Positions 1 to 64,000 of a stretch of DNA of 64,000 bases are shown here, one piece after another. The stretch comes from Parabacteroides distasonis (lineage in GTDB: Bacteria; Bacteroidota; Bacteroidia; Bacteroidales; Tannerellaceae), in contig NZ_SRYM01000017.1 of NCBI RefSeq assembly GCF_004793765.1, positions 1 to 64,000 of the forward strand. Direction: 5' to 3'. The first letter of the stretch is position 1; each line of letters opens with the position of its first letter. The translations under genes and the position numbers were made by a program. Under the pieces are notes generated by a model that saw only the letters and a program-made list of their open reading frames with translations, was not told where the DNA came from and made no database searches.

Positions 1-77
1 TGAAGTACCTTAGAAAATAACAGTAAAATCTGTGAAGTAAATTTAGGCATAGTCAACTTGAGAAGCCTTTTCCCAGA

Positions 78-169
78 GAAGATATACTTACTTTGCCGAT
101 GAAGTATATCTTCTCCGGGCATAGGATATATACTTCATCCGCAAAGTAAGTATATATGGATAAAACAGG
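78..169. repeat. Array of four 23-bp units with inverted arms
   Basis: Four consecutive 23-bp units begin at 78, 101, 124 and 147. Each opens with a variant of GAAGTATATC (GAAGATATAC, GAAGTATATC, GGATATATAC, TAAGTATATA). The same bases also form a long dyad: 82-109 pairs with about 126-155, with only single mismatches. The array sits just downstream of the decayed gene at 175-1570. It resembles the arrays at 19483-19587 and 31948-32057 in design but not in sequence. Its function is unknown; a transcribed hairpin is one possibility. Confidence 0.6.
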
Positions 170-174
170 CTTTT

Positions 175-1570
175 TTATCCTACCAGCCATCGTTCTATAT
201 TCCGGGTCTCTGAGGAGAAGTTCGCGCCGATCTTGATCACTTGCCGTTTATCAGCGGCGAAGGGTAGGGCGTAGCCTTTCTCGTCGATCTGCCGCAGAGC
301 CTCCTCTGCGGTTCCGTTCAGCTTGAACTCCATGATATAGACGTAGCGGTCGGTTTGTAGGACGAGGTCGATGCGTCCGTTCGAGGTGTGGTATTCCACT
401 TGCGTGTACAGTCCGACCAGCTTGAAGACGATGAAGAGCACATTGCGGTAATGCAGCTCCGTGTCCCGTTCCGGGTTCCGGCCAATAATCGCCTCGTAAG
501 AGGTATCGGCGAAGAAGCTTTGCAGGCGGTGGAAGAAGGCGTCGTAGTCTCCTGCCCGTACCTCTCTCACAAAGCGGCCTATCTCGAAAGGAGACTTCGA
601 GGCTTGAATGTTCGTATAGAACGGCAGTAAGTATTTCATGAAACCCTCCTCTACCTCTTGGTTGGGGAAACCTAAGCGATAGATCTTGAATTCCGGCTCG
701 TAATCCTTGATCGTGAGGTACCCGCTTTGGTAGATGACGGGAATGGGGTTCCGGGAAGTGGAGTCGATGCTGTTCAGCACGTCGGCATCGGTCTCGGTGT
801 TGGCCATGTCGTACAGGTCGTAGTTCGTTCGTTTCAGCAATTCCACCAGGTAAGAGGGCGTGCCCGTCTCGAACCAATAATCGCCGAGCCGCATATACTT
901 GAAGGTATTCAGCAGGCTGAAAGGGTTATAAATACTCGGGCCACCGGCCACGAAATGATAACCGTCGTACCGTTTCCGTGATGCCGCAAATGGCGGCGTA
1001 AGGCTCCCGCAGGATATATCGTCCAGATTGTTGAGGTCGCTGAAGACGCTTACCTTCCCGAACTTGGTCACGCCGGTCAGCAGGGCGAAGCGTATAGCCC
1101 TGTCCATGGTCTTCAACACGCCGTAGAAGGGTTTGAGCATGTTCCGGAATCGGTTTTGCGGTAGGCCCGGTCGATGATTCCGGCGAAGCGGAGGGGCAGG
1201 GTCTCCTCGGTAGGCCGTGTCCCATACTCCTCCTCATATCTGGACAAAGTATCATTTAATATCTTATACAAGCTGTCAGGGGCGTCGTAGTGGGAGATAT
1301 TCAAGTCAAAATGCAAGATCGGATGCTTGGTCACTCTTTCTCCAGCTTCTCCATGGCCAGTCCCTCGAACAGCTCCTTCTTTCCTTGGAAATAGGCCTCC
1401 AAGGTGGATAGCACCAGGCTTTTCCCGAAGCGGCGGGGACGGCTGAGGAAATAATAGCGTCCGGTATTCGCTAATTGATAAATCAAGGCGGTTTTATCAA
1501 TGTAGAGATACCCGTCTTTGCGAAGGCTCTCGAAGTTCTGTATGCCGATGGGGTAAATAGTCTGGTTCAT
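175..1570 (-). pseudogene. Decayed AAA-ATPase-like / PD-(D/E)XK nuclease-like protein (DUF1703 family)
   Basis: Homology continues through three reading frames. The first (1331-1570) has the N-terminal start of the family and a Walker A-like RPRRFGKS. The second (1113-1334) has ISHYDAPDSLYKIL. The third (175-1140) has NPFSLLNTF, DYWFETGTPSYLVELLK and a C-terminal nuclease-like core GRIDLVLQTD...YIMEFK. Near 1331 GAGTGACC looks like GAGTGGACC minus one G. Near 1145 the frame slips and the family's Walker B stretch (VDEYDKP type) is absent, so about 30 residues are gone. A further slip lies near 1010, followed by loss of the segment between ICGITE and RYDGYHF. Intact relatives are about 520 residues (from memory), while this locus spans 465 codons. 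With no Walker B and at least three frame breaks it cannot make a working ATPase. These genes are multicopy in Bacteroidales and often decay. Confidence 0.85.
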
Positions 1571-1609
1571 ATCGTCTTGTGTTTAATGTGACTCATAGAC
1601 AAAGATATG

Positions 1610-1657
1610 AAAAAAAGACGTACATGTTTTCGGAAAAACACGTACGTCTTTTTTTAA
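1610..1657 (-). terminator. Intrinsic terminator of the nucleoside kinase gene
   Basis: AGACGTACATG and its near complement CACGTACGTCT form a stem around TTTTCGGAAAAA. The stem is flanked by A/T runs on both sides, so on the minus strand the hairpin is followed by seven U. It lies 25 bp beyond the kinase stop codon and could also act for the opposite strand. Confidence 0.75.
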
Positions 1658-1681
1658 AGGCTTTATAGAGTATGATTCTAC

Positions 1682-3349
1682 CTAGTACTTGAAGCTTCCT
1701 CCCCCCAAGAATTCACGGAGCAAGGAAGTTCCGGGAAGTTCCTCCGTCGGGATGTAATTAAAGTAGCGGAGGAAACGGAGCAGACGATACGCCTCGGCAT
1801 TCGCCTTACTACTCTCCGGCACTTGCGCGAGGATCGGTTCCGCGAATTTGCGCAAGGCGGCCAGCTCATACAACATGGCGCTATTAAACATAGCGTCCGC
1901 ATTCTCCTGATACGGAAAGATCCATTTATCCTCACCCCGGCGAACGCTCGGCCAACGGTTGATCGTATCTTCCGCCGAATATCCCCTAAAGCGATAATCC
2001 CGGATGATACGGCGCAACAGGCGATTGTCCGTCGTGGGTATCCAGTTGTGATTATCCAAAGAGATAGAGGTCAAGACCGATACATACACTCGATACTTAT
2101 ACTTATCATCGATAAACTCCGTCAGTTCCGGATTCAAGGCATGAATACCTTCTATCACTAAAATAGAGTTCTCACGAAGTTTAAGCTTCCTCCCTTTAAA
2201 AACCCGTTGCCCGGTCTCGAAATTAAAAGTCGGCAAATCGATCTCTTCCCCGGATAACAACTTCTTCAAATCCTTATTAAAATAGGGTAAATCCAGCGCA
2301 TACAACGATTCAAAATCATACTCGCCATGCTCGTCCTTCGGTGTATCTTCCCGGTTCAAGAAATAATCATCCAAGGAAATGCCTACCGGATGAAGCAAGT
2401 TAGTCGTCAATTGTACCTGCAAACGTTTGCAAAACGTAGTCTTTCCCGAAGAAGAAGGACCGGAGATCAAGACGATACGGATGCCCTCTTTATATCCATC
2501 GGCGATCTTCTCGGCGATTTTGGCCACTTGCTTTTCCTGCATGGCTTCCGAGACTAAAATGATATCCTGCGACAATCCCTTCTCTATCGCCAGATTTAAA
2601 TCCCCCACATTATCCAGCCCGACGGTACGTTGCAAGATAAGATGCTCCTTATACGCCTCGAACATCTTATCTTGATTGATAACAGGCCGCAATTCCAACG
2701 GCTCCGTCTGTTTCGGTATACGAAGCAAGACGCCATCCATATAAGGTTCCAAGTCAAACATTTGAATATAGCCCGTAGACGGAGTCAAGCAACCATAAAA
2801 GAAGTTGATATATCCGTCTAATTCATAATAAGAGGTGTAAGGCATACCAGCGGTCTCGATCAATCGTGCCTTATCATTCATACCCCGCTCCCGGAACAAT
2901 ACGGCGGTATCCGCCGTACGGACACTCTTATGGAGGAAAGGAAGATCTGCGTCGATCAATTCCCACATACGTTTCTTGATCTTCTCGATCGTCTCTGGAT
3001 CAACGCTCTTGCCGTTATGGATCACGCAATAGTAACCTTTCGATATCGGATGTTCCAGATTTAAGGTAGCCGTCGGCCAAATATCATACACCGCCTTGGA
3101 AAATATATGGCAAAGCGAGCGGACATAGGTTCTCAACCCGGATAATTGAGTATAGTCGATAAATTCGATATCCTTCGGCTGCCAACAGCGGAAGTTCAAG
3201 CTTTCCGTCTTATTATTCACTTGCGCATTCATCGGCCTGTACCGAAGCGGAGCGCCAACCGCCGTATAAATGTCCAACAACGAAGAACCAATGGGTACAT
3301 CCTTGTAGGTATTATTATTTTTACAGTAAATTGTTATTGTCTCAGACAT
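1682..3349 (-). CDS. Nucleoside (uridine) kinase with TGS/SAD-like N-terminus
   Basis: The 555-residue cytoplasmic protein has three parts. Residues 1-70 form a TGS-like ubiquitin fold. Residues 70-200 resemble the second additional domain of threonyl-tRNA synthetase (HIFSKAVYDIWP...HPISKGYYCVIHNG). The rest is a P-loop phosphoribulokinase/uridine kinase domain with Walker A GPSSSGKTT at about 297-305 and the substrate-region motif SLDDYF near 325. The kinase family phosphorylates uridine or cytidine; the fused form is common in Bacteroidetes, Firmicutes and Thermotoga and its exact substrate is not settled. It is read divergently from the Na/Pi cotransporter, with a promoter in the 83-bp gap. 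The start MSETITIYCK suits the TGS strand order. No gene follows it in the same transcript before the terminator. Confidence 0.85.
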   Translation of the reverse strand: MSETITIYCKNNNTYKDVPIGSSLLDIYTAVGAPLRYRPMNAQVNNKTESLNFRCWQPKDIEFIDYTQLSGLRTYVRSLCHIFSKAVYDIWPTATLNLEHPISKGYYCVIHNGKSVDPETIEKIKKRMWELIDADLPFLHKSVRTADTAVLFRERGMNDKARLIETAGMPYTSYYELDGYINFFYGCLTPSTGYIQMFDLEPYMDGVLLRIPKQTEPLELRPVINQDKMFEAYKEHLILQRTVGLDNVGDLNLAIEKGLSQDIILVSEAMQEKQVAKIAEKIADGYKEGIRIVLISGPSSSGKTTFCKRLQVQLTTNLLHPVGISLDDYFLNREDTPKDEHGEYDFESLYALDLPYFNKDLKKLLSGEEIDLPTFNFETGQRVFKGRKLKLRENSILVIEGIHALNPELTEFIDDKYKYRVYVSVLTSISLDNHNWIPTTDNRLLRRIIRDYRFRGYSAEDTINRWPSVRRGEDKWIFPYQENADAMFNSAMLYELAALRKFAEPILAQVPESSKANAEAYRLLRFLRYFNYIPTEELPGTSLLREFLGGGSFKY

Positions 3350-3382
3350 ACTATCTCAGTTATTATTTGTAAATTCGCCCCC

Positions 3383-3412
3383 TAAAGTTAGGAATATTAA
3401 TCGGATATACAA
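3383..3412 (-). promoter_or_regulatory. Bacteroidetes-type promoter of the nucleoside kinase
   Basis: On the minus strand TTG is followed by 19 bp and TAACTTTA, one base from the TAnnTTTG consensus. Transcription would begin about 30 bp before the kinase start codon. Confidence 0.55.
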
Positions 3413-3432
3413 TCCACTTAAACGTAATTTAA

Positions 3433-5118
3433 ATGGACTATTCTTTTTTTGATTTTCTCCGACTGATCGGTTCCTTGGCGCTGTTCTTGTACGGAATGAA
3501 GATCATGAGTGAAGGGTTACAAAAATTCGCGGGTGACAGTTTACGGCGAATACTAACCGCGATGACCACGAACAGAGTGACCGGTATGCTCACTGGGGTG
3601 TTAATAACGGCTCTCATCCAATCATCATCGGCTACGACGGTTATGGTCGTGAGTTTCGTGAATGCCGGACTCTTGACATTGACCCAATCCATCGGAGTCA
3701 TTATGGGTGCCAACATCGGAACCACGGTAACGGCATGGCTTATCTCCGCCCTCGGTTTCAAGGTCGATATCGCCGCATTCGCCCTTCCCCTTTTAGCTTT
3801 CGCTCTCCCACTCTTCTTCTCAGGAAAAAGCTCTCGTAAATCAATTGGTGAATTTGTTTTTGGTTTCGCGTTCCTGTTCATGGGCCTTCAAAGTTTAAAG
3901 GCAAACGCCCCGGACCTCGGAGCGAATCCGGAAATGCTGGCTTTCGTGCAGAATTATACGGATATGGAATTTTTCTCTATCATTTTGTTCTTATTCATCG
4001 GAGCCATTTTAACCATGATCGTACAAGCCTCCGCCGCTACGATGGCCATTACATTGATTATGTGCGCCAACGGCTGGATCGATTACCATTTGGGAGTCGC
4101 TTTGGTATTAGGCGAGAATATCGGAACCACGATTACAGCCAACTTAGCCGCATTAACCGGAAACACACAAGCGCGCCGAGCCGCATTAGCGCACCTTGTT
4201 TTCAACGTTTTCGGTGTCATGTGGGTTTTGGTGCTTTTCTACCCTTTTACAAATGCCGTCTCATGGTTTGTTACCCATGTAATGAAAGTCAGCGATCCGG
4301 CTGTAGCGGTATCCTTTAAACTGGCAGCGTTCCACACTGCATTTAATATCAGTAATACTTTCATCATGATCTGGTTCGTAAGCTTGATTGAGAAGACCGT
4401 ATGTACGCTTATCAAGTCCAAGGCGGAAGACGAGGAATACCGCCTTCGCTATATCACGGGAGGTATGTTATCCACCGCCGAGCTTTCCATCCTACAAGCT
4501 CATAAAGAAATCTCTTTATTCGCCGAGCGTACGGCCAGGATGTTTAATATGGTGAAAGAATTATTCTATGAGAAGAATGAGGAGACCTTCTTCAAGGCTT
4601 ATAGCCGCGTCGAGAAATACGAGAATATCAGCGACCGCATGGAGATCGAGATCGCAAATTACTTGACTGCCGTATCGGAAGGCCGTTTAAGTTCTGAAAG
4701 TAAAGAAGAAATCCGTATCATGCTACGTGCCGTATCGGAAATCGAGAGTATAGCGGATTCTTGTAATAACCTTGCTCGAAGTATCAAACGCCGAAACGAG
4801 TTCAAATCCGAATTCACGGAGGAGCAAAACAAGCATTTGGATCATATGTTCGAGTTGGTATCCGAGGCGTTAAATCGCATGAACTTAATTTTGCATAAGC
4901 CGGAACTCATACATGATGATATCAATCCTTCTTATAACATAGAAAACGAGATCAACAACTATCGTAACCAGTTGAAGAGCCGGAATATCGAAGATATCAA
5001 CAATAAGCTGTACCAATATCAAGATGGCGTTTATTACATGGACATGGTTAGTGAAAGTGAAAAGCTGGGCGATTATGTATTAAATGTTGTTCAAGCGGTT
5101 ATCGAGAAAAAAATATAG
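3433..5118 (+). CDS. Na+/phosphate cotransporter (NptA/YjbB type) with PhoU-like tail
   Basis: The 561-residue inner-membrane protein has two inverted Na/Pi-cotransporter repeats. The first carries QSSSATT at about 63-69, followed by GANIGTTVTAW. The second carries QASAATM near residue 200, followed by GENIGTTITANLAAL. These paired Q-S/A-S-A-T loops are the family signature for sodium and phosphate binding. The last 220 residues are hydrophilic and helical and match the PhoU-like domain usual in this architecture. Known relatives move phosphate with Na+, in some bacteria as exporters, so direction is open. The gene is monocistronic: it is divergent from the kinase and followed by a hairpin terminator at 5144-5178. 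Confidence 0.85.
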   Translation: MDYSFFDFLRLIGSLALFLYGMKIMSEGLQKFAGDSLRRILTAMTTNRVTGMLTGVLITALIQSSSATTVMVVSFVNAGLLTLTQSIGVIMGANIGTTVTAWLISALGFKVDIAAFALPLLAFALPLFFSGKSSRKSIGEFVFGFAFLFMGLQSLKANAPDLGANPEMLAFVQNYTDMEFFSIILFLFIGAILTMIVQASAATMAITLIMCANGWIDYHLGVALVLGENIGTTITANLAALTGNTQARRAALAHLVFNVFGVMWVLVLFYPFTNAVSWFVTHVMKVSDPAVAVSFKLAAFHTAFNISNTFIMIWFVSLIEKTVCTLIKSKAEDEEYRLRYITGGMLSTAELSILQAHKEISLFAERTARMFNMVKELFYEKNEETFFKAYSRVEKYENISDRMEIEIANYLTAVSEGRLSSESKEEIRIMLRAVSEIESIADSCNNLARSIKRRNEFKSEFTEEQNKHLDHMFELVSEALNRMNLILHKPELIHDDINPSYNIENEINNYRNQLKSRNIEDINNKLYQYQDGVYYMDMVSESEKLGDYVLNVVQAVIEKKI

Positions 5119-5120
5119 CG

Positions 5121-5128
5121 TATATTTG
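5121..5128 (+). promoter_or_regulatory. Possible -7 element for the S41 protease
   Basis: TATATTTG matches TAnnTTTG exactly and lies 65 bp before the protease ATG, but no TTTG is found 19-21 bp upstream. If it is used, the cotransporter terminator hairpin falls inside the protease leader. Confidence 0.35.
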
Positions 5129-5143
5129 TCCTTAACAATATCA

Positions 5144-5178
5144 ACAGCCCTTTTCCGTTATTGAAAAAGGGCTGTTTT
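5144..5178 (+). terminator. Intrinsic terminator after the Na/Pi cotransporter
   Basis: ACAGCCCTTTTC and GAAAAAGGGCTGT form a 12-bp stem with a short TTATT-type loop, followed by TTTTTA. It lies 25 bp downstream of the cotransporter stop. Confidence 0.8.
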
Positions 5179-5192
5179 TAATATAATCCACT

Positions 5193-6575
5193 ATGAATTA
5201 TAAGTATTATACGATCGTTATCCTTAGCCTTTTGGCATTCTCCGCTTGCGAGAAAGACGATATTGACATTCCGGCAACCGACAATGAGGTGAATCAATGG
5301 ATCGAGCAAACGATGCGAGAGAATTATCTTTGGTATGCCGAGTTGCCGGATAAAAGTTCCTTGGACTTTAGTCTTGATCCGGAGAGCTTCTTCAAGGGCC
5401 TGTTATCCGATAAAGACGGGAAAGAGTTTTCTGAAGGTCATCATTACTTCTCCCAATTAGAGAAAGCGACCGCAACAAAGAGTATTTATGACACGAACAA
5501 CTCCTATGGATTCGATTTCGCAACTTCCAACCTTAAAGATGGAAGCAGCACCTATAAAATAGCCATCATTCTTTATGTATTGAAAGATTCACCCGCCGAA
5601 GAGGCCGGACTGAAACGGGGAGATTGGATACTTGGAGTAAACGGCTCTCTAGGTATTTCCCCCGATTATGACGTATTGAGAAACGGAGGAAGCATATCCC
5701 TTCAACTAGGAGAAGCCCAAGGAAATGGCAACAAACTTGTCCCTACCCGGGAAGTCACCCTGAACGCATCCCGAGCGGTAAAAGACACCCCATTCCTAAA
5801 AGACTCCGTATACATATATGGCTATAAGCGAATCGGCTATTTGATGTACAACCACTTCGCCTCCGGACCGGACGAATACGATTATAGCGACACAAGTTAT
5901 AATCTTTATTTGCAACAACTCTTCGAGAAATTCAAAAGCCGCAATGTCAATGAGTTCATACTCGATTTACGCTATAATGGGGGTGGACTTGTCAATTGCG
6001 CCCAATTACTGGCTTCGCTATTAGTCCGTGAAAGCGCTTTAGGAGGTCCCCTATGTATCATGGAGTACAACGATAAAAACTCCAATAAAAACGAGACCCT
6101 GCCTTTACTCAAAACGACCGAGGTTATGGCAGGAAACTTAAACCTACAACGGTTATTTGTCTTGACAGGTTCAACTACGGCTTCCGCCTCCGAACTTATC
6201 ATTAACTCGCTACGATCTTATCTAGACGTTCGGGTGATCGGAAAGCAAACTTTGGGTAAGACTGTCGGTATGACAATCTACGATGAATCTAAAAAATATG
6301 GCTGGATACTTTCTCCCGTCACTTTCCATATTTATAATAAGGATCGGGAAGCTGATTATGAAGGTGGATTTCATCCCGATGTAGCTATTGATGAGTTCAA
6401 GAGTGATCTGGTAGAATTCGGAGATTTGAATGACCCCTTATTAGGACAAGCTATTTACGAGATAACCGGCCAGTCGCCATTCTTACGATCCGCTACCCCG
6501 AGAGACAACCGGGAAATCCAATATAATCCCCCATTGTCCTATAAGGATAACTTATTATTGGTACCAAACGACTAA
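5193..6575 (+). CDS. S41 family (C-terminal processing-type) peptidase lipoprotein
   Basis: The N-terminus has a lipoprotein signal (hydrophobic stretch ending SACEKDD), so the protein is probably anchored in the periplasm or outer membrane. After a helical region, residues about 120-195 form a PDZ domain (DSPAEEAGLKRGDWILGVNG). The S41 domain follows, with LRYNGGG near 260 and the catalytic motif TASASE at about 329-334. The nucleophile is expected to be Ser331, and the general base Lys356 in GKQTLGK. At 460 residues it is close to Bacteroidetes S41 lipoproteins, which are shorter than classic Ctp proteases. The family cleaves peptide bonds with a Ser/Lys dyad; the physiological substrate is unknown. 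Confidence 0.85.
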   Translation: MNYKYYTIVILSLLAFSACEKDDIDIPATDNEVNQWIEQTMRENYLWYAELPDKSSLDFSLDPESFFKGLLSDKDGKEFSEGHHYFSQLEKATATKSIYDTNNSYGFDFATSNLKDGSSTYKIAIILYVLKDSPAEEAGLKRGDWILGVNGSLGISPDYDVLRNGGSISLQLGEAQGNGNKLVPTREVTLNASRAVKDTPFLKDSVYIYGYKRIGYLMYNHFASGPDEYDYSDTSYNLYLQQLFEKFKSRNVNEFILDLRYNGGGLVNCAQLLASLLVRESALGGPLCIMEYNDKNSNKNETLPLLKTTEVMAGNLNLQRLFVLTGSTTASASELIINSLRSYLDVRVIGKQTLGKTVGMTIYDESKKYGWILSPVTFHIYNKDREADYEGGFHPDVAIDEFKSDLVEFGDLNDPLLGQAIYEITGQSPFLRSATPRDNREIQYNPPLSYKDNLLLVPND

Positions 6576-6740
6576 AAAACAAGATATGAGAAAGGCGCAT
6601 GCAAATTAGCCGATCGCTCAGCTATCAAAAAAAGTATAGCTATCGGAAACCTTCGTTGAAGGTAAACAGCTTCCCAAAGAATAAGAAATCCGATAAACAA
6701 TGACTTCTCCTTTCTTGTTTTCAGATAAACAAGGGCATGA

Positions 6741-7754
6741 ATGTATATGGAAAACGTAAAAGAACATTACTGGAGATACTCATTGATCACTATCATATTA
6801 GGACTAGGGGTAATTTTATTTTTTAAGATTACCTCATTTCTTGGAGGTATACTTGGAGCATTCACCATCTATATATTGCTGCGTGGACAGATGTTCCATC
6901 TGACTGAAAAGCTGAATATGAGACCGGCTTTTGCTGCTCTGTTGTTACTAGGGGAAACGATTTTATGTTTCTTAATCCCGATCACATTGGCAATTTGGTT
7001 GGTTATCAACAAAATCCAAAATATTAATTTAGATCCGACTATACTGCTGAATACAGGCCAGCACATAGCGGATCTAGTCCAAGAAAAGACAGGCTTTGAT
7101 GTACTGGATAGAGGAAACTTATTAAAAGCGGCCTCTATACTCCCACAAATCGGACAATTCTTAGTGGGTAGCATAAGCAGTTTCGCCGTAAATGTCGTCG
7201 TATTGATTTTCATCCTGTACTTCATGCTGATAGGTGGAAGAAAGATGGAAAACTATCTATATACCTTATTCCCATTCAGTGACCAAAACAAGGATGAGGT
7301 ACTCAACGAGATCCATATGATCGTAAAATCGAACGCCATAGGTATCCCTCTTTTGGCGGTGATACAAGGTATCGTGGCGGTGATCGGTTACTTTATCTTT
7401 CAGACTCCCGATCCGCTTTTATTTGGATTTCTCACTTGTATCGCCACGATCATTCCCATTGTAGGGACCGCCTTGGTCTGGGTTCCGCTGGCGGCTTATA
7501 TGGCTTTAAACGGAGATTGGGTACATGCCTTGGGATTGACTATTTATGCCTTGCTCGTTATTACGAATGTCGATAATCTGATTCGTTTTATCCTACAAAA
7601 GAAGTTGGCGGATATACACCCGTTGATCACCGTCTTCGGAGTCGTAATCGGGTTGTCCTTATTCGGATTTATGGGGATTATTTTCGGGCCGTTGTTATTA
7701 TCCTTATTCCTTCTTTGCATAAATATCTTCAAGAAGAGCTATTTGGATAAATAA
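6741..7754 (+). CDS. AI-2E family transporter (PerM/YdiK-like)
   Basis: The 337-residue integral membrane protein has about eight predicted transmembrane segments. These include the paired N-terminal helices (SLITIILGLGVILFF, then a helix through LGAFTIYILL) and the C-terminal TTIIPIVGTALVW and FGPLLLSLFLL region typical of the AI-2E exporter superfamily. Family members have been linked to autoinducer-2 or Na+/H+ transport, so the substrate here is not predicted. An in-frame ATG at 6747 is an equally good start; AAGGGC precedes 6741. The gene converges on the PorW-like gene with only 16 bp between stop codons and lacks a clear separate terminator. Confidence 0.8.
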   Translation: MYMENVKEHYWRYSLITIILGLGVILFFKITSFLGGILGAFTIYILLRGQMFHLTEKLNMRPAFAALLLLGETILCFLIPITLAIWLVINKIQNINLDPTILLNTGQHIADLVQEKTGFDVLDRGNLLKAASILPQIGQFLVGSISSFAVNVVVLIFILYFMLIGGRKMENYLYTLFPFSDQNKDEVLNEIHMIVKSNAIGIPLLAVIQGIVAVIGYFIFQTPDPLLFGFLTCIATIIPIVGTALVWVPLAAYMALNGDWVHALGLTIYALLVITNVDNLIRFILQKKLADIHPLITVFGVVIGLSLFGFMGIIFGPLLLSLFLLCINIFKKSYLDK

Positions 7755-7770
7755 AGAATATCTAATGCAA

Positions 7771-10700
7771 TTAACGCTTCCGGGCCTTTTCCCGGGCGGC
7801 CTTTTCCTTTTCCCGCAAAGCTTCCTTGCGGACTTTTTCCTTCTCTTTCAATTTTTGCTTGTATAAGCGTTCCTTCTCCTTGCGCTCTTTTTCCTTCTGT
7901 TTCAGGCGTTGCTTATAAGCACGTTCTTTTTCCTTACGAAGCTCCTCACGAGCCTTCAGTTTCGCCTTACGGTCGGCTTCCGCTTGTTTCAGCTTGGCTT
8001 TGCGATCGGCTTCCAACTGCTTCTCCCGATCGGCCTTCGCTTTCAACAAGGCACGTTCTTCCTCCGCTTGCTTCTTGAGAAGTTCTTCCTGTTCTTTCAC
8101 TTTCTGTTCACGTAATTCCTTATTCGCCTTTTGCTGAGCCTCGAAATCCTTACGAGCCTCTTCCTTGCGGGTTTCTTCTTCGGCAGCTTCCTGCTTACGG
8201 ATCTCTTGGATTTCTTTCAAGGTCATGCCTTGATCCTCAACCGCCGGCTGAACAACAGGAACCGTATCCTTACGAAGGGTATCGACAGGCTGGATTTCCG
8301 GTTTGTCAAACGCAGGGCCCTCAATCGTATCCGAGACGACTGGTATAGGCTGTATCTCGGGCTGTCGGACAGGTTCTTGAACAGGCCATTGTTCCTCTTC
8401 CGGCACTTCGGCTTCTTCCTCCGTGATCATTTCATCTTCAGTCGCCTCCTCCTCCTTAGCGGCTTCCATACGGGCTTTCCAACGGGCAGCCAGATCCGGT
8501 AATTCCTCACCGAAGCTATCATCGAAGAAGGTGATATATTCATCCAAGGTCTTGCCACGCATCAAGGTCTCATAATTATCATCAGAGATCGGTAACACGG
8601 CAACTGCTTTATTCAAGGCCGTAGCATAGCCATCCTTACCGTATATCATCTTATAATATTGTATAATCTCGTCGAAATTGATAAATCCTTTGATCGCCAA
8701 CATACTGATCGGGCCGGCCTGCTCCAAAGCCAAATCAAACTCTTTCACCATGAAGTTCGCGAAGTTATAAGCGGCAACAGCGAATAGCAACTGATTCTGA
8801 TCTACGCTACCCGTAGGATATATCAAAAGCATCTGATAAGGTGTATTCCGTTCCGGATTAAATACACGAGCCGAATCCTCGGCAGATAACATACCATCCT
8901 CCCCCAAACCGAATCGTAGGTTCCAACTCATACCTTTCACACCGCCCTGCACCAAGGCACGTCCCCGAAGAACACCTTTCAACATCTCCCCGGCCAGTTC
9001 CGTGACATCCGCGTTCGGATACTTCTCGACCAGCGCTTTCAAGGCATTCTTAAAGCCTTCCGCATCCCCGGCTTGCACATAGGATAACGCATCCAAGAAC
9101 ATGAATTTAGGCATCAACGTAGCCAATGGGTATTTCTCGCTTACGTACCGGAAACTCTTACGGACATACGCTGTATCGCTCTCCAGATAGCGGTCGTAAG
9201 TAGCCTGATAGATCGAGTCCTGTACCACATCCATCATCCGGATATTATACTCGTAATTCGGATCAGCTACCGCCACCGCATAATCGCTTTCAGGGAAGGC
9301 GTTCATTAGTTTATTCTTATACTCGGTAACCAACGCTGTATTTCCGATTTTCAAGGCCATCAAGTATACTTGATAATAGCTCTCCAAGCGGTGCTCATGA
9401 TCAGGGAAACGACGTTCCAGATTCTCGAACGCCTCGACAGATAAGGGGATATCCTCCAACTTATCCTTATAGATCATCGCCATATTGTAAAGGCCATCTA
9501 TAATAATAATGTTAGAGGCGTCTATATCCTCTTGCGTGAAAGGTAGCTGCTGTAGGTAATACTCACGGGTATGCGGATCATCGGCGGCAACAGCCGGCAG
9601 GTCACCTCCTATCGAATCGGCCGGCAACGGCTCACCGTCCGGCCCTACTGTGGAATCTCCCTCAGCCAACATCTCCTCATCCAGATTCTCATTAAAGGTA
9701 GAGAGTTCCTTCTTACGGCGGCGCCAGTGATCTTCCAACGGACGACGTCCCCATTTACGCTGGAACTGTGTCTTTCCTTGCGCTACAGTCTGAGGATTAT
9801 AGAAATAAAAAGACGCTCCACCGGCCGCATTCGGCAAGACAACAGCGTTGGTTTCCGTACCGGGGCGGTCGATTCCGGTGCCTTTCGCTTCCTGCTCGGC
9901 CAAATAAGCCTCTTTCTCAGCCAAGGCTTTCGCCTCTTCCTCCTCTTTCTTTACCTCCTCAATCTTCTTATCGATAATCGCTAATCGCTCCGCTTCCGGT
10001 AATTTAGCCAAGGCTTGCAAACTATCTTGAAGGTGGACCGCTTCTACATGCACAACCAATTCATCCAAAATCGCCGACAATTTAGAAACCCGTTCATAAT
10101 CCTTGTATTCCTTTTGAATTCCAGCTAAGGCTCCGCTAAAACAAGGTTGCGCTTTCACGTAATCCCGCATCGTAAAATAGATATCTCCCAGCTTTATCTG
10201 GCAAATCGCCTTATCCATTCCATTCAATGTACTCTTATCAATACCGAGTTGATAGTTCTTTATGGCATTCACCGTATCTTCCCGGCTGAGGTATACATTT
10301 CCTAAAGCGTAGTATACTTGATCCAGATAATCCTTATTCTTTTGGCTTTTCGCCATTTTCTCCAGCATCTTCACCACTTTCAAGTAGTTCGTGCCCGAGA
10401 ATACTTCCGTCTGACGGATACGTGAGGCAAATTCCAACTCATACGGAGGATTCGAACGAGCTACCTCACCAAAGGTCTTATAAGCCAAGCCATCTAATTC
10501 TTGATCCGCATAGATTTGTCCCAAAAGATACTTCATCCGGGTACGTTGCTTCCGGTTTTTCTCCGCCTTGATAGCGGTCTTCAGATAAGGGATGGCATCC
10601 TCGAACTGCCCGTTCTTGATCAAATAATCGGCATACACCGCCGCATATTGCTTCAAGGCAGAAGCAGGAATACCGTTCTTGTTCATCTTATCCAAGATAT

Positions 10701-11274
10701 CCTCGGATTCATAGAACCAACCCATCTCGGAATAACAGCGGGCTTGCCACAAACGGGCCTCGGCCACGACCTCCTCGTCCTTCGCGTAATGACGGGCTAT
10801 ATAGGAAAAGGTAGCGGAGGCTTGCAGGAAATCGGCATTGTAGAATTGCGCCTGTCCCATGATCAGCCAACTATTCTTTAAGAAAGGGTTATACTCCTCT
10901 TGTTCTTGGATAGCACGTAGTTTGGGATTATTCCGCCAGCCCGGTTTCTTGGCCGGTTTCGCTTTTATGGAGTGTAGCTTAATAGCTTTATTACTTTTCT
11001 CGATCGTCCGGTCGAAAGGGCCGCCCGGCTCGGCTTTGTCTTTAGGCTGGGCGCTAATCGGATACATATAGATCCTGTCGGAATAGTTCTCTTTATATCC
11101 GTCCTGTTGGCTTTTCAGTGCCTCGTCAAACGCTTGTTTTCCATTGAAATAAATATTATAACGGGTCGTAAAGGCATGATAAAAACGGCTCGCTTTCGTG
11201 TTCTTCTTCGTGCTGCACGACCAAAGCAAGAGTACCGTTAATAACGCCACTATGTAGTAAAACCCTTTTTTCAT
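7771..11274 (-). CDS. TPR lipoprotein of the PorW/SprE type (type IX secretion-associated)
   Basis: The 1167-residue protein starts with a lipoprotein signal (LLTVLLLWSCSTKK) followed by the family's conserved RFYHAFTTRYNIYFNG. Repeated TPR-like helical pairs cover about residues 120-430 and 590-760. The C-terminal 130 residues are a highly charged Lys/Glu/Arg coiled coil (repeats of KEKERKEKERLYK). PorW in Porphyromonas and SprE in Flavobacterium are outer-membrane-associated lipoproteins needed for type IX secretion; this assignment rests on the N-terminal and TPR resemblance. The gene begins 7 bp after the metal permease stop, so it should be co-transcribed with aroA and the permease. No other type IX component is seen in the window. 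Confidence 0.75.
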   Translation of the reverse strand: MKKGFYYIVALLTVLLLWSCSTKKNTKASRFYHAFTTRYNIYFNGKQAFDEALKSQQDGYKENYSDRIYMYPISAQPKDKAEPGGPFDRTIEKSNKAIKLHSIKAKPAKKPGWRNNPKLRAIQEQEEYNPFLKNSWLIMGQAQFYNADFLQASATFSYIARHYAKDEEVVAEARLWQARCYSEMGWFYESEDILDKMNKNGIPASALKQYAAVYADYLIKNGQFEDAIPYLKTAIKAEKNRKQRTRMKYLLGQIYADQELDGLAYKTFGEVARSNPPYELEFASRIRQTEVFSGTNYLKVVKMLEKMAKSQKNKDYLDQVYYALGNVYLSREDTVNAIKNYQLGIDKSTLNGMDKAICQIKLGDIYFTMRDYVKAQPCFSGALAGIQKEYKDYERVSKLSAILDELVVHVEAVHLQDSLQALAKLPEAERLAIIDKKIEEVKKEEEEAKALAEKEAYLAEQEAKGTGIDRPGTETNAVVLPNAAGGASFYFYNPQTVAQGKTQFQRKWGRRPLEDHWRRRKKELSTFNENLDEEMLAEGDSTVGPDGEPLPADSIGGDLPAVAADDPHTREYYLQQLPFTQEDIDASNIIIIDGLYNMAMIYKDKLEDIPLSVEAFENLERRFPDHEHRLESYYQVYLMALKIGNTALVTEYKNKLMNAFPESDYAVAVADPNYEYNIRMMDVVQDSIYQATYDRYLESDTAYVRKSFRYVSEKYPLATLMPKFMFLDALSYVQAGDAEGFKNALKALVEKYPNADVTELAGEMLKGVLRGRALVQGGVKGMSWNLRFGLGEDGMLSAEDSARVFNPERNTPYQMLLIYPTGSVDQNQLLFAVAAYNFANFMVKEFDLALEQAGPISMLAIKGFINFDEIIQYYKMIYGKDGYATALNKAVAVLPISDDNYETLMRGKTLDEYITFFDDSFGEELPDLAARWKARMEAAKEEEATEDEMITEEEAEVPEEEQWPVQEPVRQPEIQPIPVVSDTIEGPAFDKPEIQPVDTLRKDTVPVVQPAVEDQGMTLKEIQEIRKQEAAEEETRKEEARKDFEAQQKANKELREQKVKEQEELLKKQAEEERALLKAKADREKQLEADRKAKLKQAEADRKAKLKAREELRKEKERAYKQRLKQKEKERKEKERLYKQKLKEKEKVRKEALREKEKAAREKARKR

Positions 11275-11281
11275 TCTTTAA

Positions 11282-12085
11282 TTAACGCCGTAACAACGGT
11301 TTTATTGCTTTCAAGGCCAAAAAGAGGACCACCAAAAACAAGATGATAAACGCACCGGAAGGCACGTTCAGGAAATAAGAAAGAACCAGTCCGGAGACGC
11401 AACCCAGAAAGCCGATCGCGATACTTCCCCATATGATCTTCTTGAAGTCGGAAGTAAACAGGTTCACCGTTATTTGAGGCAGGGTCAGCAAACTCATCAA
11501 TAGCATAATCCCTACCAACCGGATCGAAAGAACGATTGTCATGGCGATAAAGCACATCATCGTATACTCGATCCATTTTACCGGTAGGCCTTGCGTGACA
11601 GCGAAGTCACGGTCGAACGCCACGTAAACGATCTCACGGAGGAAAAGGGAGAATATGAGTATCAGCAATACGACCAATCCTAAAATCCACAAGATATCGA
11701 CCGTAGAGATCGTTAAGATATTACCAAATAGATAAGCGGACAGGTTCGGGGCGTACCCCGGGGTAAGGAAAATGAAGATTACTCCCAAAGCCATACCCAG
11801 CGACCATACACCCGCTATGGCCGAATCCTCCCTTACGTTTTGCGTCTTGCTCGCCCACTCCACGCCAAAAGCGGAGAGGATGGAGAACAGCATCGCCATC
11901 AAGATCGGATTTGTTCCCAAATAAAAACCCAAGCCCAAACCACCGAACGAAGCATGCGTGATCCCTCCGCTGATAAATACCAACCGGCGGGATACGATGT
12001 AAGTCCCGACAACCCCACAAGCGATAGCGGTTAGCAAGCTCCCGATTAAAGCGTTCTGAAAAAAGGCATATTGCAATAAATCCAT
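11282..12085 (-). CDS. Metal (Zn/Mn) ABC transporter permease, ABC-3 family
   Basis: The 267-residue inner-membrane permease has seven to eight hydrophobic segments and the ABC-3 family's conserved N-terminus (LIGSLLTAIACGVVGTYIV, RRLVFISGGITHASFGG). It should form the channel for zinc or manganese uptake with an ATPase and a binding protein, but neither is encoded next to it. Such ATPase and solute-binding genes are presumably elsewhere in the genome. It lies 17 bp after the small Cys-motif membrane protein and 7 bp before the PorW-like gene, consistent with one operon. Metal specificity cannot be read from the sequence. Confidence 0.85.
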   Translation of the reverse strand: MDLLQYAFFQNALIGSLLTAIACGVVGTYIVSRRLVFISGGITHASFGGLGLGFYLGTNPILMAMLFSILSAFGVEWASKTQNVREDSAIAGVWSLGMALGVIFIFLTPGYAPNLSAYLFGNILTISTVDILWILGLVVLLILIFSLFLREIVYVAFDRDFAVTQGLPVKWIEYTMMCFIAMTIVLSIRLVGIMLLMSLLTLPQITVNLFTSDFKKIIWGSIAIGFLGCVSGLVLSYFLNVPSGAFIILFLVVLFLALKAIKPLLRR

Positions 12086-12102
12086 ATGATTCGTTTCCTA
12101 AA

Positions 12103-12522
12103 TTAATGAATACGGCGTTCGCCAATGATCAAGAATGCCTCATCTTTCAAGGCATCCGGCAAATTGATTCCTCGTAATTGCAGGCTACGAAGCCAACCGG
12201 CCACTTCCACTTCCCGGAGGGTATAAAGCACTTCGCTAAACTCCTCGATGGCTTCCTCATCGTATGCATCCGCTTCCACTCCTTGGAACCGATCCAGTTC
12301 CTCATCGTTATAATATTCGATTTTCTTGCTGACGGCAGCCAATAAGCTGTCTCGTTCGCAGGTCTCATGTTGTCCACAGCACTCTTCCTCGATCTCTTGT
12401 GGTTCGGGGATCTCCGAGATCTCCCCCCGTTCCAGCATCTTCTGAAGTTTCTTATTCCGGAAATACCCGGCGATAGCGGCTACGACACCCAGACCTATAA
12501 GACTTATGACAATGTACCACAT
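12103..12522 (-). CDS. Small membrane protein with CCGxHxxC motif, unknown function
   Basis: The 139-residue protein has one N-terminal transmembrane helix (MWYIVISLIGLGVVAAIAGY), a basic stop-transfer segment, an acidic linker, and then CCGQHETC at about residues 48-55. Two cysteines, a histidine and a further cysteine in eight residues suggest binding of a metal ion or cluster. The remaining 80 residues are acidic and probably helical. I do not recognise a named family. It lies 17 bp upstream of the metal permease and 35 bp after aroA, so a link with metal transport is plausible but is inference only. Confidence 0.7.
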   Translation of the reverse strand: MWYIVISLIGLGVVAAIAGYFRNKKLQKMLERGEISEIPEPQEIEEECCGQHETCERDSLLAAVSKKIEYYNDEELDRFQGVEADAYDEEAIEEFSEVLYTLREVEVAGWLRSLQLRGINLPDALKDEAFLIIGERRIH

Positions 12523-12557
12523 AATTCAATTGAAAGTTGAAAATTGAAAATAGAAAA

Positions 12558-13793
12558 TTAAAGGGCTGATTCCCTAATAGAGAAACCAGCGGCCCTAAGA
12601 TCTTCCCAATAATGGGGATAACTCTTGCTGACCACTTGCGGGTGGGCGATTTCTATTCCCTCGGGACGTACCAAAGCGGCGGGAGCGAATGACAAAGCCA
12701 TCCGATGGTCCTCGTAAGTAGCGATTACCGGATGAGATGCCGATTCCCCGCGCTCACCATTCCATTCCAAGATGCTATCATTACAATCCGTCAACACATA
12801 ACCCAATTTACGAAGCTCTGTCTTCAATGCCTCGATCCGATCCGTCTCCTTGATCTTCAAGGATTGAAGTCCCGTGAAACGGAAAGGGATATTTAATAAC
12901 ACGCAAGTCACCACAAAGGTTTGAGCCAAGTCCGGTTCATTCACAAAGTTATAAACCAACTTCTTACAGATATTTCCAGTATGTCTTAACACAACTCCAC
13001 AGCTCGTATAAGTAGTGCCCACTCCTAATTGAGCAAACAACTTCGCTCCGGCGGCATCTCCCTGCAAGCTATTCTTGAATAAACCTAACAATTCGATCTC
13101 AGCATTTTTCGATAACGCCATGATCTCATACCAATAAGAAGCGGCGCTCCAATCGGATTCCACCGTAAAACGAATCGGCTTATACTCTTGGGGGAGCACC
13201 TTGATCGTATTCTCCGTCCAAGAGGCTCTCACTCCATATTGCTCCATCAATTGCAACGTGATATGGATATAAGGCCTAGAGATAATAGTTCCTTCCAAAT
13301 GCAACGTAACCCCATTTTCTGTTAACGGGGCGATCATCAAGATAGCGGATATATATTGAGAGCTGACATTTCCCGGCAGCGAGATCTCCCCGCCTTGCAA
13401 GGCACTCCCGAAAATACGCAAAGGAGGATAGCCCTCCTTCTCCATATACTCGATCCGAGCGCCTAAAGCGTCCAACGCATCCACCAATACCTTGATCGGA
13501 CGGTTCTTCATGCGCTCGGTTCCCGTAATCGTCCATTCGCCCACCACCTTCGAGAGGAAAGCGGTAAGGAAACGCATCGTCGTGCCCGCCGCACCCACAT
13601 TAAAATCCCGATCGTTCGAGTTCAATGCCTTTACCATCAAATTCGTATCATCGCAATCGGATAAGTTCTCTACATCGTATGCGCTATAACTTAGCGCATT
13701 CAAGATCAATGCCCTGTTACTGATACTTTTAGAAGCGGGAAGCTTTACGGTAGTCCGGATAGCGGAACCCGGAGCATTTAGCTGATAATTCAT
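12558..13793 (-). CDS. aroA: 3-phosphoshikimate 1-carboxyvinyltransferase (EPSP synthase)
   Basis: The enzyme transfers the enolpyruvyl group of phosphoenolpyruvate to shikimate-3-phosphate, the sixth step of chorismate synthesis. Conserved pieces include LPASKSISNRALIL near the N-terminus, GAAGTTMRFLTAFL, PIKVLVDALDALGA, ISSQYISA-type VSSQYISAILM, and the C-terminal KIKETDRIEALKTELRKLG and YEDHRMALSFA. At 411 residues it is slightly shorter than the usual 425-430, as in other Bacteroidetes AroA. The open frame extends to a TTG at 13817, but that lies at the predicted transcription start of the TACTTTTG promoter, so the ATG at 13793 is chosen. It leads the apparent operon that runs to the PorW-like gene. 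Confidence 0.93.
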   Translation of the reverse strand: MNYQLNAPGSAIRTTVKLPASKSISNRALILNALSYSAYDVENLSDCDDTNLMVKALNSNDRDFNVGAAGTTMRFLTAFLSKVVGEWTITGTERMKNRPIKVLVDALDALGARIEYMEKEGYPPLRIFGSALQGGEISLPGNVSSQYISAILMIAPLTENGVTLHLEGTIISRPYIHITLQLMEQYGVRASWTENTIKVLPQEYKPIRFTVESDWSAASYWYEIMALSKNAEIELLGLFKNSLQGDAAGAKLFAQLGVGTTYTSCGVVLRHTGNICKKLVYNFVNEPDLAQTFVVTCVLLNIPFRFTGLQSLKIKETDRIEALKTELRKLGYVLTDCNDSILEWNGERGESASHPVIATYEDHRMALSFAPAALVRPEGIEIAHPQVVSKSYPHYWEDLRAAGFSIRESAL

Positions 13794-13821
13794 TGCCTTC
13801 GTATATTCAAGATTCAAGAAG

Positions 13822-13829
13822 CAAAAGTA
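13822..13829 (-). promoter_or_regulatory. -7 element of the aroA operon
   Basis: TACTTTTG on the minus strand matches TAnnTTTG exactly. It predicts transcription starting near 13815 and a leader of about 22 nt before the ATG at 13793. No clear TTTG lies 19-21 bp further upstream. Confidence 0.5.
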
Positions 13830-13949
13830 CGAAAATTAGCGTACATATGGAGTATAACTGCGGGAAACTTTCTTCTTTCCTCTCACTACATGACTCCTTA
13901 CATTAACAACGGACCCCTTTGCCGACATGATACAGAAACCGGCCTTCGG

Positions 13950-14400
13950 CTTTCTTTATGCTTCTTCTCGAACACCAATCGTGACAAGGCGTTCGTTTGA
14001 ACCGATCCAACCAGTAGACAGGAGGGGCAATAAAACACCCTTTTAAGTGAGAATATTCCCGTTTTCAGGCACGAAAGGCGATGAAAGCCTACACGTATAG
14101 TCGCGTTTGGCAACGCCAATACTGCCGTTGGGCATTATAAACAGTCACGAATAGGGTTCTCAGTAGTCGTGAATGGGCATCGTAACCCGGTTAGAACCCA
14201 GTCGTAACCCTATCGGATAGCCCAAAGAAGTCAATGGATATGAATTAGGATGAATTATTTTCGCTAGAATGAAAGGCTGTTTTTCGGTATCGTATTATCA
14301 ATAAATGAATTACTATTTTTTTCTCGCATATTTAGCAACGAATCGTACATAGTCCCGGAAAAATCGATTCTCCGGGACTTCAGTTTACAAAATGTCAAAA
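13950..14400. repeat. Intergenic repeat, copy A (with 138-bp near-identical block)
   Basis: The gap between aroA and the esterase holds no convincing gene. Bases 14119-14256 match 59254-59391 at 137 of 138 positions in the same orientation; the single difference is a C/G in GGGTTCTCAG versus GGGTTGTCAG. Weaker likeness to copy B extends about 140 bp upstream (shared CGTTTTCA...GCACGAAAGG). From about 14230 to 14400 it resembles copy C near 50330-50500 (shared TTTGCTAGAAT-like, CTCATATTTGGCAA-like and CCCGGAAAA). The short minus-strand frame at 13898-14119 is not supported by any recognised domain. Origin is unknown; it could be the non-coding remnant of a mobile element. Confidence 0.75.
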
Positions 14401-14423
14401 TGTCAAATCGCCAAATGGTCTTA

Positions 14424-15245
14424 TCACAAGGCATTCATCTTCAGGAAATGCTTCCAGAAAAAGAGAATCTGGTAATCAATAGAATTATTCCAATATTGTG
14501 AATCGTGATTACCCGGGCGAGTGATAAAGTCGTGGTCGATGCCCTGTTTCAATAACGCCTCATGGTAGTTTTTATTCACTTCCAAAAAGAAATCACTGTC
14601 ACCACAATCGAAGATCAAAGCGATTTGGTCTTTCTTCAAGGTTGGAACCAAATTGATAACCGTGTACTTCTCCCAATTTTCCGGATATTTCGCCTTCTCG
14701 CCTATCTGTGCACTCATCTCCCAGTTTTTCGGGAAAGGGCGGATATCCACGCCACCGCTAGTACTTCCCGCCGCAGAGAAAACATCGCTATGAAGAAGGC
14801 CATTCCACATAGCGCCATGTCCACCCATGCTCAAGCCGGTAATAGCACGTCCCTTACGATCGGCTACGGTCTTATAACGGGAATCCACGTATTTCACCAA
14901 CTCATTCGAGATGAAAGTCTCATACCGTACATCAGTATTCAAAGGGCTATCCCAGTACCACGTATTCTTACCATCCGGGCATACGAAAAAGATCCCCTTC
15001 TCGTCAGCGATCTTAGAAAGATCCGGCTTGATACCTACCCATGTACGAGCGTTACCGCCGTAACCATGCAACAAATAAATCACCGGACACGCCTTCGTTG
15101 CGGCCACATCCGGACTTACCACGACTACCTCTATACTTTTATTCATCGAAGGACTTTTCACTTGCAAAGTATCTACCTTCGCCGCCTGCAAACTGAGCGG
15201 AAGCAAACAAACCAACGCTACCGCTACCTTTTTCATCCAATCCAT
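14424..15245 (-). CDS. Secreted alpha/beta-hydrolase esterase (esterase D/PHB depolymerase-like)
   Basis: The 273-residue protein has a signal peptide ending near LPLSLQAAK. The alpha/beta-hydrolase fold shows the oxyanion segment YLLHGYGGN, the nucleophile elbow GLSMGGHGA (Ser near residue 132), an acidic residue in FDCGDSDFF and the catalytic His in RPGNHDSQYW. Relatives are annotated as tributyrin, acetyl or feruloyl esterases, and enzymes of this kind often remove acyl groups from dietary glycans. It lies downstream of, but is separated by 200 bp from, the GH92 gene on the same strand. An ATG at 15236 (MKKVAVALV) is an equally possible start. Substrate is not predictable. Confidence 0.8.
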   Translation of the reverse strand: MDWMKKVAVALVCLLPLSLQAAKVDTLQVKSPSMNKSIEVVVVSPDVAATKACPVIYLLHGYGGNARTWVGIKPDLSKIADEKGIFFVCPDGKNTWYWDSPLNTDVRYETFISNELVKYVDSRYKTVADRKGRAITGLSMGGHGAMWNGLLHSDVFSAAGSTSGGVDIRPFPKNWEMSAQIGEKAKYPENWEKYTVINLVPTLKKDQIALIFDCGDSDFFLEVNKNYHEALLKQGIDHDFITRPGNHDSQYWNNSIDYQILFFWKHFLKMNAL

Positions 15246-15270
15246 ATCAGTAATATATTAACGATTAATT

Positions 15271-15311
15271 CCCCGTAGCCTTGTTTTCAAGGAACTACGG
15301 GGACAAATATA
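15271..15311 (-). promoter_or_regulatory. Esterase promoter with stem-loop at the predicted mRNA 5' end
   Basis: On the minus strand TATATTTG occupies 15304-15311. The next bases (15302 to 15271) form a perfect CCCCGTAG/CTACGGGG outer stem with an inner CCTTG/CAAGG stem around a four-base loop. Transcripts starting 5-7 bases after the box would begin at or just inside this hairpin. It may stabilise the mRNA or serve as a regulatory site. It is also a possible leftover terminator for GH92 transcripts, but a U run is lacking. Confidence 0.5.
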
Positions 15312-15447
15312 CAGATTTTACAGCCAAAAACTTATTTACTTAACGAGAAAGGACGATCCTCTTTCGCTGTTCTTCCCAACTTTGTCATTGCGCCACCCAT
15401 TTTTCACCTAACTGACTGATTTTTATCGTGCGCTTATAAAACGAACA

Positions 15448-17649
15448 TTAATCGACAAACTCTCCAGAAGGAGGATTCGCACCTTCTCCCACTCCCCACT
15501 TCTTATTCGGATAGTCTCCCATAAACAATTCTAATGTACCCCCATTCATGATATCCTCGTGAGTAAACCAAGTCTTAGCATACTCCACACCATTCAACTT
15601 GGCAGATTGGATGTATTTATTTTCCCATGAAACTCCATGAGCGATCACGGTAAACACTTTTCCGTTTGCCAACTGAATCTCCGATTTATCAAATAAAGGA
15701 CTACCTATCGTATAAACAGGCACTCCCGGAGAAACCGGATAGAAACCCAATGCGGAAAATACATAGAAAGCCGACATTCCACCGCCATCCTCATCACCAC
15801 AAACACCCATCAGATCATTCCTGAACCAGCTTTCCATAAGCATACGAATCCGTTTTTGTGTCTTCCACGGCTGACCGGCATAATTATACAGATAAGGAAT
15901 ATGGAAACTAGGCTCATTTCCCATTACGAACTGCCCGACATTACCCGTAGCATCCGGATGAAGAGCGTAATATTGCCATTTTGACATTTTCATGTCCTCA
16001 ACAAACAACTGATCCAATCTCTCAATAAAAGGAACGTTGCCTCCAAAAAGATCTATTAAATCCTGAATATGATGACGTACATCCCAATTATACGTCCAAG
16101 CATTGTTTTCGTCAAAATAAGCCCTAGCCCCGATGCCTCCGGAAAAAATATAGTCGAATGGTTCTATAAACGTCCCATCTTTATCCTTCGGATGGAAAAA
16201 ATTAGTCTCTTTATTAAAGACATTCCGGTAATTATAAGAACGATCCCGAAAGAATCGACAATCCTCATCTTTTCCCAAATGTTTAGCTAATTGGGCAATA
16301 CACCAATCGTCATAGGACGCGGCTGTAGTTACGGCTACCGCTTGTCGCTGTTCAAATGGTCCTACCTCCGTAAACTCTTCTTTTTCTCCCGGATGCAAAG
16401 CGGGGAACCAGCCATTCTCATGATAAAAATCATCCAAGGCCGTTTTAGGTCCCCGGTACCAAGGGATCATGGACTCTGTCATCACCGTATGTTTCATACC
16501 CTCAAAAGCCTTTTCCACATCAAACCGCAAGCCTTTATTCAAGGCATCCGCAAAGACACCTGCCGCATGGTTACCGTTCATGCAATGCGCATCCCCAAAT
16601 ACACAAGGGAAAGTAGGTATCCACCCGGATTGCTCATACATCCGGATATAAGACGCCAGTTTTTGTTCTTGAGCCTCCGGATTCAATAACACTTGCAACG
16701 GGTGAAGGGCCAAATAGGTATCCCATACCCAATCATCCACCCAGAAATCCACTCCATTATCTTCATGCACCTTTCCATCGTACGCACTAAAATATGTACC
16801 ATCCTCAGAGATATTGATCATTCTTTCGTGCGCCCGATACAAGGCGGTATAAAATGTGGTCTTTTGATCCTCTGTTCCTCCTTCAATCTTTATTTTGCCC
16901 AACACGTCGTTCCATTTATCACGAGCTTGCGAGGCCAATTTCTCCAGATTGAAATCATTGATTTCATTATATAAATTCCGCTTGGCCTGCTCTACTCCAA
17001 TATAAGAAATTCCATAACGAACATTTACCACATCCTCCGATTCCGGAAATTCAGCAAATACCAAAGAATGAGAGAGGCTATCAACTTGAATGGGCTGGGC
17101 ATCAAACTCCAAATAAAAATAATGTTTTATCCCAGCGAAGTTATCATATCCACACAAAGCTCCATCTTTTATATCGATCTCTCCTTTTCCATTAGCTTTC
17201 AACAAAATCAGCCGTCGATCCGAATCCTCAAACCGAAAACGATAAATCGCCGATTTAGCCGCTGGCGCAAAATCCACCCCTACGGAGAAATCATCCAAAT
17301 ACACCGAATAACTATAAGGTGTAGATTTCTCATGATCATATCGATATTTTAAATTCCCACCGAAATCCTTAACGTCTCCCCTATAAGGCAACAGCAACAA
17401 TGAATGGCCTTGCCTATGGGAAGGACTATTTAGGGCCAGTCCCTCCATACGATCCGTCGTAAACTCATTATGAGTCGGAATCATACGCAACATGCTGTTA
17501 GGCAGGTGGGTAGTGGGATAGGTAGGCACAAGTAAATGACTGATATTCCCAATCCGGTTATTCACATAATCTACTGGTGTTTTTTCTATTTTACCTATGC
17601 AACTACATAATAATAGAAATAAGGTTGTCTGAAATAATAGTTTCTTCAT
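15448..17649 (-). CDS. GH92 family alpha-mannosidase lipoprotein
   Basis: The 733-residue protein has a lipoprotein signal (LLLCSCIGK). The N-terminal beta-sandwich (about 30-260) precedes the (alpha/alpha)6 catalytic domain. Characteristic stretches are MNGNHAAGVFADALNKG, GNVGQFVMGNEPSFHIPYLYN split over the active site, and CGDEDGGGMSAFYVFSALGF, whose acidic residues contribute to Ca2+ and substrate binding. GH92 enzymes are exo-acting, Ca2+-dependent alpha-mannosidases that trim host N-glycans or yeast mannan. Length is normal for the family. The gene stands alone; the best upstream element is CATCTTTG at 17697-17704, one base from TAnnTTTG. The exact mannosidic linkage cannot be predicted. 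Confidence 0.88.
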   Translation of the reverse strand: MKKLLFQTTLFLLLCSCIGKIEKTPVDYVNNRIGNISHLLVPTYPTTHLPNSMLRMIPTHNEFTTDRMEGLALNSPSHRQGHSLLLLPYRGDVKDFGGNLKYRYDHEKSTPYSYSVYLDDFSVGVDFAPAAKSAIYRFRFEDSDRRLILLKANGKGEIDIKDGALCGYDNFAGIKHYFYLEFDAQPIQVDSLSHSLVFAEFPESEDVVNVRYGISYIGVEQAKRNLYNEINDFNLEKLASQARDKWNDVLGKIKIEGGTEDQKTTFYTALYRAHERMINISEDGTYFSAYDGKVHEDNGVDFWVDDWVWDTYLALHPLQVLLNPEAQEQKLASYIRMYEQSGWIPTFPCVFGDAHCMNGNHAAGVFADALNKGLRFDVEKAFEGMKHTVMTESMIPWYRGPKTALDDFYHENGWFPALHPGEKEEFTEVGPFEQRQAVAVTTAASYDDWCIAQLAKHLGKDEDCRFFRDRSYNYRNVFNKETNFFHPKDKDGTFIEPFDYIFSGGIGARAYFDENNAWTYNWDVRHHIQDLIDLFGGNVPFIERLDQLFVEDMKMSKWQYYALHPDATGNVGQFVMGNEPSFHIPYLYNYAGQPWKTQKRIRMLMESWFRNDLMGVCGDEDGGGMSAFYVFSALGFYPVSPGVPVYTIGSPLFDKSEIQLANGKVFTVIAHGVSWENKYIQSAKLNGVEYAKTWFTHEDIMNGGTLELFMGDYPNKKWGVGEGANPPSGEFVD

Positions 17650-18064
17650 GAGATTGTATTTAATAATAACGATTCTCTAGCATCTATTCTTACCACAAAG
17701 ATGAAAATTAAAATTGATGAAGCAAAACTATCGTAAACTATTCAAAGTAAGATTCTGTAGAGAATTACATACCGTACTCCCGCATTATAACCAGAAAAGA
17801 ATCAGTACGATTATGATTTTCCGAATGGAAGTACAACTTTTTCTTTCCCTTCCACCACTGGAGCTGATCGTAACTCTTGGCGTGGTACATTCAGGCCGGC
17901 CCCAGCTAACACATCTGTCGAAAACCAAACGACAGGTGCAGTCATATAAGAAAGTTCAGCTGGGTTTCATAGATTCTGGCACCAAGTCCAACCCTGTCTC
18001 AAATGAACGAGTTGAATGTGTTTCATCATATCTAAAGCATCCTGACAATATCTTGCTTGCCATG
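17650..18064. other. Gene-poor region with relic codons
   Basis: No intact gene is supported. On the minus strand 17814-17966 is open for 51 codons and reads like protein (TAPVVWFSTDVLAGAGLN), but it follows a stop directly and I could not assign it. The plus-strand frame at 17714-18085 looks random in composition. The region may hold debris from the event that truncated the gntP remnant next to it. Confidence 0.4.
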
Positions 18065-18223
18065 CTATCCTGTATAACTTTCTAAATAAAATGACACACC
18101 CCCTAATAATCCTCCTACTAATGCCCCTAAAATAAGGCTATAGACTGGCGATACCTTTCTTATAATCAAGAAAATCGATACCAATAATCCGATAAAAGCT
18201 CCCCATGCACTCATTATACCCAT
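18065..18223 (-). pseudogene. N-terminal remnant of a GntP-family gluconate/glycerate permease
   Basis: Starting 3 bp after the glycerate kinase stop, an ATG opens a 52-codon frame: MGIMSAWGAFIGLLVSIFL, then IIRKVSPVYSLILGALVGG, ending SYTG-stop. This is the usual first two-helix segment of GntP permeases, which run to about 430-450 residues, so nearly 90% is missing. The tight spacing to glycerate kinase matches the common kinase-permease operon and supports a real former gene. Nothing downstream on the minus strand continues the permease. Confidence 0.7.
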
Positions 18224-18226
18224 GTG

Positions 18227-19372
18227 TTAGTGATTCATATAATATTGGATTACACGCAATTGTTGTTCCAAGGCACGCCCAATATTCCGGCAGGTGAAAT
18301 CTTTGTCCATCGCCTGCTCCAAGGAAACCGGATAAGGAAGAAGTGGCAAGACCGCCAGAAACCCGGATTTATTAAGTGCCTCTACCTCCTCTACGGAACC
18401 ACCCATTACGATAATCGGGATATCCTGTCTCATGCCTGCCTGCAATACTCCGCATGGGGTCTTTCCCATGCAAGTCTGTTTATCCAGTTTACCTTCTCCC
18501 GTAATAATTAGATCCGCCCCCCGTATACGTTCATCAAAACGCAAGGCATCCAGAACCATCCGGATACCGGGTTTAAGTTCAGCCTTTAGGAAAGCGACAA
18601 ATCCTCCACCTAAACCACCTGCGGCTCCCGCACCCGGAATGTCGTCTATCTCTATTCGTCCCGTTCTTTTTATGACTTCCGCAAAATTTCGCAACCCCTC
18701 ATCCAGCAGACGGACCATAGCGTCGTCCGCTCCCTTTTGGCGGGCAAAGACATACGCCGCCCCTTTCTCACCATAAAAAGGGTTATTCACATCGCAGGCT
18801 ATGGTAAATGAAGTTTCCCGCAATTGCGATAATGCCCTTGAACAATCTATCTCATAAATCTGATTAAGGATCTGCCCACCCAATTCCAGCTCATTCCCGT
18901 CTCTATCAAGAAAACGAAAACCCAAGGCCTGCAACATACCGGTTCCTCCGTCATTCGTTGCGCTTCCTCCTATTCCTATCAAGAAATCCCGGCAACCACG
19001 ATCCATAGCGTCTTTTATCAACTCACCGGTTCCATACGTCGTTGTTCTCAAGGGATTACGCTCCGATACAGGCACTAGCGTAAGGCCACTCGCCGTTGCC
19101 ATCTCGATAACCGCCGTACGATTATCCCCCAGTATCCCATAAGTAGCCTCGACCGGCCTCATCAACGGATCATGCACGACACAAGATACGGCTTCTCCAC
19201 CCATCGCCGTAATCAAAGTATCCACGGTACCTTCTCCCCCATCCCCCACCGGGATTTTCACCACCTCGCAATCCGGAAAAACCTTATGGATCGCCCACTC
19301 GGCACATTCAGCAATCTCAACAGAAGAGACCGAGCCTTTAAATGAATCGGAAGCAACAACGATCTTTCTCAT
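18227..19372 (-). CDS. Glycerate kinase (GarK/GlxK family)
   Basis: This soluble 381-residue kinase phosphorylates D-glycerate, giving 2-phosphoglycerate in most members of this family. Family hallmarks are the start MRKIVVASDSFKGSVSSVE, the PVGDGGEGTVDTL segment, IGIGGSATNDGGTGMLQALG in the middle, PGAGAAGGLGGGF, and LIITGEGKLDKQT near the C-terminus. Length is normal. The start MRKIV is preceded at 19425-19432 by TATATTTG on the minus strand, an exact -7 element. The downstream permease that usually provides substrate uptake is reduced to a remnant, so substrate must arrive by another route. It is divergent from the GH2 gene. Confidence 0.9.
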   Translation of the reverse strand: MRKIVVASDSFKGSVSSVEIAECAEWAIHKVFPDCEVVKIPVGDGGEGTVDTLITAMGGEAVSCVVHDPLMRPVEATYGILGDNRTAVIEMATASGLTLVPVSERNPLRTTTYGTGELIKDAMDRGCRDFLIGIGGSATNDGGTGMLQALGFRFLDRDGNELELGGQILNQIYEIDCSRALSQLRETSFTIACDVNNPFYGEKGAAYVFARQKGADDAMVRLLDEGLRNFAEVIKRTGRIEIDDIPGAGAAGGLGGGFVAFLKAELKPGIRMVLDALRFDERIRGADLIITGEGKLDKQTCMGKTPCGVLQAGMRQDIPIIVMGGSVEEVEALNKSGFLAVLPLLPYPVSLEQAMDKDFTCRNIGRALEQQLRVIQYYMNH

Positions 19373-19482
19373 CCAATCAGCTTCTTAATATAAAAACAAA
19401 ATAAATCAATTCCTTCAAAATGCCCAAATATACAGGTTTTAAATCAAATGCAGTACTACTTATTTATCCAAAGGACATACAG

Positions 19483-19587
19483 ACTTCTCTGTTCGACGAC
19501 AGCGAACGATCGTTCGTCACCATCGAATAATCGTTCAGTGGCACCGAACGATCATTCGCCTACACTGAATAGAGAATAGATATAGCC
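19483..19587. repeat. Array of 21-bp palindromic units
   Basis: Units start at 19504, 19525 and 19546, exactly 21 bp apart: GAACGATCGTTCG, GAATAATCGTTCA and GAACGATCATTCG, each near-palindromic and each followed by an 8-bp spacer. Degenerate units lie at 19483 and 19567. The array lies between divergent glycerate kinase and GH2 genes, 31 bp upstream of the GH2 -33 element. A 21-bp period equals two DNA turns, so side-by-side protein binding is possible; a family of intergenic repeats is the alternative. Confidence 0.65.
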
Positions 19588-19596
19588 TTTCAAGAA

Positions 19597-19628
19597 TTTG
19601 TCTGATAATATTCAAATTTTTACTTTTG
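19597..19628 (+). promoter_or_regulatory. Promoter of the GH2 gene
   Basis: TTTG at 19597-19600, exactly 20 bp, then TACTTTTG at 19621-19628: a full match to the Bacteroidetes housekeeping promoter. It places transcription near 19634 and rules out the upstream ATG at 19598 as the start of the GH2 protein. Confidence 0.8.
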
Positions 19629-19654
19629 TATTCATTATAATACAATCATACATC

Positions 19655-21511
19655 ATGAAACAAAAATTAAACATTACGACATTTTTACTATTTTGTTGCA
19701 TCACCGCTTTATGGTCTATCCCACGTCCCGAATACCCTCGTCCACAATTCGAACGCATGGATTGGGTAAATTTGAACGGAGAATGGACTTGCTCATTCGA
19801 TTTCGGAGGTACCGGAATGGAACGGGAATTCTATAAATCGAACGGTTTTGACCAAAAGATCACAGTGCCCTTCTGCCCGGAAAGTCAGTTATCCGGCGTA
19901 AAATACACGGATTTCATTCAGCATTTCTGGTATCAACGTCCTATCACGATCCCACAAGAATGGAATGGAAAGAATATAAGACTTAATTTTGGAGCTGTTT
20001 ATTATAAGTCGGAAGTATACATCGATGGAGTCCTGGCCAATCGCCATTTTGGCGGCACCTCTTCTTTCGCGGTAGATATCACGTCCTTGGTAACACCGGG
20101 AAAGACACATAGCCTGGTCGTATATGTAGAAAGTGACCTGCGAAGCGCAAAACAACCGGCAGGAAAACAAAACCTACAATTTGAATCTTACGCCTGTAAT
20201 TATACCCGAACCACGGGTATCTGGCAAACGGTTTGGATGGAGGCTGTCCATCCGGAAGGACTGCAATCCGTGCAGTTGCTGACAGATATAGATCAACAAC
20301 AATTGGTTGTGCGTCCTCGTTTCTATAAGGAACTAGGAGGTAAATTGCAGGTAACGGTAAAAGATAACGGTAAAGTAGTAGCTAGCCAAACTATTACGGC
20401 AAGCTCCTTATCTTCTGCTATTCTACCCATCAAGAAAATGAAAACATGGAGTCCGGAAAACCCTTTTTTGTATGACTTGGAATACAAAGTAATAGACAAG
20501 AACGGAAAGGTAGTAGATGAGGTAAGAAGCTATACCGGTATGCGTAAGGTACATATCGAAGGCAATAAGATTTATCTGAACAACAAACCTTATTACCAAC
20601 GCCTGGTACTTGATCAGGGATTCTATCCCGATGGGATTTGGACGGCTCCTAGCGATGAGGCGTTAAAGCATGACATCGAACTCTCCATGGCGGCCGGCTT
20701 TAATGGCGCCCGCCTCCATCAGAAAGTATTTGAGGAACGTTTCTATTATTGGGCAGATAAGATGGGCTATCTTACATGGGGGGAAGCTTCCAGTTGGGGT
20801 ATGGATTGCAATGATACGGAAACCGCCCGGAATTTCATAACTGAATGGACCGAAATCGTAGAACGTGACCGTAACCATCCTTCGCTTCTTATCTGGACAC
20901 CTACAAACGAGGAGTTCTGGCCTGATCGCGTACAATATCCGCGCCTGATGCACGACCTGTATAACCTAACGAAAATGATCGACCCGACACGTCCTTTCCA
21001 CGGTACCAGCGGTGGTGTACACATCGCTACCGATATCTGGACAATCCACAATTACGAGCAAAACCCGGAAGAATTGAAAAAGCAACTGTATAATAACGGC
21101 AAACTATTTGTCGCCCCAAAATGGGAAATACAATTGATGCCGAAAAATATCGGTTTCAACGGCCTGAAATATACAGACCAATACCAATTCCCGGAATATA
21201 AAAAAGATATGCCTTATTTAGTTGATGAGTTTGGCGGTATAAAATGGAACCCGTCACAACAGATGGAAAGTGCCCAAAATACATCTTGGGGATATGGAGA
21301 GCCACCTCATTCTTTAGAAGAGTTTTACAAACGTTTGGAGGGCCAAGTCAACGCTGTCCTATCCCTTTCGAAGGATATCTGGGGATATTGTTATACACAG
21401 TTGACTGATGTGGAGCAAGAGCAAAACGGTATCTATTATTATGACCGTACGCCAAAATTCGACATGAAGCGTATTCACGATATCTTCAGCCAAACCCCGA
21501 AGGTAGAATAA
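19655..21511 (+). CDS. GH2 family beta-glycosidase, secreted
   Basis: The 618-residue protein starts with a signal peptide (FLLFCCITALWS). A jelly-roll sugar-binding domain spans about 25-180 (MDWVNLNGEWTCSFD), an immunoglobulin-like domain about 185-285, and the TIM barrel follows. The acid/base is expected in WTPTNEEFW (about residue 410) and the nucleophile Glu in LVDEFGGIKW (about 523). GH2 covers beta-galactosidases, beta-glucuronidases and beta-mannosidases; this subgroup lacks the strong glucuronidase motif and its substrate cannot be named. The start at 19655 is used because the frame's earlier ATG lies within the promoter. The gene is monocistronic, with a terminator at 21564-21600. 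Confidence 0.85.
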   Translation: MKQKLNITTFLLFCCITALWSIPRPEYPRPQFERMDWVNLNGEWTCSFDFGGTGMEREFYKSNGFDQKITVPFCPESQLSGVKYTDFIQHFWYQRPITIPQEWNGKNIRLNFGAVYYKSEVYIDGVLANRHFGGTSSFAVDITSLVTPGKTHSLVVYVESDLRSAKQPAGKQNLQFESYACNYTRTTGIWQTVWMEAVHPEGLQSVQLLTDIDQQQLVVRPRFYKELGGKLQVTVKDNGKVVASQTITASSLSSAILPIKKMKTWSPENPFLYDLEYKVIDKNGKVVDEVRSYTGMRKVHIEGNKIYLNNKPYYQRLVLDQGFYPDGIWTAPSDEALKHDIELSMAAGFNGARLHQKVFEERFYYWADKMGYLTWGEASSWGMDCNDTETARNFITEWTEIVERDRNHPSLLIWTPTNEEFWPDRVQYPRLMHDLYNLTKMIDPTRPFHGTSGGVHIATDIWTIHNYEQNPEELKKQLYNNGKLFVAPKWEIQLMPKNIGFNGLKYTDQYQFPEYKKDMPYLVDEFGGIKWNPSQQMESAQNTSWGYGEPPHSLEEFYKRLEGQVNAVLSLSKDIWGYCYTQLTDVEQEQNGIYYYDRTPKFDMKRIHDIFSQTPKVE

Positions 21512-21563
21512 TATCACGATCTTAGTACGAGTGACAGTCAGTATGTAACAACCAAATTTTATC

Positions 21564-21600
21564 AGGGGCGTACCCACGTGGATACGTCCCTTAATTTTTA
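21564..21600 (+). terminator. Terminator of the GH2 gene
   Basis: GGGGCGTA and TACGTCCC form a stem around CCCACGTGGA (itself able to pair), followed by TTAATTTTTA. It ends 5 bp before the stop of the convergent membrane-protein gene. Confidence 0.7.
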
Positions 21601-21604
21601 CAGA

Positions 21605-22639
21605 TTACATATCAATCTTTCTCTGTGTCATTTTACTACCGTAGGCTCCAGCCCAACTACATAGGGCAGCAGCTATCAATATAGCAAAGAAAGATATGAG
21701 AGCCGACCGGGCAGCGGCATCCGTAGCCTTATCCGCAGCCTCTAATGTCTTTTGTTTCACTTCTTGCCATTCTTGAGTAGCTTTTTGCAAGTTTTGTTCT
21801 AAATTACGGATTTGTTTATCAGCCTCTGTCGTAGCTTTACGCAAGATCTCCGTATATTGCTTAACGGCCTTATCCGCTTCCGCCTTCGACATATTCGTAT
21901 TATTAGCTAAAGCCTTAGCCAAATCATTTTGATCTATATTTTTTGTCAGGCTGTTCGCTTGCTCTTTTAATCGTCCTAAGAAATTCTTAAAAATCTCATC
22001 CGCTTCTTCCGGATTGGCGATCGCTTTTTTCACGGTTTTACCGAAGTCGGTCTTAACACCGTCTAATTGTTTTTGCAAATAATCCGGTTGTAACTCTTTC
22101 ACCTTGCTCTTCACGAGGGCCGTACGGATATCTTTCGGTATTTCCCCGTCTTTCAAATCGACCTTGAAATCAATTTCACCAAATATATCCTTAGCCTGAT
22201 CTGACAATGCGGAGACACCGCCACCCACAATCGAACCAGCGCCAGAGAGAGCTCCGCCAGCAACAGAAGAAGCGGCACCCAATGCATTCATCGTAAGTTT
22301 CGCAGCCCCTACAGTGAGTAAAACGCCCAAGGAGGCTCCCACGATAAGTGTTGTAGCCCAAACTAGAAAACCATGGATCAAACCATCTATCCCAGCCAGC
22401 TTACCAGCAATAAATCCACCAGCCACCATACTAACTACCAAAGCGATAGCCGTACCTATGCCGACTGTAGTTCCTACACCCGAAGTAGGATTGTCTGCCA
22501 AAGGATCAAACAGGAACAAACTGATGCTGGAACTCAACATCGATAAAAGGATAGAGACAGCCAGCACCGTTACCACACCCCCAAATACACTACCCCAAGA
22601 AACTCTTTTGCTTAAATCAGTTAAACTAAATCGTGTCAT
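21605..22639 (-). CDS. Membrane protein with glycine-rich helices and long coiled coil, unknown
   Basis: The 344-residue protein has three hydrophobic helices in the first 120 residues (VFGGVVTVLAVSILLSMLS; VGIGTAIALVVSMVAGGFIAG; FLVWATTLIVGASLGVLLTV). A Gly/Ser/Ala-rich linker follows, then about 150 charged, helical residues rich in Lys, Glu and Gln with coiled-coil spacing, and a final helix (ALISFFAILIAAALCSWAG). The pattern resembles envelope-tethering or stress-related proteins, but I know no function. It lies next to a YtxH-like protein and an OmpA protein on the same strand, separated by a terminator, so it has its own transcript. No catalytic motif is visible. Confidence 0.7.
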   Translation of the reverse strand: MTRFSLTDLSKRVSWGSVFGGVVTVLAVSILLSMLSSSISLFLFDPLADNPTSGVGTTVGIGTAIALVVSMVAGGFIAGKLAGIDGLIHGFLVWATTLIVGASLGVLLTVGAAKLTMNALGAASSVAGGALSGAGSIVGGGVSALSDQAKDIFGEIDFKVDLKDGEIPKDIRTALVKSKVKELQPDYLQKQLDGVKTDFGKTVKKAIANPEEADEIFKNFLGRLKEQANSLTKNIDQNDLAKALANNTNMSKAEADKAVKQYTEILRKATTEADKQIRNLEQNLQKATQEWQEVKQKTLEAADKATDAAARSALISFFAILIAAALCSWAGAYGSKMTQRKIDM

Positions 22640-22683
22640 AACACATTATTTTAAATCATTTACGAATCTTATTCTTTAAGAAA

Positions 22684-22725
22684 AAGAGACCATCTTCAGT
22701 TATGGCGAAGATGGTCTCTTCCATC
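22684..22725 (-). terminator. Terminator after the YtxH-like gene
   Basis: AGAGACCATCTTC and GAAGATGGTCTCT pair perfectly over 13 bp around a short loop. On the minus strand the hairpin is followed by TTTTTCTT. It separates the YtxH-like gene from the next gene downstream. Confidence 0.85.
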
Positions 22726-22737
22726 AAAATCAAAAGA

Positions 22738-23034
22738 TTATCTCTTCAGATTATTTGCGTAAGCATGTGTCTTATTTTTCACATCATCCGCTTTCTCCGC
22801 TACGTCATTAGCCCCTTCGGCTACTTTATCAGCTACTTTTACACCTGCATCCACCACCTTTTCCTTTGCGACCTCCATCATGTCATCCGTATGATTTCCA
22901 ACATGGTGTAAAGTTTCACATACTTTATCTTTTAGCTGTCTATACTTTGGGGTTTGCGAGAAACGATAAGCTAAAATACCAACGATTGAACCTAATCCAA
23001 GGCCCAGCAAAAATTTTGAACTTCCAGTTTTCAT
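22738..23034 (-). CDS. YtxH-like small envelope protein
   Basis: The 98-residue protein has a single N-terminal hydrophobic segment (FLLGLGLGSIVGILAYRF) followed by an amphipathic, charged helix with repeated VADKVAEGANDVAEKADDV. This GLGxGxxxGxL-type segment plus coiled tail is the YtxH pattern; members are common in stress-inducible envelope clusters but biochemically undefined. It lies 70 bp downstream of the OmpA gene and ends at a strong terminator. It may share a transcript with the OmpA gene. Confidence 0.7.
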   Translation of the reverse strand: MKTGSSKFLLGLGLGSIVGILAYRFSQTPKYRQLKDKVCETLHHVGNHTDDMMEVAKEKVVDAGVKVADKVAEGANDVAEKADDVKNKTHAYANNLKR

Positions 23035-23104
23035 AATCTTATAAATTTAATAAATGAACAATATTTATCTTTATCTCAAAAGTTTAATAAATAATACACA
23101 ATGA

Positions 23105-24265
23105 CTATTCCACATAAAGAATCACAGCACGATTCCATTCTGGTTTATCGAAAGGCGGTTCTTTATCACCGACCCATTCAACAATCACTCTATCCTGACT
23201 GATATTATAATCATTAATCAAAATCCGAGCTACATTTTGTGCCCTTTCAGCCGAAAGTTTCTCGTTGATCTTGCTTGTTCCGGTCTTTTGGTCCGTATAT
23301 CCGATCACTCGAACCTTAAACTGCGGGTTGTCCTTCAAATATTGCGCAATATTATAAATATTAACACCTTGATAAGTATCTACTTTCGTTTGGTTAATTT
23401 TGAATAGTACAACATTATTTATCAAAGGATTCTCCTCGAACTCCACCACCTTCTCGGTAATGACTTGCGGTTCCGGACAATCTACCGGACGTTTAGCCAA
23501 TTCTTGATTCTGGGCATACAATTCATTGATACGATTATTTAACTCGTCAATCTCTTGCGGATTTCTCAAATCAGCCTCTTTAAAAGTAGCTGTTTTACCA
23601 ATGTTAAAGATCAAACCTGCTGATGCGGTGCCTAAGACATCGTAATTTCCACTACTCTTGACCTGGTTGAACTCGCTTTTCACGGCAGTAGCAGCGAACT
23701 CAACATATAAAGTCACACGGTCTGAAAGCTTGAAGTTATTGATAATACCCGCATTAAGAGTCATACCATTTACCCGAGTACGTCCTGCGGCATACGTCGG
23801 CTGATTCGTATAGTCCCATCCGAAAGCCCATCCGAAACCTACGTAAGGAACGAAGCTATAAACACGGTCAGGATTATATTTCATGAAATAATCCGTCATG
23901 CTCCACATCAAATCGGCCTGTATCGTGGCATGCTTATTGCGCGACATGATACTCGCATTGTCATTAAAGGTATGCAAGTTAGTAAGACCGGCAGCTTTAA
24001 TACGAGTCCCTAAATACGGGTTGATCCATTTTCCTATTTGAACTTCAGGTGCCACCGTAAATCGATGGAAAAAATCAGCATCGCTATTCCTGTCACCAAA
24101 ATAAATATTAGCGCCCGCACCCGCTCCAATGAACCAATTGTCCCCAAATCCATTATTAATAAACGTCGCTTTATGAGCGGGTTCCGTACTCTGTCCCTCT
24201 TTCACTTGGGCAAAAGATGTCTGCATGATGCTACATAGCACCACAATAAACAAATATTTTTTCAT
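23105..24265 (-). CDS. OmpA family outer-membrane protein
   Basis: The 386-residue protein has a signal peptide (LCSIMQTSFAQ) and an N-terminal beta-barrel of about 210 residues with alternating hydrophobic strands. A coiled linker around ELNNRINELYAQNQEL leads to a C-terminal OmpA/MotB domain. That domain shows VVLFKINQTKVD, VRVIGYTDQKTGT, NEKLSAERAQNVARIL and RVIVEWVGDKEPPF, the pattern that binds peptidoglycan and ties the outer membrane to the wall. It lies 35 bp after the beta-barrel gene at 24301-24804, so the two are probably co-transcribed. Confidence 0.88.
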   Translation of the reverse strand: MKKYLFIVVLCSIMQTSFAQVKEGQSTEPAHKATFINNGFGDNWFIGAGAGANIYFGDRNSDADFFHRFTVAPEVQIGKWINPYLGTRIKAAGLTNLHTFNDNASIMSRNKHATIQADLMWSMTDYFMKYNPDRVYSFVPYVGFGWAFGWDYTNQPTYAAGRTRVNGMTLNAGIINNFKLSDRVTLYVEFAATAVKSEFNQVKSSGNYDVLGTASAGLIFNIGKTATFKEADLRNPQEIDELNNRINELYAQNQELAKRPVDCPEPQVITEKVVEFEENPLINNVVLFKINQTKVDTYQGVNIYNIAQYLKDNPQFKVRVIGYTDQKTGTSKINEKLSAERAQNVARILINDYNISQDRVIVEWVGDKEPPFDKPEWNRAVILYVE

Positions 24266-24300
24266 GATTGAATTGTTTTAAGTGATACAAAAGGCCAGGA

Positions 24301-24804
24301 TTAAAAACGATATCCCCAACCGAAGGCAATGACAGACGAGTTGTCTTTGCCGAAAACATACTTATATTCGACATTCAAGAAATTCCGGGGATTGATATTA
24401 TAGGTTAATCCCCCTCCTACATTAAAGCCGAAATTAGTAGAACTATTAGAGTCCAATGTCACTTCTCCCTCTTCCCCTTTTATGGTTCGTTTTCCCTGAA
24501 AATTATTTTGCAAGTTGAAACCTGCTAAAGGATAGAGCGACAATTGATCTTCAGAAAGGTCAAACACATAATGCGCATTGACGTTTACATCCAATCCTGT
24601 TGTTTTATCCTTTGGAAAGAAAAACATCAAATCTGGAGCTAAACGTACATGATTTGTCAGGTTATACCTTCCTTGAGCCCCCAACATTACACGCTTAAAA
24701 TCAGTCTGATAACCAAAATTTCCCAAGAGTGAAAATTCCCCCTTTTGGGCAAAAGCCCCCATAGATGTTATCAGCAAAAATACTATAAAAAGAATTTTTT
24801 TCAT
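24301..24804 (-). CDS. Small outer-membrane beta-barrel protein
   Basis: The 167-residue protein has a clear signal peptide (ILFIVFLLITSMGAFAQ) and then alternating strands rich in aromatic residues, with a C-terminal VIAFGWGYRF ending in Phe, the usual sorting signal of outer-membrane barrels. Size and pattern fit the OmpX/OmpW-like eight-strand porin family. It is first in a probable operon with the OmpA gene. The role is structural or transport and cannot be refined. Confidence 0.75.
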   Translation of the reverse strand: MKKILFIVFLLITSMGAFAQKGEFSLLGNFGYQTDFKRVMLGAQGRYNLTNHVRLAPDLMFFFPKDKTTGLDVNVNAHYVFDLSEDQLSLYPLAGFNLQNNFQGKRTIKGEEGEVTLDSNSSTNFGFNVGGGLTYNINPRNFLNVEYKYVFGKDNSSVIAFGWGYRF

Positions 24805-25075
24805 TTGAATAAATTTTAATTATACATATCAAAAAACTTTCCTTTTTCGATTAAACTCATGCACAAAAAATCTATTATTGCAATAAAGATTTCATATTTA
24901 ATCTAATAACATCAACCTTTTTTATTTTGTTGATACCAAATAATACGAAAATCTATACTCTAAGTTTTTTTCATATTCATTTGCAATTATCACCAGTTCA
25001 AAAAGGATTGATTTTAATAGGGGATGAGAAAAAGTGAGGCAAAAACGTGATAAAATAAATAAGATCAAAACGTCA
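24805..25075. other. AT-rich intergenic region
   Basis: Nothing coding is seen in this stretch upstream of the beta-barrel gene. It should carry that gene's promoter, but no exact TAnnTTTG box with a -33 partner was found. Confidence 0.5.
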
Positions 25076-25114
25076 ATAAAAAAACCGGAGCTAGTATCCC
25101 TACTTGCTCCGGTT
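25076..25114 (-). terminator. Terminator of SusC/SusD locus 1
   Basis: AACCGGAGC and GCTCCGGTT form a 9-bp GC-rich stem around a 14-base loop. On the minus strand it is followed by seven U. It lies 65 bp after the last gene of the operon. Confidence 0.85.
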
Positions 25115-25178
25115 GCTTTTAGTGTGTCCTGTTAAAATATATTGATTGACTTATGTCTTTCTAAATGGCTTTTATACA

Positions 25179-25682
25179 TTAATCGTCAACAGCGAGTCCC
25201 GTATAACGATATCCAGAAACCTTATATCGCATATCGGGTTCGTCATCACTAAATGACACATAATATACTATACTATCCGCTGGAGTTCCATGAGGTGTCG
25301 TAGCAGCCTCCAACAAAATTTTACCTCCATCAATCGTCACATCACAACCTTCGTACGATTCATTAGGCATGGCACCATTTGTCGCAAATGTCATCGCATT
25401 AACATCTGAGCTGACCCGAACCTTGAAATCCCAAAAGTTTTTCAGATCATCCACATACATCTCAGCCTGCGTATCAGCAGCCGTATTATAGGTATTCATG
25501 TGGATATGCCCCAATCCAAAGCAATCCTCGGCCACCACATTACCGCCTTCATCTACCGCATCCACCGTCACATACCATTCACCGGCAAGCGCTTCGGTAG
25601 CCGTACCACCGATTTCGTCTTTCTCGCAACCTACCAATACGAATACCAGCAGGGAAAATAGCCATACAATATGTTTATTCAT
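25179..25682 (-). CDS. Lipid-binding-like lipoprotein of SusC/SusD locus 1
   Basis: The 167-residue protein has a lipoprotein signal (LFSLLVFVLVGCEKDE) and a compact beta-rich body starting GEWYVTVDAVDEGG. The series of short strands with FWDFKVRVSSD and CDVTIDGGKI resembles the small lipid-binding putative hydrolase family found at the end of Bacteroidetes SusC/SusD operons. No catalytic residues are evident. It is the last gene of locus 1, 13 bp after its neighbour, and is likely surface-exposed with SusD. Its ligand is unknown. Confidence 0.65.
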   Translation of the reverse strand: MNKHIVWLFSLLVFVLVGCEKDEIGGTATEALAGEWYVTVDAVDEGGNVVAEDCFGLGHIHMNTYNTAADTQAEMYVDDLKNFWDFKVRVSSDVNAMTFATNGAMPNESYEGCDVTIDGGKILLEAATTPHGTPADSIVYYVSFSDDEPDMRYKVSGYRYTGLAVDD

Positions 25683-25695
25683 AATTCCTATTCGT

Positions 25696-26400
25696 TTATT
25701 TATTCATTACTACATAGAATGTCATCTGTCCCGCATAATCGATATACCAAGAGATCTGTCCTGTTTCCGGATCATACTTACCTTCTCTCATGCTATCCAT
25801 AGAATCGCCCCAACCAGCAACGAGGCTGCTGAGTGGTTCAATCGTATTGTCGGCATTCAATTTAAAATAACCTTTCATAGCATATGACGCACCATAAGCC
25901 GCACCTTGGTCATACCATCCACCCAAGAAATCGGATATCGCAAATATACCCGGAGCCACTTGATCCACCGATATACTGAAATCTCCTTTGAATGGAGCTT
26001 GCGCACCATTCATATCCCGATAACTAACACTCGCATCCACCGTATATGAACCAGATGCATCTGCCGTGATAGCCGGATCATAAACGATCACCGTGCGTTT
26101 AGCCGAGCTAGAAAATCCATCCGCATTCGCAGCCGAATAAGATACGGAATAAAGACCGATCTTACTGGCATCCACATTACTATCGACAATCACCGAAGCG
26201 GTCACGTCTTCTTCCCCTTCCTTGGCAATGACACCGGGATCAGCAAAAGAGCTGCCAACCGGTACCAACATAGGATCATCGCCATTCATCTCAAAGTTCA
26301 CATAATAGGTCACCTTCGTCAGACCTTCTGTCGTTTTCTCGCAGCCCCACAAACCGACAAGACCGCAAAAAAGCAATAAACTATAAATTACCTTTTTCAT
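25696..26400 (-). CDS. Surface lipoprotein with Ig-like domain (DUF5011/DUF5012-like)
   Basis: The 234-residue protein has a lipoprotein signal (LLLFCGLVGLWGCEK). The first half is an Ig-like domain with VPVGSSFADPGVIAKEGEEDV and YSVSYSAANADGFSSSAKRTVIVYD, the sequence pattern of DUF5011-type folds. The second half is beta-rich (FSISVDQVAPGIFAISDFLGGW). Such proteins follow SusD in Bacteroidetes uptake loci and are thought to bind the substrate on the surface. It lies 21 bp after the SusD gene. The ligand is unknown. Confidence 0.7.
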   Translation of the reverse strand: MKKVIYSLLLFCGLVGLWGCEKTTEGLTKVTYYVNFEMNGDDPMLVPVGSSFADPGVIAKEGEEDVTASVIVDSNVDASKIGLYSVSYSAANADGFSSSAKRTVIVYDPAITADASGSYTVDASVSYRDMNGAQAPFKGDFSISVDQVAPGIFAISDFLGGWYDQGAAYGASYAMKGYFKLNADNTIEPLSSLVAGWGDSMDSMREGKYDPETGQISWYIDYAGQMTFYVVMNK

Positions 26401-26421
26401 AAATGTCTCTTTTTAATTTGA

Positions 26422-27933
26422 TTATTTACCCCAGAATACCGGTGCCGTATACCCCGGAAATGCCGGCGTATTCTCATTACGGGAGGATGAGCTTTCAGCA
26501 TACGGATAACGTTCTAACAATTTATTCGCACCTACTTCGCCAAATACTTGGATCGGGGTGTACAACGTACCAGGCACATACTTAGAAACATTGTATGATT
26601 CCTGATTACCTTCGGTATAGAAATCGCTGCCCTTAGCTGTGCCGAACGTTGGATAATCCAAACGACGCATTTCACACCAAGCCTCGAACGGATTGACACC
26701 TGAAAGCGCTACCCACTTGGCCAAACCAATACTCTTCTTATAGTTGGAAGCCTCGAACGGATAACGGGCTATGTAATCAACTGCCCCATCCACATTGGCA
26801 GAAGCAAACGATGCCTCGATTGCGGCCGCATAATGAGCCTGGGCATCCGCAGCCGATCCGTAACGTGCATAATATTCAGCCTTAAAGAATTCGATCTCCG
26901 ATACAGTGATCAAGTAAACCGGCATATCAAAAGTAGCCACCGGACGGCACCAATCTTGTAGTTTACTCGTAGACTTCGGATAGTTGGTACCCGAGATACC
27001 ACCGACATATTCTCCAGCCTTGTTTTTTTCGAAAAACGCAGACAAGCGCGGATCCTCATATTCAATAGCTCCTTCGCTGTTCTTTACCTGCATCGTACCG
27101 ATAATAGCCAAGTTGGCCGCAATATTGGTCTGCGTAGATCCCCAAGTCGTTGCAAACTCTTCCGAATAAAATGGGTTCATCTGTCCCGGCTCATTCTTCC
27201 AACAACCTTTATAAGAGACATCAGAAGTAGGGAAGTTGTTTTCCGCAATCAAAGCTGCCACCTCAGAGCGTACGTCTTTGACATTAGACATGCGCATAAG
27301 CATTTTCAGCTTCAACGCATTGGCGAATTGTATCCATTTATCAGCCGTCGAAGACGGAAAGAGGAAGTTAGTACAGACGATATTCGCTGGAGATACCTTT
27401 TCCAATGCCGCATCGATTTCAGCGATCACGCCCTCATAAACAGTTTGCCCTTCATCATACTTCGGGGTCGGGAAGTTTTCCAAGTCCAACGCTTCCGTAT
27501 AGGGCACTTCACCATAGCAGTCCACCAAAGCTTCGTAAATGAACGCACGCAAAACCGTACCGGCCAAGTAAGTACCCCAGTCTTCATCTTCTGTGGCTTT
27601 AGCCAACAATGTTTTCAAGTTCTGTAAACCTTTTTGGTTAAACTGCGTATAGGTACCGCTACTGCGGGTTGCCGACATATTGAACTTCGAATAATCCAAA
27701 TAGTTGCTCGTACCGAACAGATGAGCATACTGCTGGGCATGGAAACCGCCGGCGATACGCAGAAAGTTACCGTAACTGGAAGCCGTATTCATCTCGATGG
27801 CAGGCATCAACATAAATGTCTCGATGTTTTCTTCTGCAGGCGAATTTGGATCAGTATTGATATCCAAATAGCTGTTGCAAGAAGTAAAGCTCACACCTAA
27901 AAGTAGTGCTGATGCTAATAATATCTTTTTCAT
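26422..27933 (-). CDS. SusD/RagB-like nutrient-binding lipoprotein (locus 1)
   Basis: The 503-residue protein has a lipoprotein signal (LLLGVSFTSCNSYLDINTDP). The all-helical SusD fold is indicated by TPR-like pairs and the family's C-terminal WVALSGVNPFEAWCEMRRLDYP. This belongs to the SusD subgroup whose partners are TonB-dependent receptors with a VTAMG-type TonB box; several of these import peptides or small glycans rather than starch. SusD proteins sit over the SusC barrel as a lid. It lies 20 bp downstream of susC and is followed by two accessory lipoproteins. No glycosidase or protease is part of the operon, so the substrate is unclear. Confidence 0.85.
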   Translation of the reverse strand: MKKILLASALLLGVSFTSCNSYLDINTDPNSPAEENIETFMLMPAIEMNTASSYGNFLRIAGGFHAQQYAHLFGTSNYLDYSKFNMSATRSSGTYTQFNQKGLQNLKTLLAKATEDEDWGTYLAGTVLRAFIYEALVDCYGEVPYTEALDLENFPTPKYDEGQTVYEGVIAEIDAALEKVSPANIVCTNFLFPSSTADKWIQFANALKLKMLMRMSNVKDVRSEVAALIAENNFPTSDVSYKGCWKNEPGQMNPFYSEEFATTWGSTQTNIAANLAIIGTMQVKNSEGAIEYEDPRLSAFFEKNKAGEYVGGISGTNYPKSTSKLQDWCRPVATFDMPVYLITVSEIEFFKAEYYARYGSAADAQAHYAAAIEASFASANVDGAVDYIARYPFEASNYKKSIGLAKWVALSGVNPFEAWCEMRRLDYPTFGTAKGSDFYTEGNQESYNVSKYVPGTLYTPIQVFGEVGANKLLERYPYAESSSSRNENTPAFPGYTAPVFWGK

Positions 27934-27953
27934 ATCTTATTTTCTCCTTGTTT

Positions 27954-30900
27954 TTAGAATTTAACACTCAGGTTACATCCGAATACGCGGCAAGACGGGT
28001 TGGTATAAAGCTCACCAAATTGCGTAGCCAAATCACCATAAGAAGACTGTGATACGGTAGTTGATTCCGGATCAACATAACGGTTGTCTGATGCGGTCCA
28101 AGTAAACACATTGTTACAGAACGCCGTGATAGCCAAATTACTCAATGACATCTTACGTACCCACCGCTTCGGGACATTCCAAGTCAAACTAATGTTACGC
28201 AATTTGACGAATGAACGATCCATCAAATAGGCCTCTCCGCCATCACCATATCCATAATCATTGAAATAGGTCTGATAACTGCCATTACCCAGATAGATAG
28301 GAGTCGTGTTTTCAGAATAATTACCATCACCATTATCAACAACCGAATTCGGGATAATGAACGGACGGCGATCGTTGTAAGTCGTAACCACACCGTTACC
28401 GGTAAACTGCATCAAGTTCTTTGTACGTGAGAACATATAACCACCACTACGGATATCCAAAGCCGCGCTCAACGTGAAATCCTTGTAAGTAAGAGCCGTA
28501 TTGATACCACCAGTCCAATCATAATTCATGTTCTTTCCGGTATCTTCAACCGACGTACCTAAAACAGGATAACCATTCGCATCTACAATTGGCTTTCCAT
28601 CGGCTGTTTTCTTTGGTAAATAAGTATAGAACTGTCCCATCGGCTTACCTTCTTCCGCATACATATAAATCGCATCATTACCGGCGGAGAAATTATAAAT
28701 AGAAACTTTTCCACCTTCCAAGCTCTCAGGTAATGAAAGCACCTTATTGTTGTTTTTCGAGAAATTGAAACTCAAGTCCCAACGAAAATTCTTGGTCTGT
28801 ACCGGAATCGTATTGATAACCAACTCGACACCCTTGTTGCTGACTTCACCAAAATTAGTCACCATATAGCTGAAACCTGTTGAAGGATCGGTCGGAAGAG
28901 TAAAAATCTGGTCTTTCGTCTTACGATCGTAATAAGCGGCATCGATACCGAAACGTCCATTAAAGAATTGTAAATTCATACCTACCTCAAACTCGGAAGT
29001 CATTTCCGGACGCAGCGTGTTGCTCCCCTTCGTATTGGAAGCCATAAAAGCATTCACCCCGTTCATTGGGAACTTAGATACATCACTGCCATAATAACCA
29101 TGCGCCGTACCTTGCACATAAGTAAGTCCGGTACGATAAGGAGAAGCGTCATTACCGGTCTTACCGTAAGCCAAACGGGCTTTACCAAAGGTAAGAATTT
29201 CATTTTCAGGGATCAATCGGGTAAAGATCCAGCTTAATGTAGCACCTGGATAGAAGAAGCTATTGTTGTCGATCGGCAACGTAGACGACCAATCGTTACG
29301 GGCCGTCAAGTTCAAGTAAATCATATCGTCCCATCCAAAAGTCACATCACCGAAAAGACCAACCAAACGGCGTTTCTGTTGGGATTCCTCCAAAGTTGTC
29401 TTTGTTGAACCGTTGCTCAAATCCCAAAAGCCGGTATAGAAAGATAAATCATCGGTCTGACCGGTCATACGCGTATTACCGCGCTCATTCATGTTCACAC
29501 CGACATTTACGTTAACGTCCAACTTATTATCCAAGAAACGTTTAGCATAGTTGGCTAAGAAGTCATGGTTCAACTCGTAATAACGACCATAGCTCGCATA
29601 AACATAACCACTCTGGTTCATATTGGAAGGAGCGTATCCATAATCCTCGTCGATCAAGGCGTCATCCAAGTTAATTTGCGGAGAACCTACCTTACGATCG
29701 TAATCCGTATAGTCGAAACCCATACGATAAGAAAGCTTCAATTCCTTAATTGGATTCACGTCCAACTGCACTTTACCATAGATCTGTTTCGATGCCGTAT
29801 GGTTATAGTTATTTTCCAACGCCCAATACGGATTAGTGATACCGTAAGGGGTAAAGTAAGCCTCCGGAGTATTGAACGGAGAACTAGTATCTTTCATGTC
29901 CACAATAGAGATATCACGCGGCAACTCTAGTACACCATCAATCACGGATGTACCTTGGAAACTACCCACGGCATCCGTCTGGCTGCGTGCGAAGTTGACA
30001 GACGATGACACCTTCAACCAGTCTGTCGCTTGGTAACCGCCACGGAAGGCCACCGTATTACGTTCGTACGTATCATAGTCGTCCGGCATGATACCATCAT
30101 CATTCGTATAAGAATAAGACAGGTAATAATCCATCTTGCTATCGTTAGAGACGCCACTCAAAGAGATCGTATGATTCTGAGACCAACCCGGATCGAAGAA
30201 ATCTTTCAAGTTGTTTTTCTTAGCGCTGTACTCATGAATTAATTGTTGGTTATTCCAGATCGGACCATATACCTGCATCGAACCATCCAAACGGGGGCCC
30301 CAAGAACCATTCTCAATAAAAGTCTGCGCGCCGTTCCATCCTTGTCCGAATGAGTTCTGCAATTCCGGCAAGTAAGAAACCACACGTGACTGCACGTTGC
30401 CACTATAACTGATCGAGAAATTACGTCCGTCACCCTTCTTTCCAGACTTCGTTGTTATTACGATCACGCCATTAGCGGCACGGCTACCATATAGAGCAGT
30501 CGCGGCCGCACCTTTTAATACGGTCATCGAAGCGATATCTTCTGAAGCTACACTCGAGATACCTCCAGTCGATACGTTCTTACCACTGCCGGAAACCATA
30601 TTATTCTGCAAAGGCACACCATCCACAACATAAAGCGGCTGATTACTACCGTTGATAGAACTAAAACCACGAATCACAACATTACTAACCGAACCCGGAT
30701 CAGCAGAGGTTGAACTAACAGACAAACCGGCTACTTTACCGGAAAGGGCATCAGCCACATTTGTCGTACGCGAACTGATGATATCATCAGCCTTTACCGT
30801 CGTAGCAGAATAACCTAAGGTCTTTTCAGATCGAGTGATGCCCATCGCTGTAACTACCACTTCTTCCAGTTTCTGGGTATCCGACTGCAAGAGAACTTTG

Positions 30901-31175
30901 ACGACCGGCTTTACAGCCATCTCCTGCGTATTCATGCCGACATACGAGATTTGCAATATTTTCCCTTCCTGCGGCACATCCAGAGAGAACTTACCATCAA
31001 AATCTGTTACCGTACCAATCGTTGTCCCCTTGACAATGATTGATGCACCAATAACCGGCTGCCCATCATCTGCGCTAGTGACAGTTCCCGTCACCTTCAC
31101 ATTCTGCGCAACCACTGTACACATACTGATAATAAGGCACAGTAAGGTAAAAGTTAACTTTTTCATCATAGACAT
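27954..31175 (-). CDS. SusC/RagA TonB-dependent outer-membrane transporter (locus 1)
   Basis: The 1073-residue protein has a signal peptide (FTLLCLIISMCTVVAQ) and a carboxypeptidase-regulatory-like domain at about 25-105 (GTVTSADDGQPVIGASIIVKG). Next come the TonB box region LEEVVVTAMG, the plug domain with SGKVAGLSVS and VIRGFSS, and a 22-strand barrel ending in CNLSVKF. It imports a ligand captured by the SusD partner with TonB energy. There is no STN domain, so it does not signal through FecR. The start MSMMKK contains alternative ATGs 6 and 9 bp downstream. Its promoter lies within an inverted-repeat-bounded segment at 31228-31822, so expression may be phase variable. Confidence 0.92.
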   Translation of the reverse strand: MSMMKKLTFTLLCLIISMCTVVAQNVKVTGTVTSADDGQPVIGASIIVKGTTIGTVTDFDGKFSLDVPQEGKILQISYVGMNTQEMAVKPVVKVLLQSDTQKLEEVVVTAMGITRSEKTLGYSATTVKADDIISSRTTNVADALSGKVAGLSVSSTSADPGSVSNVVIRGFSSINGSNQPLYVVDGVPLQNNMVSGSGKNVSTGGISSVASEDIASMTVLKGAAATALYGSRAANGVIVITTKSGKKGDGRNFSISYSGNVQSRVVSYLPELQNSFGQGWNGAQTFIENGSWGPRLDGSMQVYGPIWNNQQLIHEYSAKKNNLKDFFDPGWSQNHTISLSGVSNDSKMDYYLSYSYTNDDGIMPDDYDTYERNTVAFRGGYQATDWLKVSSSVNFARSQTDAVGSFQGTSVIDGVLELPRDISIVDMKDTSSPFNTPEAYFTPYGITNPYWALENNYNHTASKQIYGKVQLDVNPIKELKLSYRMGFDYTDYDRKVGSPQINLDDALIDEDYGYAPSNMNQSGYVYASYGRYYELNHDFLANYAKRFLDNKLDVNVNVGVNMNERGNTRMTGQTDDLSFYTGFWDLSNGSTKTTLEESQQKRRLVGLFGDVTFGWDDMIYLNLTARNDWSSTLPIDNNSFFYPGATLSWIFTRLIPENEILTFGKARLAYGKTGNDASPYRTGLTYVQGTAHGYYGSDVSKFPMNGVNAFMASNTKGSNTLRPEMTSEFEVGMNLQFFNGRFGIDAAYYDRKTKDQIFTLPTDPSTGFSYMVTNFGEVSNKGVELVINTIPVQTKNFRWDLSFNFSKNNNKVLSLPESLEGGKVSIYNFSAGNDAIYMYAEEGKPMGQFYTYLPKKTADGKPIVDANGYPVLGTSVEDTGKNMNYDWTGGINTALTYKDFTLSAALDIRSGGYMFSRTKNLMQFTGNGVVTTYNDRRPFIIPNSVVDNGDGNYSENTTPIYLGNGSYQTYFNDYGYGDGGEAYLMDRSFVKLRNISLTWNVPKRWVRKMSLSNLAITAFCNNVFTWTASDNRYVDPESTTVSQSSYGDLATQFGELYTNPSCRVFGCNLSVKF

Positions 31176-31227
31176 TAAATTTTATAACATAATTACAATT
31201 TTTATTTACAAGCGACAAAATACATCT

Positions 31228-31822
31228 AAGTCTCCGAGGAACTATAGTAAAAACACCAATCGAATCAATGCCCTCTCGTTAAAACTCTAAAATATTTTCA
31301 GCAAATATACTAATATTTATTTTAAAAACGCAAGTTATAGTAATAATACGTAACATATATATAGACAGAGCTAATTTTATAAAAACGTAAATCATCTCCT
31401 CTATGTCATGCGCCACTCATAAACGGCTTGGCTTCGTCAGGAAATATTATAAATAAAAAATAAGATTTCCCTTTTCTTGTCATTACCAACTAAACCATTG
31501 ATAATCAATATCAATAAAACCACAGTCTGCTTCCCTTATATGGAACAAATCTTCTCACTCTGTATTTACATTGAAAGCTTTTCCATCCTTTTTGGAATAT
31601 ATCTGACTTATTATAGTGTCATCACCTTTAACAAAAAGTTAATATTTAATTTATTTTCAACAACACTAATTAAATATATTTACATATTTACATTCTCCTT
31701 TTGTAGCTGTTTCATATCTTGAAAAATCATTAGAAAGAGGCAAATATTACGTATTTGGGGTATGCCTTGACAAAAACAGGGAAAAGTAATTTGGGAATAA
31801 GAACATAGTTCCTCGGAGACTT
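31228..31822. repeat. Candidate invertible promoter segment 1 (595 bp)
   Basis: Perfect 18-bp inverted repeats bound the segment: AAGTCTCCGAGGAACTAT at 31228-31245 and its reverse complement at 31805-31822. The left repeat is 53 bp before the susC start. Inside, no gene is convincing, but a good promoter (31302-31333) points at susC. Inversion would turn this promoter away and silence locus 1. The repeat shares AGTCTYnnnnGAACY with the pairs at 39131/39301 and 49728/49883. Confidence 0.75.
31302..31333 (-). promoter_or_regulatory. susC promoter inside segment 1
   Basis: Minus-strand TTG at 31331-31333, 21 bp, then TATATTTG at 31302-31309. It predicts a start near 31295 and a leader of about 120 nt that crosses the left inverted repeat. 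Orientation is toward susC in this assembly. Confidence 0.65.
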
Positions 31823-31947
31823 GAACAATAAAATATACAAACGAAGGCTCATAAACGCATAAAAATACAGCCACATCAAATAGGACACATATGCGCCCCC
31901 TATACAATTGAGCCTTCCTTTTGGATAAAAGTATTATGGGCAGTAGT

Positions 31948-32057
31948 TTGTCTATTTATATGATATAATCTTTCCACCTATGTGATACGATCTTTTCACA
32001 AGTATGAAAAGATCGTATCACATAGGTGGAAAGATCTCTTCACAGATATGAAAAGAT
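31948..32057. repeat. Array of 22-bp units with a perfect 31-bp hairpin
   Basis: Four clear 22-bp units begin at 31970, 31992, 32014 and 32036, each starting with C and ending GAT, with CAC near the front and a TATG/TGTG-like core (for example CTTTTCACAAGTATGAAAAG). A weak unit lies at 31948. Units one to three also form a perfect dyad: 31968-31998 pairs with 32005-32035 around a six-base loop. The array lies 28 bp downstream of the last gene of locus 2 and could end transcription or protect the mRNA 3' end, but no U run follows it. Confidence 0.75.
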
Positions 32058-32084
32058 CAGATTATGCGATGCTTGCTTATACTA

Positions 32085-33002
32085 TCATTTCACTTCTACC
32101 ACAATCATTACAGGAAAATGATCAGATGGTGTACGGGCAACATATTTCTGCCTGGAAACTTCTTTGGGGAAATTAGCGCTCTGCTCTTTCTCCGCACTTT
32201 CTTTCGCTCTCGAACGGTATGTATCCGTCAAGACACCATACTTTTTTACATCAAACTCTTTCGTAAGGAATAAATGATCGATACGACTATCCGTTTTGCG
32301 GTCCGCATGGAAACCATTAAATGTGCCGTTGGGTACATATCGGAAATCCGCTATCTGATAAGAATCCCGCATAATACCGGAATTATCCAACAGTAGATAA
32401 GATTCATTGTGTTGATCCACATTAAAGTCTCCTGTCAAGATAGCCGGTAACTTCTCTGGAAATTCCTTCACTTTCTTAAGGATAAGTTTAGCACTTTCCG
32501 CACGGGCTTGTACCCCTACATGATCCATATGTAAGTTAAAAAACAAGAAAGTAAAACCAGTTTGCCTATCCCGAAATTTACCCCATGTGCAAATACGGGG
32601 AAGAACGGCATCCCATCCCTTATTGGGGCGATCGGTTATCGTAGACAACCAAAAATCCCCATGATCCAGCACCTCAAACTTCTCCTTACGATAGAATATG
32701 GCGGAGTATTCCCCGGCTTGCTTACCATCATCACGTCCTACCCCGATATAATCATAACCGGGCATCGCATTCTTAAGATCTTGCAATTGATGATACTTAC
32801 CTTCTTGAGTTCCGAAAATATCAAAACCGTGAAACTGTATCAACTGAGCGATGTACGGATAACGTTGCCCCCAACCATTACCATTTGTCGAGTCACCCGC
32901 ATTTGCGTTACGCAAATTATAAGTAGCGACCACCATAGACTCCGCCTGCAACACAAACACGGAGCAAAGGACAAATAAGAAAGAATAAATTAGCTTCTTC
33001 AT
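32085..33002 (-). CDS. Secreted endonuclease/exonuclease/phosphatase-fold enzyme (copy 2)
   Basis: The 305-residue protein has a signal peptide (FLFVLCSVFVLQAES). Its four-layer EEP fold is shown by VVATYNLRNAN (metal-site Asn), GTQEGKYHQL (metal-site Glu), NLHMDHVGVQARAESA (catalytic His/Asp), LTGDFNVD (Asp/Asn) and the C-terminal SDHFPV (Asp-His). These are the complete Mg2+-dependent catalytic positions. The superfamily hydrolyses phosphodiesters or phosphomonoesters in nucleic acids, inositol phosphates and lipids. In a SusC/SusD operon a phosphorylated glycan or phospholipid headgroup is a reasonable substrate, by inference. It lies 38 bp after its paralogue and is the last gene of locus 2. 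Confidence 0.85.
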   Translation of the reverse strand: MKKLIYSFLFVLCSVFVLQAESMVVATYNLRNANAGDSTNGNGWGQRYPYIAQLIQFHGFDIFGTQEGKYHQLQDLKNAMPGYDYIGVGRDDGKQAGEYSAIFYRKEKFEVLDHGDFWLSTITDRPNKGWDAVLPRICTWGKFRDRQTGFTFLFFNLHMDHVGVQARAESAKLILKKVKEFPEKLPAILTGDFNVDQHNESYLLLDNSGIMRDSYQIADFRYVPNGTFNGFHADRKTDSRIDHLFLTKEFDVKKYGVLTDTYRSRAKESAEKEQSANFPKEVSRQKYVARTPSDHFPVMIVVEVK

Positions 33003-33039
33003 ATCTTTACAATTATATAAAACATTCTAATCCGTAAAC

Positions 33040-33882
33040 TTAAAATTCAGCCTCAATCATAATCGGGAAATGGTCTGAAGGAAAATGACCGTATTGGAAC
33101 TCATTCAACGTACCATATTTATTCACGTGAATATTCTTGGTAACGAAAATGTAGTCAATTCGATTCTTCATCGGAGCATTCGAATTAAATTGATTTGTCG
33201 TTCCTACCGTCCCATAGGGCGGTGTTTTTGAGATTTCCCGTGAGTCCAACAGTAAACCATCGGATTTCAGTATTTGTATAGGCTCAGAATCCGGCGTACC
33301 ATTAAAATCACCTACACAGATAGCAGGGGAATCCCCCGCTATCTTTTTAATATTAGCCAACATTATCAAAGCAGACTCATGACGGGCCACCTTACCGATA
33401 TGGTCAAAATGAACGCTGAAGAAATAAAATTCCTTTCCCGAAACCTTATCCTTCAACTTCGCCCAAGAACAAACCCTCCGGCATTGCGCATCCCAGCCAA
33501 AAGAAGGCTTATCCTGTGTCTCCGACAGCCAGTAATTTCCCGAGTCCAATAATTTAAACCGATCTTTCTTAAATAAGACCGCGGCATGTTCTCCAGCCTC
33601 TTTTCCATCATCCCGGCCTACACCGACATACGTGTACGTACCATCTTTCACTAAATCTTGTACTTGGTGAATCAATCCTTCTTGAATTCCAAAGACATCA
33701 AAGTCATGAAAATGTACCAACGACACGGCCATATCCTTCCGATGCGTCCAAGAATCATCCTTATCTCCGTCATTATCATATCGCAGGTTAAAACTACCCA
33801 CGTTCAACTGACATTTCTGCTGCCCGAATATTCCGGAGCAGAAGCTAAATAAGGAAATAAATACTATAACTAGATTTCTCAT
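33040..33882 (-). CDS. Secreted endonuclease/exonuclease/phosphatase-fold enzyme (copy 1)
   Basis: This 280-residue paralogue of the next gene downstream has a signal peptide (IVFISLFSFCSGIFGQQ) and the same catalytic set: VGSFNLRYDND, GIQEGLIHQV, VHFDHIGKVARHESA, CVGDFNGTPDSEP and SDHFPI. The open frame starts at 33906, overlapping the susD end, but the ATG at 33882 gives a proper signal peptide and a 17-bp gap to susD, so it is preferred. Two EEP enzymes side by side suggest either two related phosphoester bonds in one substrate or recent duplication with specialisation. Confidence 0.85.
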   Translation of the reverse strand: MRNLVIVFISLFSFCSGIFGQQKCQLNVGSFNLRYDNDGDKDDSWTHRKDMAVSLVHFHDFDVFGIQEGLIHQVQDLVKDGTYTYVGVGRDDGKEAGEHAAVLFKKDRFKLLDSGNYWLSETQDKPSFGWDAQCRRVCSWAKLKDKVSGKEFYFFSVHFDHIGKVARHESALIMLANIKKIAGDSPAICVGDFNGTPDSEPIQILKSDGLLLDSREISKTPPYGTVGTTNQFNSNAPMKNRIDYIFVTKNIHVNKYGTLNEFQYGHFPSDHFPIMIEAEF

Positions 33883-33899
33883 ACTATTCTTACTTTTAA

Positions 33900-35663
33900 T
33901 TACCAACCCGGATTCTGTTTCAAATCAGGATTCTTCTGAATTGCCGCCGCCGGGATCGGATAATAATATTGACGATCATCATCATACCAGATCCTAGGAT
34001 CGTTATCAGACCAAGTGAGGTTTCCATATGTACCCTGTGTCAACCCTTGTTGGGTATCATCCCCTACTGATATCGGCGTACAACTAGCCGGTAAATTCTC
34101 CGGTTTACTACCGATATAGAACACGACATCCATTGTACCGTCATGGTCAAGATCCATCGGTTCATTCAATTTCGGGACATAAATACCCGTCCAACGCATA
34201 GTCATCAATTTACCTAACTTCCAACGCTTGATATCCGAGAAACGGAATCCCTCCAAAGCAAGTTCAATAGAACGTTCCCTGCGGATTTCCAATAAGACGG
34301 GATCTGAGATATTAGGGAAATAAGTATTCTGAAGATAAGTATCCACCTTCACCGGCTTAGCATTTAATCCTCCCGTAATACCGGCGCGGGCACGTAAAGC
34401 TCCAACTGTCTTGCTCCAATCCTGATCACTCAATGTACCCAATTCCGCTTTGGCCTCCGCATAATTCAACAGCACCTCCGCATAACGGAAAAGAGGTATA
34501 GCGTTTGTATTCAAGGCCCCAGCGTCATAATGAGTAGCATCCAACGTATACTTAATCGGCTGATAACCGGTAAATGTATAGCCATTGAAATTCGGAGCGG
34601 CAGGTTCCCCGTCTCTCTGATAACCCGGAGTACGAATTGTTTGCGCTAAACGCATATCACGATCTTGGCATTCATCATAGAACAACATTGTCTCATATCC
34701 CGGACGATCCGTAAATGGAGTTCCATCGATACTCAAAAATGTGTTGACAAACGTACGAGTCATGCTAAAACGAGAGCCGTAGGTACCCGATGTCCACCAC
34801 CAATTCGCATCACCTAGTTTACCTAGAGTTACGTCACAACAGCTAGCAAGCATTACTTCGCTCGTGATCGGCGTATCACTGATGAATATAGCACGCATCG
34901 AACCATCTGTTCCCGCACCTGTATATAAAGAATGACCAGATTCTGCCATCACGGTTTCAGCAGCGTTAACAGCCTCTTGGAACCACTTATTCGCTGTATC
35001 GGCCAATCCCAATTCCGTATGATACTTACGAAAAGAACCTTCAAACAGGCAAATACGGGATTTCAAAGCGTAAGCCACCCACTTCGTCACCAAAGATCCC
35101 GTACCATCACTCGCACGAGTAATATGTTCGCACGCAAAATCCAAGTCTTCCAAAACTTTGTCCATCACGAATGTTCTGGGATCACGCTCATCATACAGCT
35201 TCTCGTCATCAATACTCAACGATTTATCTACCCAAGGCACATCTCCAAAACGGAGTACTTTCTCATAATAGAAATAAGCACGGAAAAAGCGGGCCAATCC
35301 GATATAATTATCACGTACGGACTCATCTAGCTGATCACTCACGCAATTCTCAATGAAATAATTCAAATTACGTAAGTTTTTCCAATCATCGGAAGACCAG
35401 CCCGTAGCGACCTCAGCCGAATAAGCCCCATCTCTCAAAAAAGAATCGAAACTTGTTACCGCACCATAATCACACATCGCATCTTTCTTATACCCATTAC
35501 TGATAGAAGGCAAAATATCATAAAAGGAATAAGAATATGTCTGAAGTCCTTTTTCATTATTAAATATAGATTCCTTGTCTATTTCCGATTTTGGAGACTC
35601 ATCCATCGAACAAGCACCCAATAACAAGCAAGCCGATATAAAAGAATATACTAGTTTTTTCAT
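33900..35663 (-). CDS. SusD/RagB-like nutrient-binding lipoprotein (locus 2)
   Basis: The 587-residue protein has a lipoprotein signal (SFISACLLLGACSMDE) followed by the SusD N-terminal pattern and TPR-like helices (YIGLARFFRAYFYYEKV). The C-terminal domain contains RRERSIELALEGFRFSDIKRW split over the conserved family signature, and ends NPDLKQNPGW, the usual SusD C-terminus. It would bind the locus-2 ligand at the cell surface and cap the SusC barrel. It begins 10 bp after the susC stop and is followed by two EEP enzymes. Confidence 0.9.
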   Translation of the reverse strand: MKKLVYSFISACLLLGACSMDESPKSEIDKESIFNNEKGLQTYSYSFYDILPSISNGYKKDAMCDYGAVTSFDSFLRDGAYSAEVATGWSSDDWKNLRNLNYFIENCVSDQLDESVRDNYIGLARFFRAYFYYEKVLRFGDVPWVDKSLSIDDEKLYDERDPRTFVMDKVLEDLDFACEHITRASDGTGSLVTKWVAYALKSRICLFEGSFRKYHTELGLADTANKWFQEAVNAAETVMAESGHSLYTGAGTDGSMRAIFISDTPITSEVMLASCCDVTLGKLGDANWWWTSGTYGSRFSMTRTFVNTFLSIDGTPFTDRPGYETMLFYDECQDRDMRLAQTIRTPGYQRDGEPAAPNFNGYTFTGYQPIKYTLDATHYDAGALNTNAIPLFRYAEVLLNYAEAKAELGTLSDQDWSKTVGALRARAGITGGLNAKPVKVDTYLQNTYFPNISDPVLLEIRRERSIELALEGFRFSDIKRWKLGKLMTMRWTGIYVPKLNEPMDLDHDGTMDVVFYIGSKPENLPASCTPISVGDDTQQGLTQGTYGNLTWSDNDPRIWYDDDRQYYYPIPAAAIQKNPDLKQNPGW

Positions 35664-35673
35664 GTCTCAAGAT

Positions 35674-38600
35674 TTAAAAAGTTACTGATACACCTAAGCT
35701 TATGCTTCGCATTTGAGGATAACTATTACCATCACCACTGCCTCGTTTCCCGTTCAAGCCAGACTTCATATCCGCATCCGTCAAGTCCGGGTCCGAACCA
35801 TAGATATTTGTCACATCCAAATCACGGGTATGTTTATACAAGGGAGACCAGCACCACAAATTCTCCGCCGAGATATAAACCCGGGCATTTTGAAGCATGA
35901 TCTTCGAAATCCATTGTTTGGGTAATGTATAACCAAATTGCAGATTCTTCAAACGGATATAAGCCACATTCTGCAAGTAACGAGTCTGTTTCGTATCTCT
36001 AATAGATGTATTATAACCCGCATAACGAGGCAAATAAGCGCCTTGATTATCCTCAGTCCAATAATTATCGACATGCCATGTCGGTAGATTATTATACGGA
36101 CGATTATATTGTCCCCAGAAAATACATTCCGAACTAGGATACCAATCCTGCTTTCCTACACCTTGGAAGAAGGCTGATATAAAGAAGTTATTCCAATCAC
36201 CGCTTAGGTTAATACTATAAGCAAAACGGGGTAAGCTATTACCTATCACCTTCAAATCCCCATGATCATCAACCCGGTTCGTTCCATAATCGATTGCACC
36301 GTTCCCGTCTTGATCCTTTAGCTTCACGTCTCCCGGATACCAAATATTTTTGGAAGATGACTTGATTAATTTCTGGGTAGCATGATTATCGATATCCGCT
36401 TGGTCTTTAAATAAGCCCTCGGTCTCGTATCCCCAAATCTCACCGACACGCATACCCTCATAGTAATCATCCAGATACTTATTCTCATTATTATAACGAT
36501 CTATGGTTGAAATATAATCAGACAGAGTACCCTTGATCTCATAATTAAACTGTTTGCTAGCCAGCTCAAAATGATCACGCCAAGTCAATGTGATTTCCCA
36601 GCCTTTCGTTGTCATATCCGCATAGTTACCTTTTGGGGAAGCGGCACCGAAAATCTCAGGGAGCGTCTTACCGACCGTGTACATATCCGTAGTCTTACGG
36701 ATGTAGTAATCGCCGGAGAAACGGAAACGATTGTTCAACATACCAAAGTCAAGTCCTACGTCAGTTGTCGTAGCAGTCTCCCAAGTAAGTCCGCTTGGCA
36801 TAACGGCAGGTGCGCTGGTATACTTATTCAACGCTCCATTCAATACCCGATCGGAAGTCTTGATGCTTAAAAGCTCAAGGAAACTATACGGGTCAACATT
36901 ACCATTACCCAGTGAACCATAAGAAGCCCTGACTTTCATATCCGAGAAGATTTGTTCATTCACCCGCCAGAACGGCTCCTCCGAGATTCTCCAACCCGCC
37001 GATACAGATGGGAAGAATGCCCATTGCTGATCTGTCAGGAATTTCGAGGAACCATCATAACGGCCGTTCACTTCCAACAGATAACGATCCTTAAACGCAT
37101 AATTCAAACGGAAGAAACCACCGGCAACCCGCCAACGGTTATATTTACCGGATGTAGTGATAGCGTCACCCAACGCCAAATTGATGTTATCCGTATCATC
37201 AAATAACAATCCATTCCGCTGAACCTCTAGGTTCTTATATTGAGACTGCTCATAATTATAACCGATCATACCTTTAAAATAATGCGCCTCCGCAAACGTA
37301 TCCTCATAATCGGCATAAATATTAGTAGCAATATAATCAGTCTTACCGGTCGTTTCTTTTAAATCATTGTATTTCTCGCTCAACAGCAAACTCTCACCTT
37401 CCACTTTGCTATAAGGAACCGGGACACGGCGTTGCGTCTTATTATTATCCGTATTCCTAAATGTAAAATCACCCCTTACATGCAACTTGTTGTTTAAGAA
37501 TGATGTCGTAAAGCTAGTCGTATTCCGTAATACCTTATTATTCGTATCAATGCCGTTCTTGCCATATATGAAATCACCTATCGTATAAGCGGCCGCAAAA
37601 GACAGGCTTCCATCCGGATTGAAAATAGGCTGGCAAGGATGTCCCTCATCCGATATATTACGCCAGATCGAACCACCCTCACCGACATTCATCGGGTTAT
37701 GATAATCCATATTCGAGAATTCCATGTTATTCTCTACTTTCAACCAATCAAACAGCTGGATAGAACCTTTCGCACGTAAATTCATCGTTTTGTAATCGTC
37801 CGTATTATAACGGAACAAACCATCATATCCATAGAAACGGCCGGATATATAATAATTTAATTTACCATTACTTCCTGTCAACGATAGATTATGGTCCTGC
37901 GCAAACGTATTCTTCTTATATAAAGCATCGTAATAATCCTCATTTCCGTAATAAACATACTTGCCGTTAGCATCTTTCTCTACTTCCGAGGTAATACCTT
38001 GTTCTTTCCGCAACCTAAAATCTTCCAGCCAACCAAGAGAGAAGTCTTGGGTCTTATTAATGTTCTTCGGATCTGCCGAATAATTGTTCCATGCGTGATA
38101 AGCCTCATAGAAACGTTCGGCATACATATATCCATCCGTCACCACATCGGGAACCGTAGCCGGGCGTTGCAATGAGAAATTACCCGTATACGTAATAGAG
38201 GTCTTATCTTTAGCCGGTTCTTTTGTCGTAATCAATACCACGCCAAACGTACCCCGGGCACCATAAATAGCGGCAGAGGCCGCATCCTTCAATACAGACA
38301 CGCTAGCGATATCATTTGGATTCAACATAGAGGGATCCCCCTCAACACCATCGATCAAAACCAAGGCATCCCCGCCTTGACCAATAGAGGTCGTACCACG
38401 CACGTTATAACTAGCCGTACGGGTCGGCTTACCATCCGTCAATTGAATATTCAAGTTCGGGATAGAACCTTGCAACATCTGGGTAGCGTTCGATACGGAA
38501 CGGTTCTCAAAAACCTCGCTCGTCACTTGTTCCACGGCACCCGTTAAGTTTACTTTCTTTTGAGTACCATAACCTACAACCACGACTTCATCTAATTTTT

Positions 38601-38955
38601 GAGTATCCTCATGAATAGAAATGACCAGATTATTCTTATTTCCTACCGGTACCTCTTGAGCTACGTAACCAATATAAGAGATTTGAAGTATCGAATTCGG
38701 AGTTACTTCGATGGAGAAATTACCATCAATGTCCGTGATCGTTCCATTCGTAGAACCTTTCACTACCACATTGGCGCCGATGATAGGTTCGCCTTTCAAA
38801 TCTGTAACTACACCGGTCACTTTTCTTTGTTGCTGTGCTTCTGGCAAAGCCTCTATATCATGACTATTCGCACACAAGGCCATTGGAGTATTTACGCTCG
38901 GGAATAATGATGCGCAAAACAAAGCCTTGAAGAAAAAATGCTTGATATTACTCAT
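35674..38955 (-). CDS. SusC/RagA TonB-dependent outer-membrane transporter (locus 2)
   Basis: The 1093-residue protein starts MSNIKHFFFKALFC with a signal peptide. Its parts in order are a carboxypeptidase-regulatory-like domain (GVVTDLKGEPIIGANVVVKG), the TonB box region LDEVVVVGYGTQKK, a plug (MLQGSIPNLNIQL, VRGTTS), and a barrel ending SISLGVSVTF. No STN domain is present and no sigma/anti-sigma pair belongs to the operon. Its leader and first codons (ATGAGTAATATCAAGCA) match those of the locus-3 susC (ATGAGTAACATCAAGCA), so the two share ancestry at their 5' ends. Candidate switch segment 39131-39318 lies upstream. Confidence 0.92.
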   Translation of the reverse strand: MSNIKHFFFKALFCASLFPSVNTPMALCANSHDIEALPEAQQQRKVTGVVTDLKGEPIIGANVVVKGSTNGTITDIDGNFSIEVTPNSILQISYIGYVAQEVPVGNKNNLVISIHEDTQKLDEVVVVGYGTQKKVNLTGAVEQVTSEVFENRSVSNATQMLQGSIPNLNIQLTDGKPTRTASYNVRGTTSIGQGGDALVLIDGVEGDPSMLNPNDIASVSVLKDAASAAIYGARGTFGVVLITTKEPAKDKTSITYTGNFSLQRPATVPDVVTDGYMYAERFYEAYHAWNNYSADPKNINKTQDFSLGWLEDFRLRKEQGITSEVEKDANGKYVYYGNEDYYDALYKKNTFAQDHNLSLTGSNGKLNYYISGRFYGYDGLFRYNTDDYKTMNLRAKGSIQLFDWLKVENNMEFSNMDYHNPMNVGEGGSIWRNISDEGHPCQPIFNPDGSLSFAAAYTIGDFIYGKNGIDTNNKVLRNTTSFTTSFLNNKLHVRGDFTFRNTDNNKTQRRVPVPYSKVEGESLLLSEKYNDLKETTGKTDYIATNIYADYEDTFAEAHYFKGMIGYNYEQSQYKNLEVQRNGLLFDDTDNINLALGDAITTSGKYNRWRVAGGFFRLNYAFKDRYLLEVNGRYDGSSKFLTDQQWAFFPSVSAGWRISEEPFWRVNEQIFSDMKVRASYGSLGNGNVDPYSFLELLSIKTSDRVLNGALNKYTSAPAVMPSGLTWETATTTDVGLDFGMLNNRFRFSGDYYIRKTTDMYTVGKTLPEIFGAASPKGNYADMTTKGWEITLTWRDHFELASKQFNYEIKGTLSDYISTIDRYNNENKYLDDYYEGMRVGEIWGYETEGLFKDQADIDNHATQKLIKSSSKNIWYPGDVKLKDQDGNGAIDYGTNRVDDHGDLKVIGNSLPRFAYSINLSGDWNNFFISAFFQGVGKQDWYPSSECIFWGQYNRPYNNLPTWHVDNYWTEDNQGAYLPRYAGYNTSIRDTKQTRYLQNVAYIRLKNLQFGYTLPKQWISKIMLQNARVYISAENLWCWSPLYKHTRDLDVTNIYGSDPDLTDADMKSGLNGKRGSGDGNSYPQMRSISLGVSVTF

Positions 38956-39056
38956 TTTAAAACGTTTTTTATAATATATAGATTTTAACTAGATAACAAA
39001 TGAAGACAGGTAGGCATACCGCCTTCTTCTCTTTTTACATTCATTCCGCATATTTA

Positions 39057-39086
39057 CATAGGCTTCTCTTTTTTTAAGGTTAACTA
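39057..39086 (-). promoter_or_regulatory. Conserved susC upstream block (locus 2)
   Basis: On the minus strand TAGTTAACCTTAAAA (39072-39086) is followed after 8 bp by GCCTATG (39057-39063). The identical 15-mer and GCCTATG, 7 bp apart, lie at 48010-48038 upstream of the locus-3 susC. This may be an alternative (ECF) promoter or a regulator site. Confidence 0.55.
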
Positions 39087-39130
39087 CTCTATTTACATTC
39101 TCTCATCTCAAATAAAAAACAAGACAAACG

Positions 39131-39318
39131 AGTTCCGGGAAGACTATGATTTTCAATAGAAAGAATTTAGGACATAAAGCCTGCTAGATCAATAGATAAC
39201 CGGAATCCGGATAGAATATGATTGATCTAGTAAAAAGATTAGAAAGAAAAAATAGGATTATAATAGTGTACGGGAAAATGATTTATGTATCATAAAGAAC
39301 CATAGTCTTCCCGGAACT
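39131..39318. repeat. Candidate invertible segment 2 (188 bp)
   Basis: Perfect 18-bp inverted repeats bound the segment: AGTTCCGGGAAGACTATG at 39131-39148 and its reverse complement at 39301-39318. Within it a second dyad, CTAGATCAAT/ATTGATCTAG, spans 39184-39230 around CCGGAATCCGG. No gene fits. It lies 175 bp before the locus-2 susC and matches the AGTCTYnnnnGAACY site consensus of the other two pairs. No exact TAnnTTTG box lies inside; the best promoter is just outside at 39390-39421, so inversion may change leader or operator rather than promoter direction. Confidence 0.7.
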
Positions 39319-39389
39319 AAGTCAGCAAGCAACCTTTAAAAAAGTAAACTATATGGATAGACTATGTCTTTTCTTAAGATCTAATGGCA

Positions 39390-39421
39390 CAAAATTAGTG
39401 AATTTATCGTTTATTTAGCAA
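39390..39421 (-). promoter_or_regulatory. Promoter upstream of segment 2
   Basis: Minus-strand TTG at 39419-39421, 21 bp, then TAATTTTG at 39390-39397. It points through the inverted-repeat segment toward the locus-2 susC. Confidence 0.55.
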
Positions 39422-39444
39422 CACTAGATACATTTTTCAACAAA

Positions 39445-39482
39445 AAAACACGTATGCTCTTTAGAGAACATACGTGCTTTCG
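39445..39482 (-). terminator. Terminator of SusC/SusD locus 3
   Basis: CACGTATG and CATACGTG form the stem around TTCTCTAAAGAG, which can itself pair. On the minus strand it is followed by seven U. It lies about 35 bp after the last gene of the locus. Confidence 0.85.
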
Positions 39483-39515
39483 AAACTTTAAAAACTTTAT
39501 CTGGGGAATCGTCAA

Positions 39516-40675
39516 TTATTCGATCGGATCTCCGGAGACTTGAAGGGCCGAATCATTACTTCTAGAGATCGCAACACACAACATACGATCGCCACCATTA
39601 TGATAGAGAAAATATTTCCCTTTAAAATAAACAAGCCCAGTCATAAACACTACGTTATTTACAGTACCTTGTATCTCATACTCCCGATCTGGTTTCAGAA
39701 AAGCATTTTCCGAACGGTCCAATAATGCCGTTGGATCATTTGGATCAACTAGAGCTTGTCCTAATCCCGAGGCAAGAACAGGCTCTCCTGTCTCCCCTTC
39801 TTGTCGGAAACGGAACGTATTGTAAAAAACGACAATTCCCTTTTCCGTCTTAAGTGCATACCCACCTTCTATCACGCGATCATCAAATTTTCCTACACGT
39901 TTAGGCAATAAGACTTTAGGAGATCCATCCGGATTTTCCAACATCTTCCAATCCCGCAAATTATCCGAGGTCGCAATATACAAGCCTTCTTCACCCCAAT
40001 ACATCCAATATTTACCATTTATCTTTGCGGCGACTAATCTTCCATTCTTTAATTCCGTAATGATAGCAGCCGATTTAGACCATAAGCCAGCATACTTCTC
40101 CCCATGATATTTAGAGAAAGGCGACCCCTCCTTCTTCCAGTTTACTAAATCTTTAGAGGTCGCAACCATTAGTCTGGCAACCGACTGCAACCATCATACA
40201 ACAGAACATAGCCTCCATCGGGAGATTCCACCAAACGGGGAATCTCGCAGCCTCCTCCCTCTTTATCCAAAAATAAATCATCTTGAGGATATAGTACAGG
40301 AGATCGCCGTGTAAAATTTATCCCATCAGAACTAACCGCCAGCCCAAGTCTCATAATGCTCGGGCTACCATGAGTATGAAGATTATATCCCCTGCTATCA
40401 TCTTCACCTTGATAAATCATAAAGATCTGATTATCCTTCACAACCACAGCTCCGCCAATGATAGCCCTCGATTCCCATCTAACCTCTTTTCTTTCTAAAG
40501 GGCAATAGAATTTACTATCAAAGTTCGGGCCGAGTATCGGATTGATCCCTTCCGGTTCTTTCTCGAAAGGGCCAATCATCCAATCTTTATAAATCGAGGT
40601 GTCGATCTGAGCATTTACTAGGCCACAAAAAGACATAATAAATACACATACAAACAATCTATTATAGAACCACAT
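39516..40675 (-). pseudogene. GH130-like glycoside phosphorylase/hydrolase, frameshifted
   Basis: Two overlapping frames make one GH130-like protein. The first (40169-40675) has a signal peptide (IMSFCGLVNAQ), MIYQGEDDSRGYN and GGGCEIPRLVESPDGGYVLLYDGC. The second (39516-40190) continues with VARLMVATSKDLVNWKK and runs to the C-terminus. By comparison with the intact paralogue upstream (WNREVPRLSVATSRDLLTW), the break is after CSR near 40185, where one base (or four) has been lost. No slippery run is obvious there, so programmed frameshifting is not favoured. If translated in one piece it would be about 386 residues, normal for the family. The acidic residue of the paralogue's GCEDPR is replaced by Ile in GCEIPR, which points to loss of function before the frameshift. 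Confidence 0.8.
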
Positions 40676-40693
40676 ACATTCTACTTTTAGACG

Positions 40694-41848
40694 TTACAGG
40701 GTTGGGGTATAAATAGCTACCCCAACTTTAGAATCCGCACAACCATAATACAAGTACCATTTATCTTTAAAGAATACCAACCCTTCAATAAATACAGTAC
40801 CATCTACATACTGACCACTCTTCTCGAAATCAGCCATAGGTTGGAAAAATGGAACATCCAAACGAGCGATCGCTTTATAAGGATCGTTCAAATCAAACAA
40901 TACTTGCCCCGCACTGTAAGTACCTGCGTTAAAACGAGGATCTCTCCTATCATCCTTTTGGTTCTTACCGTTATAAAGTAATAAGATCCCTTTATCAGTC
41001 ATGATAGCAGGAGGTCCGCACTCTGTCAAGGCACTATCAAAATAATTATCACGAGGATAAATTAAGCCCAACAATTCATTCTGATCATTTAATACCGGAG
41101 TCCAAGTTATCAGATCGTCAGAGGTCGCAGCCGCAACCATCTGTTCCCCCCAATACATCAAGTATTTACCATTTACTTTCGTTATAACTTGTTTACCATC
41201 CACCACTTTTGTTACGATAGAACCGGACTTACATGCCATATCCTTAAAACGTTCATCATAAGCTTTCGCAAAAGCCGGGCCATGCTTCTCCCACGTCAAT
41301 AAATCACGGGAAGTAGCGACAGACAAACGAGGAACCTCCCGATTCCATGCGGTATATATCATAACATAAAGCCCATCCTCCGTAACCGCTACACGAGGGT
41401 CCTCACAACCTCCTTGCCATTCAAATTCTTTCATATTATCCTCGGCGGGAAACATTACAGGAGTAGCATGCCGTTCCATCGTAACCCCATCTACACTCTC
41501 TGCCAATCCGATCCGAGAGGTACGTTTTCCGATACCCGTGGCTGAATTATCTTCCGCACGATACAAAACACAAATCTTCCCGTCTTTTACCACTGCCGCA
41601 GGATTGAACGTATCACTCTCTTCCCATCCTACCGGAGCCTTACGCATCGGACAATCAAACTTACTTTCCGGATTCGGAGTAATCACAGGATTCACTCCTT
41701 CCGGACGTACAAAATCACCCAAAGCCCATACGGGAAGATTATTTGTGTTGTTAGCGATCACCTCTGTCGGTACCTGTTTCGCCTTATTGCCACATGCCAA
41801 CAAGCAAACACATAAGAACGATACAGGTATTAGATTTAAATAATTCAT
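40694..41848 (-). CDS. GH130 family lipoprotein (mannoside phosphorylase/mannosidase type)
   Basis: The 384-residue protein has a lipoprotein signal (VSFLCVCLLACGNK). The five-bladed propeller contains NPAAVVKDGKICVLYRAED near residue 75, RIGLAESVDG and GGCEDPRVAV, where the Asp is the expected catalytic acid, followed by VATSRDLLTWEKHGP and KYLMYWGE. GH130 members cleave beta-mannosides with phosphate or water; secreted ones in gut Bacteroides act on N-glycan core or yeast mannan termini, but the subfamily here cannot be fixed. It lies in locus 3 between the DUF3823-like lipoprotein and the frameshifted paralogue. It is probably displayed on the outer membrane. Confidence 0.82.
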   Translation of the reverse strand: MNYLNLIPVSFLCVCLLACGNKAKQVPTEVIANNTNNLPVWALGDFVRPEGVNPVITPNPESKFDCPMRKAPVGWEESDTFNPAAVVKDGKICVLYRAEDNSATGIGKRTSRIGLAESVDGVTMERHATPVMFPAEDNMKEFEWQGGCEDPRVAVTEDGLYVMIYTAWNREVPRLSVATSRDLLTWEKHGPAFAKAYDERFKDMACKSGSIVTKVVDGKQVITKVNGKYLMYWGEQMVAAATSDDLITWTPVLNDQNELLGLIYPRDNYFDSALTECGPPAIMTDKGILLLYNGKNQKDDRRDPRFNAGTYSAGQVLFDLNDPYKAIARLDVPFFQPMADFEKSGQYVDGTVFIEGLVFFKDKWYLYYGCADSKVGVAIYTPTL

Positions 41849-41874
41849 ATATACTATTTTAATTTACAAATTAA

Positions 41875-42570
41875 CTACAAAATCACTTCCATTATCTGAG
41901 AGTAATTAATTACCCCTTCTGTTTTCGCTCCTATACGGACATAGATCTTATTACCATTCGCTTTAACCTTATACTCATTATCTAAGAATGTTTGATCAGC
42001 TACCAAGTCAAATGTAATCGTTCCAGACAATTCATTCACTGTAACTTTCCCCGCTTGGTTCGCTCCACCATCATCTACACCCGGAGCAAAGTTCCAATAC
42101 CCATATACCTCATCCGTTGTATATGAAGACCGGGTCTTGCTCACTTGATAATTGATAGAAACTTTTTTCCCTGAAACAGAAGCCGAGGCTTCAATCCTTG
42201 CATACGGAATCACTGGGATATTTACTTCTGTTTGTCCTTCCACGGTTGCCCGGACCTCTTCCGAAGTTACGAAAGGTCCTTCTACCGTAATCAAGTAATC
42301 GCAATTAAATATACGAGAATTATTAAAGGTACCATCTTGTTTCGCATAGAAATCCACTGTTTTAGTAGCCCCCGTACCTTGTTCCATCAACTTTATAATC
42401 ACACCTGTAGAGCCCTGTACAGGCAGAGGAACAGGCTGATTTGTCTCAGCATCTAATATCGTACCATAAACCCCTCCATCCGGAGCGTCATAATTATCCA
42501 ACTCATTTACACAAGAGCACATCAGGCATAAAGACATCAATGATAAAAAGCATATATTTATAAATCTCAT
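41875..42570 (-). CDS. DUF3823-like surface lipoprotein (locus 3)
   Basis: The 231-residue protein has a lipoprotein signal (SLMSLCLMCSCVNELDNYD). The sequence GGVYGTILDAETNQPVPLPV opens a carboxypeptidase-regulatory-like beta-sandwich, and a second beta domain follows (RIEASASVSGKKVSINYQV). This two-domain layout and the position directly after susD are those of DUF3823 proteins, presumed surface glycan-binding partners. It lies 20 bp after susD and 26 bp before the GH130 gene. No catalytic motif. Confidence 0.8.
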   Translation of the reverse strand: MRFINICFLSLMSLCLMCSCVNELDNYDAPDGGVYGTILDAETNQPVPLPVQGSTGVIIKLMEQGTGATKTVDFYAKQDGTFNNSRIFNCDYLITVEGPFVTSEEVRATVEGQTEVNIPVIPYARIEASASVSGKKVSINYQVSKTRSSYTTDEVYGYWNFAPGVDDGGANQAGKVTVNELSGTITFDLVADQTFLDNEYKVKANGNKIYVRIGAKTEGVINYSQIMEVIL

Positions 42571-42589
42571 AACTCTAATACATTTTAAA

Positions 42590-44446
42590 TTAATTTGTAT
42601 AACCGGGATTCTGTACCAATTTCGGATTCGAGTTCATGTCATCCGATCCGATCTTCACATAATAATTCTTTTCCAAGAATAAACGCACCTGTTTCGGAGG
42701 CTTATTTCCACGTTCAAATACATACTTTTGAGTGCGAGTATCCAGCCATGGATAAAGGGCGGAACCTCGGAAACCATTCAAGCCCCCCTGCGCTACATCC
42801 AAATGAGCAATTCGCCAACGACGCATATCCCAATAACGATGCCCCTCAAATGCCAACTCAACCTTACGCTCGTGACGTACTTTTTGGATATCGATGGATG
42901 TCTGTTTAGCGATTCCCGCACGCTCACGAATAGCGTTGATAGCATTCAAAGCCTCTTGCTCCTTTCCTCCCATCTCTACGGCAGCCTCCGCTAGATTCAA
43001 ATACATCTCGGCCAAACGGAAGACCGGTCTAGGAGTCTCCGACTTACCCATATTTAGGTCTGTCAATGTCTCATCCCAGAACTTTTTCTGATAGAAGCCC
43101 GTTTTAGAAGGGTCACCCGCATCTGCTCCACCATCCTTACCTGATACATTATACGTAATCCCGGTAGATGGATCCACATAGTTTTCTACCGCATCTGGTT
43201 GCTTGGTCGCTTGAATCTTTTCGCCATTCGAATTAATGATACCTCTTCTCCATTCTACGATATCACCCTTACAAGGAGAACCCGGCAAATAAACAGAGGC
43301 GAACAATCTCGGATCTTTATTCGCAAATAACTCCATCGGATCATCGAAAGCACGTGCCGAGCCATCCGGATTGGTTAATACCAAGGTACCCTCCGAACCA
43401 TCTAAATATTCATATTCCTCAACCATTTCGAGCGTAGGAGCCGCACCACAGCCCCAGCCTCCGGCACGGAACGAAAAAGGAGCGTTACGTTTATCAAAGT
43501 CATGTCCTTTTCCTCCAGCCACATTATATTGCTTTTGGAAAATATATTCACCGTTATCACCATTACCTTTCAAAAACATATCACAATAGTTCTGAGCTCG
43601 ATCATCCGGTTTTTTCAGATATAAAGCATAAACTCCTAAGTCCATAACTTTTTTAGAAGCATCATATGCTATTTGATAAAAGTGATTCGCCTTCTCGGTA
43701 GGAATCCCCACGATACCATCCAATTGAACCGTACCATATTTAGCGATAGATCCGGCATATAAAGCGGCACGAGAACAAAGAGCCAGAGCAGCCCCTTTAT
43801 CGGCTCTATACTTTCCGGAAGCATCCCGTTGTAATGGTAAGTTTTCTGCGATAGCATTACACTCGTCAATAATAAAGTTATACACCTCTTCCTCTTTTGA
43901 ACGAGGAAGTTGCAAAGATTCTAATTGATCCGCCCCATTATATTCTTGAGGCTCCATTATTATAGGAACTCCACCATAGCGTTTTACCAACGTAAAATAA
44001 TGCCAAGCACGGATAAAACGAACCTCGGCTTCCAAAGAGGCCTTTTCTGCCTCATCCAACAATGCTTCTTTCAGCTGAGCAAGGAAATCATTACAATTAC
44101 GAATGCCTTTATATGGGTCCGCAAAGGTGCCAAACAGATCATCAGCATAGGCATAAGTCGCATTACCATTATCAAATACCGGATCTTTTTGGAAAGAGCC
44201 TTGCGCCTCATCCGACATCGTTGTCAAGTTCACTAATTGATAATCGGCATAATGTCTATAATTAAAATCTTCCAATTGCATCTTATCATACAAGTTCACC
44301 AATACACCATTAATCAATTTAGGATCTTCCCAAACTTGGTCCGGCGTGATCAAATCAAACGGTTCTTTATCCAAATAATCACAACTCGTGAAGGAAAGAA
44401 ACGCAATGCCACAAATCAAACTATTAAAATATTTTATCGTATTCAT
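42590..44446 (-). CDS. SusD/RagB-like nutrient-binding lipoprotein (locus 3)
   Basis: The 618-residue protein has a lipoprotein signal (CGIAFLSFTSCDYLDKEP). TPR-like helices are seen at AEVRFIRAWHYFTLVKRYGG, and the C-terminal family signature runs RHERKVELAFEGHRYWDMRR with the terminus NPKLVQNPGYTN. It should capture the locus-3 glycan and lid the SusC barrel. It follows susC after 13 bp and precedes the DUF3823-like gene. The neighbouring GH130 enzymes point to a mannose-containing glycan. Confidence 0.9.
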   Translation of the reverse strand: MNTIKYFNSLICGIAFLSFTSCDYLDKEPFDLITPDQVWEDPKLINGVLVNLYDKMQLEDFNYRHYADYQLVNLTTMSDEAQGSFQKDPVFDNGNATYAYADDLFGTFADPYKGIRNCNDFLAQLKEALLDEAEKASLEAEVRFIRAWHYFTLVKRYGGVPIIMEPQEYNGADQLESLQLPRSKEEEVYNFIIDECNAIAENLPLQRDASGKYRADKGAALALCSRAALYAGSIAKYGTVQLDGIVGIPTEKANHFYQIAYDASKKVMDLGVYALYLKKPDDRAQNYCDMFLKGNGDNGEYIFQKQYNVAGGKGHDFDKRNAPFSFRAGGWGCGAAPTLEMVEEYEYLDGSEGTLVLTNPDGSARAFDDPMELFANKDPRLFASVYLPGSPCKGDIVEWRRGIINSNGEKIQATKQPDAVENYVDPSTGITYNVSGKDGGADAGDPSKTGFYQKKFWDETLTDLNMGKSETPRPVFRLAEMYLNLAEAAVEMGGKEQEALNAINAIRERAGIAKQTSIDIQKVRHERKVELAFEGHRYWDMRRWRIAHLDVAQGGLNGFRGSALYPWLDTRTQKYVFERGNKPPKQVRLFLEKNYYVKIGSDDMNSNPKLVQNPGYTN

Positions 44447-44459
44447 AAAAGTTCCACTA

Positions 44460-47400
44460 TTAGAATGTTAAATTAATACCAAAATTATAAGACTTCATTT
44501 GCGGGTAATATTGTAAATTCGTCTGTGAGTTCTCCGGATCCATGTACTTCATCATTCCACCTCTAGTTATAGTCAAAGGATTATAACTATTCACATAAAT
44601 CCTGACATTCTCCAATCCGGCTTTCGCTAACCAAGTCTTCGGTAAAGTATAACCTAACTCTATTGTTTTTAATCGTAGATAATTCGCCTTCAATAAGCTC
44701 CATGTACTAGTCTCATTATTCAAACTAAAACCAGTAGGGCGTACAGCCGGCATCTCACCTGAAATCCATACGCTATTTACATCCGAGGGATTTTCTCTAT
44801 GCCAACGGTCTTCCCAGAAGACCACACCATTACCTAATCCCTGTTGAATAAACGGGTCTAAGAATGTCTCAAACACTTTCACCTCATGTCCAGCGGCACC
44901 TTGGAAAAATGCGGTAAAATCAAAGCCATTCCAGTTTACCGATAAATTCAATCCATAATACATACTCGGTGTATCGCTATGCCCAACAGGTTTCTTATCT
45001 TTATCATCAATAATTCCATCCTCATTGATATCAGCGTATTTAATATCTCCGGGCAATAAAGACTTGTTGCCATTACCGTCTTGGATAGGCGCATTCAGTA
45101 TCTCCTCAAAACTCTGGAACTGTCCTAATGCCTCATATCCCCAAGTGATACTTTTATATCGATCATTCGTGTTATTCCTCCAATTCTCATACATATTACC
45201 GGAAACAGCACGTTCTACATACCGATTCAGTTCGCGGGTAGTCGTAAAGTTCGCACTTACGCTATAAGACACCTTACCTATCGTATGACGATGTGTAAGT
45301 ACAAGCTCAAAACCTCTTGTTTTATCCGAATTTAGGTTTTCTTGTGGTAAGTTCTTTCCAAATGAAGTCGGCAAAGTCAATAAACGATTCGCTAATAATC
45401 CTTTACGGCGACGCTCAAAGTAATCGAACTCCGCAGAGATCAAGCCATTTAATACAGATGCTTCAAAACCGATATTGGCCGTTGTAGATTCATACCACGT
45501 TAAATTAAGATTAGGCAATCCTTTATCTTCCGCACCATTAGAAAGTCCGTCAGAGCCCAATACATAATTACCCGATGGATACTTATAACCACTTAAATAC
45601 TGAAAAGCAGCAAAATCACCTTCATCGCCCACCTTTCCATAAGATCCACGGATCTTTAAATTATCTATGAACGATACATTTTCCTTGAAGAAAGCCTCTT
45701 GTGAAACTCTCCATCCCAGAGAAACAGCCGGGAAAAATCCCCAACGACTATCGCTCGCAAACTTATAAGAACCATCATAACGAAAACTTACCTCAGCCAG
45801 ATATTTACTATCATACGCATAATTCACACGCCCCACCAAACCTTCATGAGCAGAAACTTCCGCATTTCCATCATTACTCTTATTCGTATTATCACCCGCA
45901 TTCATTTGGTCAAGAGCACTGATGTAAAATTGACGATAGGCAGAAAACCAGTCCTTACGATAATTCCTCATTTCCCACAATAACAAAGCGCCGACATCAT
46001 GTTTACCGAATGTATTATGATAATTGACAGAGTATTGCTGGTTAGGCATAAAAGAATTCTCATTCTTCTCGTCCAACGTAGAAAGCGCATGTCGTGTTAT
46101 TTTATTATAAGTTTCATTTACCGCATCATACTGGTATTCATAGTATTCCTTGAACCATTTCTTCTCAAACAGATTATTATAATCGTATGATAGCAATGCC
46201 TTTACCGATAAGCCTTTTACCCAAGGTAGATCCCAATTGATAGTCAATGCCCCATTAAACTCCCGACGGTCTCTCTTATCGTATCCAACTTCACTAGCGT
46301 TGATTACCTGCATCGGATTAGGCTCATTACCTGCGGTATTGTAATAAGGAGGCGTATTATTAGCATATACTGTTTTTAACGGGCTAGACAAATATACATC
46401 TTTGAAGACACTTTGGTCATATGGTTTATTCCGAGTATCCAAACGACCACTAAGTTGTAAACCTACCGTTAAGCCTTTCGTGATCTCCGCATTAACATTA
46501 GAGCGTACATTATATTTACGATAGTTTTGATCTCCCGAAACCCAAATACCGTCTTGACTTGTATAGCCTAAAGAAAAATAATATTTAACTTTCTCCGTTC
46601 CTCCGGAAACATTCAAGTTATGATACATTTGAGGAGCCGATTTCCGAGTTATCTCTTTCCACCAGTTCGTACTAGGATAAGCGGGATCTGCACCCGTCCT
46701 ATATTTTTCAATCTCTTCTTCAGAATAAGGAGCCTGTACTCCAATATTCATCTGCGCCTCATTCCACAAGGTCGCATATTGATACGCATTGTATAATTCA
46801 GGGAACCGAGTCACCTGTTGGAGGCCATAATAACCATTATATGAAATTTTTGGTTTGCTGATCTCTCCCTTCTTGGTTGTTACTAAAATAACGCCATTCG
46901 CCCCCTTAAAACCATAGACAGCGGCAGAAGCATCTTTCAAGATACTAATCGACTCTATATCATTTGCATCGATCTGAGTAAAATCACGCTCCACACCATC
47001 TACAATCACCAATGCGCTTCCAAAGCCACGGATATCGATACTAGCCGCATCATCACCGGGAGCACCACTTCTCTGTACCGCCCGTAGACCGGGTAACTTA
47101 CCAGCCAAAGCATTCGTCACATTCGGAGTCTTGACAGAAACAATGTCTTTCGTCTGCAACGAAGCTACGGAACCAGTCACGGACGCACGCTTTTGTAGGC
47201 CATATCCTACAACTACGACCTCATCCAGCTTTTGAGTATCTTCCCGTAAAAAGGCGTTCAACACAGATTTTCCGGCAATCGCCACGTCTAATGTATTATA
47301 ACCAATATAGGATATTTGCAAGGTTGCCTGCGGAGAGGAGACTTCCAATGAATAATGACCATCCAAATCTGTTATCGTACCATTCGTCGTACCCCTTTCA

Positions 47401-47798
47401 ACCACGTTTGCACCAATCACCGGCTCCCCGCTCTGATCCATGATAGTACCGGTAATCACTCGTTTCTGTTGTTGGGTAACAGATGTATTTTTAGAAGACA
47501 AAACAATCTGGCTATTATCTTTTAAGACATAAGTAATGGATGTTTGCCTAGAGATCTGTTCTAAGATATTTTGTATACTGGCATTCTTGACATCCACTGA
47601 TATACGGGTACTCAACCCGGGTAGATCATCATTATAAAAAAATCGGTAGTCGCTTACCTTTTCTATTTCCTTAATCACCTCACGCATCGTTTGGTTCTTA
47701 AGAGTAAGCGTAATTTGAGCCATTGCGGATAAACCAGAAGAGGCCAACGCAAATGAACATAGGATCGCTCGTAAAAGAATTTGCTTGATGTTACTCAT
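44460..47798 (-). CDS. SusC/RagA TonB-dependent transporter with STN signalling domain (locus 3)
   Basis: The 1112-residue protein has a signal peptide and then an STN domain at about 28-100 (LTLKNQTMREVIKEIEKVS, YRFFYNDDLPGLS, ASIQNILEQISRQTSITYVL). The carboxypeptidase-regulatory-like domain (GTIMDQSGEPVIGANVVERG), TonB box region LDEVVVVGYGLQKR, plug and barrel follow. The STN domain contacts a FecR-type anti-sigma factor, so substrate binding can activate the ECF sigma encoded upstream. The gene is 249 bp after fecR, not directly linked, and that gap holds a hairpin and the conserved block at 48010-48038, so it likely has its own sigma-responsive promoter. Confidence 0.93.
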   Translation of the reverse strand: MSNIKQILLRAILCSFALASSGLSAMAQITLTLKNQTMREVIKEIEKVSDYRFFYNDDLPGLSTRISVDVKNASIQNILEQISRQTSITYVLKDNSQIVLSSKNTSVTQQQKRVITGTIMDQSGEPVIGANVVERGTTNGTITDLDGHYSLEVSSPQATLQISYIGYNTLDVAIAGKSVLNAFLREDTQKLDEVVVVGYGLQKRASVTGSVASLQTKDIVSVKTPNVTNALAGKLPGLRAVQRSGAPGDDAASIDIRGFGSALVIVDGVERDFTQIDANDIESISILKDASAAVYGFKGANGVILVTTKKGEISKPKISYNGYYGLQQVTRFPELYNAYQYATLWNEAQMNIGVQAPYSEEEIEKYRTGADPAYPSTNWWKEITRKSAPQMYHNLNVSGGTEKVKYYFSLGYTSQDGIWVSGDQNYRKYNVRSNVNAEITKGLTVGLQLSGRLDTRNKPYDQSVFKDVYLSSPLKTVYANNTPPYYNTAGNEPNPMQVINASEVGYDKRDRREFNGALTINWDLPWVKGLSVKALLSYDYNNLFEKKWFKEYYEYQYDAVNETYNKITRHALSTLDEKNENSFMPNQQYSVNYHNTFGKHDVGALLLWEMRNYRKDWFSAYRQFYISALDQMNAGDNTNKSNDGNAEVSAHEGLVGRVNYAYDSKYLAEVSFRYDGSYKFASDSRWGFFPAVSLGWRVSQEAFFKENVSFIDNLKIRGSYGKVGDEGDFAAFQYLSGYKYPSGNYVLGSDGLSNGAEDKGLPNLNLTWYESTTANIGFEASVLNGLISAEFDYFERRRKGLLANRLLTLPTSFGKNLPQENLNSDKTRGFELVLTHRHTIGKVSYSVSANFTTTRELNRYVERAVSGNMYENWRNNTNDRYKSITWGYEALGQFQSFEEILNAPIQDGNGNKSLLPGDIKYADINEDGIIDDKDKKPVGHSDTPSMYYGLNLSVNWNGFDFTAFFQGAAGHEVKVFETFLDPFIQQGLGNGVVFWEDRWHRENPSDVNSVWISGEMPAVRPTGFSLNNETSTWSLLKANYLRLKTIELGYTLPKTWLAKAGLENVRIYVNSYNPLTITRGGMMKYMDPENSQTNLQYYPQMKSYNFGINLTF

Positions 47799-47953
47799 TT
47801 TTAAGTGTTTTTTATATATTATATAAATAATAAAAGGTAACTTTACAAGATAAAATACATGGCAATAATCTGATAGATAGAGGCAACCCGCCAGTTGTCT
47901 TATCTTTTTAAACTTTATATGTCATGATTTTATACTTATAAAAACAATACATT

Positions 47954-47990
47954 GGGGGGACAGGTCTTTACCCTAAAGGAACTGTCCCTT
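47954..47990 (-). promoter_or_regulatory. Hairpin in the fecR-susC gap
   Basis: GGGACAG and CTGTCCC pair over 7 bp around an 18-base loop that includes CTTTACCCTAAAGG, itself able to pair. On the minus strand it is followed by CCCAATG, not a U run, so it is a weak terminator or an attenuator. It could lower read-through from sigma/fecR into susC. Confidence 0.45.
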
Positions 47991-48009
47991 TATTATTCTT
48001 TCTTTATAT

Positions 48010-48038
48010 CATAGGCATCATCATTTTAAGGTTAACTA
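48010..48038 (-). promoter_or_regulatory. Conserved susC upstream block (locus 3)
   Basis: TAGTTAACCTTAAAA at 48024-48038 and GCCTATG at 48010-48016 on the minus strand, the counterpart of 39057-39086. It lies between fecR and susC, where an autoregulated ECF sigma would be expected to act. Confidence 0.55.
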
Positions 48039-48047
48039 AAACTTATC

Positions 48048-49022
48048 TCATTTCTCTCTCAGTGTTATCGTATCGCCTTCCGATCCGTATAAAATTGGAG
48101 CGGTAAGACTTATAATCTCAAAGATGTTATCCAAGCTATTATTCTTTATAACCCCAGAAAAGCGATAACGTTTTATCCGCTCCGAATCAAATTTGACTTG
48201 TACGTTATACATCCGATTCAACAATACGGCTATATTCTCCAAAGTCTCACTCTCAAAAGCCAACTCATCATTTCTCCACATCCGGGCATACGACGAATTG
48301 GTAAGTCTTTCTACCAACAGCCTCCTACTGGCCTTATTGAAACGCACATGCTGATCTGGAGATAAAACCGCCATTTCATTTCCCGCAACAGCCCGGATAC
48401 TTCCTTCAAATAGGGTCGCCGTTAATTCTTTATCCTCATCATATGCCTTGACATTAAACGCCGTACCCAAAGCTTCCAGCTCCAAGTCTCCTGCCTTTAC
48501 GACAAAGCGATGCTTCTTATCTTTAGCGACCTCAAAATAGGCCTCACCGGACAGGAAGACTGCTCTTTCATCCTTCCCGTAATCTCCATCGTACGTAACA
48601 CGAGTATGCGAGTTTAGCCAAACTTTCGTTCCATCCGGCAGGGCCAAACTAGCACGTTGCCCCTTTTCCGCCGATACGATATATTCCTGTTGATTCCCAC
48701 CTACACCCCGTGTATATAAATGAGATCCGATTCCCAGACTCACACATAAAAGAATAACAGCCGCATACGACCACCACTTCCCGAAGGATCTTCTTTTAGG
48801 CGTTTTCATCCGGTTCTTGATTTGGTGGAACATCCGTCCTTGTATCTCCGCCGATAATTCTCTACCGGACACATCTTCCCATTTCCGCTTATAAAATGAG
48901 AATATCTCATCTTTCGAACGAACATTCATAAACCACCCCAGAAGCTCTTTTTCTTCTTCCGGTGAAGTACTGCCACTCATAAAGCGGTCCAACAAATCAA
49001 TATATCTATTATTTTTTGCCAT
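48048..49022 (-). CDS. FecR-family anti-sigma factor (locus 3)
   Basis: The 324-residue protein has a cytoplasmic N-terminal sigma-binding part (about 1-80, DLLDRFMSGSTSPEEEKELLGW). One transmembrane helix follows (WSYAAVILLCVSLGIGSHLY, about 84-103). The periplasmic FecR domain contains KGQRASLALPDGTKVWLNS and FLSGEAYFEVAKD, and the C-terminal STN-like domain ends NIFEIISLTAPILY. In the inactive state it holds the ECF sigma; contact with ligand-loaded SusC releases it. It lies 63 bp after the sigma gene and belongs with the STN-containing SusC downstream. Confidence 0.9.
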   Translation of the reverse strand: MAKNNRYIDLLDRFMSGSTSPEEEKELLGWFMNVRSKDEIFSFYKRKWEDVSGRELSAEIQGRMFHQIKNRMKTPKRRSFGKWWSYAAVILLCVSLGIGSHLYTRGVGGNQQEYIVSAEKGQRASLALPDGTKVWLNSHTRVTYDGDYGKDERAVFLSGEAYFEVAKDKKHRFVVKAGDLELEALGTAFNVKAYDEDKELTATLFEGSIRAVAGNEMAVLSPDQHVRFNKASRRLLVERLTNSSYARMWRNDELAFESETLENIAVLLNRMYNVQVKFDSERIKRYRFSGVIKNNSLDNIFEIISLTAPILYGSEGDTITLREK

Positions 49023-49085
49023 CGTATATATAGTATATCTTCGAGAGAAGGCATCCCCCTACAAGTTATTTGAAAAGACAAAGAT

Positions 49086-49664
49086 TTAACATTCATTAAT
49101 TAAAAACAATAATAGTGCAGCCAATAGACAATCGGAAGACAGCCGATCCCGCAAAAAACGTAAAGCCCTGTTTACCTGTGTCTCCACAGTCTTTTCGGAG
49201 ATAGAGAGGCGTTTCGCTATTTCTCTATATGATAAATGTTCATGACGGCTCAAACGAAATATCTCCCGACGTGATGGCGGTAATTCTTCTATCAAGCTAT
49301 TAATATATTCCCGTAAAGACTCCGCATCAATTCGCTCTTCCATAAGCGAATCAACATCTGATAGCTGTCGTTGTAGGCTTTCCGTCAGTTTCTCGGAGAG
49401 TAGCCGATTCTCTGTCTCTTTATAAACTAAGTTACGGGCGATGGTGAATAGATAGGCGTCAAAGTTTTGCTCCGCATCTATCGTCTCATGTTTCTCCCAA
49501 ATCTTAAGAAAAACGTTTTGAGTCAAGTCCTCTGCCATAGATTTTTCATATAGTAATGAGTAAATAAAATGATATACATGCTCATTATACTTCCAGAATA
49601 GGGCCTCAAAAGCCTTTTCATCCCCATTCTTCAGATCTATAAGCAAATGTTTATCCACTTTCAT
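49086..49664 (-). CDS. FecI-like ECF sigma factor (locus 3)
   Basis: The 192-residue sigma factor has region 2 (EKAFEALFWKYNEHVYHFIY, SMAEDLTQNVFLKIWE) and region 4 (LPPSRREIFRLSRHEHLSYR, EIAKRLSISEKTVETQVNRA). Length is usual for Bacteroidetes FecI-like sigmas. The open frame extends to a GTG at 49679, but the ATG at 49664 gives the standard start MKVDKHLLIDLKNGD and is preferred. With the anti-sigma and STN-type SusC downstream it forms a trans-envelope regulatory set. Its 5' flank carries candidate invertible segment 3, which could make the whole regulon phase variable. Confidence 0.9.
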   Translation of the reverse strand: MKVDKHLLIDLKNGDEKAFEALFWKYNEHVYHFIYSLLYEKSMAEDLTQNVFLKIWEKHETIDAEQNFDAYLFTIARNLVYKETENRLLSEKLTESLQRQLSDVDSLMEERIDAESLREYINSLIEELPPSRREIFRLSRHEHLSYREIAKRLSISEKTVETQVNRALRFLRDRLSSDCLLAALLLFLINEC

Positions 49665-49727
49665 ATTACATATATCCACTATATGGCTCTTATCCCCCTT
49701 GTGTATATTTGTAGTTCATATACATGA

Positions 49728-49901
49728 GTTCTGGTGAGACCACGTTAGTTTGTACGGATGATATGAATGATAAGATATAGATAATCAAGGAATAATTAAA
49801 TGACAGAAGTTCCAACAGTATTGGAAAGTTAAAGAGATGATAAACTATTGGATTGTTGTTTAGATATTTATAATATAAACAAAACGTAGTCTCACCAGAA
49901 C
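49728..49901. repeat. Candidate invertible segment 3 (174 bp)
   Basis: Inverted repeats of 19 bp, 18 matching, bound the segment: GTTCTGGTGAGACCACGTT at 49728-49746 and AACGTAGTCTCACCAGAAC at 49883-49901. There is no gene inside. A weak promoter toward sigma may lie inside on the minus strand (TTTA, 20 bp, TACTGTTG, 49813-49844). A better -7 box, TAACTTTG at 49908-49915 with TTTG 22 bp upstream, lies just outside and also points at the sigma gene. It is 64 bp upstream of the sigma start and carries the same site consensus as the other two pairs. Confidence 0.7.
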
Positions 49902-49907
49902 CAAATA

Positions 49908-49941
49908 CAAAGTTACAAATAAGTTCTCAAATATAGGCAAA
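49908..49941 (-). promoter_or_regulatory. Possible promoter of the sigma/fecR genes, outside segment 3
   Basis: TTTG at 49938-49941, 22 bp, TAACTTTG at 49908-49915 on the minus strand; spacing is one base over the usual range. Its start would fall at the first bases of the right inverted repeat, so both repeats would be in the leader. Confidence 0.45.
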
Positions 49942-50189
49942 CATCATTACATTCCAAAATGATTTATGATAGTAAGGTATTCTTTTAGTAAATAGGATTT
50001 TATTCAGTGCTATATTGAAATTTGCCAAGTAAGCAAATGCTTTATAAACCTAACTATTTGTCCAATATAACCTCATTTTACTAACACCCCCCTTCTTCTA
50101 ATAAAGGAAAAAGGAGGAAACCATAAGGTTAAAAGAGAGCATTATCCCCATTTTTCGGCAAAAAAGGTCTCATTTTATCACAAGACTAG
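49942..50189. other. Intergenic region without recognisable features
   Basis: AT-rich, with no gene, terminator or repeat that I can support. Confidence 0.4.
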
Positions 50190-50510
50190 TGTCGAATGCC
50201 AACGAAAATAGTAGTGTTTGCCATCACATACAGTAGTATTGGATGATACATACAGTTGTAATTGACGTCAGAACCTATAGTAATTGGCATCGGAACCGGA
50301 TAAAAAGCCATTCCTAACTTATGCAGCTATGAATTAGAATGAATACAAGTGAATTTCTTTGCTAGAATAAATGGGTTAAAAACAGCATACAACTGACATT
50401 CAAATGATTACTGATTTATTTTCTCATATTTGGCAATCAACTGTATATTGGCCCGGAAAACTTGATTCTCCGAGCCTTTAAAATACATTTTGTCAATTTG
50501 TAAATAGCTC
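50190..50510. repeat. Intergenic repeat, diverged copy C
   Basis: The order of landmarks follows copy A: CAGTAGT..., GGCATCGGAACCGG (A has GGCATCGTAACCCGG), ATGAATTAGAATGAAT, TTTGCTAGAATAAATG, TTTTCTCATATTTGGCAA, GGCCCGGAAAACTTGATTCT and finally a TGTCAA-rich end. Identity is clearly lower than between A and B. It is followed directly by a transposase remnant. Confidence 0.55.
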
Positions 50511-50550
50511 TTCTCTTAGAACTATTCACCCAACTTATCAAGCAGTTCGT

Positions 50551-50745
50551 AAGAAGGGAGTAAGAAAGAAGTATGCCGCCCAAGACCTGTCGGCTATTCG
50601 GGAACTGGCCCTGCAAGTAATCAAAGGTCGCAACGACAAGCGGAGTATCAGGAAAAGACGTTTTCGTACCTCTCTTTCGCAGGATTATCTGTTGGAATTA
50701 CAGGTAATCTCATTAGAGGATAACCCATCCTTCACGCCCAGATAG
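50551..50745 (+). pseudogene. C-terminal remnant of an ISAs1/H-repeat-type transposase
   Basis: An open stretch without a start codon ends at the TAG at 50743-50745. It reads RQDLSAIRELALQVIKGRND, then KRSIRKRRFRTSLSQDYLLE. The N-x-S-x-IRK-x-AL-x-x-IK and K-R-x-R-x-x-x-DYLLEL pattern is the C-terminal end of ISAs1-family (H-repeat-like) transposases, by memory. The DDE catalytic domain is absent and the upstream frame is stopped at about 50551, so it is a dead fragment of a former insertion sequence. No flanking inverted repeats are seen. Confidence 0.5.
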
Positions 50746-50778
50746 TCGAAAAAGCTAGTCACCTCTTAAATTTTCGCC

Positions 50779-53109
50779 TTATAATACCTTTTCGATAGGG
50801 AAATACTTGATGGTAAAGAAAAAAGTAGCCCCCTTACCCTCATCAGACTCAACCCATATTCGTCCACCCATACGCTCTACAATTACCTGACAGATAGACA
50901 ATCCCAAGCCTGTTCCCGACACGAAATTGTTTAACTTGATGAAACGTTCAAATACATTTCGCAATTGTTCCTTCGGGATTCCACACCCCGTATCAGCTAC
51001 ATAAAATTCGAGTACATCCTCATCTACCAATCTATACCCAAAGTGAATGTAGCCCTCTTTGGTGAATTTCACCGCATTTGTCAACAAGTTGATCAAAACC
51101 TGAGATAACCTATTCTTATCCACATAAAGACAGCAACTTGGCATACAGTCCATAAAACGCAATTCTACGGCATCTGTTCTCCTCAGACGCATAGAACTTT
51201 CCAGTTCTTTCATCAAGACATTCAAATCTACCTCATTACGGACAAACTCCAAAGTCCCGGCCTCTATTTTCGACAAATCAAGTATATCACCGATCAATTG
51301 CAACAACAGCATATTATTACTCTCAATGATAGAAACAAATTGCTTCTTTTCCTCCTCATCGTCCGTAATCGCCAATATCTGCGAGAAACCGACAATGGCA
51401 TTTAATGGAGTCCTGATCTCATGGCTCATATTTGCTAGAAAAGTAGATTTCAGCCGATTGGATTCCTCCGCCTTATCTCTAGCCTTTAATAATTCTTCCT
51501 CTATTCTTTTCCGCTCGGTGATTCTAAGCGAGGAGCCGGTCAATACGACCGGATGCCCCTCCTCGTCTCTCTTCTCTACGATTGCCTGCACCTCTATCCA
51601 ATCAAAACGAGGAGTATTCCTTCCCGATCTATAGATAAGGAATTCTTCTTTTATCTTGTTGACGTCCCCTCTAATCAATGCCTCACATACATCCTTCATC
51701 CGATCTCTATCAGATTTACGGATCTTACTGAAATATTTCTCTTCCGATATCTCAAGCGATTTTTTCGATATGGACCGATCCGAATTAGAATGCTGAACAT
51801 CACAGAATATGAGATGCGCTCGCAAATCCCACCTCCATGGAATAATATTGGCGATATCCAATGCCAGAGATAATTTGCAGTTCAACGCACGGTAGTTTCT
51901 CATCAGCTCCAACTCACGTCGTTGCAAGTTTCTCTGGCGGCCCAAAGTCTCTATTCTCCAAAGAAGGAAGAAGATAATAAAGAACAATAACAAAATACCC
52001 ATAGAGATATGCAAGCGATACTGTTCCCAGAATGTAGAAGGCCTCAGATAAAAGAACGTATCAGGAGGACAATTGTAAGGAGAGATTCCTTTCTTCTCCA
52101 GTACTTGATAATCAAATACAGGCCTAGCATAGTCAGGAGAGACTATAGATCCACCAGATGTTCCCTTCAGCACGGACCTCACGGTCTTTATGACAATGTC
52201 ATGTATACTGGATGCGACGTAAAAATATCCTCCCAGCAATCCGTTCTTATCAATCGCCATATCATTCAAGGTGAATATGGGAGATGAGGTATATGAACTT
52301 ATTGTCTGATAGAGGTCTGAGCTTTGAACCACATATTTCCCCTGTCGGCTTTTAAACGTCCATGAAGACAATAATACCCCAGTCCTAGCATCTACGTTCC
52401 TCAAGGAATCTATCAAACTACTTACCGAAGTATCTCCTGCCGTTAACACCGTAAGCTGTATATCTGGGTACTCGGTTCGCACAAGACTCTCTACTATATC
52501 TTGATTCTGTAAACCCAAAAAGGTCTTATCCGACAGAAACAACAACCTCTGCATATCCGGTATCAAGCTATGCATCAAGTTAACGGTCTCTTTTATATAA
52601 TCTGGAATAAAAAGAACTGTCACTTGGGGATGCGAACGAATAACATCTTGTATCGGAGTTTTTTCATCCTGCGTGATAATCCTTTCCTGCAAATAAGTCT
52701 CCCGCAAACCTATATATAATTTATGTGTATATAATAAGATCGGGATCTTCTGTCCCCAAGCTTCTTCCAACTTATCAAGTAATAAGGCAAACGCCGGATT
52801 TCCCAATAACAAGATCAAGCGAGGAGGCGACTTATACCTTGCGAAAAAATCCTCCTTAAACAGAGATAGATCTTCCTCGTTCTGTATTAACAACATATTC
52901 ATGTGCTCCGTATAAGCTGTTAGTTCCTCATACTCTTTAAGTAACGTCTCGTAAATAGGTACGGTACAATTATAGCTCCAGGGAGAATTTTCAGAGTAAG
53001 AGTTTATAATAAGTATATAATCTTCGTTTTTTGGAGATTGCGACATAAGATCAGTACAAATTCCTAACGAAACCAAGATAAGAACAAATAGTTTTTTTAC
53101 ACAACTCAT
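50779..53109 (-). CDS. Hybrid-type-like sensor histidine kinase with periplasmic substrate-binding-like domain, no receiver
   Basis: The 776-residue protein starts with a signal anchor ([17 protein letters not shown]). A periplasmic region of about 330 residues resembles ABC-type binding proteins ([30 protein letters not shown]). A transmembrane helix follows ([17 protein letters not shown]), then a PAS-like domain ([17 protein letters not shown]), the HisKA H-box [20 protein letters not shown] and an HATPase domain with N box [11 protein letters not shown]1 DTGCGIP and G2 GTGLGLS. There is no receiver or output domain, so the response regulator must be elsewhere. The frame's first ATG (53154) precedes a TATTTTTG box lying at about 53130-53137, so the ATG at 53109 is preferred. 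The signal sensed is unknown. Confidence 0.85.
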
Positions 53110-53509
53110 AGTTTTTTCAAATATGCGCAAAAATAAACATTTTTCATAAAACATAATATTGTATCTATAATAATAATCATTTATTACCCAATAATGGTGA
53201 ACAAAGCAATTTCAGATATTACTATTCAATACTTCAAAGTTACCAGACATCAATATTCAGACACATATTGTCATGTTGAAAATTATAAGCAAATACTTGA
53301 ATATTTCGAATAATAGAACTTGAACAACTTGAAAATCTTATTTATTTTCATTCATTTTCGCTGTAAAAATATTAACTTACAATTTTAAATATCAATAATT
53401 ATTAAAGAATCACATGTTATTGTACTAAATATATACATTTGCCAAGTCTTTTAATAGTTAAAGGACGATAAGTGATATAAATAATAAGTTTTTATTCAAT
53501 TTGTAACCT
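53110..53509. other. Divergent promoter region of histidine kinase and second ECF sigma gene
   Basis: AT-rich. A minus-strand TATTTTTG lies near 53130 and faces the kinase. Plus-strand TACATTTG at 53434-53441 faces the sigma gene, with a leader of about 60 nt. No -33 element is clear for either. Nothing else is seen. Confidence 0.45.
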
Positions 53510-54013
53510 ATGAACGCATTAACATTTCAAAAGAAATTATTAAGCATGCAGGAGAACATGATGAATTTCGCGCTCATGCTTACAGCGAATCGGGAAGATG
53601 CTTTCGATTTGACACAAGACACGACTTTAAAAGTTCTTAGCAATCAGGAAAAGTTTGTGGATAATGTAAACTTCAAAGGCTGGGTCCTTACAGTAATGAG
53701 AAATATATTCATCAACAACTACCACAAAGTGGTACGTGAACAAACCCTGATCAACCGGGATGCAGACTTATACAATTTAGACGTATTGAGCAACTCCGGT
53801 TTTGACTCTCCGGAAGGAACTTGTCAAATTAATGATATAACAGAAGCGATCAATAACTTGAACACTGATTTGAAGGCTCCTTTCTCAATGTTCGTGAGTG
53901 GTTATAAATATCATGAGATAGCAGAAAAGCTAAATCTACCGCTAGGCACAATAAAAAGCCGCATCTTTTTCGCCCGAAAGGAATTACAGAAAACATTAAA
54001 AGATTTCCACTGA
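53510..54013 (+). CDS. ECF sigma factor (orphan)
   Basis: The 167-residue sigma factor has region 2 (MNFALMLTANREDAFDLTQD, LKVLSNQEKF, FKGWVLTVMRNIFIN) and region 4 (FSMFVSGYKYHEIAEKLNLP, LGTIKSRIFFARKELQ). This is the common Bacteroidetes RpoE-like type with a short linker. No anti-sigma gene adjoins it: a terminator hairpin follows at 54032-54078, and the next gene is ribF. It is divergent from the histidine kinase, which may be coincidence. Its target genes are unknown. Confidence 0.88.
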   Translation: MNALTFQKKLLSMQENMMNFALMLTANREDAFDLTQDTTLKVLSNQEKFVDNVNFKGWVLTVMRNIFINNYHKVVREQTLINRDADLYNLDVLSNSGFDSPEGTCQINDITEAINNLNTDLKAPFSMFVSGYKYHEIAEKLNLPLGTIKSRIFFARKELQKTLKDFH

Positions 54014-54031
54014 TAAACTTTTAATTAAATA

Positions 54032-54078
54032 AAAAGCTCCTATTCCTCTTTCACTTACATCAAGAAATAGGAGCTTTA
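54032..54078 (+). terminator. Terminator after the orphan ECF sigma gene
   Basis: AAAGCTCCTATT and AATAGGAGCTTT pair over 12 bp around a 20-base loop. The downstream U run is short, so the hairpin rather than the tail makes the case. Confidence 0.65.
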
Positions 54079-54201
54079 ACATAGATACCCTATTCGAAAA
54101 GATCCGACAGGACTACAAACACGCATCCAACAAGGAGACAAATTTTAGTACAGCTGTCTTAGTATCCTTAGATAAGAACACGATTATTAAAAATTATCCC
54201 G

Positions 54202-54209
54202 TACATTTG
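54202..54209 (+). promoter_or_regulatory. -7 element of ribF
   Basis: TACATTTG matches TAnnTTTG and lies 33 bp before the ribF start codon. No clear -33 element was found. Confidence 0.45.
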
Positions 54210-54242
54210 TCTTTCGATTGGAATTGAAACGAATAAGGCGCA

Positions 54243-55163
54243 ATGATTGTTGTAAGAGATTTTGACAGACTGAAAGAAAAGGAACTGGTGGCTACGATCG
54301 GATTTTTCGATGGTGTGCATCTAGGGCACCGTTTCTTAATCGACGAGATGAAAGAGATTGCCAAAGCACGTAACCTGCCATCGGCCGTAATCACCTTCCC
54401 GAAACATCCCCGGACCGTATTGCACACGGATTACCAACCGAAGCTATTAAATTCTTTCGAGGAGAAGTTACAGCAATTAGAGACTACCGGAGTAGATTAT
54501 TGCATCGTATTAGATTTTACGATCGAGCTATCCCGACTCTCAGCCAAGGAGTTCATCACCTCCATTTTAGCGAAAAGCCTGCATGTAAAGACTTTATTGA
54601 TCGGATACGACCATCGTTTCGGGCACGATCGGACGGATGGTTTCGAGCAATATGTCGTTTATGGCACCGAATGTGGCATCGAGGCGCTAAAGGCATCTCC
54701 CTATGACGAAGGAAACACGGCTGTCAGCTCTTCCGAAATCCGGAAATTACTACAAGCCGGGAATGTAGCGGAAGCCGCTTATTTGCTGACTTATCCTTAT
54801 CAATTGCTAGGACATATCGTCAGCGGCTATAAAGTGGGACGCACGCTAGGATTTCCCACGGCGAATATACGGGTAGATGAGCCTTTCAAAGTCATACCCG
54901 GCATTGGCGTATATGCCGTATGGGTGGAAGTGGAAGGCAAACGATATAAGGGAATGCTTTATATCGGCGACCGTCCGACACTCAATAATGGAACGGATAT
55001 ATCTCTCGAAGTCAACATTCTGGATTTCTCCGGAGATATCTACAATGATAGCATTCGTGTTTCATTCGTTCAATATGTACGTGGAGACATCAAATTCGAT
55101 TCCTTAGAAGCATTGAAAGCCCAGCTGGAGAAAGACAGATGCACCGTAAATAATTTATTATAA
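54243..55163 (+). CDS. ribF: Bifunctional riboflavin kinase / FAD synthetase
   Basis: The 306-residue cytoplasmic enzyme phosphorylates riboflavin to FMN and adenylylates FMN to FAD. The N-terminal nucleotidyltransferase half has ATIGFFDGVHLGHRFLI (HxGH-type site), LIGYDHRFGHDRTDG and SSSEIRKLL near 165. The C-terminal kinase half has GHIVSGYKVGRTLGFPTANI and GVYAVWVEVEGKRYKGMLYIG, then LEVNILDFSGDIYND. Length is normal. It starts a run of three same-strand genes; the M20 hydrolase starts 1 bp after its stop, so they are co-transcribed. Confidence 0.94.
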   Translation: MIVVRDFDRLKEKELVATIGFFDGVHLGHRFLIDEMKEIAKARNLPSAVITFPKHPRTVLHTDYQPKLLNSFEEKLQQLETTGVDYCIVLDFTIELSRLSAKEFITSILAKSLHVKTLLIGYDHRFGHDRTDGFEQYVVYGTECGIEALKASPYDEGNTAVSSSEIRKLLQAGNVAEAAYLLTYPYQLLGHIVSGYKVGRTLGFPTANIRVDEPFKVIPGIGVYAVWVEVEGKRYKGMLYIGDRPTLNNGTDISLEVNILDFSGDIYNDSIRVSFVQYVRGDIKFDSLEALKAQLEKDRCTVNNLL

Positions 55164-55164
55164 G

Positions 55165-56223
55165 ATGGAAAGATATTACGAAGCGATCGATTTATTAAAA
55201 GGCATGATCTCCCGTCCGTCTTTCAGCCGGGAGGAGACCGCCGTAGCGGACTTCCTGCAAGCAGAATGGAAAAAGGCCGGACAAAAGGTATTCCGCAAAA
55301 GCAACAACCTGTGGATCATCGCCCCGGATTTTGATTTCGGTAAACCGACTCTTTTACTCAACTCCCATATAGACACCGTCAAGCCCGCTTCCGGTTGGAC
55401 CAAAGACCCGTTCACCCCCGAAGAGACCGATGACGATACTATATACGGACTCGGTAGCAATGACGCAGGCGCAAGCGTAGTCTCCCTCTACGAGGCTTTC
55501 TGCATTTTAAGCCAGAAAGAACAGCCTTACAACCTGATCTTCTTAGCCTCCTGCGAGGAAGAGGTATCCGGGAAAAACGGGATTGAGAGCGCGTTGACCG
55601 AACTCCCTCCTATCACCTTCGCCATCGTTGGGGAGCCTACGGGCATGCAACCCGCCGTTGCCGAGAAAGGGCTTATGGTACTGGATTGTTCCTCCGTCGG
55701 GAAAGCCGGACATGCCGCCCGCAACGAAGGTATCAACGCCATCACCTTAGCCATGAAAGAGATCGAATGGTTCAGCACCTACCAATTCCCGGAAAAAAGT
55801 GATTTCCTCGGACCGGTGAAGATGACTGTCACGATCATTCATGCGGGGACACAGCATAATGTCGTTCCGGATACCTGTGAGTTCACCGTGGACATCCGTA
55901 CCAACGAATTCTATACGAACGAGCGACTGTTTGAATTGATCAAAGAAAAGGTTCATTGTGAGATCAAGGCCCGCAGTTTCCGCCTTAGCTCCACCCGTAC
56001 GGATCTGGCTCATCCTTTCGTGCAACGGGCGATCTTGATGGGCAAAGAGCCTTTCGGCTCTCCTACGCTTAGTGATCAAGCACTCATGCGTTTTCCTTCC
56101 GTCAAGATAGGGCCAGGTAATTCAGCACGCTCCCATTCCGCCGATGAATTTATCCGAGGCATGGAGATACGGGAGGCGATCGATACGTACGTACGGCTAT
56201 TGGACGGATTACAACTTCTATAA
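55165..56223 (+). CDS. argE: M20 family acetylornithine deacetylase-like amidohydrolase
   Basis: The 352-residue Zn-dependent amidohydrolase shows the M20 metal ligands and catalytic residues in order: NSHIDTVKP (His, Asp), GLGSNDAGAS (bridging Asp), ASCEEEVSGKNG (general base Glu, ligand Glu), VGEPTGMQ and ARSHSADEF (His). Residues about 180-285 form the dimerisation lid. Bacteroidetes ArgE homologues of this size deacylate N-acetyl- or N-succinyl-ornithine in arginine synthesis; which acyl group is used cannot be decided. It starts 1 bp after ribF and is followed after 3 bp by a flippase gene, giving a tight three-gene operon with no obvious common pathway. Confidence 0.8.
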   Translation: MERYYEAIDLLKGMISRPSFSREETAVADFLQAEWKKAGQKVFRKSNNLWIIAPDFDFGKPTLLLNSHIDTVKPASGWTKDPFTPEETDDDTIYGLGSNDAGASVVSLYEAFCILSQKEQPYNLIFLASCEEEVSGKNGIESALTELPPITFAIVGEPTGMQPAVAEKGLMVLDCSSVGKAGHAARNEGINAITLAMKEIEWFSTYQFPEKSDFLGPVKMTVTIIHAGTQHNVVPDTCEFTVDIRTNEFYTNERLFELIKEKVHCEIKARSFRLSSTRTDLAHPFVQRAILMGKEPFGSPTLSDQALMRFPSVKIGPGNSARSHSADEFIRGMEIREAIDTYVRLLDGLQLL

Positions 56224-56226
56224 CCT

Positions 56227-57510
56227 ATGTTGAAAAAGATACTGGGAACGATCGGGACACGCTATCTAATAGCCCTCCTTAACCTTGCGCTCATCTTTAT
56301 CAACGCGAAAGTGCTAGGTATAAAGGGCGTAGGAATGGTCGGCTTGATTGTTGCGTCGGTAAATATCGCCGTAATTTTCAACGGGATACTCAGCGGAGGC
56401 ACGATTGTTTATTTCATGAATCGTTATTCTATGCGGACGATCTTTCTTCCCGCTTACCTCTGGACTTTCATAGGTTCTGCCCTCGCCTGTGTATTCATGT
56501 ATTTCACGAGACTTTTACCTACCGCTTATTGGCTGGATATCTATCTGTTGGCGATATTAAACTCGATTGTTGCCGCCAATGCCCGGTTTCTTTTGGGAAA
56601 AGATCATATAAAAGGGTTTAACCTAACTTTTATCTTGCAGGGAGGATTGCTATTCTTCATCCTCCTCTATCTTTATTACGGAGCGAATTTACAAGAAGTA
56701 CAATCCTATGTATGGGGACTATATGCAACCAATGGTATCGCTTTAGCGGCTAGCCTGATCATGCTTGCCCCTTACCTTCTTAAGGAAACACCTCGGCCAG
56801 CGGGGAAACCGCTCTATAAGATCGTAAAGGAAATGTTTGCCTATGGCTTATGGGCTGGTGCGGACGGGTTAGCGGAGACTTGTACCACCCGTTTGAATTA
56901 TTTCCTCATAGAGCGTTTCAGCGGGTTGGGGGGCGTAGGCTTGCTCGATGCCGGAACAAAGATATCCGAAAGCGTATGGCATATCAGCCGTAGCGTAAGT
57001 TTCATAGCATACAGTAATGTAGCCAAGACCACGGATGTGATCGAGCAAAAGCGTATTACCCTGCAACTTTTAAAATTGACCTTCTGCGCTATGACTCTTG
57101 TAATGGGATGCACCTTATGTATTCCGGAATGGGTGTACACAGACTACCTTTTCAGTACCGAGTTCAAAGGCGTACGGAAGGTTATAATAGGTTTATCGGT
57201 AGGTATTGTCACACTGGGATGCAACAGTATTGTCGGTCATTATTTCATAGGTAGCGGAAAAATACGGTATAGTGCCGCAAGCTCTTGTGTAGGATTGGTT
57301 ACCTTATGGATAACCGGGGTTATCTTGATTCCTCTTTACGGTATCATCGGATCGGCTGTCAGCACCAGTATCGCCTTCACGACCATGTTGATTTTCTCTT
57401 TGAGCGTATTTATGCGACAAACCTCTACTGCGTTCCTCGAACTTATCCCCAACCGCAAAGATTGGGAATACCTAATGCTAAAATATAAAGATCGGAGAAA
57501 GGTATCATAA
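56227..57510 (+). CDS. Polysaccharide (Wzx/MATE-like) flippase
   Basis: The 427-residue integral membrane protein has about twelve predicted transmembrane helices, an N-terminus ILGTIGTRYLIALLNLALIF and a mid-protein FSGLGGVGLLDAGTKISESV typical of the polysaccharide biosynthesis export superfamily. Such proteins move lipid-linked oligosaccharides across the inner membrane. It is not inside a capsule or O-antigen cluster: its upstream partners are ribF and the M20 gene. The substrate is unknown. Its 3' end overlaps the end of the convergent DedA-like gene by 6 bp. Confidence 0.8.
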   Translation: MLKKILGTIGTRYLIALLNLALIFINAKVLGIKGVGMVGLIVASVNIAVIFNGILSGGTIVYFMNRYSMRTIFLPAYLWTFIGSALACVFMYFTRLLPTAYWLDIYLLAILNSIVAANARFLLGKDHIKGFNLTFILQGGLLFFILLYLYYGANLQEVQSYVWGLYATNGIALAASLIMLAPYLLKETPRPAGKPLYKIVKEMFAYGLWAGADGLAETCTTRLNYFLIERFSGLGGVGLLDAGTKISESVWHISRSVSFIAYSNVAKTTDVIEQKRITLQLLKLTFCAMTLVMGCTLCIPEWVYTDYLFSTEFKGVRKVIIGLSVGIVTLGCNSIVGHYFIGSGKIRYSAASSCVGLVTLWITGVILIPLYGIIGSAVSTSIAFTTMLIFSLSVFMRQTSTAFLELIPNRKDWEYLMLKYKDRRKVS

Positions 57511-57954
57511 CATAGACTGTACCTTATAGACAAACTCCATCCAAACCCAATAGCGAATCGCTTTTCCCAAGAACATGGAGATTGCCACGACCCATATATT
57601 CGCCCGCAAGAAACCTAGGGCGACAGCGATAAAATCGCCGATACCGGGAAGGAAAACAAAGAAGCCCATCCAAGAACCTTTTCCCTTGATCCAATCCTGC
57701 ACTTTCTGCAGTTTCACCGGGTCGAGTTTCAGGTATTTCTCGATCCACTCTACCTTTCCCAACATTCCCAACCAATAACAGCTCATTCCACCTAAGAAAT
57801 TACCAAGCGTAGCAGCGATCATGCAAGGCCAATAAGCCGAACCCGCCAATAATACACCCGTCAATACGACCTCGCTGCTAAACGGTAAGATCGTAGCCGC
57901 TAAAAAAGAGGCGATAAATACCCCGATATACCCGTAGGCTATAAGAAATTCCAT
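57505..57954 (-). CDS. DedA/YqaA-like (VTT domain) membrane protein
   Basis: The 149-residue membrane protein has four hydrophobic segments and the YqaA-type order: YGYIGVFIASFLAATILPFS, then TLGNFLGGMSCYWLG, KGKGSWMGFFVFLPGIGDFI and a final helix SMFLGKAIRYWVWMEF. DedA/VTT proteins support envelope lipid homeostasis, possibly as lipid scramblases or proton-coupled transporters. The open frame reaches 58008, but the ATG at 57954 fits the family N-terminus; it overlaps the upstream gene's end by 16 bp, suggesting translational coupling. Confidence 0.8.
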   Translation of the reverse strand: MEFLIAYGYIGVFIASFLAATILPFSSEVVLTGVLLAGSAYWPCMIAATLGNFLGGMSCYWLGMLGKVEWIEKYLKLDPVKLQKVQDWIKGKGSWMGFFVFLPGIGDFIAVALGFLRANIWVVAISMFLGKAIRYWVWMEFVYKVQSML

Positions 57955-58955
57955 ATACGTATCATTAATAATGCGATAAACATTGCCACCGAGAAATGGA
58001 ACAACCAAAAGATATATTTCCCTCGGTTCACCGTAAAGAAATGGGCGATCAGGATAGACGCCGGCACACAGGCCATTTCTAGAAACTCCTCGGATGACTG
58101 CTCATAGATAAAGAACAATCCAAACGACCAAATGGCCATGACAATCAGAAAAGAAAGGAACTGACGGGTACGTAAATTATCCTCATACTCATGTGCAACG
58201 ATGTTTAATGAGGCAATGGCCGTTAATCCCGCCACTAAAACGATCTGTATCCAATCTATAATTCCCGTTCCTAGTACCGCGAGGAAACGGATCTTGAATA
58301 AGGAGGCGAAAGGTATGGTAAATGCCGTGAAATCCCGTTCCCAGACACACCATCCGAAAACAAACCAATAAACCGTTAAGATGCCTAACAAGGAAGCGGC
58401 AAATGTCCGGATATTCAATGTCCTAAAATTATACATCCCCAACCAAAACAGCGGAAAGAACCAAAAGATGTGTATCCACAACAGACTTCCGATACAGATA
58501 ATCAAAGATGCGTTATAAGCCTTATCCGTGGCCTCCGGGACATGATAAGAGGTAAATAACTGATAAAGGGCCAATATCAAACAAAACACTCCGACTGATG
58601 TTGATTTCAAGGGAAAGAAATCAGGATTTGTACTTGTCAATAAGGCATAGAAGAGAAAAGGAAGCAATGTCCTCTCACGAATCAGCATCAAGGCATAGTT
58701 TGCCCGATGCACCAGAAACGCACCACCAGCCATCAGCAAAAAACCGATCAAATAGGTAAACAACTTACCCAGAAGAACCCGGCAAAGTACATTCCATAAA
58801 GGAGGAGCCGTCACCTCTCCATACACGGGATAACCTACCGAATCCACATACCCCACGATCCAACAAAAAATACAAGCGCAAAGCATGTATAAATGGGTCA
58901 TAGGTGTCGCTATCGTATATCTACGTCCGTAATATGAAGTTGTTCCTCTTGCCAT
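57939..58955 (-). CDS. Polytopic membrane protein, unknown function
   Basis: The 338-residue protein has roughly nine hydrophobic segments (for example HLYMLCACIFCWIVGYVDSV, FLLMAGGAFLVHRANYALML, SLLGILTVYWFVFGW) with few charged residues. It has no motif that I can tie to a known transporter or enzyme. Homologues occur widely in Bacteroidales, by memory. It is translationally coupled to the DedA-like gene by overlap, so a shared role in the inner membrane is plausible. A TACCTTTG box at 59003-59010 on the minus strand predicts a leader of about 40 nt. Confidence 0.7.
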   Translation of the reverse strand: MARGTTSYYGRRYTIATPMTHLYMLCACIFCWIVGYVDSVGYPVYGEVTAPPLWNVLCRVLLGKLFTYLIGFLLMAGGAFLVHRANYALMLIRERTLLPFLFYALLTSTNPDFFPLKSTSVGVFCLILALYQLFTSYHVPEATDKAYNASLIICIGSLLWIHIFWFFPLFWLGMYNFRTLNIRTFAASLLGILTVYWFVFGWCVWERDFTAFTIPFASLFKIRFLAVLGTGIIDWIQIVLVAGLTAIASLNIVAHEYEDNLRTRQFLSFLIVMAIWSFGLFFIYEQSSEEFLEMACVPASILIAHFFTVNRGKYIFWLFHFSVAMFIALLMIRIWNFL

Positions 58956-59002
58956 ATACCTTATTCTTTCCTATTCGCATCTTAAAGGAATGAAATAAAT
59001 GG

Positions 59003-59010
59003 CAAAGGTA
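59003..59010 (-). promoter_or_regulatory. -7 element of the membrane-protein/DedA-like operon
   Basis: TACCTTTG on the minus strand matches TAnnTTTG exactly, about 48 bp upstream of the start codon at 58955. Confidence 0.45.
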
Positions 59011-59104
59011 TGAAAATATTTCTATTTGTATGAGGATTCTATACGTTACGATATTGACGTTACGATTCTTTTTATATCTACTTCCTTTCTTTTTGATTCT
59101 TATT

Positions 59105-59391
59105 GACCATTAATCATGACAGGAGCTGTTCATGAATCGACCAAACTAGAAGGCGAGAACGGCGATAAAACGCTCTTTTGGATGAAAATATCCTCGTTTT
59201 CATGCACGAAAGGTGGCGAAAGCCTATACATATAGTGCCGTCAGGCAACACCTATACTGCCGTTGGGCATTATAAACAGTCACGAATAGGGTTGTCAGTA
59301 GTCGTGAATGGGCATCGTAACCCGGTTAGAACCCAGTCGTAACCCTATCGGATAGCCCAAAGAAGTCAATGGATATGAATTAGGATGAATT
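59105..59391. repeat. Intergenic repeat, copy B, fused to the GH78 gene
   Basis: Bases 59254-59391 match copy A (14119-14256) at 137 of 138 positions, same orientation. Likeness to A continues less exactly back to about 59105. The right edge, ending GATGAATT, is exactly where coding similarity of the GH78 protein stops. The last 32 codons of the GH78 frame are read from this repeat. Confidence 0.8.
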
Positions 59392-61688
59392 CCATAGGCA
59401 TAGTGATTAAAGCTGTTCATGCCTTGCGGCCCCATACCTTTATCGAGCATGTAGCTATTCCAACGCTCCCAGATCGTTGTCGCCCCATTATCTACCGAAT
59501 ACAGCCAACTCGGATTCTTGCGCTGGAAAAGAAGCTCGTAAGCGATATCGCTCATTCCATTCTCCGTAAGCGTAGGCATCAGGATGGAAGTACCCAAGAA
59601 ACCTGTCTGAAGGCAATTGCCATGCTCGGCGAAGTTATCACGCAGTCGTTTCATCATGTTCTCCTTGGCCGTCCCTTCGACCAGCTTGTTCTTCAAGGCG
59701 AATAGGGCAGGCGTCTGCATGGTATTGAATATCGCCGTCTTAAATTCTCCGTCGGCATTCAGGAATTTATCCAATATATACTGTTTCGCTTGAGCAGCCA
59801 TCGCTTCGTATTTCGCAGCATCCCGTCCTGTCGCACGAGCCATATCGCTCATCATTCCAGCATCTATAAGCCAATAATTTGCACTTAGATAATTCCAATA
59901 ATCATAGGCTTCCGGAAGCGTTCCGGATCCATCCTGCGCCAAATGTCGACCGCTGCAACTCTCAAGCGGCTCGTAACTGAGCCAGTCGGCCCACTGGTAA
60001 TTGCCATTCTCTGCGCTGAGGGCATGATGGTCATACTTGGTCTCGTTGATATGATTGAGATATTTCTCCATCGCTGCCCAGTTCTCATCGATAATCTGAG
60101 TGTCACCAAATTGCTTCCAGACAACCCAAGGCACGATAACTCCCGCATCCGACCAGCCCAAGCGGTTCATATCAGTAGGAGCCGCACCATATTGAGCCAA
60201 TGGAGCGACACCGGGATACGCACCGGTTGGTGATTGTGTGTCACGCATATCACGCATCCATTTATGGAAAAAATCAGCGGTATTGGCAAAAAAGGTACCG
60301 GTCTCAGCAAATACCTGCGTGTCAGCAGTCCATCCCAGCCGTTCATTGCGCTGCGGGCAATCGGTAGGAACCGAGAGGTAGTTAGAACGTTGTCCCCATA
60401 GGGTATTTGAGATCAACTGATTGACCAATTTGTTGCCGGTCGTTATTGATCCTGTCTCCATCTGTTGGGTAATCGAGGAAACTGGAATCGACCGGATCGA
60501 CCGGATACGCACCTCCTGATCGGCCGTGATAGACACGAAGCGATAACCATAGAACGTGCAATGAGGGCGATAGGTCGTATAGTCCTTATTATCAGCAAAG
60601 GTATAGTCGAGCAACATCCCAGTATCCGGAGTGCGCAGATTCAAGCGATGGCAACTACCTTCAGGTCCATCCATTCCTCGGCTCTTCGCACCATTTCCAT
60701 CGTTCAATATCTCAGAAGGACGACAATTTAGTTTGGTACCCGCCTTTGCCATGAACTCGAAAGCAGGAACCGCCGCACAATTCTGGCCAAAGTCTACGAC
60801 AAGTGTCTCACCCGGATGAATCACCATTTCCTCGCTTGCCGCATATTCTTTCGTTATAACAACCTTTCCATAAGCATCTTCACTCTCTCCGGTAACCCCA
60901 TTCCATATATAAGCCTTTCGAGGAGAGAGTGCCAAATCTTCACGAAAATAGACCTCACCTCCATTTGAAGGAAGTATCTCTCCCTCAAATTCCGTATTCT
61001 TTTCCGGTGTGGAAAGCTTATCGAGCGTATCATATCCCGGTAACTCACGGGCATCATATTCCTCACCATCAAAAATAGCGGCATGTTTGACCGGTCCGGC
61101 GATCCCGGCTTTCCAATCGCTCGTATTGGAACCTAAATATGCCTTGTTACCATCCGCATAGGTTAGCTCAAGCACACCACGAAAAGCGACCTTGGTACCC
61201 ACCATTCCTTGCTGGCCGCTGTATGTGATGATCTTATCGGCCCACCAACCTGGTGTCACCTGCACAGCGAAAACATTCTCCGCTCCCGCTTGTTTCGACA
61301 GGGCATTACTTACCTCATACGTAAACGAACGCTTCGTCTTGTAGGGATGCGTAAAACCCGGTTTGAGAATCTCTTCCCCGATCAACTTCCCATTCACGTA
61401 TAATTCGTACACACCCAAGCCCGTGGTCATCCAGCGTGCCGAGGTTATCTCTTTTTCATTCTTTACGACACTCACGAACCAAGCGGCACCATCGGCCGCA
61501 CGCTCATTCGATCCATTGATCTCACCCGTTATGACAGGAGCATTTGCTACAGATATCCATTCGGAATAGTTCCAAGCGGCATCATCCAACGCAGAAACAC
61601 GCTTCCCCGATTCGTTCGTCTGATCGGTCGAACATGCATAGAGAGCCGCACAAACAACCCATAAAAGTAATAGTTTTCGTTTTTTCAT
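59295..61688 (-). pseudogene. GH78 alpha-L-rhamnosidase, C-terminus replaced by a repeat
   Basis: The protein keeps a lipoprotein signal (VVCAALYACSTDQ), N-terminal beta-sandwich domains (ARWMTTGLGVYELYVNGKLI) and most of the (alpha/alpha)6 catalytic barrel. The barrel shows TDCPQRNERLGWTADTQVFA with the expected acid residue, and WERWNSYML. After NSFNHYAYG, where relatives continue with a GDWMYR-type segment and a C-terminal beta-sandwich of about 100 residues, the frame enters repeat B and ends with unrelated residues. The missing sequence is not found downstream. At 797 residues it could still be translated, but loss of the barrel's last helices and C-domain probably inactivates it. The ATG at 61688 is chosen for the signal peptide. 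It lies 25 bp after purD. Confidence 0.8.
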
Positions 61689-61712
61689 ATGTATATTCTC
61701 TGTAATTATCAT

Positions 61713-62984
61713 TTACAAATCAAACCCGATATCCCGACGGAAATACTTCTTATCGAAATCGATTTGCTTAGCTCCGGCGAAAGATTGGGCTAAAGCCTCC
61801 TCCTTATTAGCTCCATACGAGCTAACTGCGATTACACGGCCACCATTCGTCAGGATCTGGCCGTCTACCAGCTTCGTCCCGGCATGGAACACTATATTTT
61901 CAGAGGATACGCCATCCAATCCCGTAATTACCTTATTTTTCTCGTAAGCCTCCGGATAACCGCCGCTTACCAACATAACCGTAACCGCCGTACGAGGGTC
62001 TTGTACCAATGTACGAGCCGCTAAATTACCTTCCGCTACCCCTTCCAGCAAATCAACCAAGTCACTTTGGATACGAAGCATGACAACCTCCGTTTCCGGA
62101 TCCCCCATGCGACAATTGTATTCTATTACCATCGGTTCATCCTTCACATTGATCAGACCCAAGAAGATGAAACCTTTATAATCAATATTTTCCGCTTTCA
62201 ATCCCTCTACGGTAGGACGGATAATACGCTCGTCCACCTTCGCCATAAAGACCTCATCCGCAAAAGGAACCGGAGAAACAGCTCCCATTCCACCTGTGTT
62301 TAAGCCCATATTGCCCTCACCGATACGCTTATAATCTTTCGCTACCGGAAGCACCTTGTAATCGTTGCCATCCGTCAAGACGAATACAGAGCATTCGATA
62401 CCATCTAAGAACTCCTCGATCACGACCGTCTTGCTTGCGTCACCAAACATTCCGCCCAGCATATCTCCTAACTCTTTCTTGGCTTCCTCCAAACTATCGA
62501 TAATCAGTACCCCTTTACCGGCAGCCAATCCATCCGCTTTCAATACATAAGGAGCGGAAAGAGATTCCAAGAACGCATAGCCTTCCTCTAAGTTTTCAGC
62601 GGAAATACTTTTATAACGAGCGGTCGGGATATTATGACGCATCATAAACGCCTTGGCGAAATCCTTGCTACCTTCCAATTGGGCACCTTCCCCACTCGGG
62701 CCGATCACGGGGATGGAGCTTAATGCCTCATCCTTCTTGAAATAATCATAAACACCCTTCACCAATGGATCCTCGGGGCCTACCACGACCATATTCACTT
62801 GGTTAGCCAATGCAAAATCCTTGATAGCGGCAAAATCATCCGCTTTGATATCCACGTTCGTTCCCACCAACGCTGTTCCCGCATTACCGGGAGCGATAAA
62901 TAACTTATCAACTTTCGGGCTTTGAGCGATCTTCCAAGCGATCGCATGCTCACGCCCACCAGAGCCTAATAACAATACATTCAT
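61713..62984 (-). CDS. purD: Phosphoribosylamine-glycine ligase
   Basis: The 423-residue ATP-grasp enzyme makes glycinamide ribonucleotide in purine synthesis. Hallmarks are the start [51 protein letters not shown], the ATP-grasp core [32 protein letters not shown] and the metal-binding [16 protein letters not shown]. The open frame begins at 63002, but the ATG at 62984 gives the conserved N-terminus and a 22-bp gap to the peptidase gene. It appears co-transcribed with the upstream peptidase and the downstream GH78 remnant. Confidence 0.94.
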
Positions 62985-63005
62985 ATCTCTTCTAATTTTC
63001 AATTC

Positions 63006-64000
<995 letters not shown>

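Follow-up and report, generated by a model that had tools for sequence, protein, structure and literature searches.

SusC/SusD loci determine which glycans a gut bacterium takes up, and the SusC/SusD receptors are exposed to phages and immunity. In the 64,000-nt stretch of DNA analysed here (the window), three pairs of inverted repeats accompany three such loci. Are these pairs invertible switches and, if so, which enzyme works them?

Three inverted pairs and the loci beside them

Six sites form three inverted pairs in the window, and the coordinates, arms and segment sizes given by a first-pass annotation were all verified (174 bp for pair 3 as first delimited; Table 1). The motif RGTCTYNNNNGAACY matches the window seven times, against 0.13 matches expected, and none of 100 shuffled windows reached seven. 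The seventh match (52474-52488) is unpaired and falls within a histidine-kinase ORF (50779-53154), so the earlier statement that the window holds no other such site was inexact. The pairs differ in polarity, with GAACT facing inward in pair 1 and AGTCT facing inward in pairs 2 and 3. A search of Rfam returned nothing at gathering scores within 31000-50500.

Table 1. Repeat sites, segments and neighbouring genes in the window
Feature	Coordinates	Strand	Remark
Pair 1 left site	31228..31245	+	AAGTCTCCGAGGAACTAT
Pair 1 right site	31805..31822	-	Perfect inverted copy of left site
Pair 1 segment	31228..31822	.	595 bp; promoter-like boxes inside
SusC1 (TonB-dependent receptor)	27954..31175	-	ORF start ~50 bp from pair 1
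SusD-like partner of SusC1	26422..27933	-	
Pair 2 left site	39131..39151	-	AGTTCCGGGAAGACT
Pair 2 right site	39298..39318	+	
Pair 2 segment	39131..39318	.	188 bp
SusC2	35674..38955	-	ORF start ~175 bp from pair 2
SusD2	33900..35663	-	
Pair 3 left site	49727..49746	-	One base off consensus
Pair 3 right site	49883..49902	+	One base off consensus
Pair 3 segment	49727..49902	.	174-176 bp
ECF sigma factor ORF	49086..49679	-	Directly downstream of pair 3
FecR-type anti-sigma gene	48048..49022	-	
SusC3 with STN domain	44460..47798	-	
SusD3	42590..44446	-	

Inside pair 1, a -7 box (TATATTTG, at 31309 on the minus strand) with a -33 CTTG points to SusC1; as the boxes read, the predicted promoter is ON as assembled. 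Promoter inversion, known ahead of susC-like genes in Bacteroides fragilis, is plausible at pair 1; the segments of pairs 2 and 3 contain no TANNTTTG box. Among 38 genomes of the genus, no DNA relative covers the pair 1 segment apart from one 39-base stretch, which resembles the promoter region of another pair (C111), and a repeat outside the pair; these genomes offered nothing usable on its orientation. Homologues of SusC1 were compared at 14 loci of named genomes, and at three of them (in P. faecis, B. caecigallinarum and a sheep Bacteroidaceae MAG) a pair of the same consensus is placed at the gene start; two of the 11 pair-less loci (L071 and L082) hold no DNA ahead of the start.

The arms of pair 2 can be extended to 21 nt with one mismatch, and its segment contains a hairpin with a 10-bp stem within 39180-39235. 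When viral contigs were scanned with the pair 2 site, 24 stretches were found, with one site each. At pair 3, both sites deviate from AGTYYN5GAACT by one base at one end, and promoter-like boxes lie outside the segment, on its far side (49935 and 49915, minus strand). The ECF sigma gene comes first after this pair, followed by FecR and then SusC3. The description of every pair as directly upstream of its uptake locus needs amending here, as pair 3 precedes the sigma gene and not SusC3 itself.

A genome-wide set of pairs, two of them inverted in a relative

The annotation had presented a set of three, and a search of the full genome gave nine inverted pairs of AGTYY-N5-GAACT: eight strict ones (same core, inverted, within 3 kb) and pair 3 of the window. 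The consensus first proposed, AGTCTYnnnnGAACY, described real sites and was too narrow for this genome-wide form. Each of the nine pairs has its own core, bearing out well beyond the window the claim that cores are shared within a pair and differ between pairs. Direct same-core pairs number zero against the eight strict inverted ones, and shuffling site sequences among their places yields a mean of 0.09 inverted pairs. Seven of the nine lie at a SusC start or N-terminus, and the C113 pair has one site within the susC 5' end. The idea that the far C113 site supplies an alternative SusC N-terminus was discarded: the frame there has no methionine past its last stop, and a flip would thus cut the assembled gene off from its start.

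Counting single copies of the motif is not useful, because this genome gives fewer rows for AGTYYN5GAACT than for its reversed control (51 versus 95); the motif is enriched in G014 (93 versus 59) and G002 (45 versus 28), in counts that leave out G011. Many unpaired copies had been named in advance as evidence against switching, and 26 of the 42 AGTYYN5GAACT places do lie outside pairs; same-core inverted pairing stands out nonetheless. The signal is this pairing, not the motif alone.

Comparison with the relative G004 shows the inversion itself. The interior of the C101a pair is identical but inverted (536/536), between collinear flanks (992/1000 and 997/1000, 99%). For the C91 pair, the interior matches at 155/165 positions when inverted versus 92/177 when collinear, with flanks at 917/1005 and 935/1002. 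The C111 pair and pair 3 have the same orientation in G004 as here, so two of four comparable pairs are flipped there. In the stretches taken, C101b (diverged), C113 (771 versus 1941 bp) and C155 (no match) fall outside this comparison. Inversion is therefore real for this class of pair, in that two pairs stand in opposite orientations in two genomes. The picture of invertible segments before SusC, with shared arms and pair-specific cores, thus holds for the class by way of two pairs other than those first described. From the class, we infer that the three window pairs flip as well; no inverted copy of them was seen (pair 3 in G004; pair 2 in G032, where it looks collinear by eye and its interior aligns weakly).

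Some window pairs, pair 3 foremost, may instead be decayed or locked switches, formerly invertible and now fixed, a reading to which we give a real but clearly minor chance. The one-base deviations of pair 3, the missing internal promoter and the unchanged orientation in G004 are what such decay would leave, and a solitary site on C112, identical over 15 bases to the sites of C101b, has four mismatches to its best inverted partner nearby. Against this, the core of pair 3 has changed in both arms together (ACCA here, ATCA in G004), which argues for exchange until recently. The core of pair 2 has likewise changed in both arms (CCCG here, TCCG in G032).

A candidate recombinase

As the first-pass annotation expected, the recombinase appears to be encoded elsewhere: among the 49 PF00589 matches of the genome, none is listed on the contig of the window (C85). 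The best candidate, a tyrosine recombinase of 415 aa, is encoded on a different contig (C101:29698-30942), 4.9 kb from one pair. Residues R269, K296, H358, R361, H384 and Y393, which we read as the catalytic set, are invariant among the covering sequences (at least 12) of 15 aligned. Matches at E <= 1e-60 occur in 25 of 38 genus genomes, including its own, some of them distant (48-58%). Three matches (G023, G017 and G003) contain one stop each; in G023 and G003 it falls before query residue 22 or 19, and thus upstream of the likely start.

Five genomes with the candidate hold 8, 5, 7, 4 and 15 pairs, versus 0, 1, 0, 0 and 0 in five without it; the genomes compared are related, the five without it do not include G021, another genome of good quality that lacks the enzyme, and the candidate is the only one of the 49 matches so compared. 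The single pair without the candidate is in G007. Another genome lacking it, G036, has one pair if two mismatches are allowed, and G032 (76% complete) contains the pair 2 segment and no candidate match. Of 19 candidate neighbourhoods, ten have a pair on the same stretch and nine do not, and one homologue sits within the inverted segment of L069. From co-occurrence and linkage, we infer that the C101 protein is the enzyme of these switches.

The same class of segments could instead be worked by other tyrosine recombinases of the genome, singly or several together, which we consider unlikely, though by no means remote. The sheer number of PF00589 matches, a co-occurrence comparison made for one of them and the pair in G007 leave room for this, and a comparison of 20 recombinases with NCBIfam gave no informative label, every match lying far below the curated cut-offs. 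The linkage described above speaks for the candidate, however, as does the way that pair number tracks its presence. Nor are the 301-316 aa recombinases (L039-L044) preferred, since none of their six stretches has an AGTYY pair and five of the six, L042 being the exception, adjoin a different repeat (GCTACTTGG..); from the published repeat, these enzymes would serve capsule loci.

That the repeats are non-recombining regulator-binding sites or stem-loops is refuted for the pair class and very improbable overall. In its favour, AGTYY-N5-RRACT is in itself a short palindrome, a form common among operators, and no promoter boxes lie inside pairs 2 and 3. At two pairs of the class, however, the interior is the same or nearly the same in two genomes and runs in opposite directions, and cores free between pairs and matched within them are something no operator needs.

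It is thus in our view highly likely that the three window pairs belong to a genome-wide invertible set that switches SusC/SusD loci through a tyrosine recombinase, in the manner of Tsr0667. In such a scheme, the 415-aa recombinase would recognise half-sites of the AGTYY type that flank a spacer of 5 bases, and strand exchange would occur between two inverted sites with matching cores, so that each segment would flip independently. Inversion would switch the uptake loci between ON and OFF states (phase variation), SusC1 through the promoter inside pair 1, and pairs 2 and 3 may act in a similar way. A broader proposal, to which we give even chances, is that one conserved recombinase is the master switch of SusC/SusD loci across Parabacteroides. 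It would have three outputs: promoter flips like that of pair 1, selection of one or the other of two divergent SusC operons at C101a, and exchange of SusC 5' ends; co-evolving cores at each locus would keep loci from joining. This raises the question of whether one enzyme sets receptor diversity in Parabacteroides, and a candidate invertase, nine likely target pairs and two pairs in both orientations make that question directly testable.

Relation to known inversion systems

Invertible capsule promoters of P. distasonis, as described in PMC12118408, have the repeat GCTACTYRGNRAGTAGC and a recombinase beside each locus. They apparently come from the same genus and likewise place inverted repeats around promoters. 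Repeats of this look adjoin five of the six 301-316 aa recombinase genes of the present genome. The window repeats, in contrast, are AGTCT..GAACT, and no recombinase is listed on C85, so we do not identify the window pairs with the capsule type. The Mpi system of B. fragilis, as described in PMC4747536 and PMC12632263, has one master invertase for many scattered promoters. The proposal of one enzyme for many scattered sites resembles it, although Mpi is a serine recombinase acting at capsule loci, whereas here the candidate is a tyrosine enzyme and the loci are mostly SusC. Mpi sites also differ from the AGTYY-type sites.

The closest likeness is to Tsr0667 (BF0667) of B. fragilis, a single tyrosine recombinase which, according to PMC4747536, directs inversions of the shufflon type in three SusC/SusD clusters and also serves nine other regions. 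Here too, inverted pairs with one site consensus are scattered, mostly at SusC; some segments lie before the gene and others within SusC 5' coding ends; and segments invert (C101a and C91), albeit in a different genus. The Tsr0667 site reportedly has the consensus AGTYYYN4GDACT (Nakayama-Imaohji 2009, abstract). Pairs 1 and 2 fit it exactly, pair 3 is one base off, and C101b and C111 do not fit, so that three of the nine pairs fall short of it; the first-pass view of the consensus as unfamiliar is not supported. With some nine switches in the genome, two of them flipped in a close relative, this looks like a new example of a kind of switch that Bacteroides fragilis is known to have. By analogy, the window switches would work like, and are probably part of, the SusC/SusD inversion regulon of Tsr0667.

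Inverted pairs in the window and across the genome

On rechecking the window sequence, we found the three inverted pairs of the first-pass annotation at the positions, and with the arms and segment sizes, that it had described. Seven copies of the motif are present in the window, where 0.13 are expected; the seventh copy, which lacks a partner, corrects the earlier statement that no such site lies elsewhere in the window. Each pair had also been placed ahead of a SusC/SusD locus. By Pfam assignment, used here for SusC, SusD, FecR and ECF sigma genes, pairs 1 and 2 do lie before SusC, whereas pair 3 precedes an ECF sigma gene that heads its locus.

Pairs, candidate recombinase and neighbouring features
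Feature	Sequence	Coordinates	Observation
Pair 1	window	31228-31245, 31805-31822	about 50 bp upstream of the SusC1 ORF
Intergenic repeat	window	31908-32090	directly outside pair 1; self-complementary core at about 31968-32035
Endonuclease/exonuclease/phosphatase-family genes	window	32085-33906	two neighbouring genes downstream of SusD2
Pair 2	window	39131-39148, 39301-39318	about 175 bp upstream of SusC2
Hairpin in pair 2 segment	window	39180-39235	stable; 10-bp stem, z -3.7
Second GH130-like gene	window	39516-40675	seemingly interrupted, giving one ORF of 224 aa that corresponds to the later portion of the family and one of 168 aa with no family match
Pair 3	window	49728-49746, 49883-49901	upstream of the series ECF sigma, FecR, SusC3, SusD3
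Seventh motif copy	window	52474	
Candidate recombinase	contig C101	29698-30942	arm-binding, SAM-like and catalytic domains
Left one of the two divergent SusC genes at C101a	L032	999-4201	two overlapping ORFs (494 + 620 aa); a single 1067-aa ORF in G004
Lone site	L037 (contig C112)	5012-5026	between FecR and SusC; 15 bases as in the C101b pair; no good inverted partner found
Recombinase homologue, 47%	L069 (sheep Bacteroidaceae MAG)	3013-5216	385-aa ORF within an inverted segment between two SusC genes
Three same-core sites	L150 (G002)	15102-17100	near the recombinase match; resembles a small shufflon

The genome-wide search that had been proposed (G000, this genome; 4.21 Mb, 177 contigs) revealed same-core pairs beyond the window. 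The looser pattern RGTYYYNNNNGRACY gave four further matching-core inverted pairs, named after their contigs C91, C101a, C113 and C155, and AGTYYNNNNNRRACT gave at least two more among the matches listed (C101b and C111). The complete listing for the strict pattern AGTYYN5GAACT holds 42 places, of which 16 form eight same-core inverted pairs of at most 3 kb and none form same-core direct pairs; shuffling the site sequences among these places left a mean of 0.09 inverted pairs. Adding pair 3, which departs from the pattern by one base at each site, turns the supposed set of three into nine, and more off-consensus pairs may exist. The combination of shared arms and pair-specific cores extends to all nine, every core being distinct as judged by reading. 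Seven are located at a SusC N-terminus; the others are pair 3 and one preceding a gene whose glycosyltransferase match is weak and falls short of the Pfam cut-off.

As a query, the intergenic repeat beside pair 1 gave 21, 19, 24 and 20 matches in G000, its close relative G004, and the genus genomes G023 and G007, self-matches and both core strands included. In G006, which lacks the candidate enzyme, a single site carries the same 15 bases as the C101a pair.

Orientation, cores and promoters

Comparison with G004 shows that inversion is real for this class of segment. Two divergent SusC genes flank the C101a segment, whose 536-bp interior is base-for-base identical in the two genomes yet reversed, within collinear flanks that are 99% alike. 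The C91 segment is also reversed (interior 155/165 inverted versus 92/177 collinear; flanks 91-93%). The C111 segment and pair 3 are oriented alike in both genomes, leaving two of the four comparable pairs flipped. The pair 2 core, CCCG in G000, is TCCG in G032, and the pair 3 core, ACCA in G000, is ATCA in G004; as both arms changed each time, the cores evolve in step, which fits recombination that requires matched cores.

Among named genomes, the closest SusC1 is that of Parabacteroides faecis (93%). A same-consensus pair stands before or in the SusC start at 3 of 14 SusC1 loci of named genomes (L081, P. faecis; L073, B. caecigallinarum; L069, the sheep MAG) and was not found at the other 11, among which L071 and L082 have no DNA upstream of the start.

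Pair 1 encloses TATATTTG and a -33-like box, both directed at SusC1, and these promoter-like boxes would correspond to the ON orientation as assembled. Those of C101b and C111 are each directed at their own SusC, that of C101a faces the right-hand SusC in G000, and that of C91 faces away from SusC in G000 and toward it in G004. Inside pairs 2 and 3, TANNTTTG is absent in both directions; boxes of this type occur immediately outside the pair 3 segment. Promoter inversion before susC-like genes, as first envisaged, is therefore likely for pair 1, and we limit the claim to that pair.

Collectively, the original observation is sound and the switch reading is correct for the segment class. Pair 1 is probably a switch; we are less sure of pair 2, and the case is weakest for pair 3.

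A candidate invertase

The recombinase had been expected to be encoded elsewhere. Consistent with this, the 49 PF00589 matches listed for the genome are all on contigs other than that of the window. One of these, a tyrosine recombinase on C101, is encoded 4.9 kb away from the C101a pair, and its contig coordinates place it between C101a and C101b. Of the 38 genus genomes, 25 contain a match to it (E <= 1e-60; 100 to 48% identity), and the same holds for 20 of the 26 good ones; each has one copy except G005, which has two.

We counted same-core inverted pairs in ten hand-picked genomes, ignoring kinship. Those with the enzyme have 8 (G000), 5 (G002), 7 (G004), 4 (G003) and 15 (G014), where the 5 and the 15 each include one three-site cluster counted twice; those without it, five of the six good genomes lacking a match, have 0 (G006), 1 (G007), 0 (G016), 0 (G022) and 0 (G036). 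Only two direct same-core pairs occur in the ten, both in the three-site clusters, and one pair appears in G036 with two mismatches permitted. Enzyme neighbourhoods were examined in 19 of the 25 matching genomes, and ten have a pair on the stretch (at most one mismatch). Counting against the candidate are the nine neighbourhoods with no pair, the single pair of G007, and G032 (76% complete), which carries the pair 2 segment and has no enzyme match. We regard the C101 recombinase, the one member of the 49 for which co-occurrence was computed, as a candidate invertase for these pairs; this candidate and the two pairs seen in both orientations add to the value of the observation.

Comparison with known systems

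The B. fragilis tyrosine recombinase Tsr0667, which has a regulon of invertible SusC/SusD loci, reportedly has the site consensus AGTYYYN4GDACT, which we did not find in the open-licence literature searched. Pairs 1 and 2 fit it; pair 3, C101b and C111 fit incompletely. The same literature gave no description that we recognised of these SusC sites in Parabacteroides. For P. distasonis, one report mentions many inversion sites in general terms (PMC5903667), and the capsule promoters described in another use a repeat different from that of the window pairs (PMC12118408); in G000, this capsule-type repeat adjoins five recombinase genes. The segment set belongs to an already known kind of switch.
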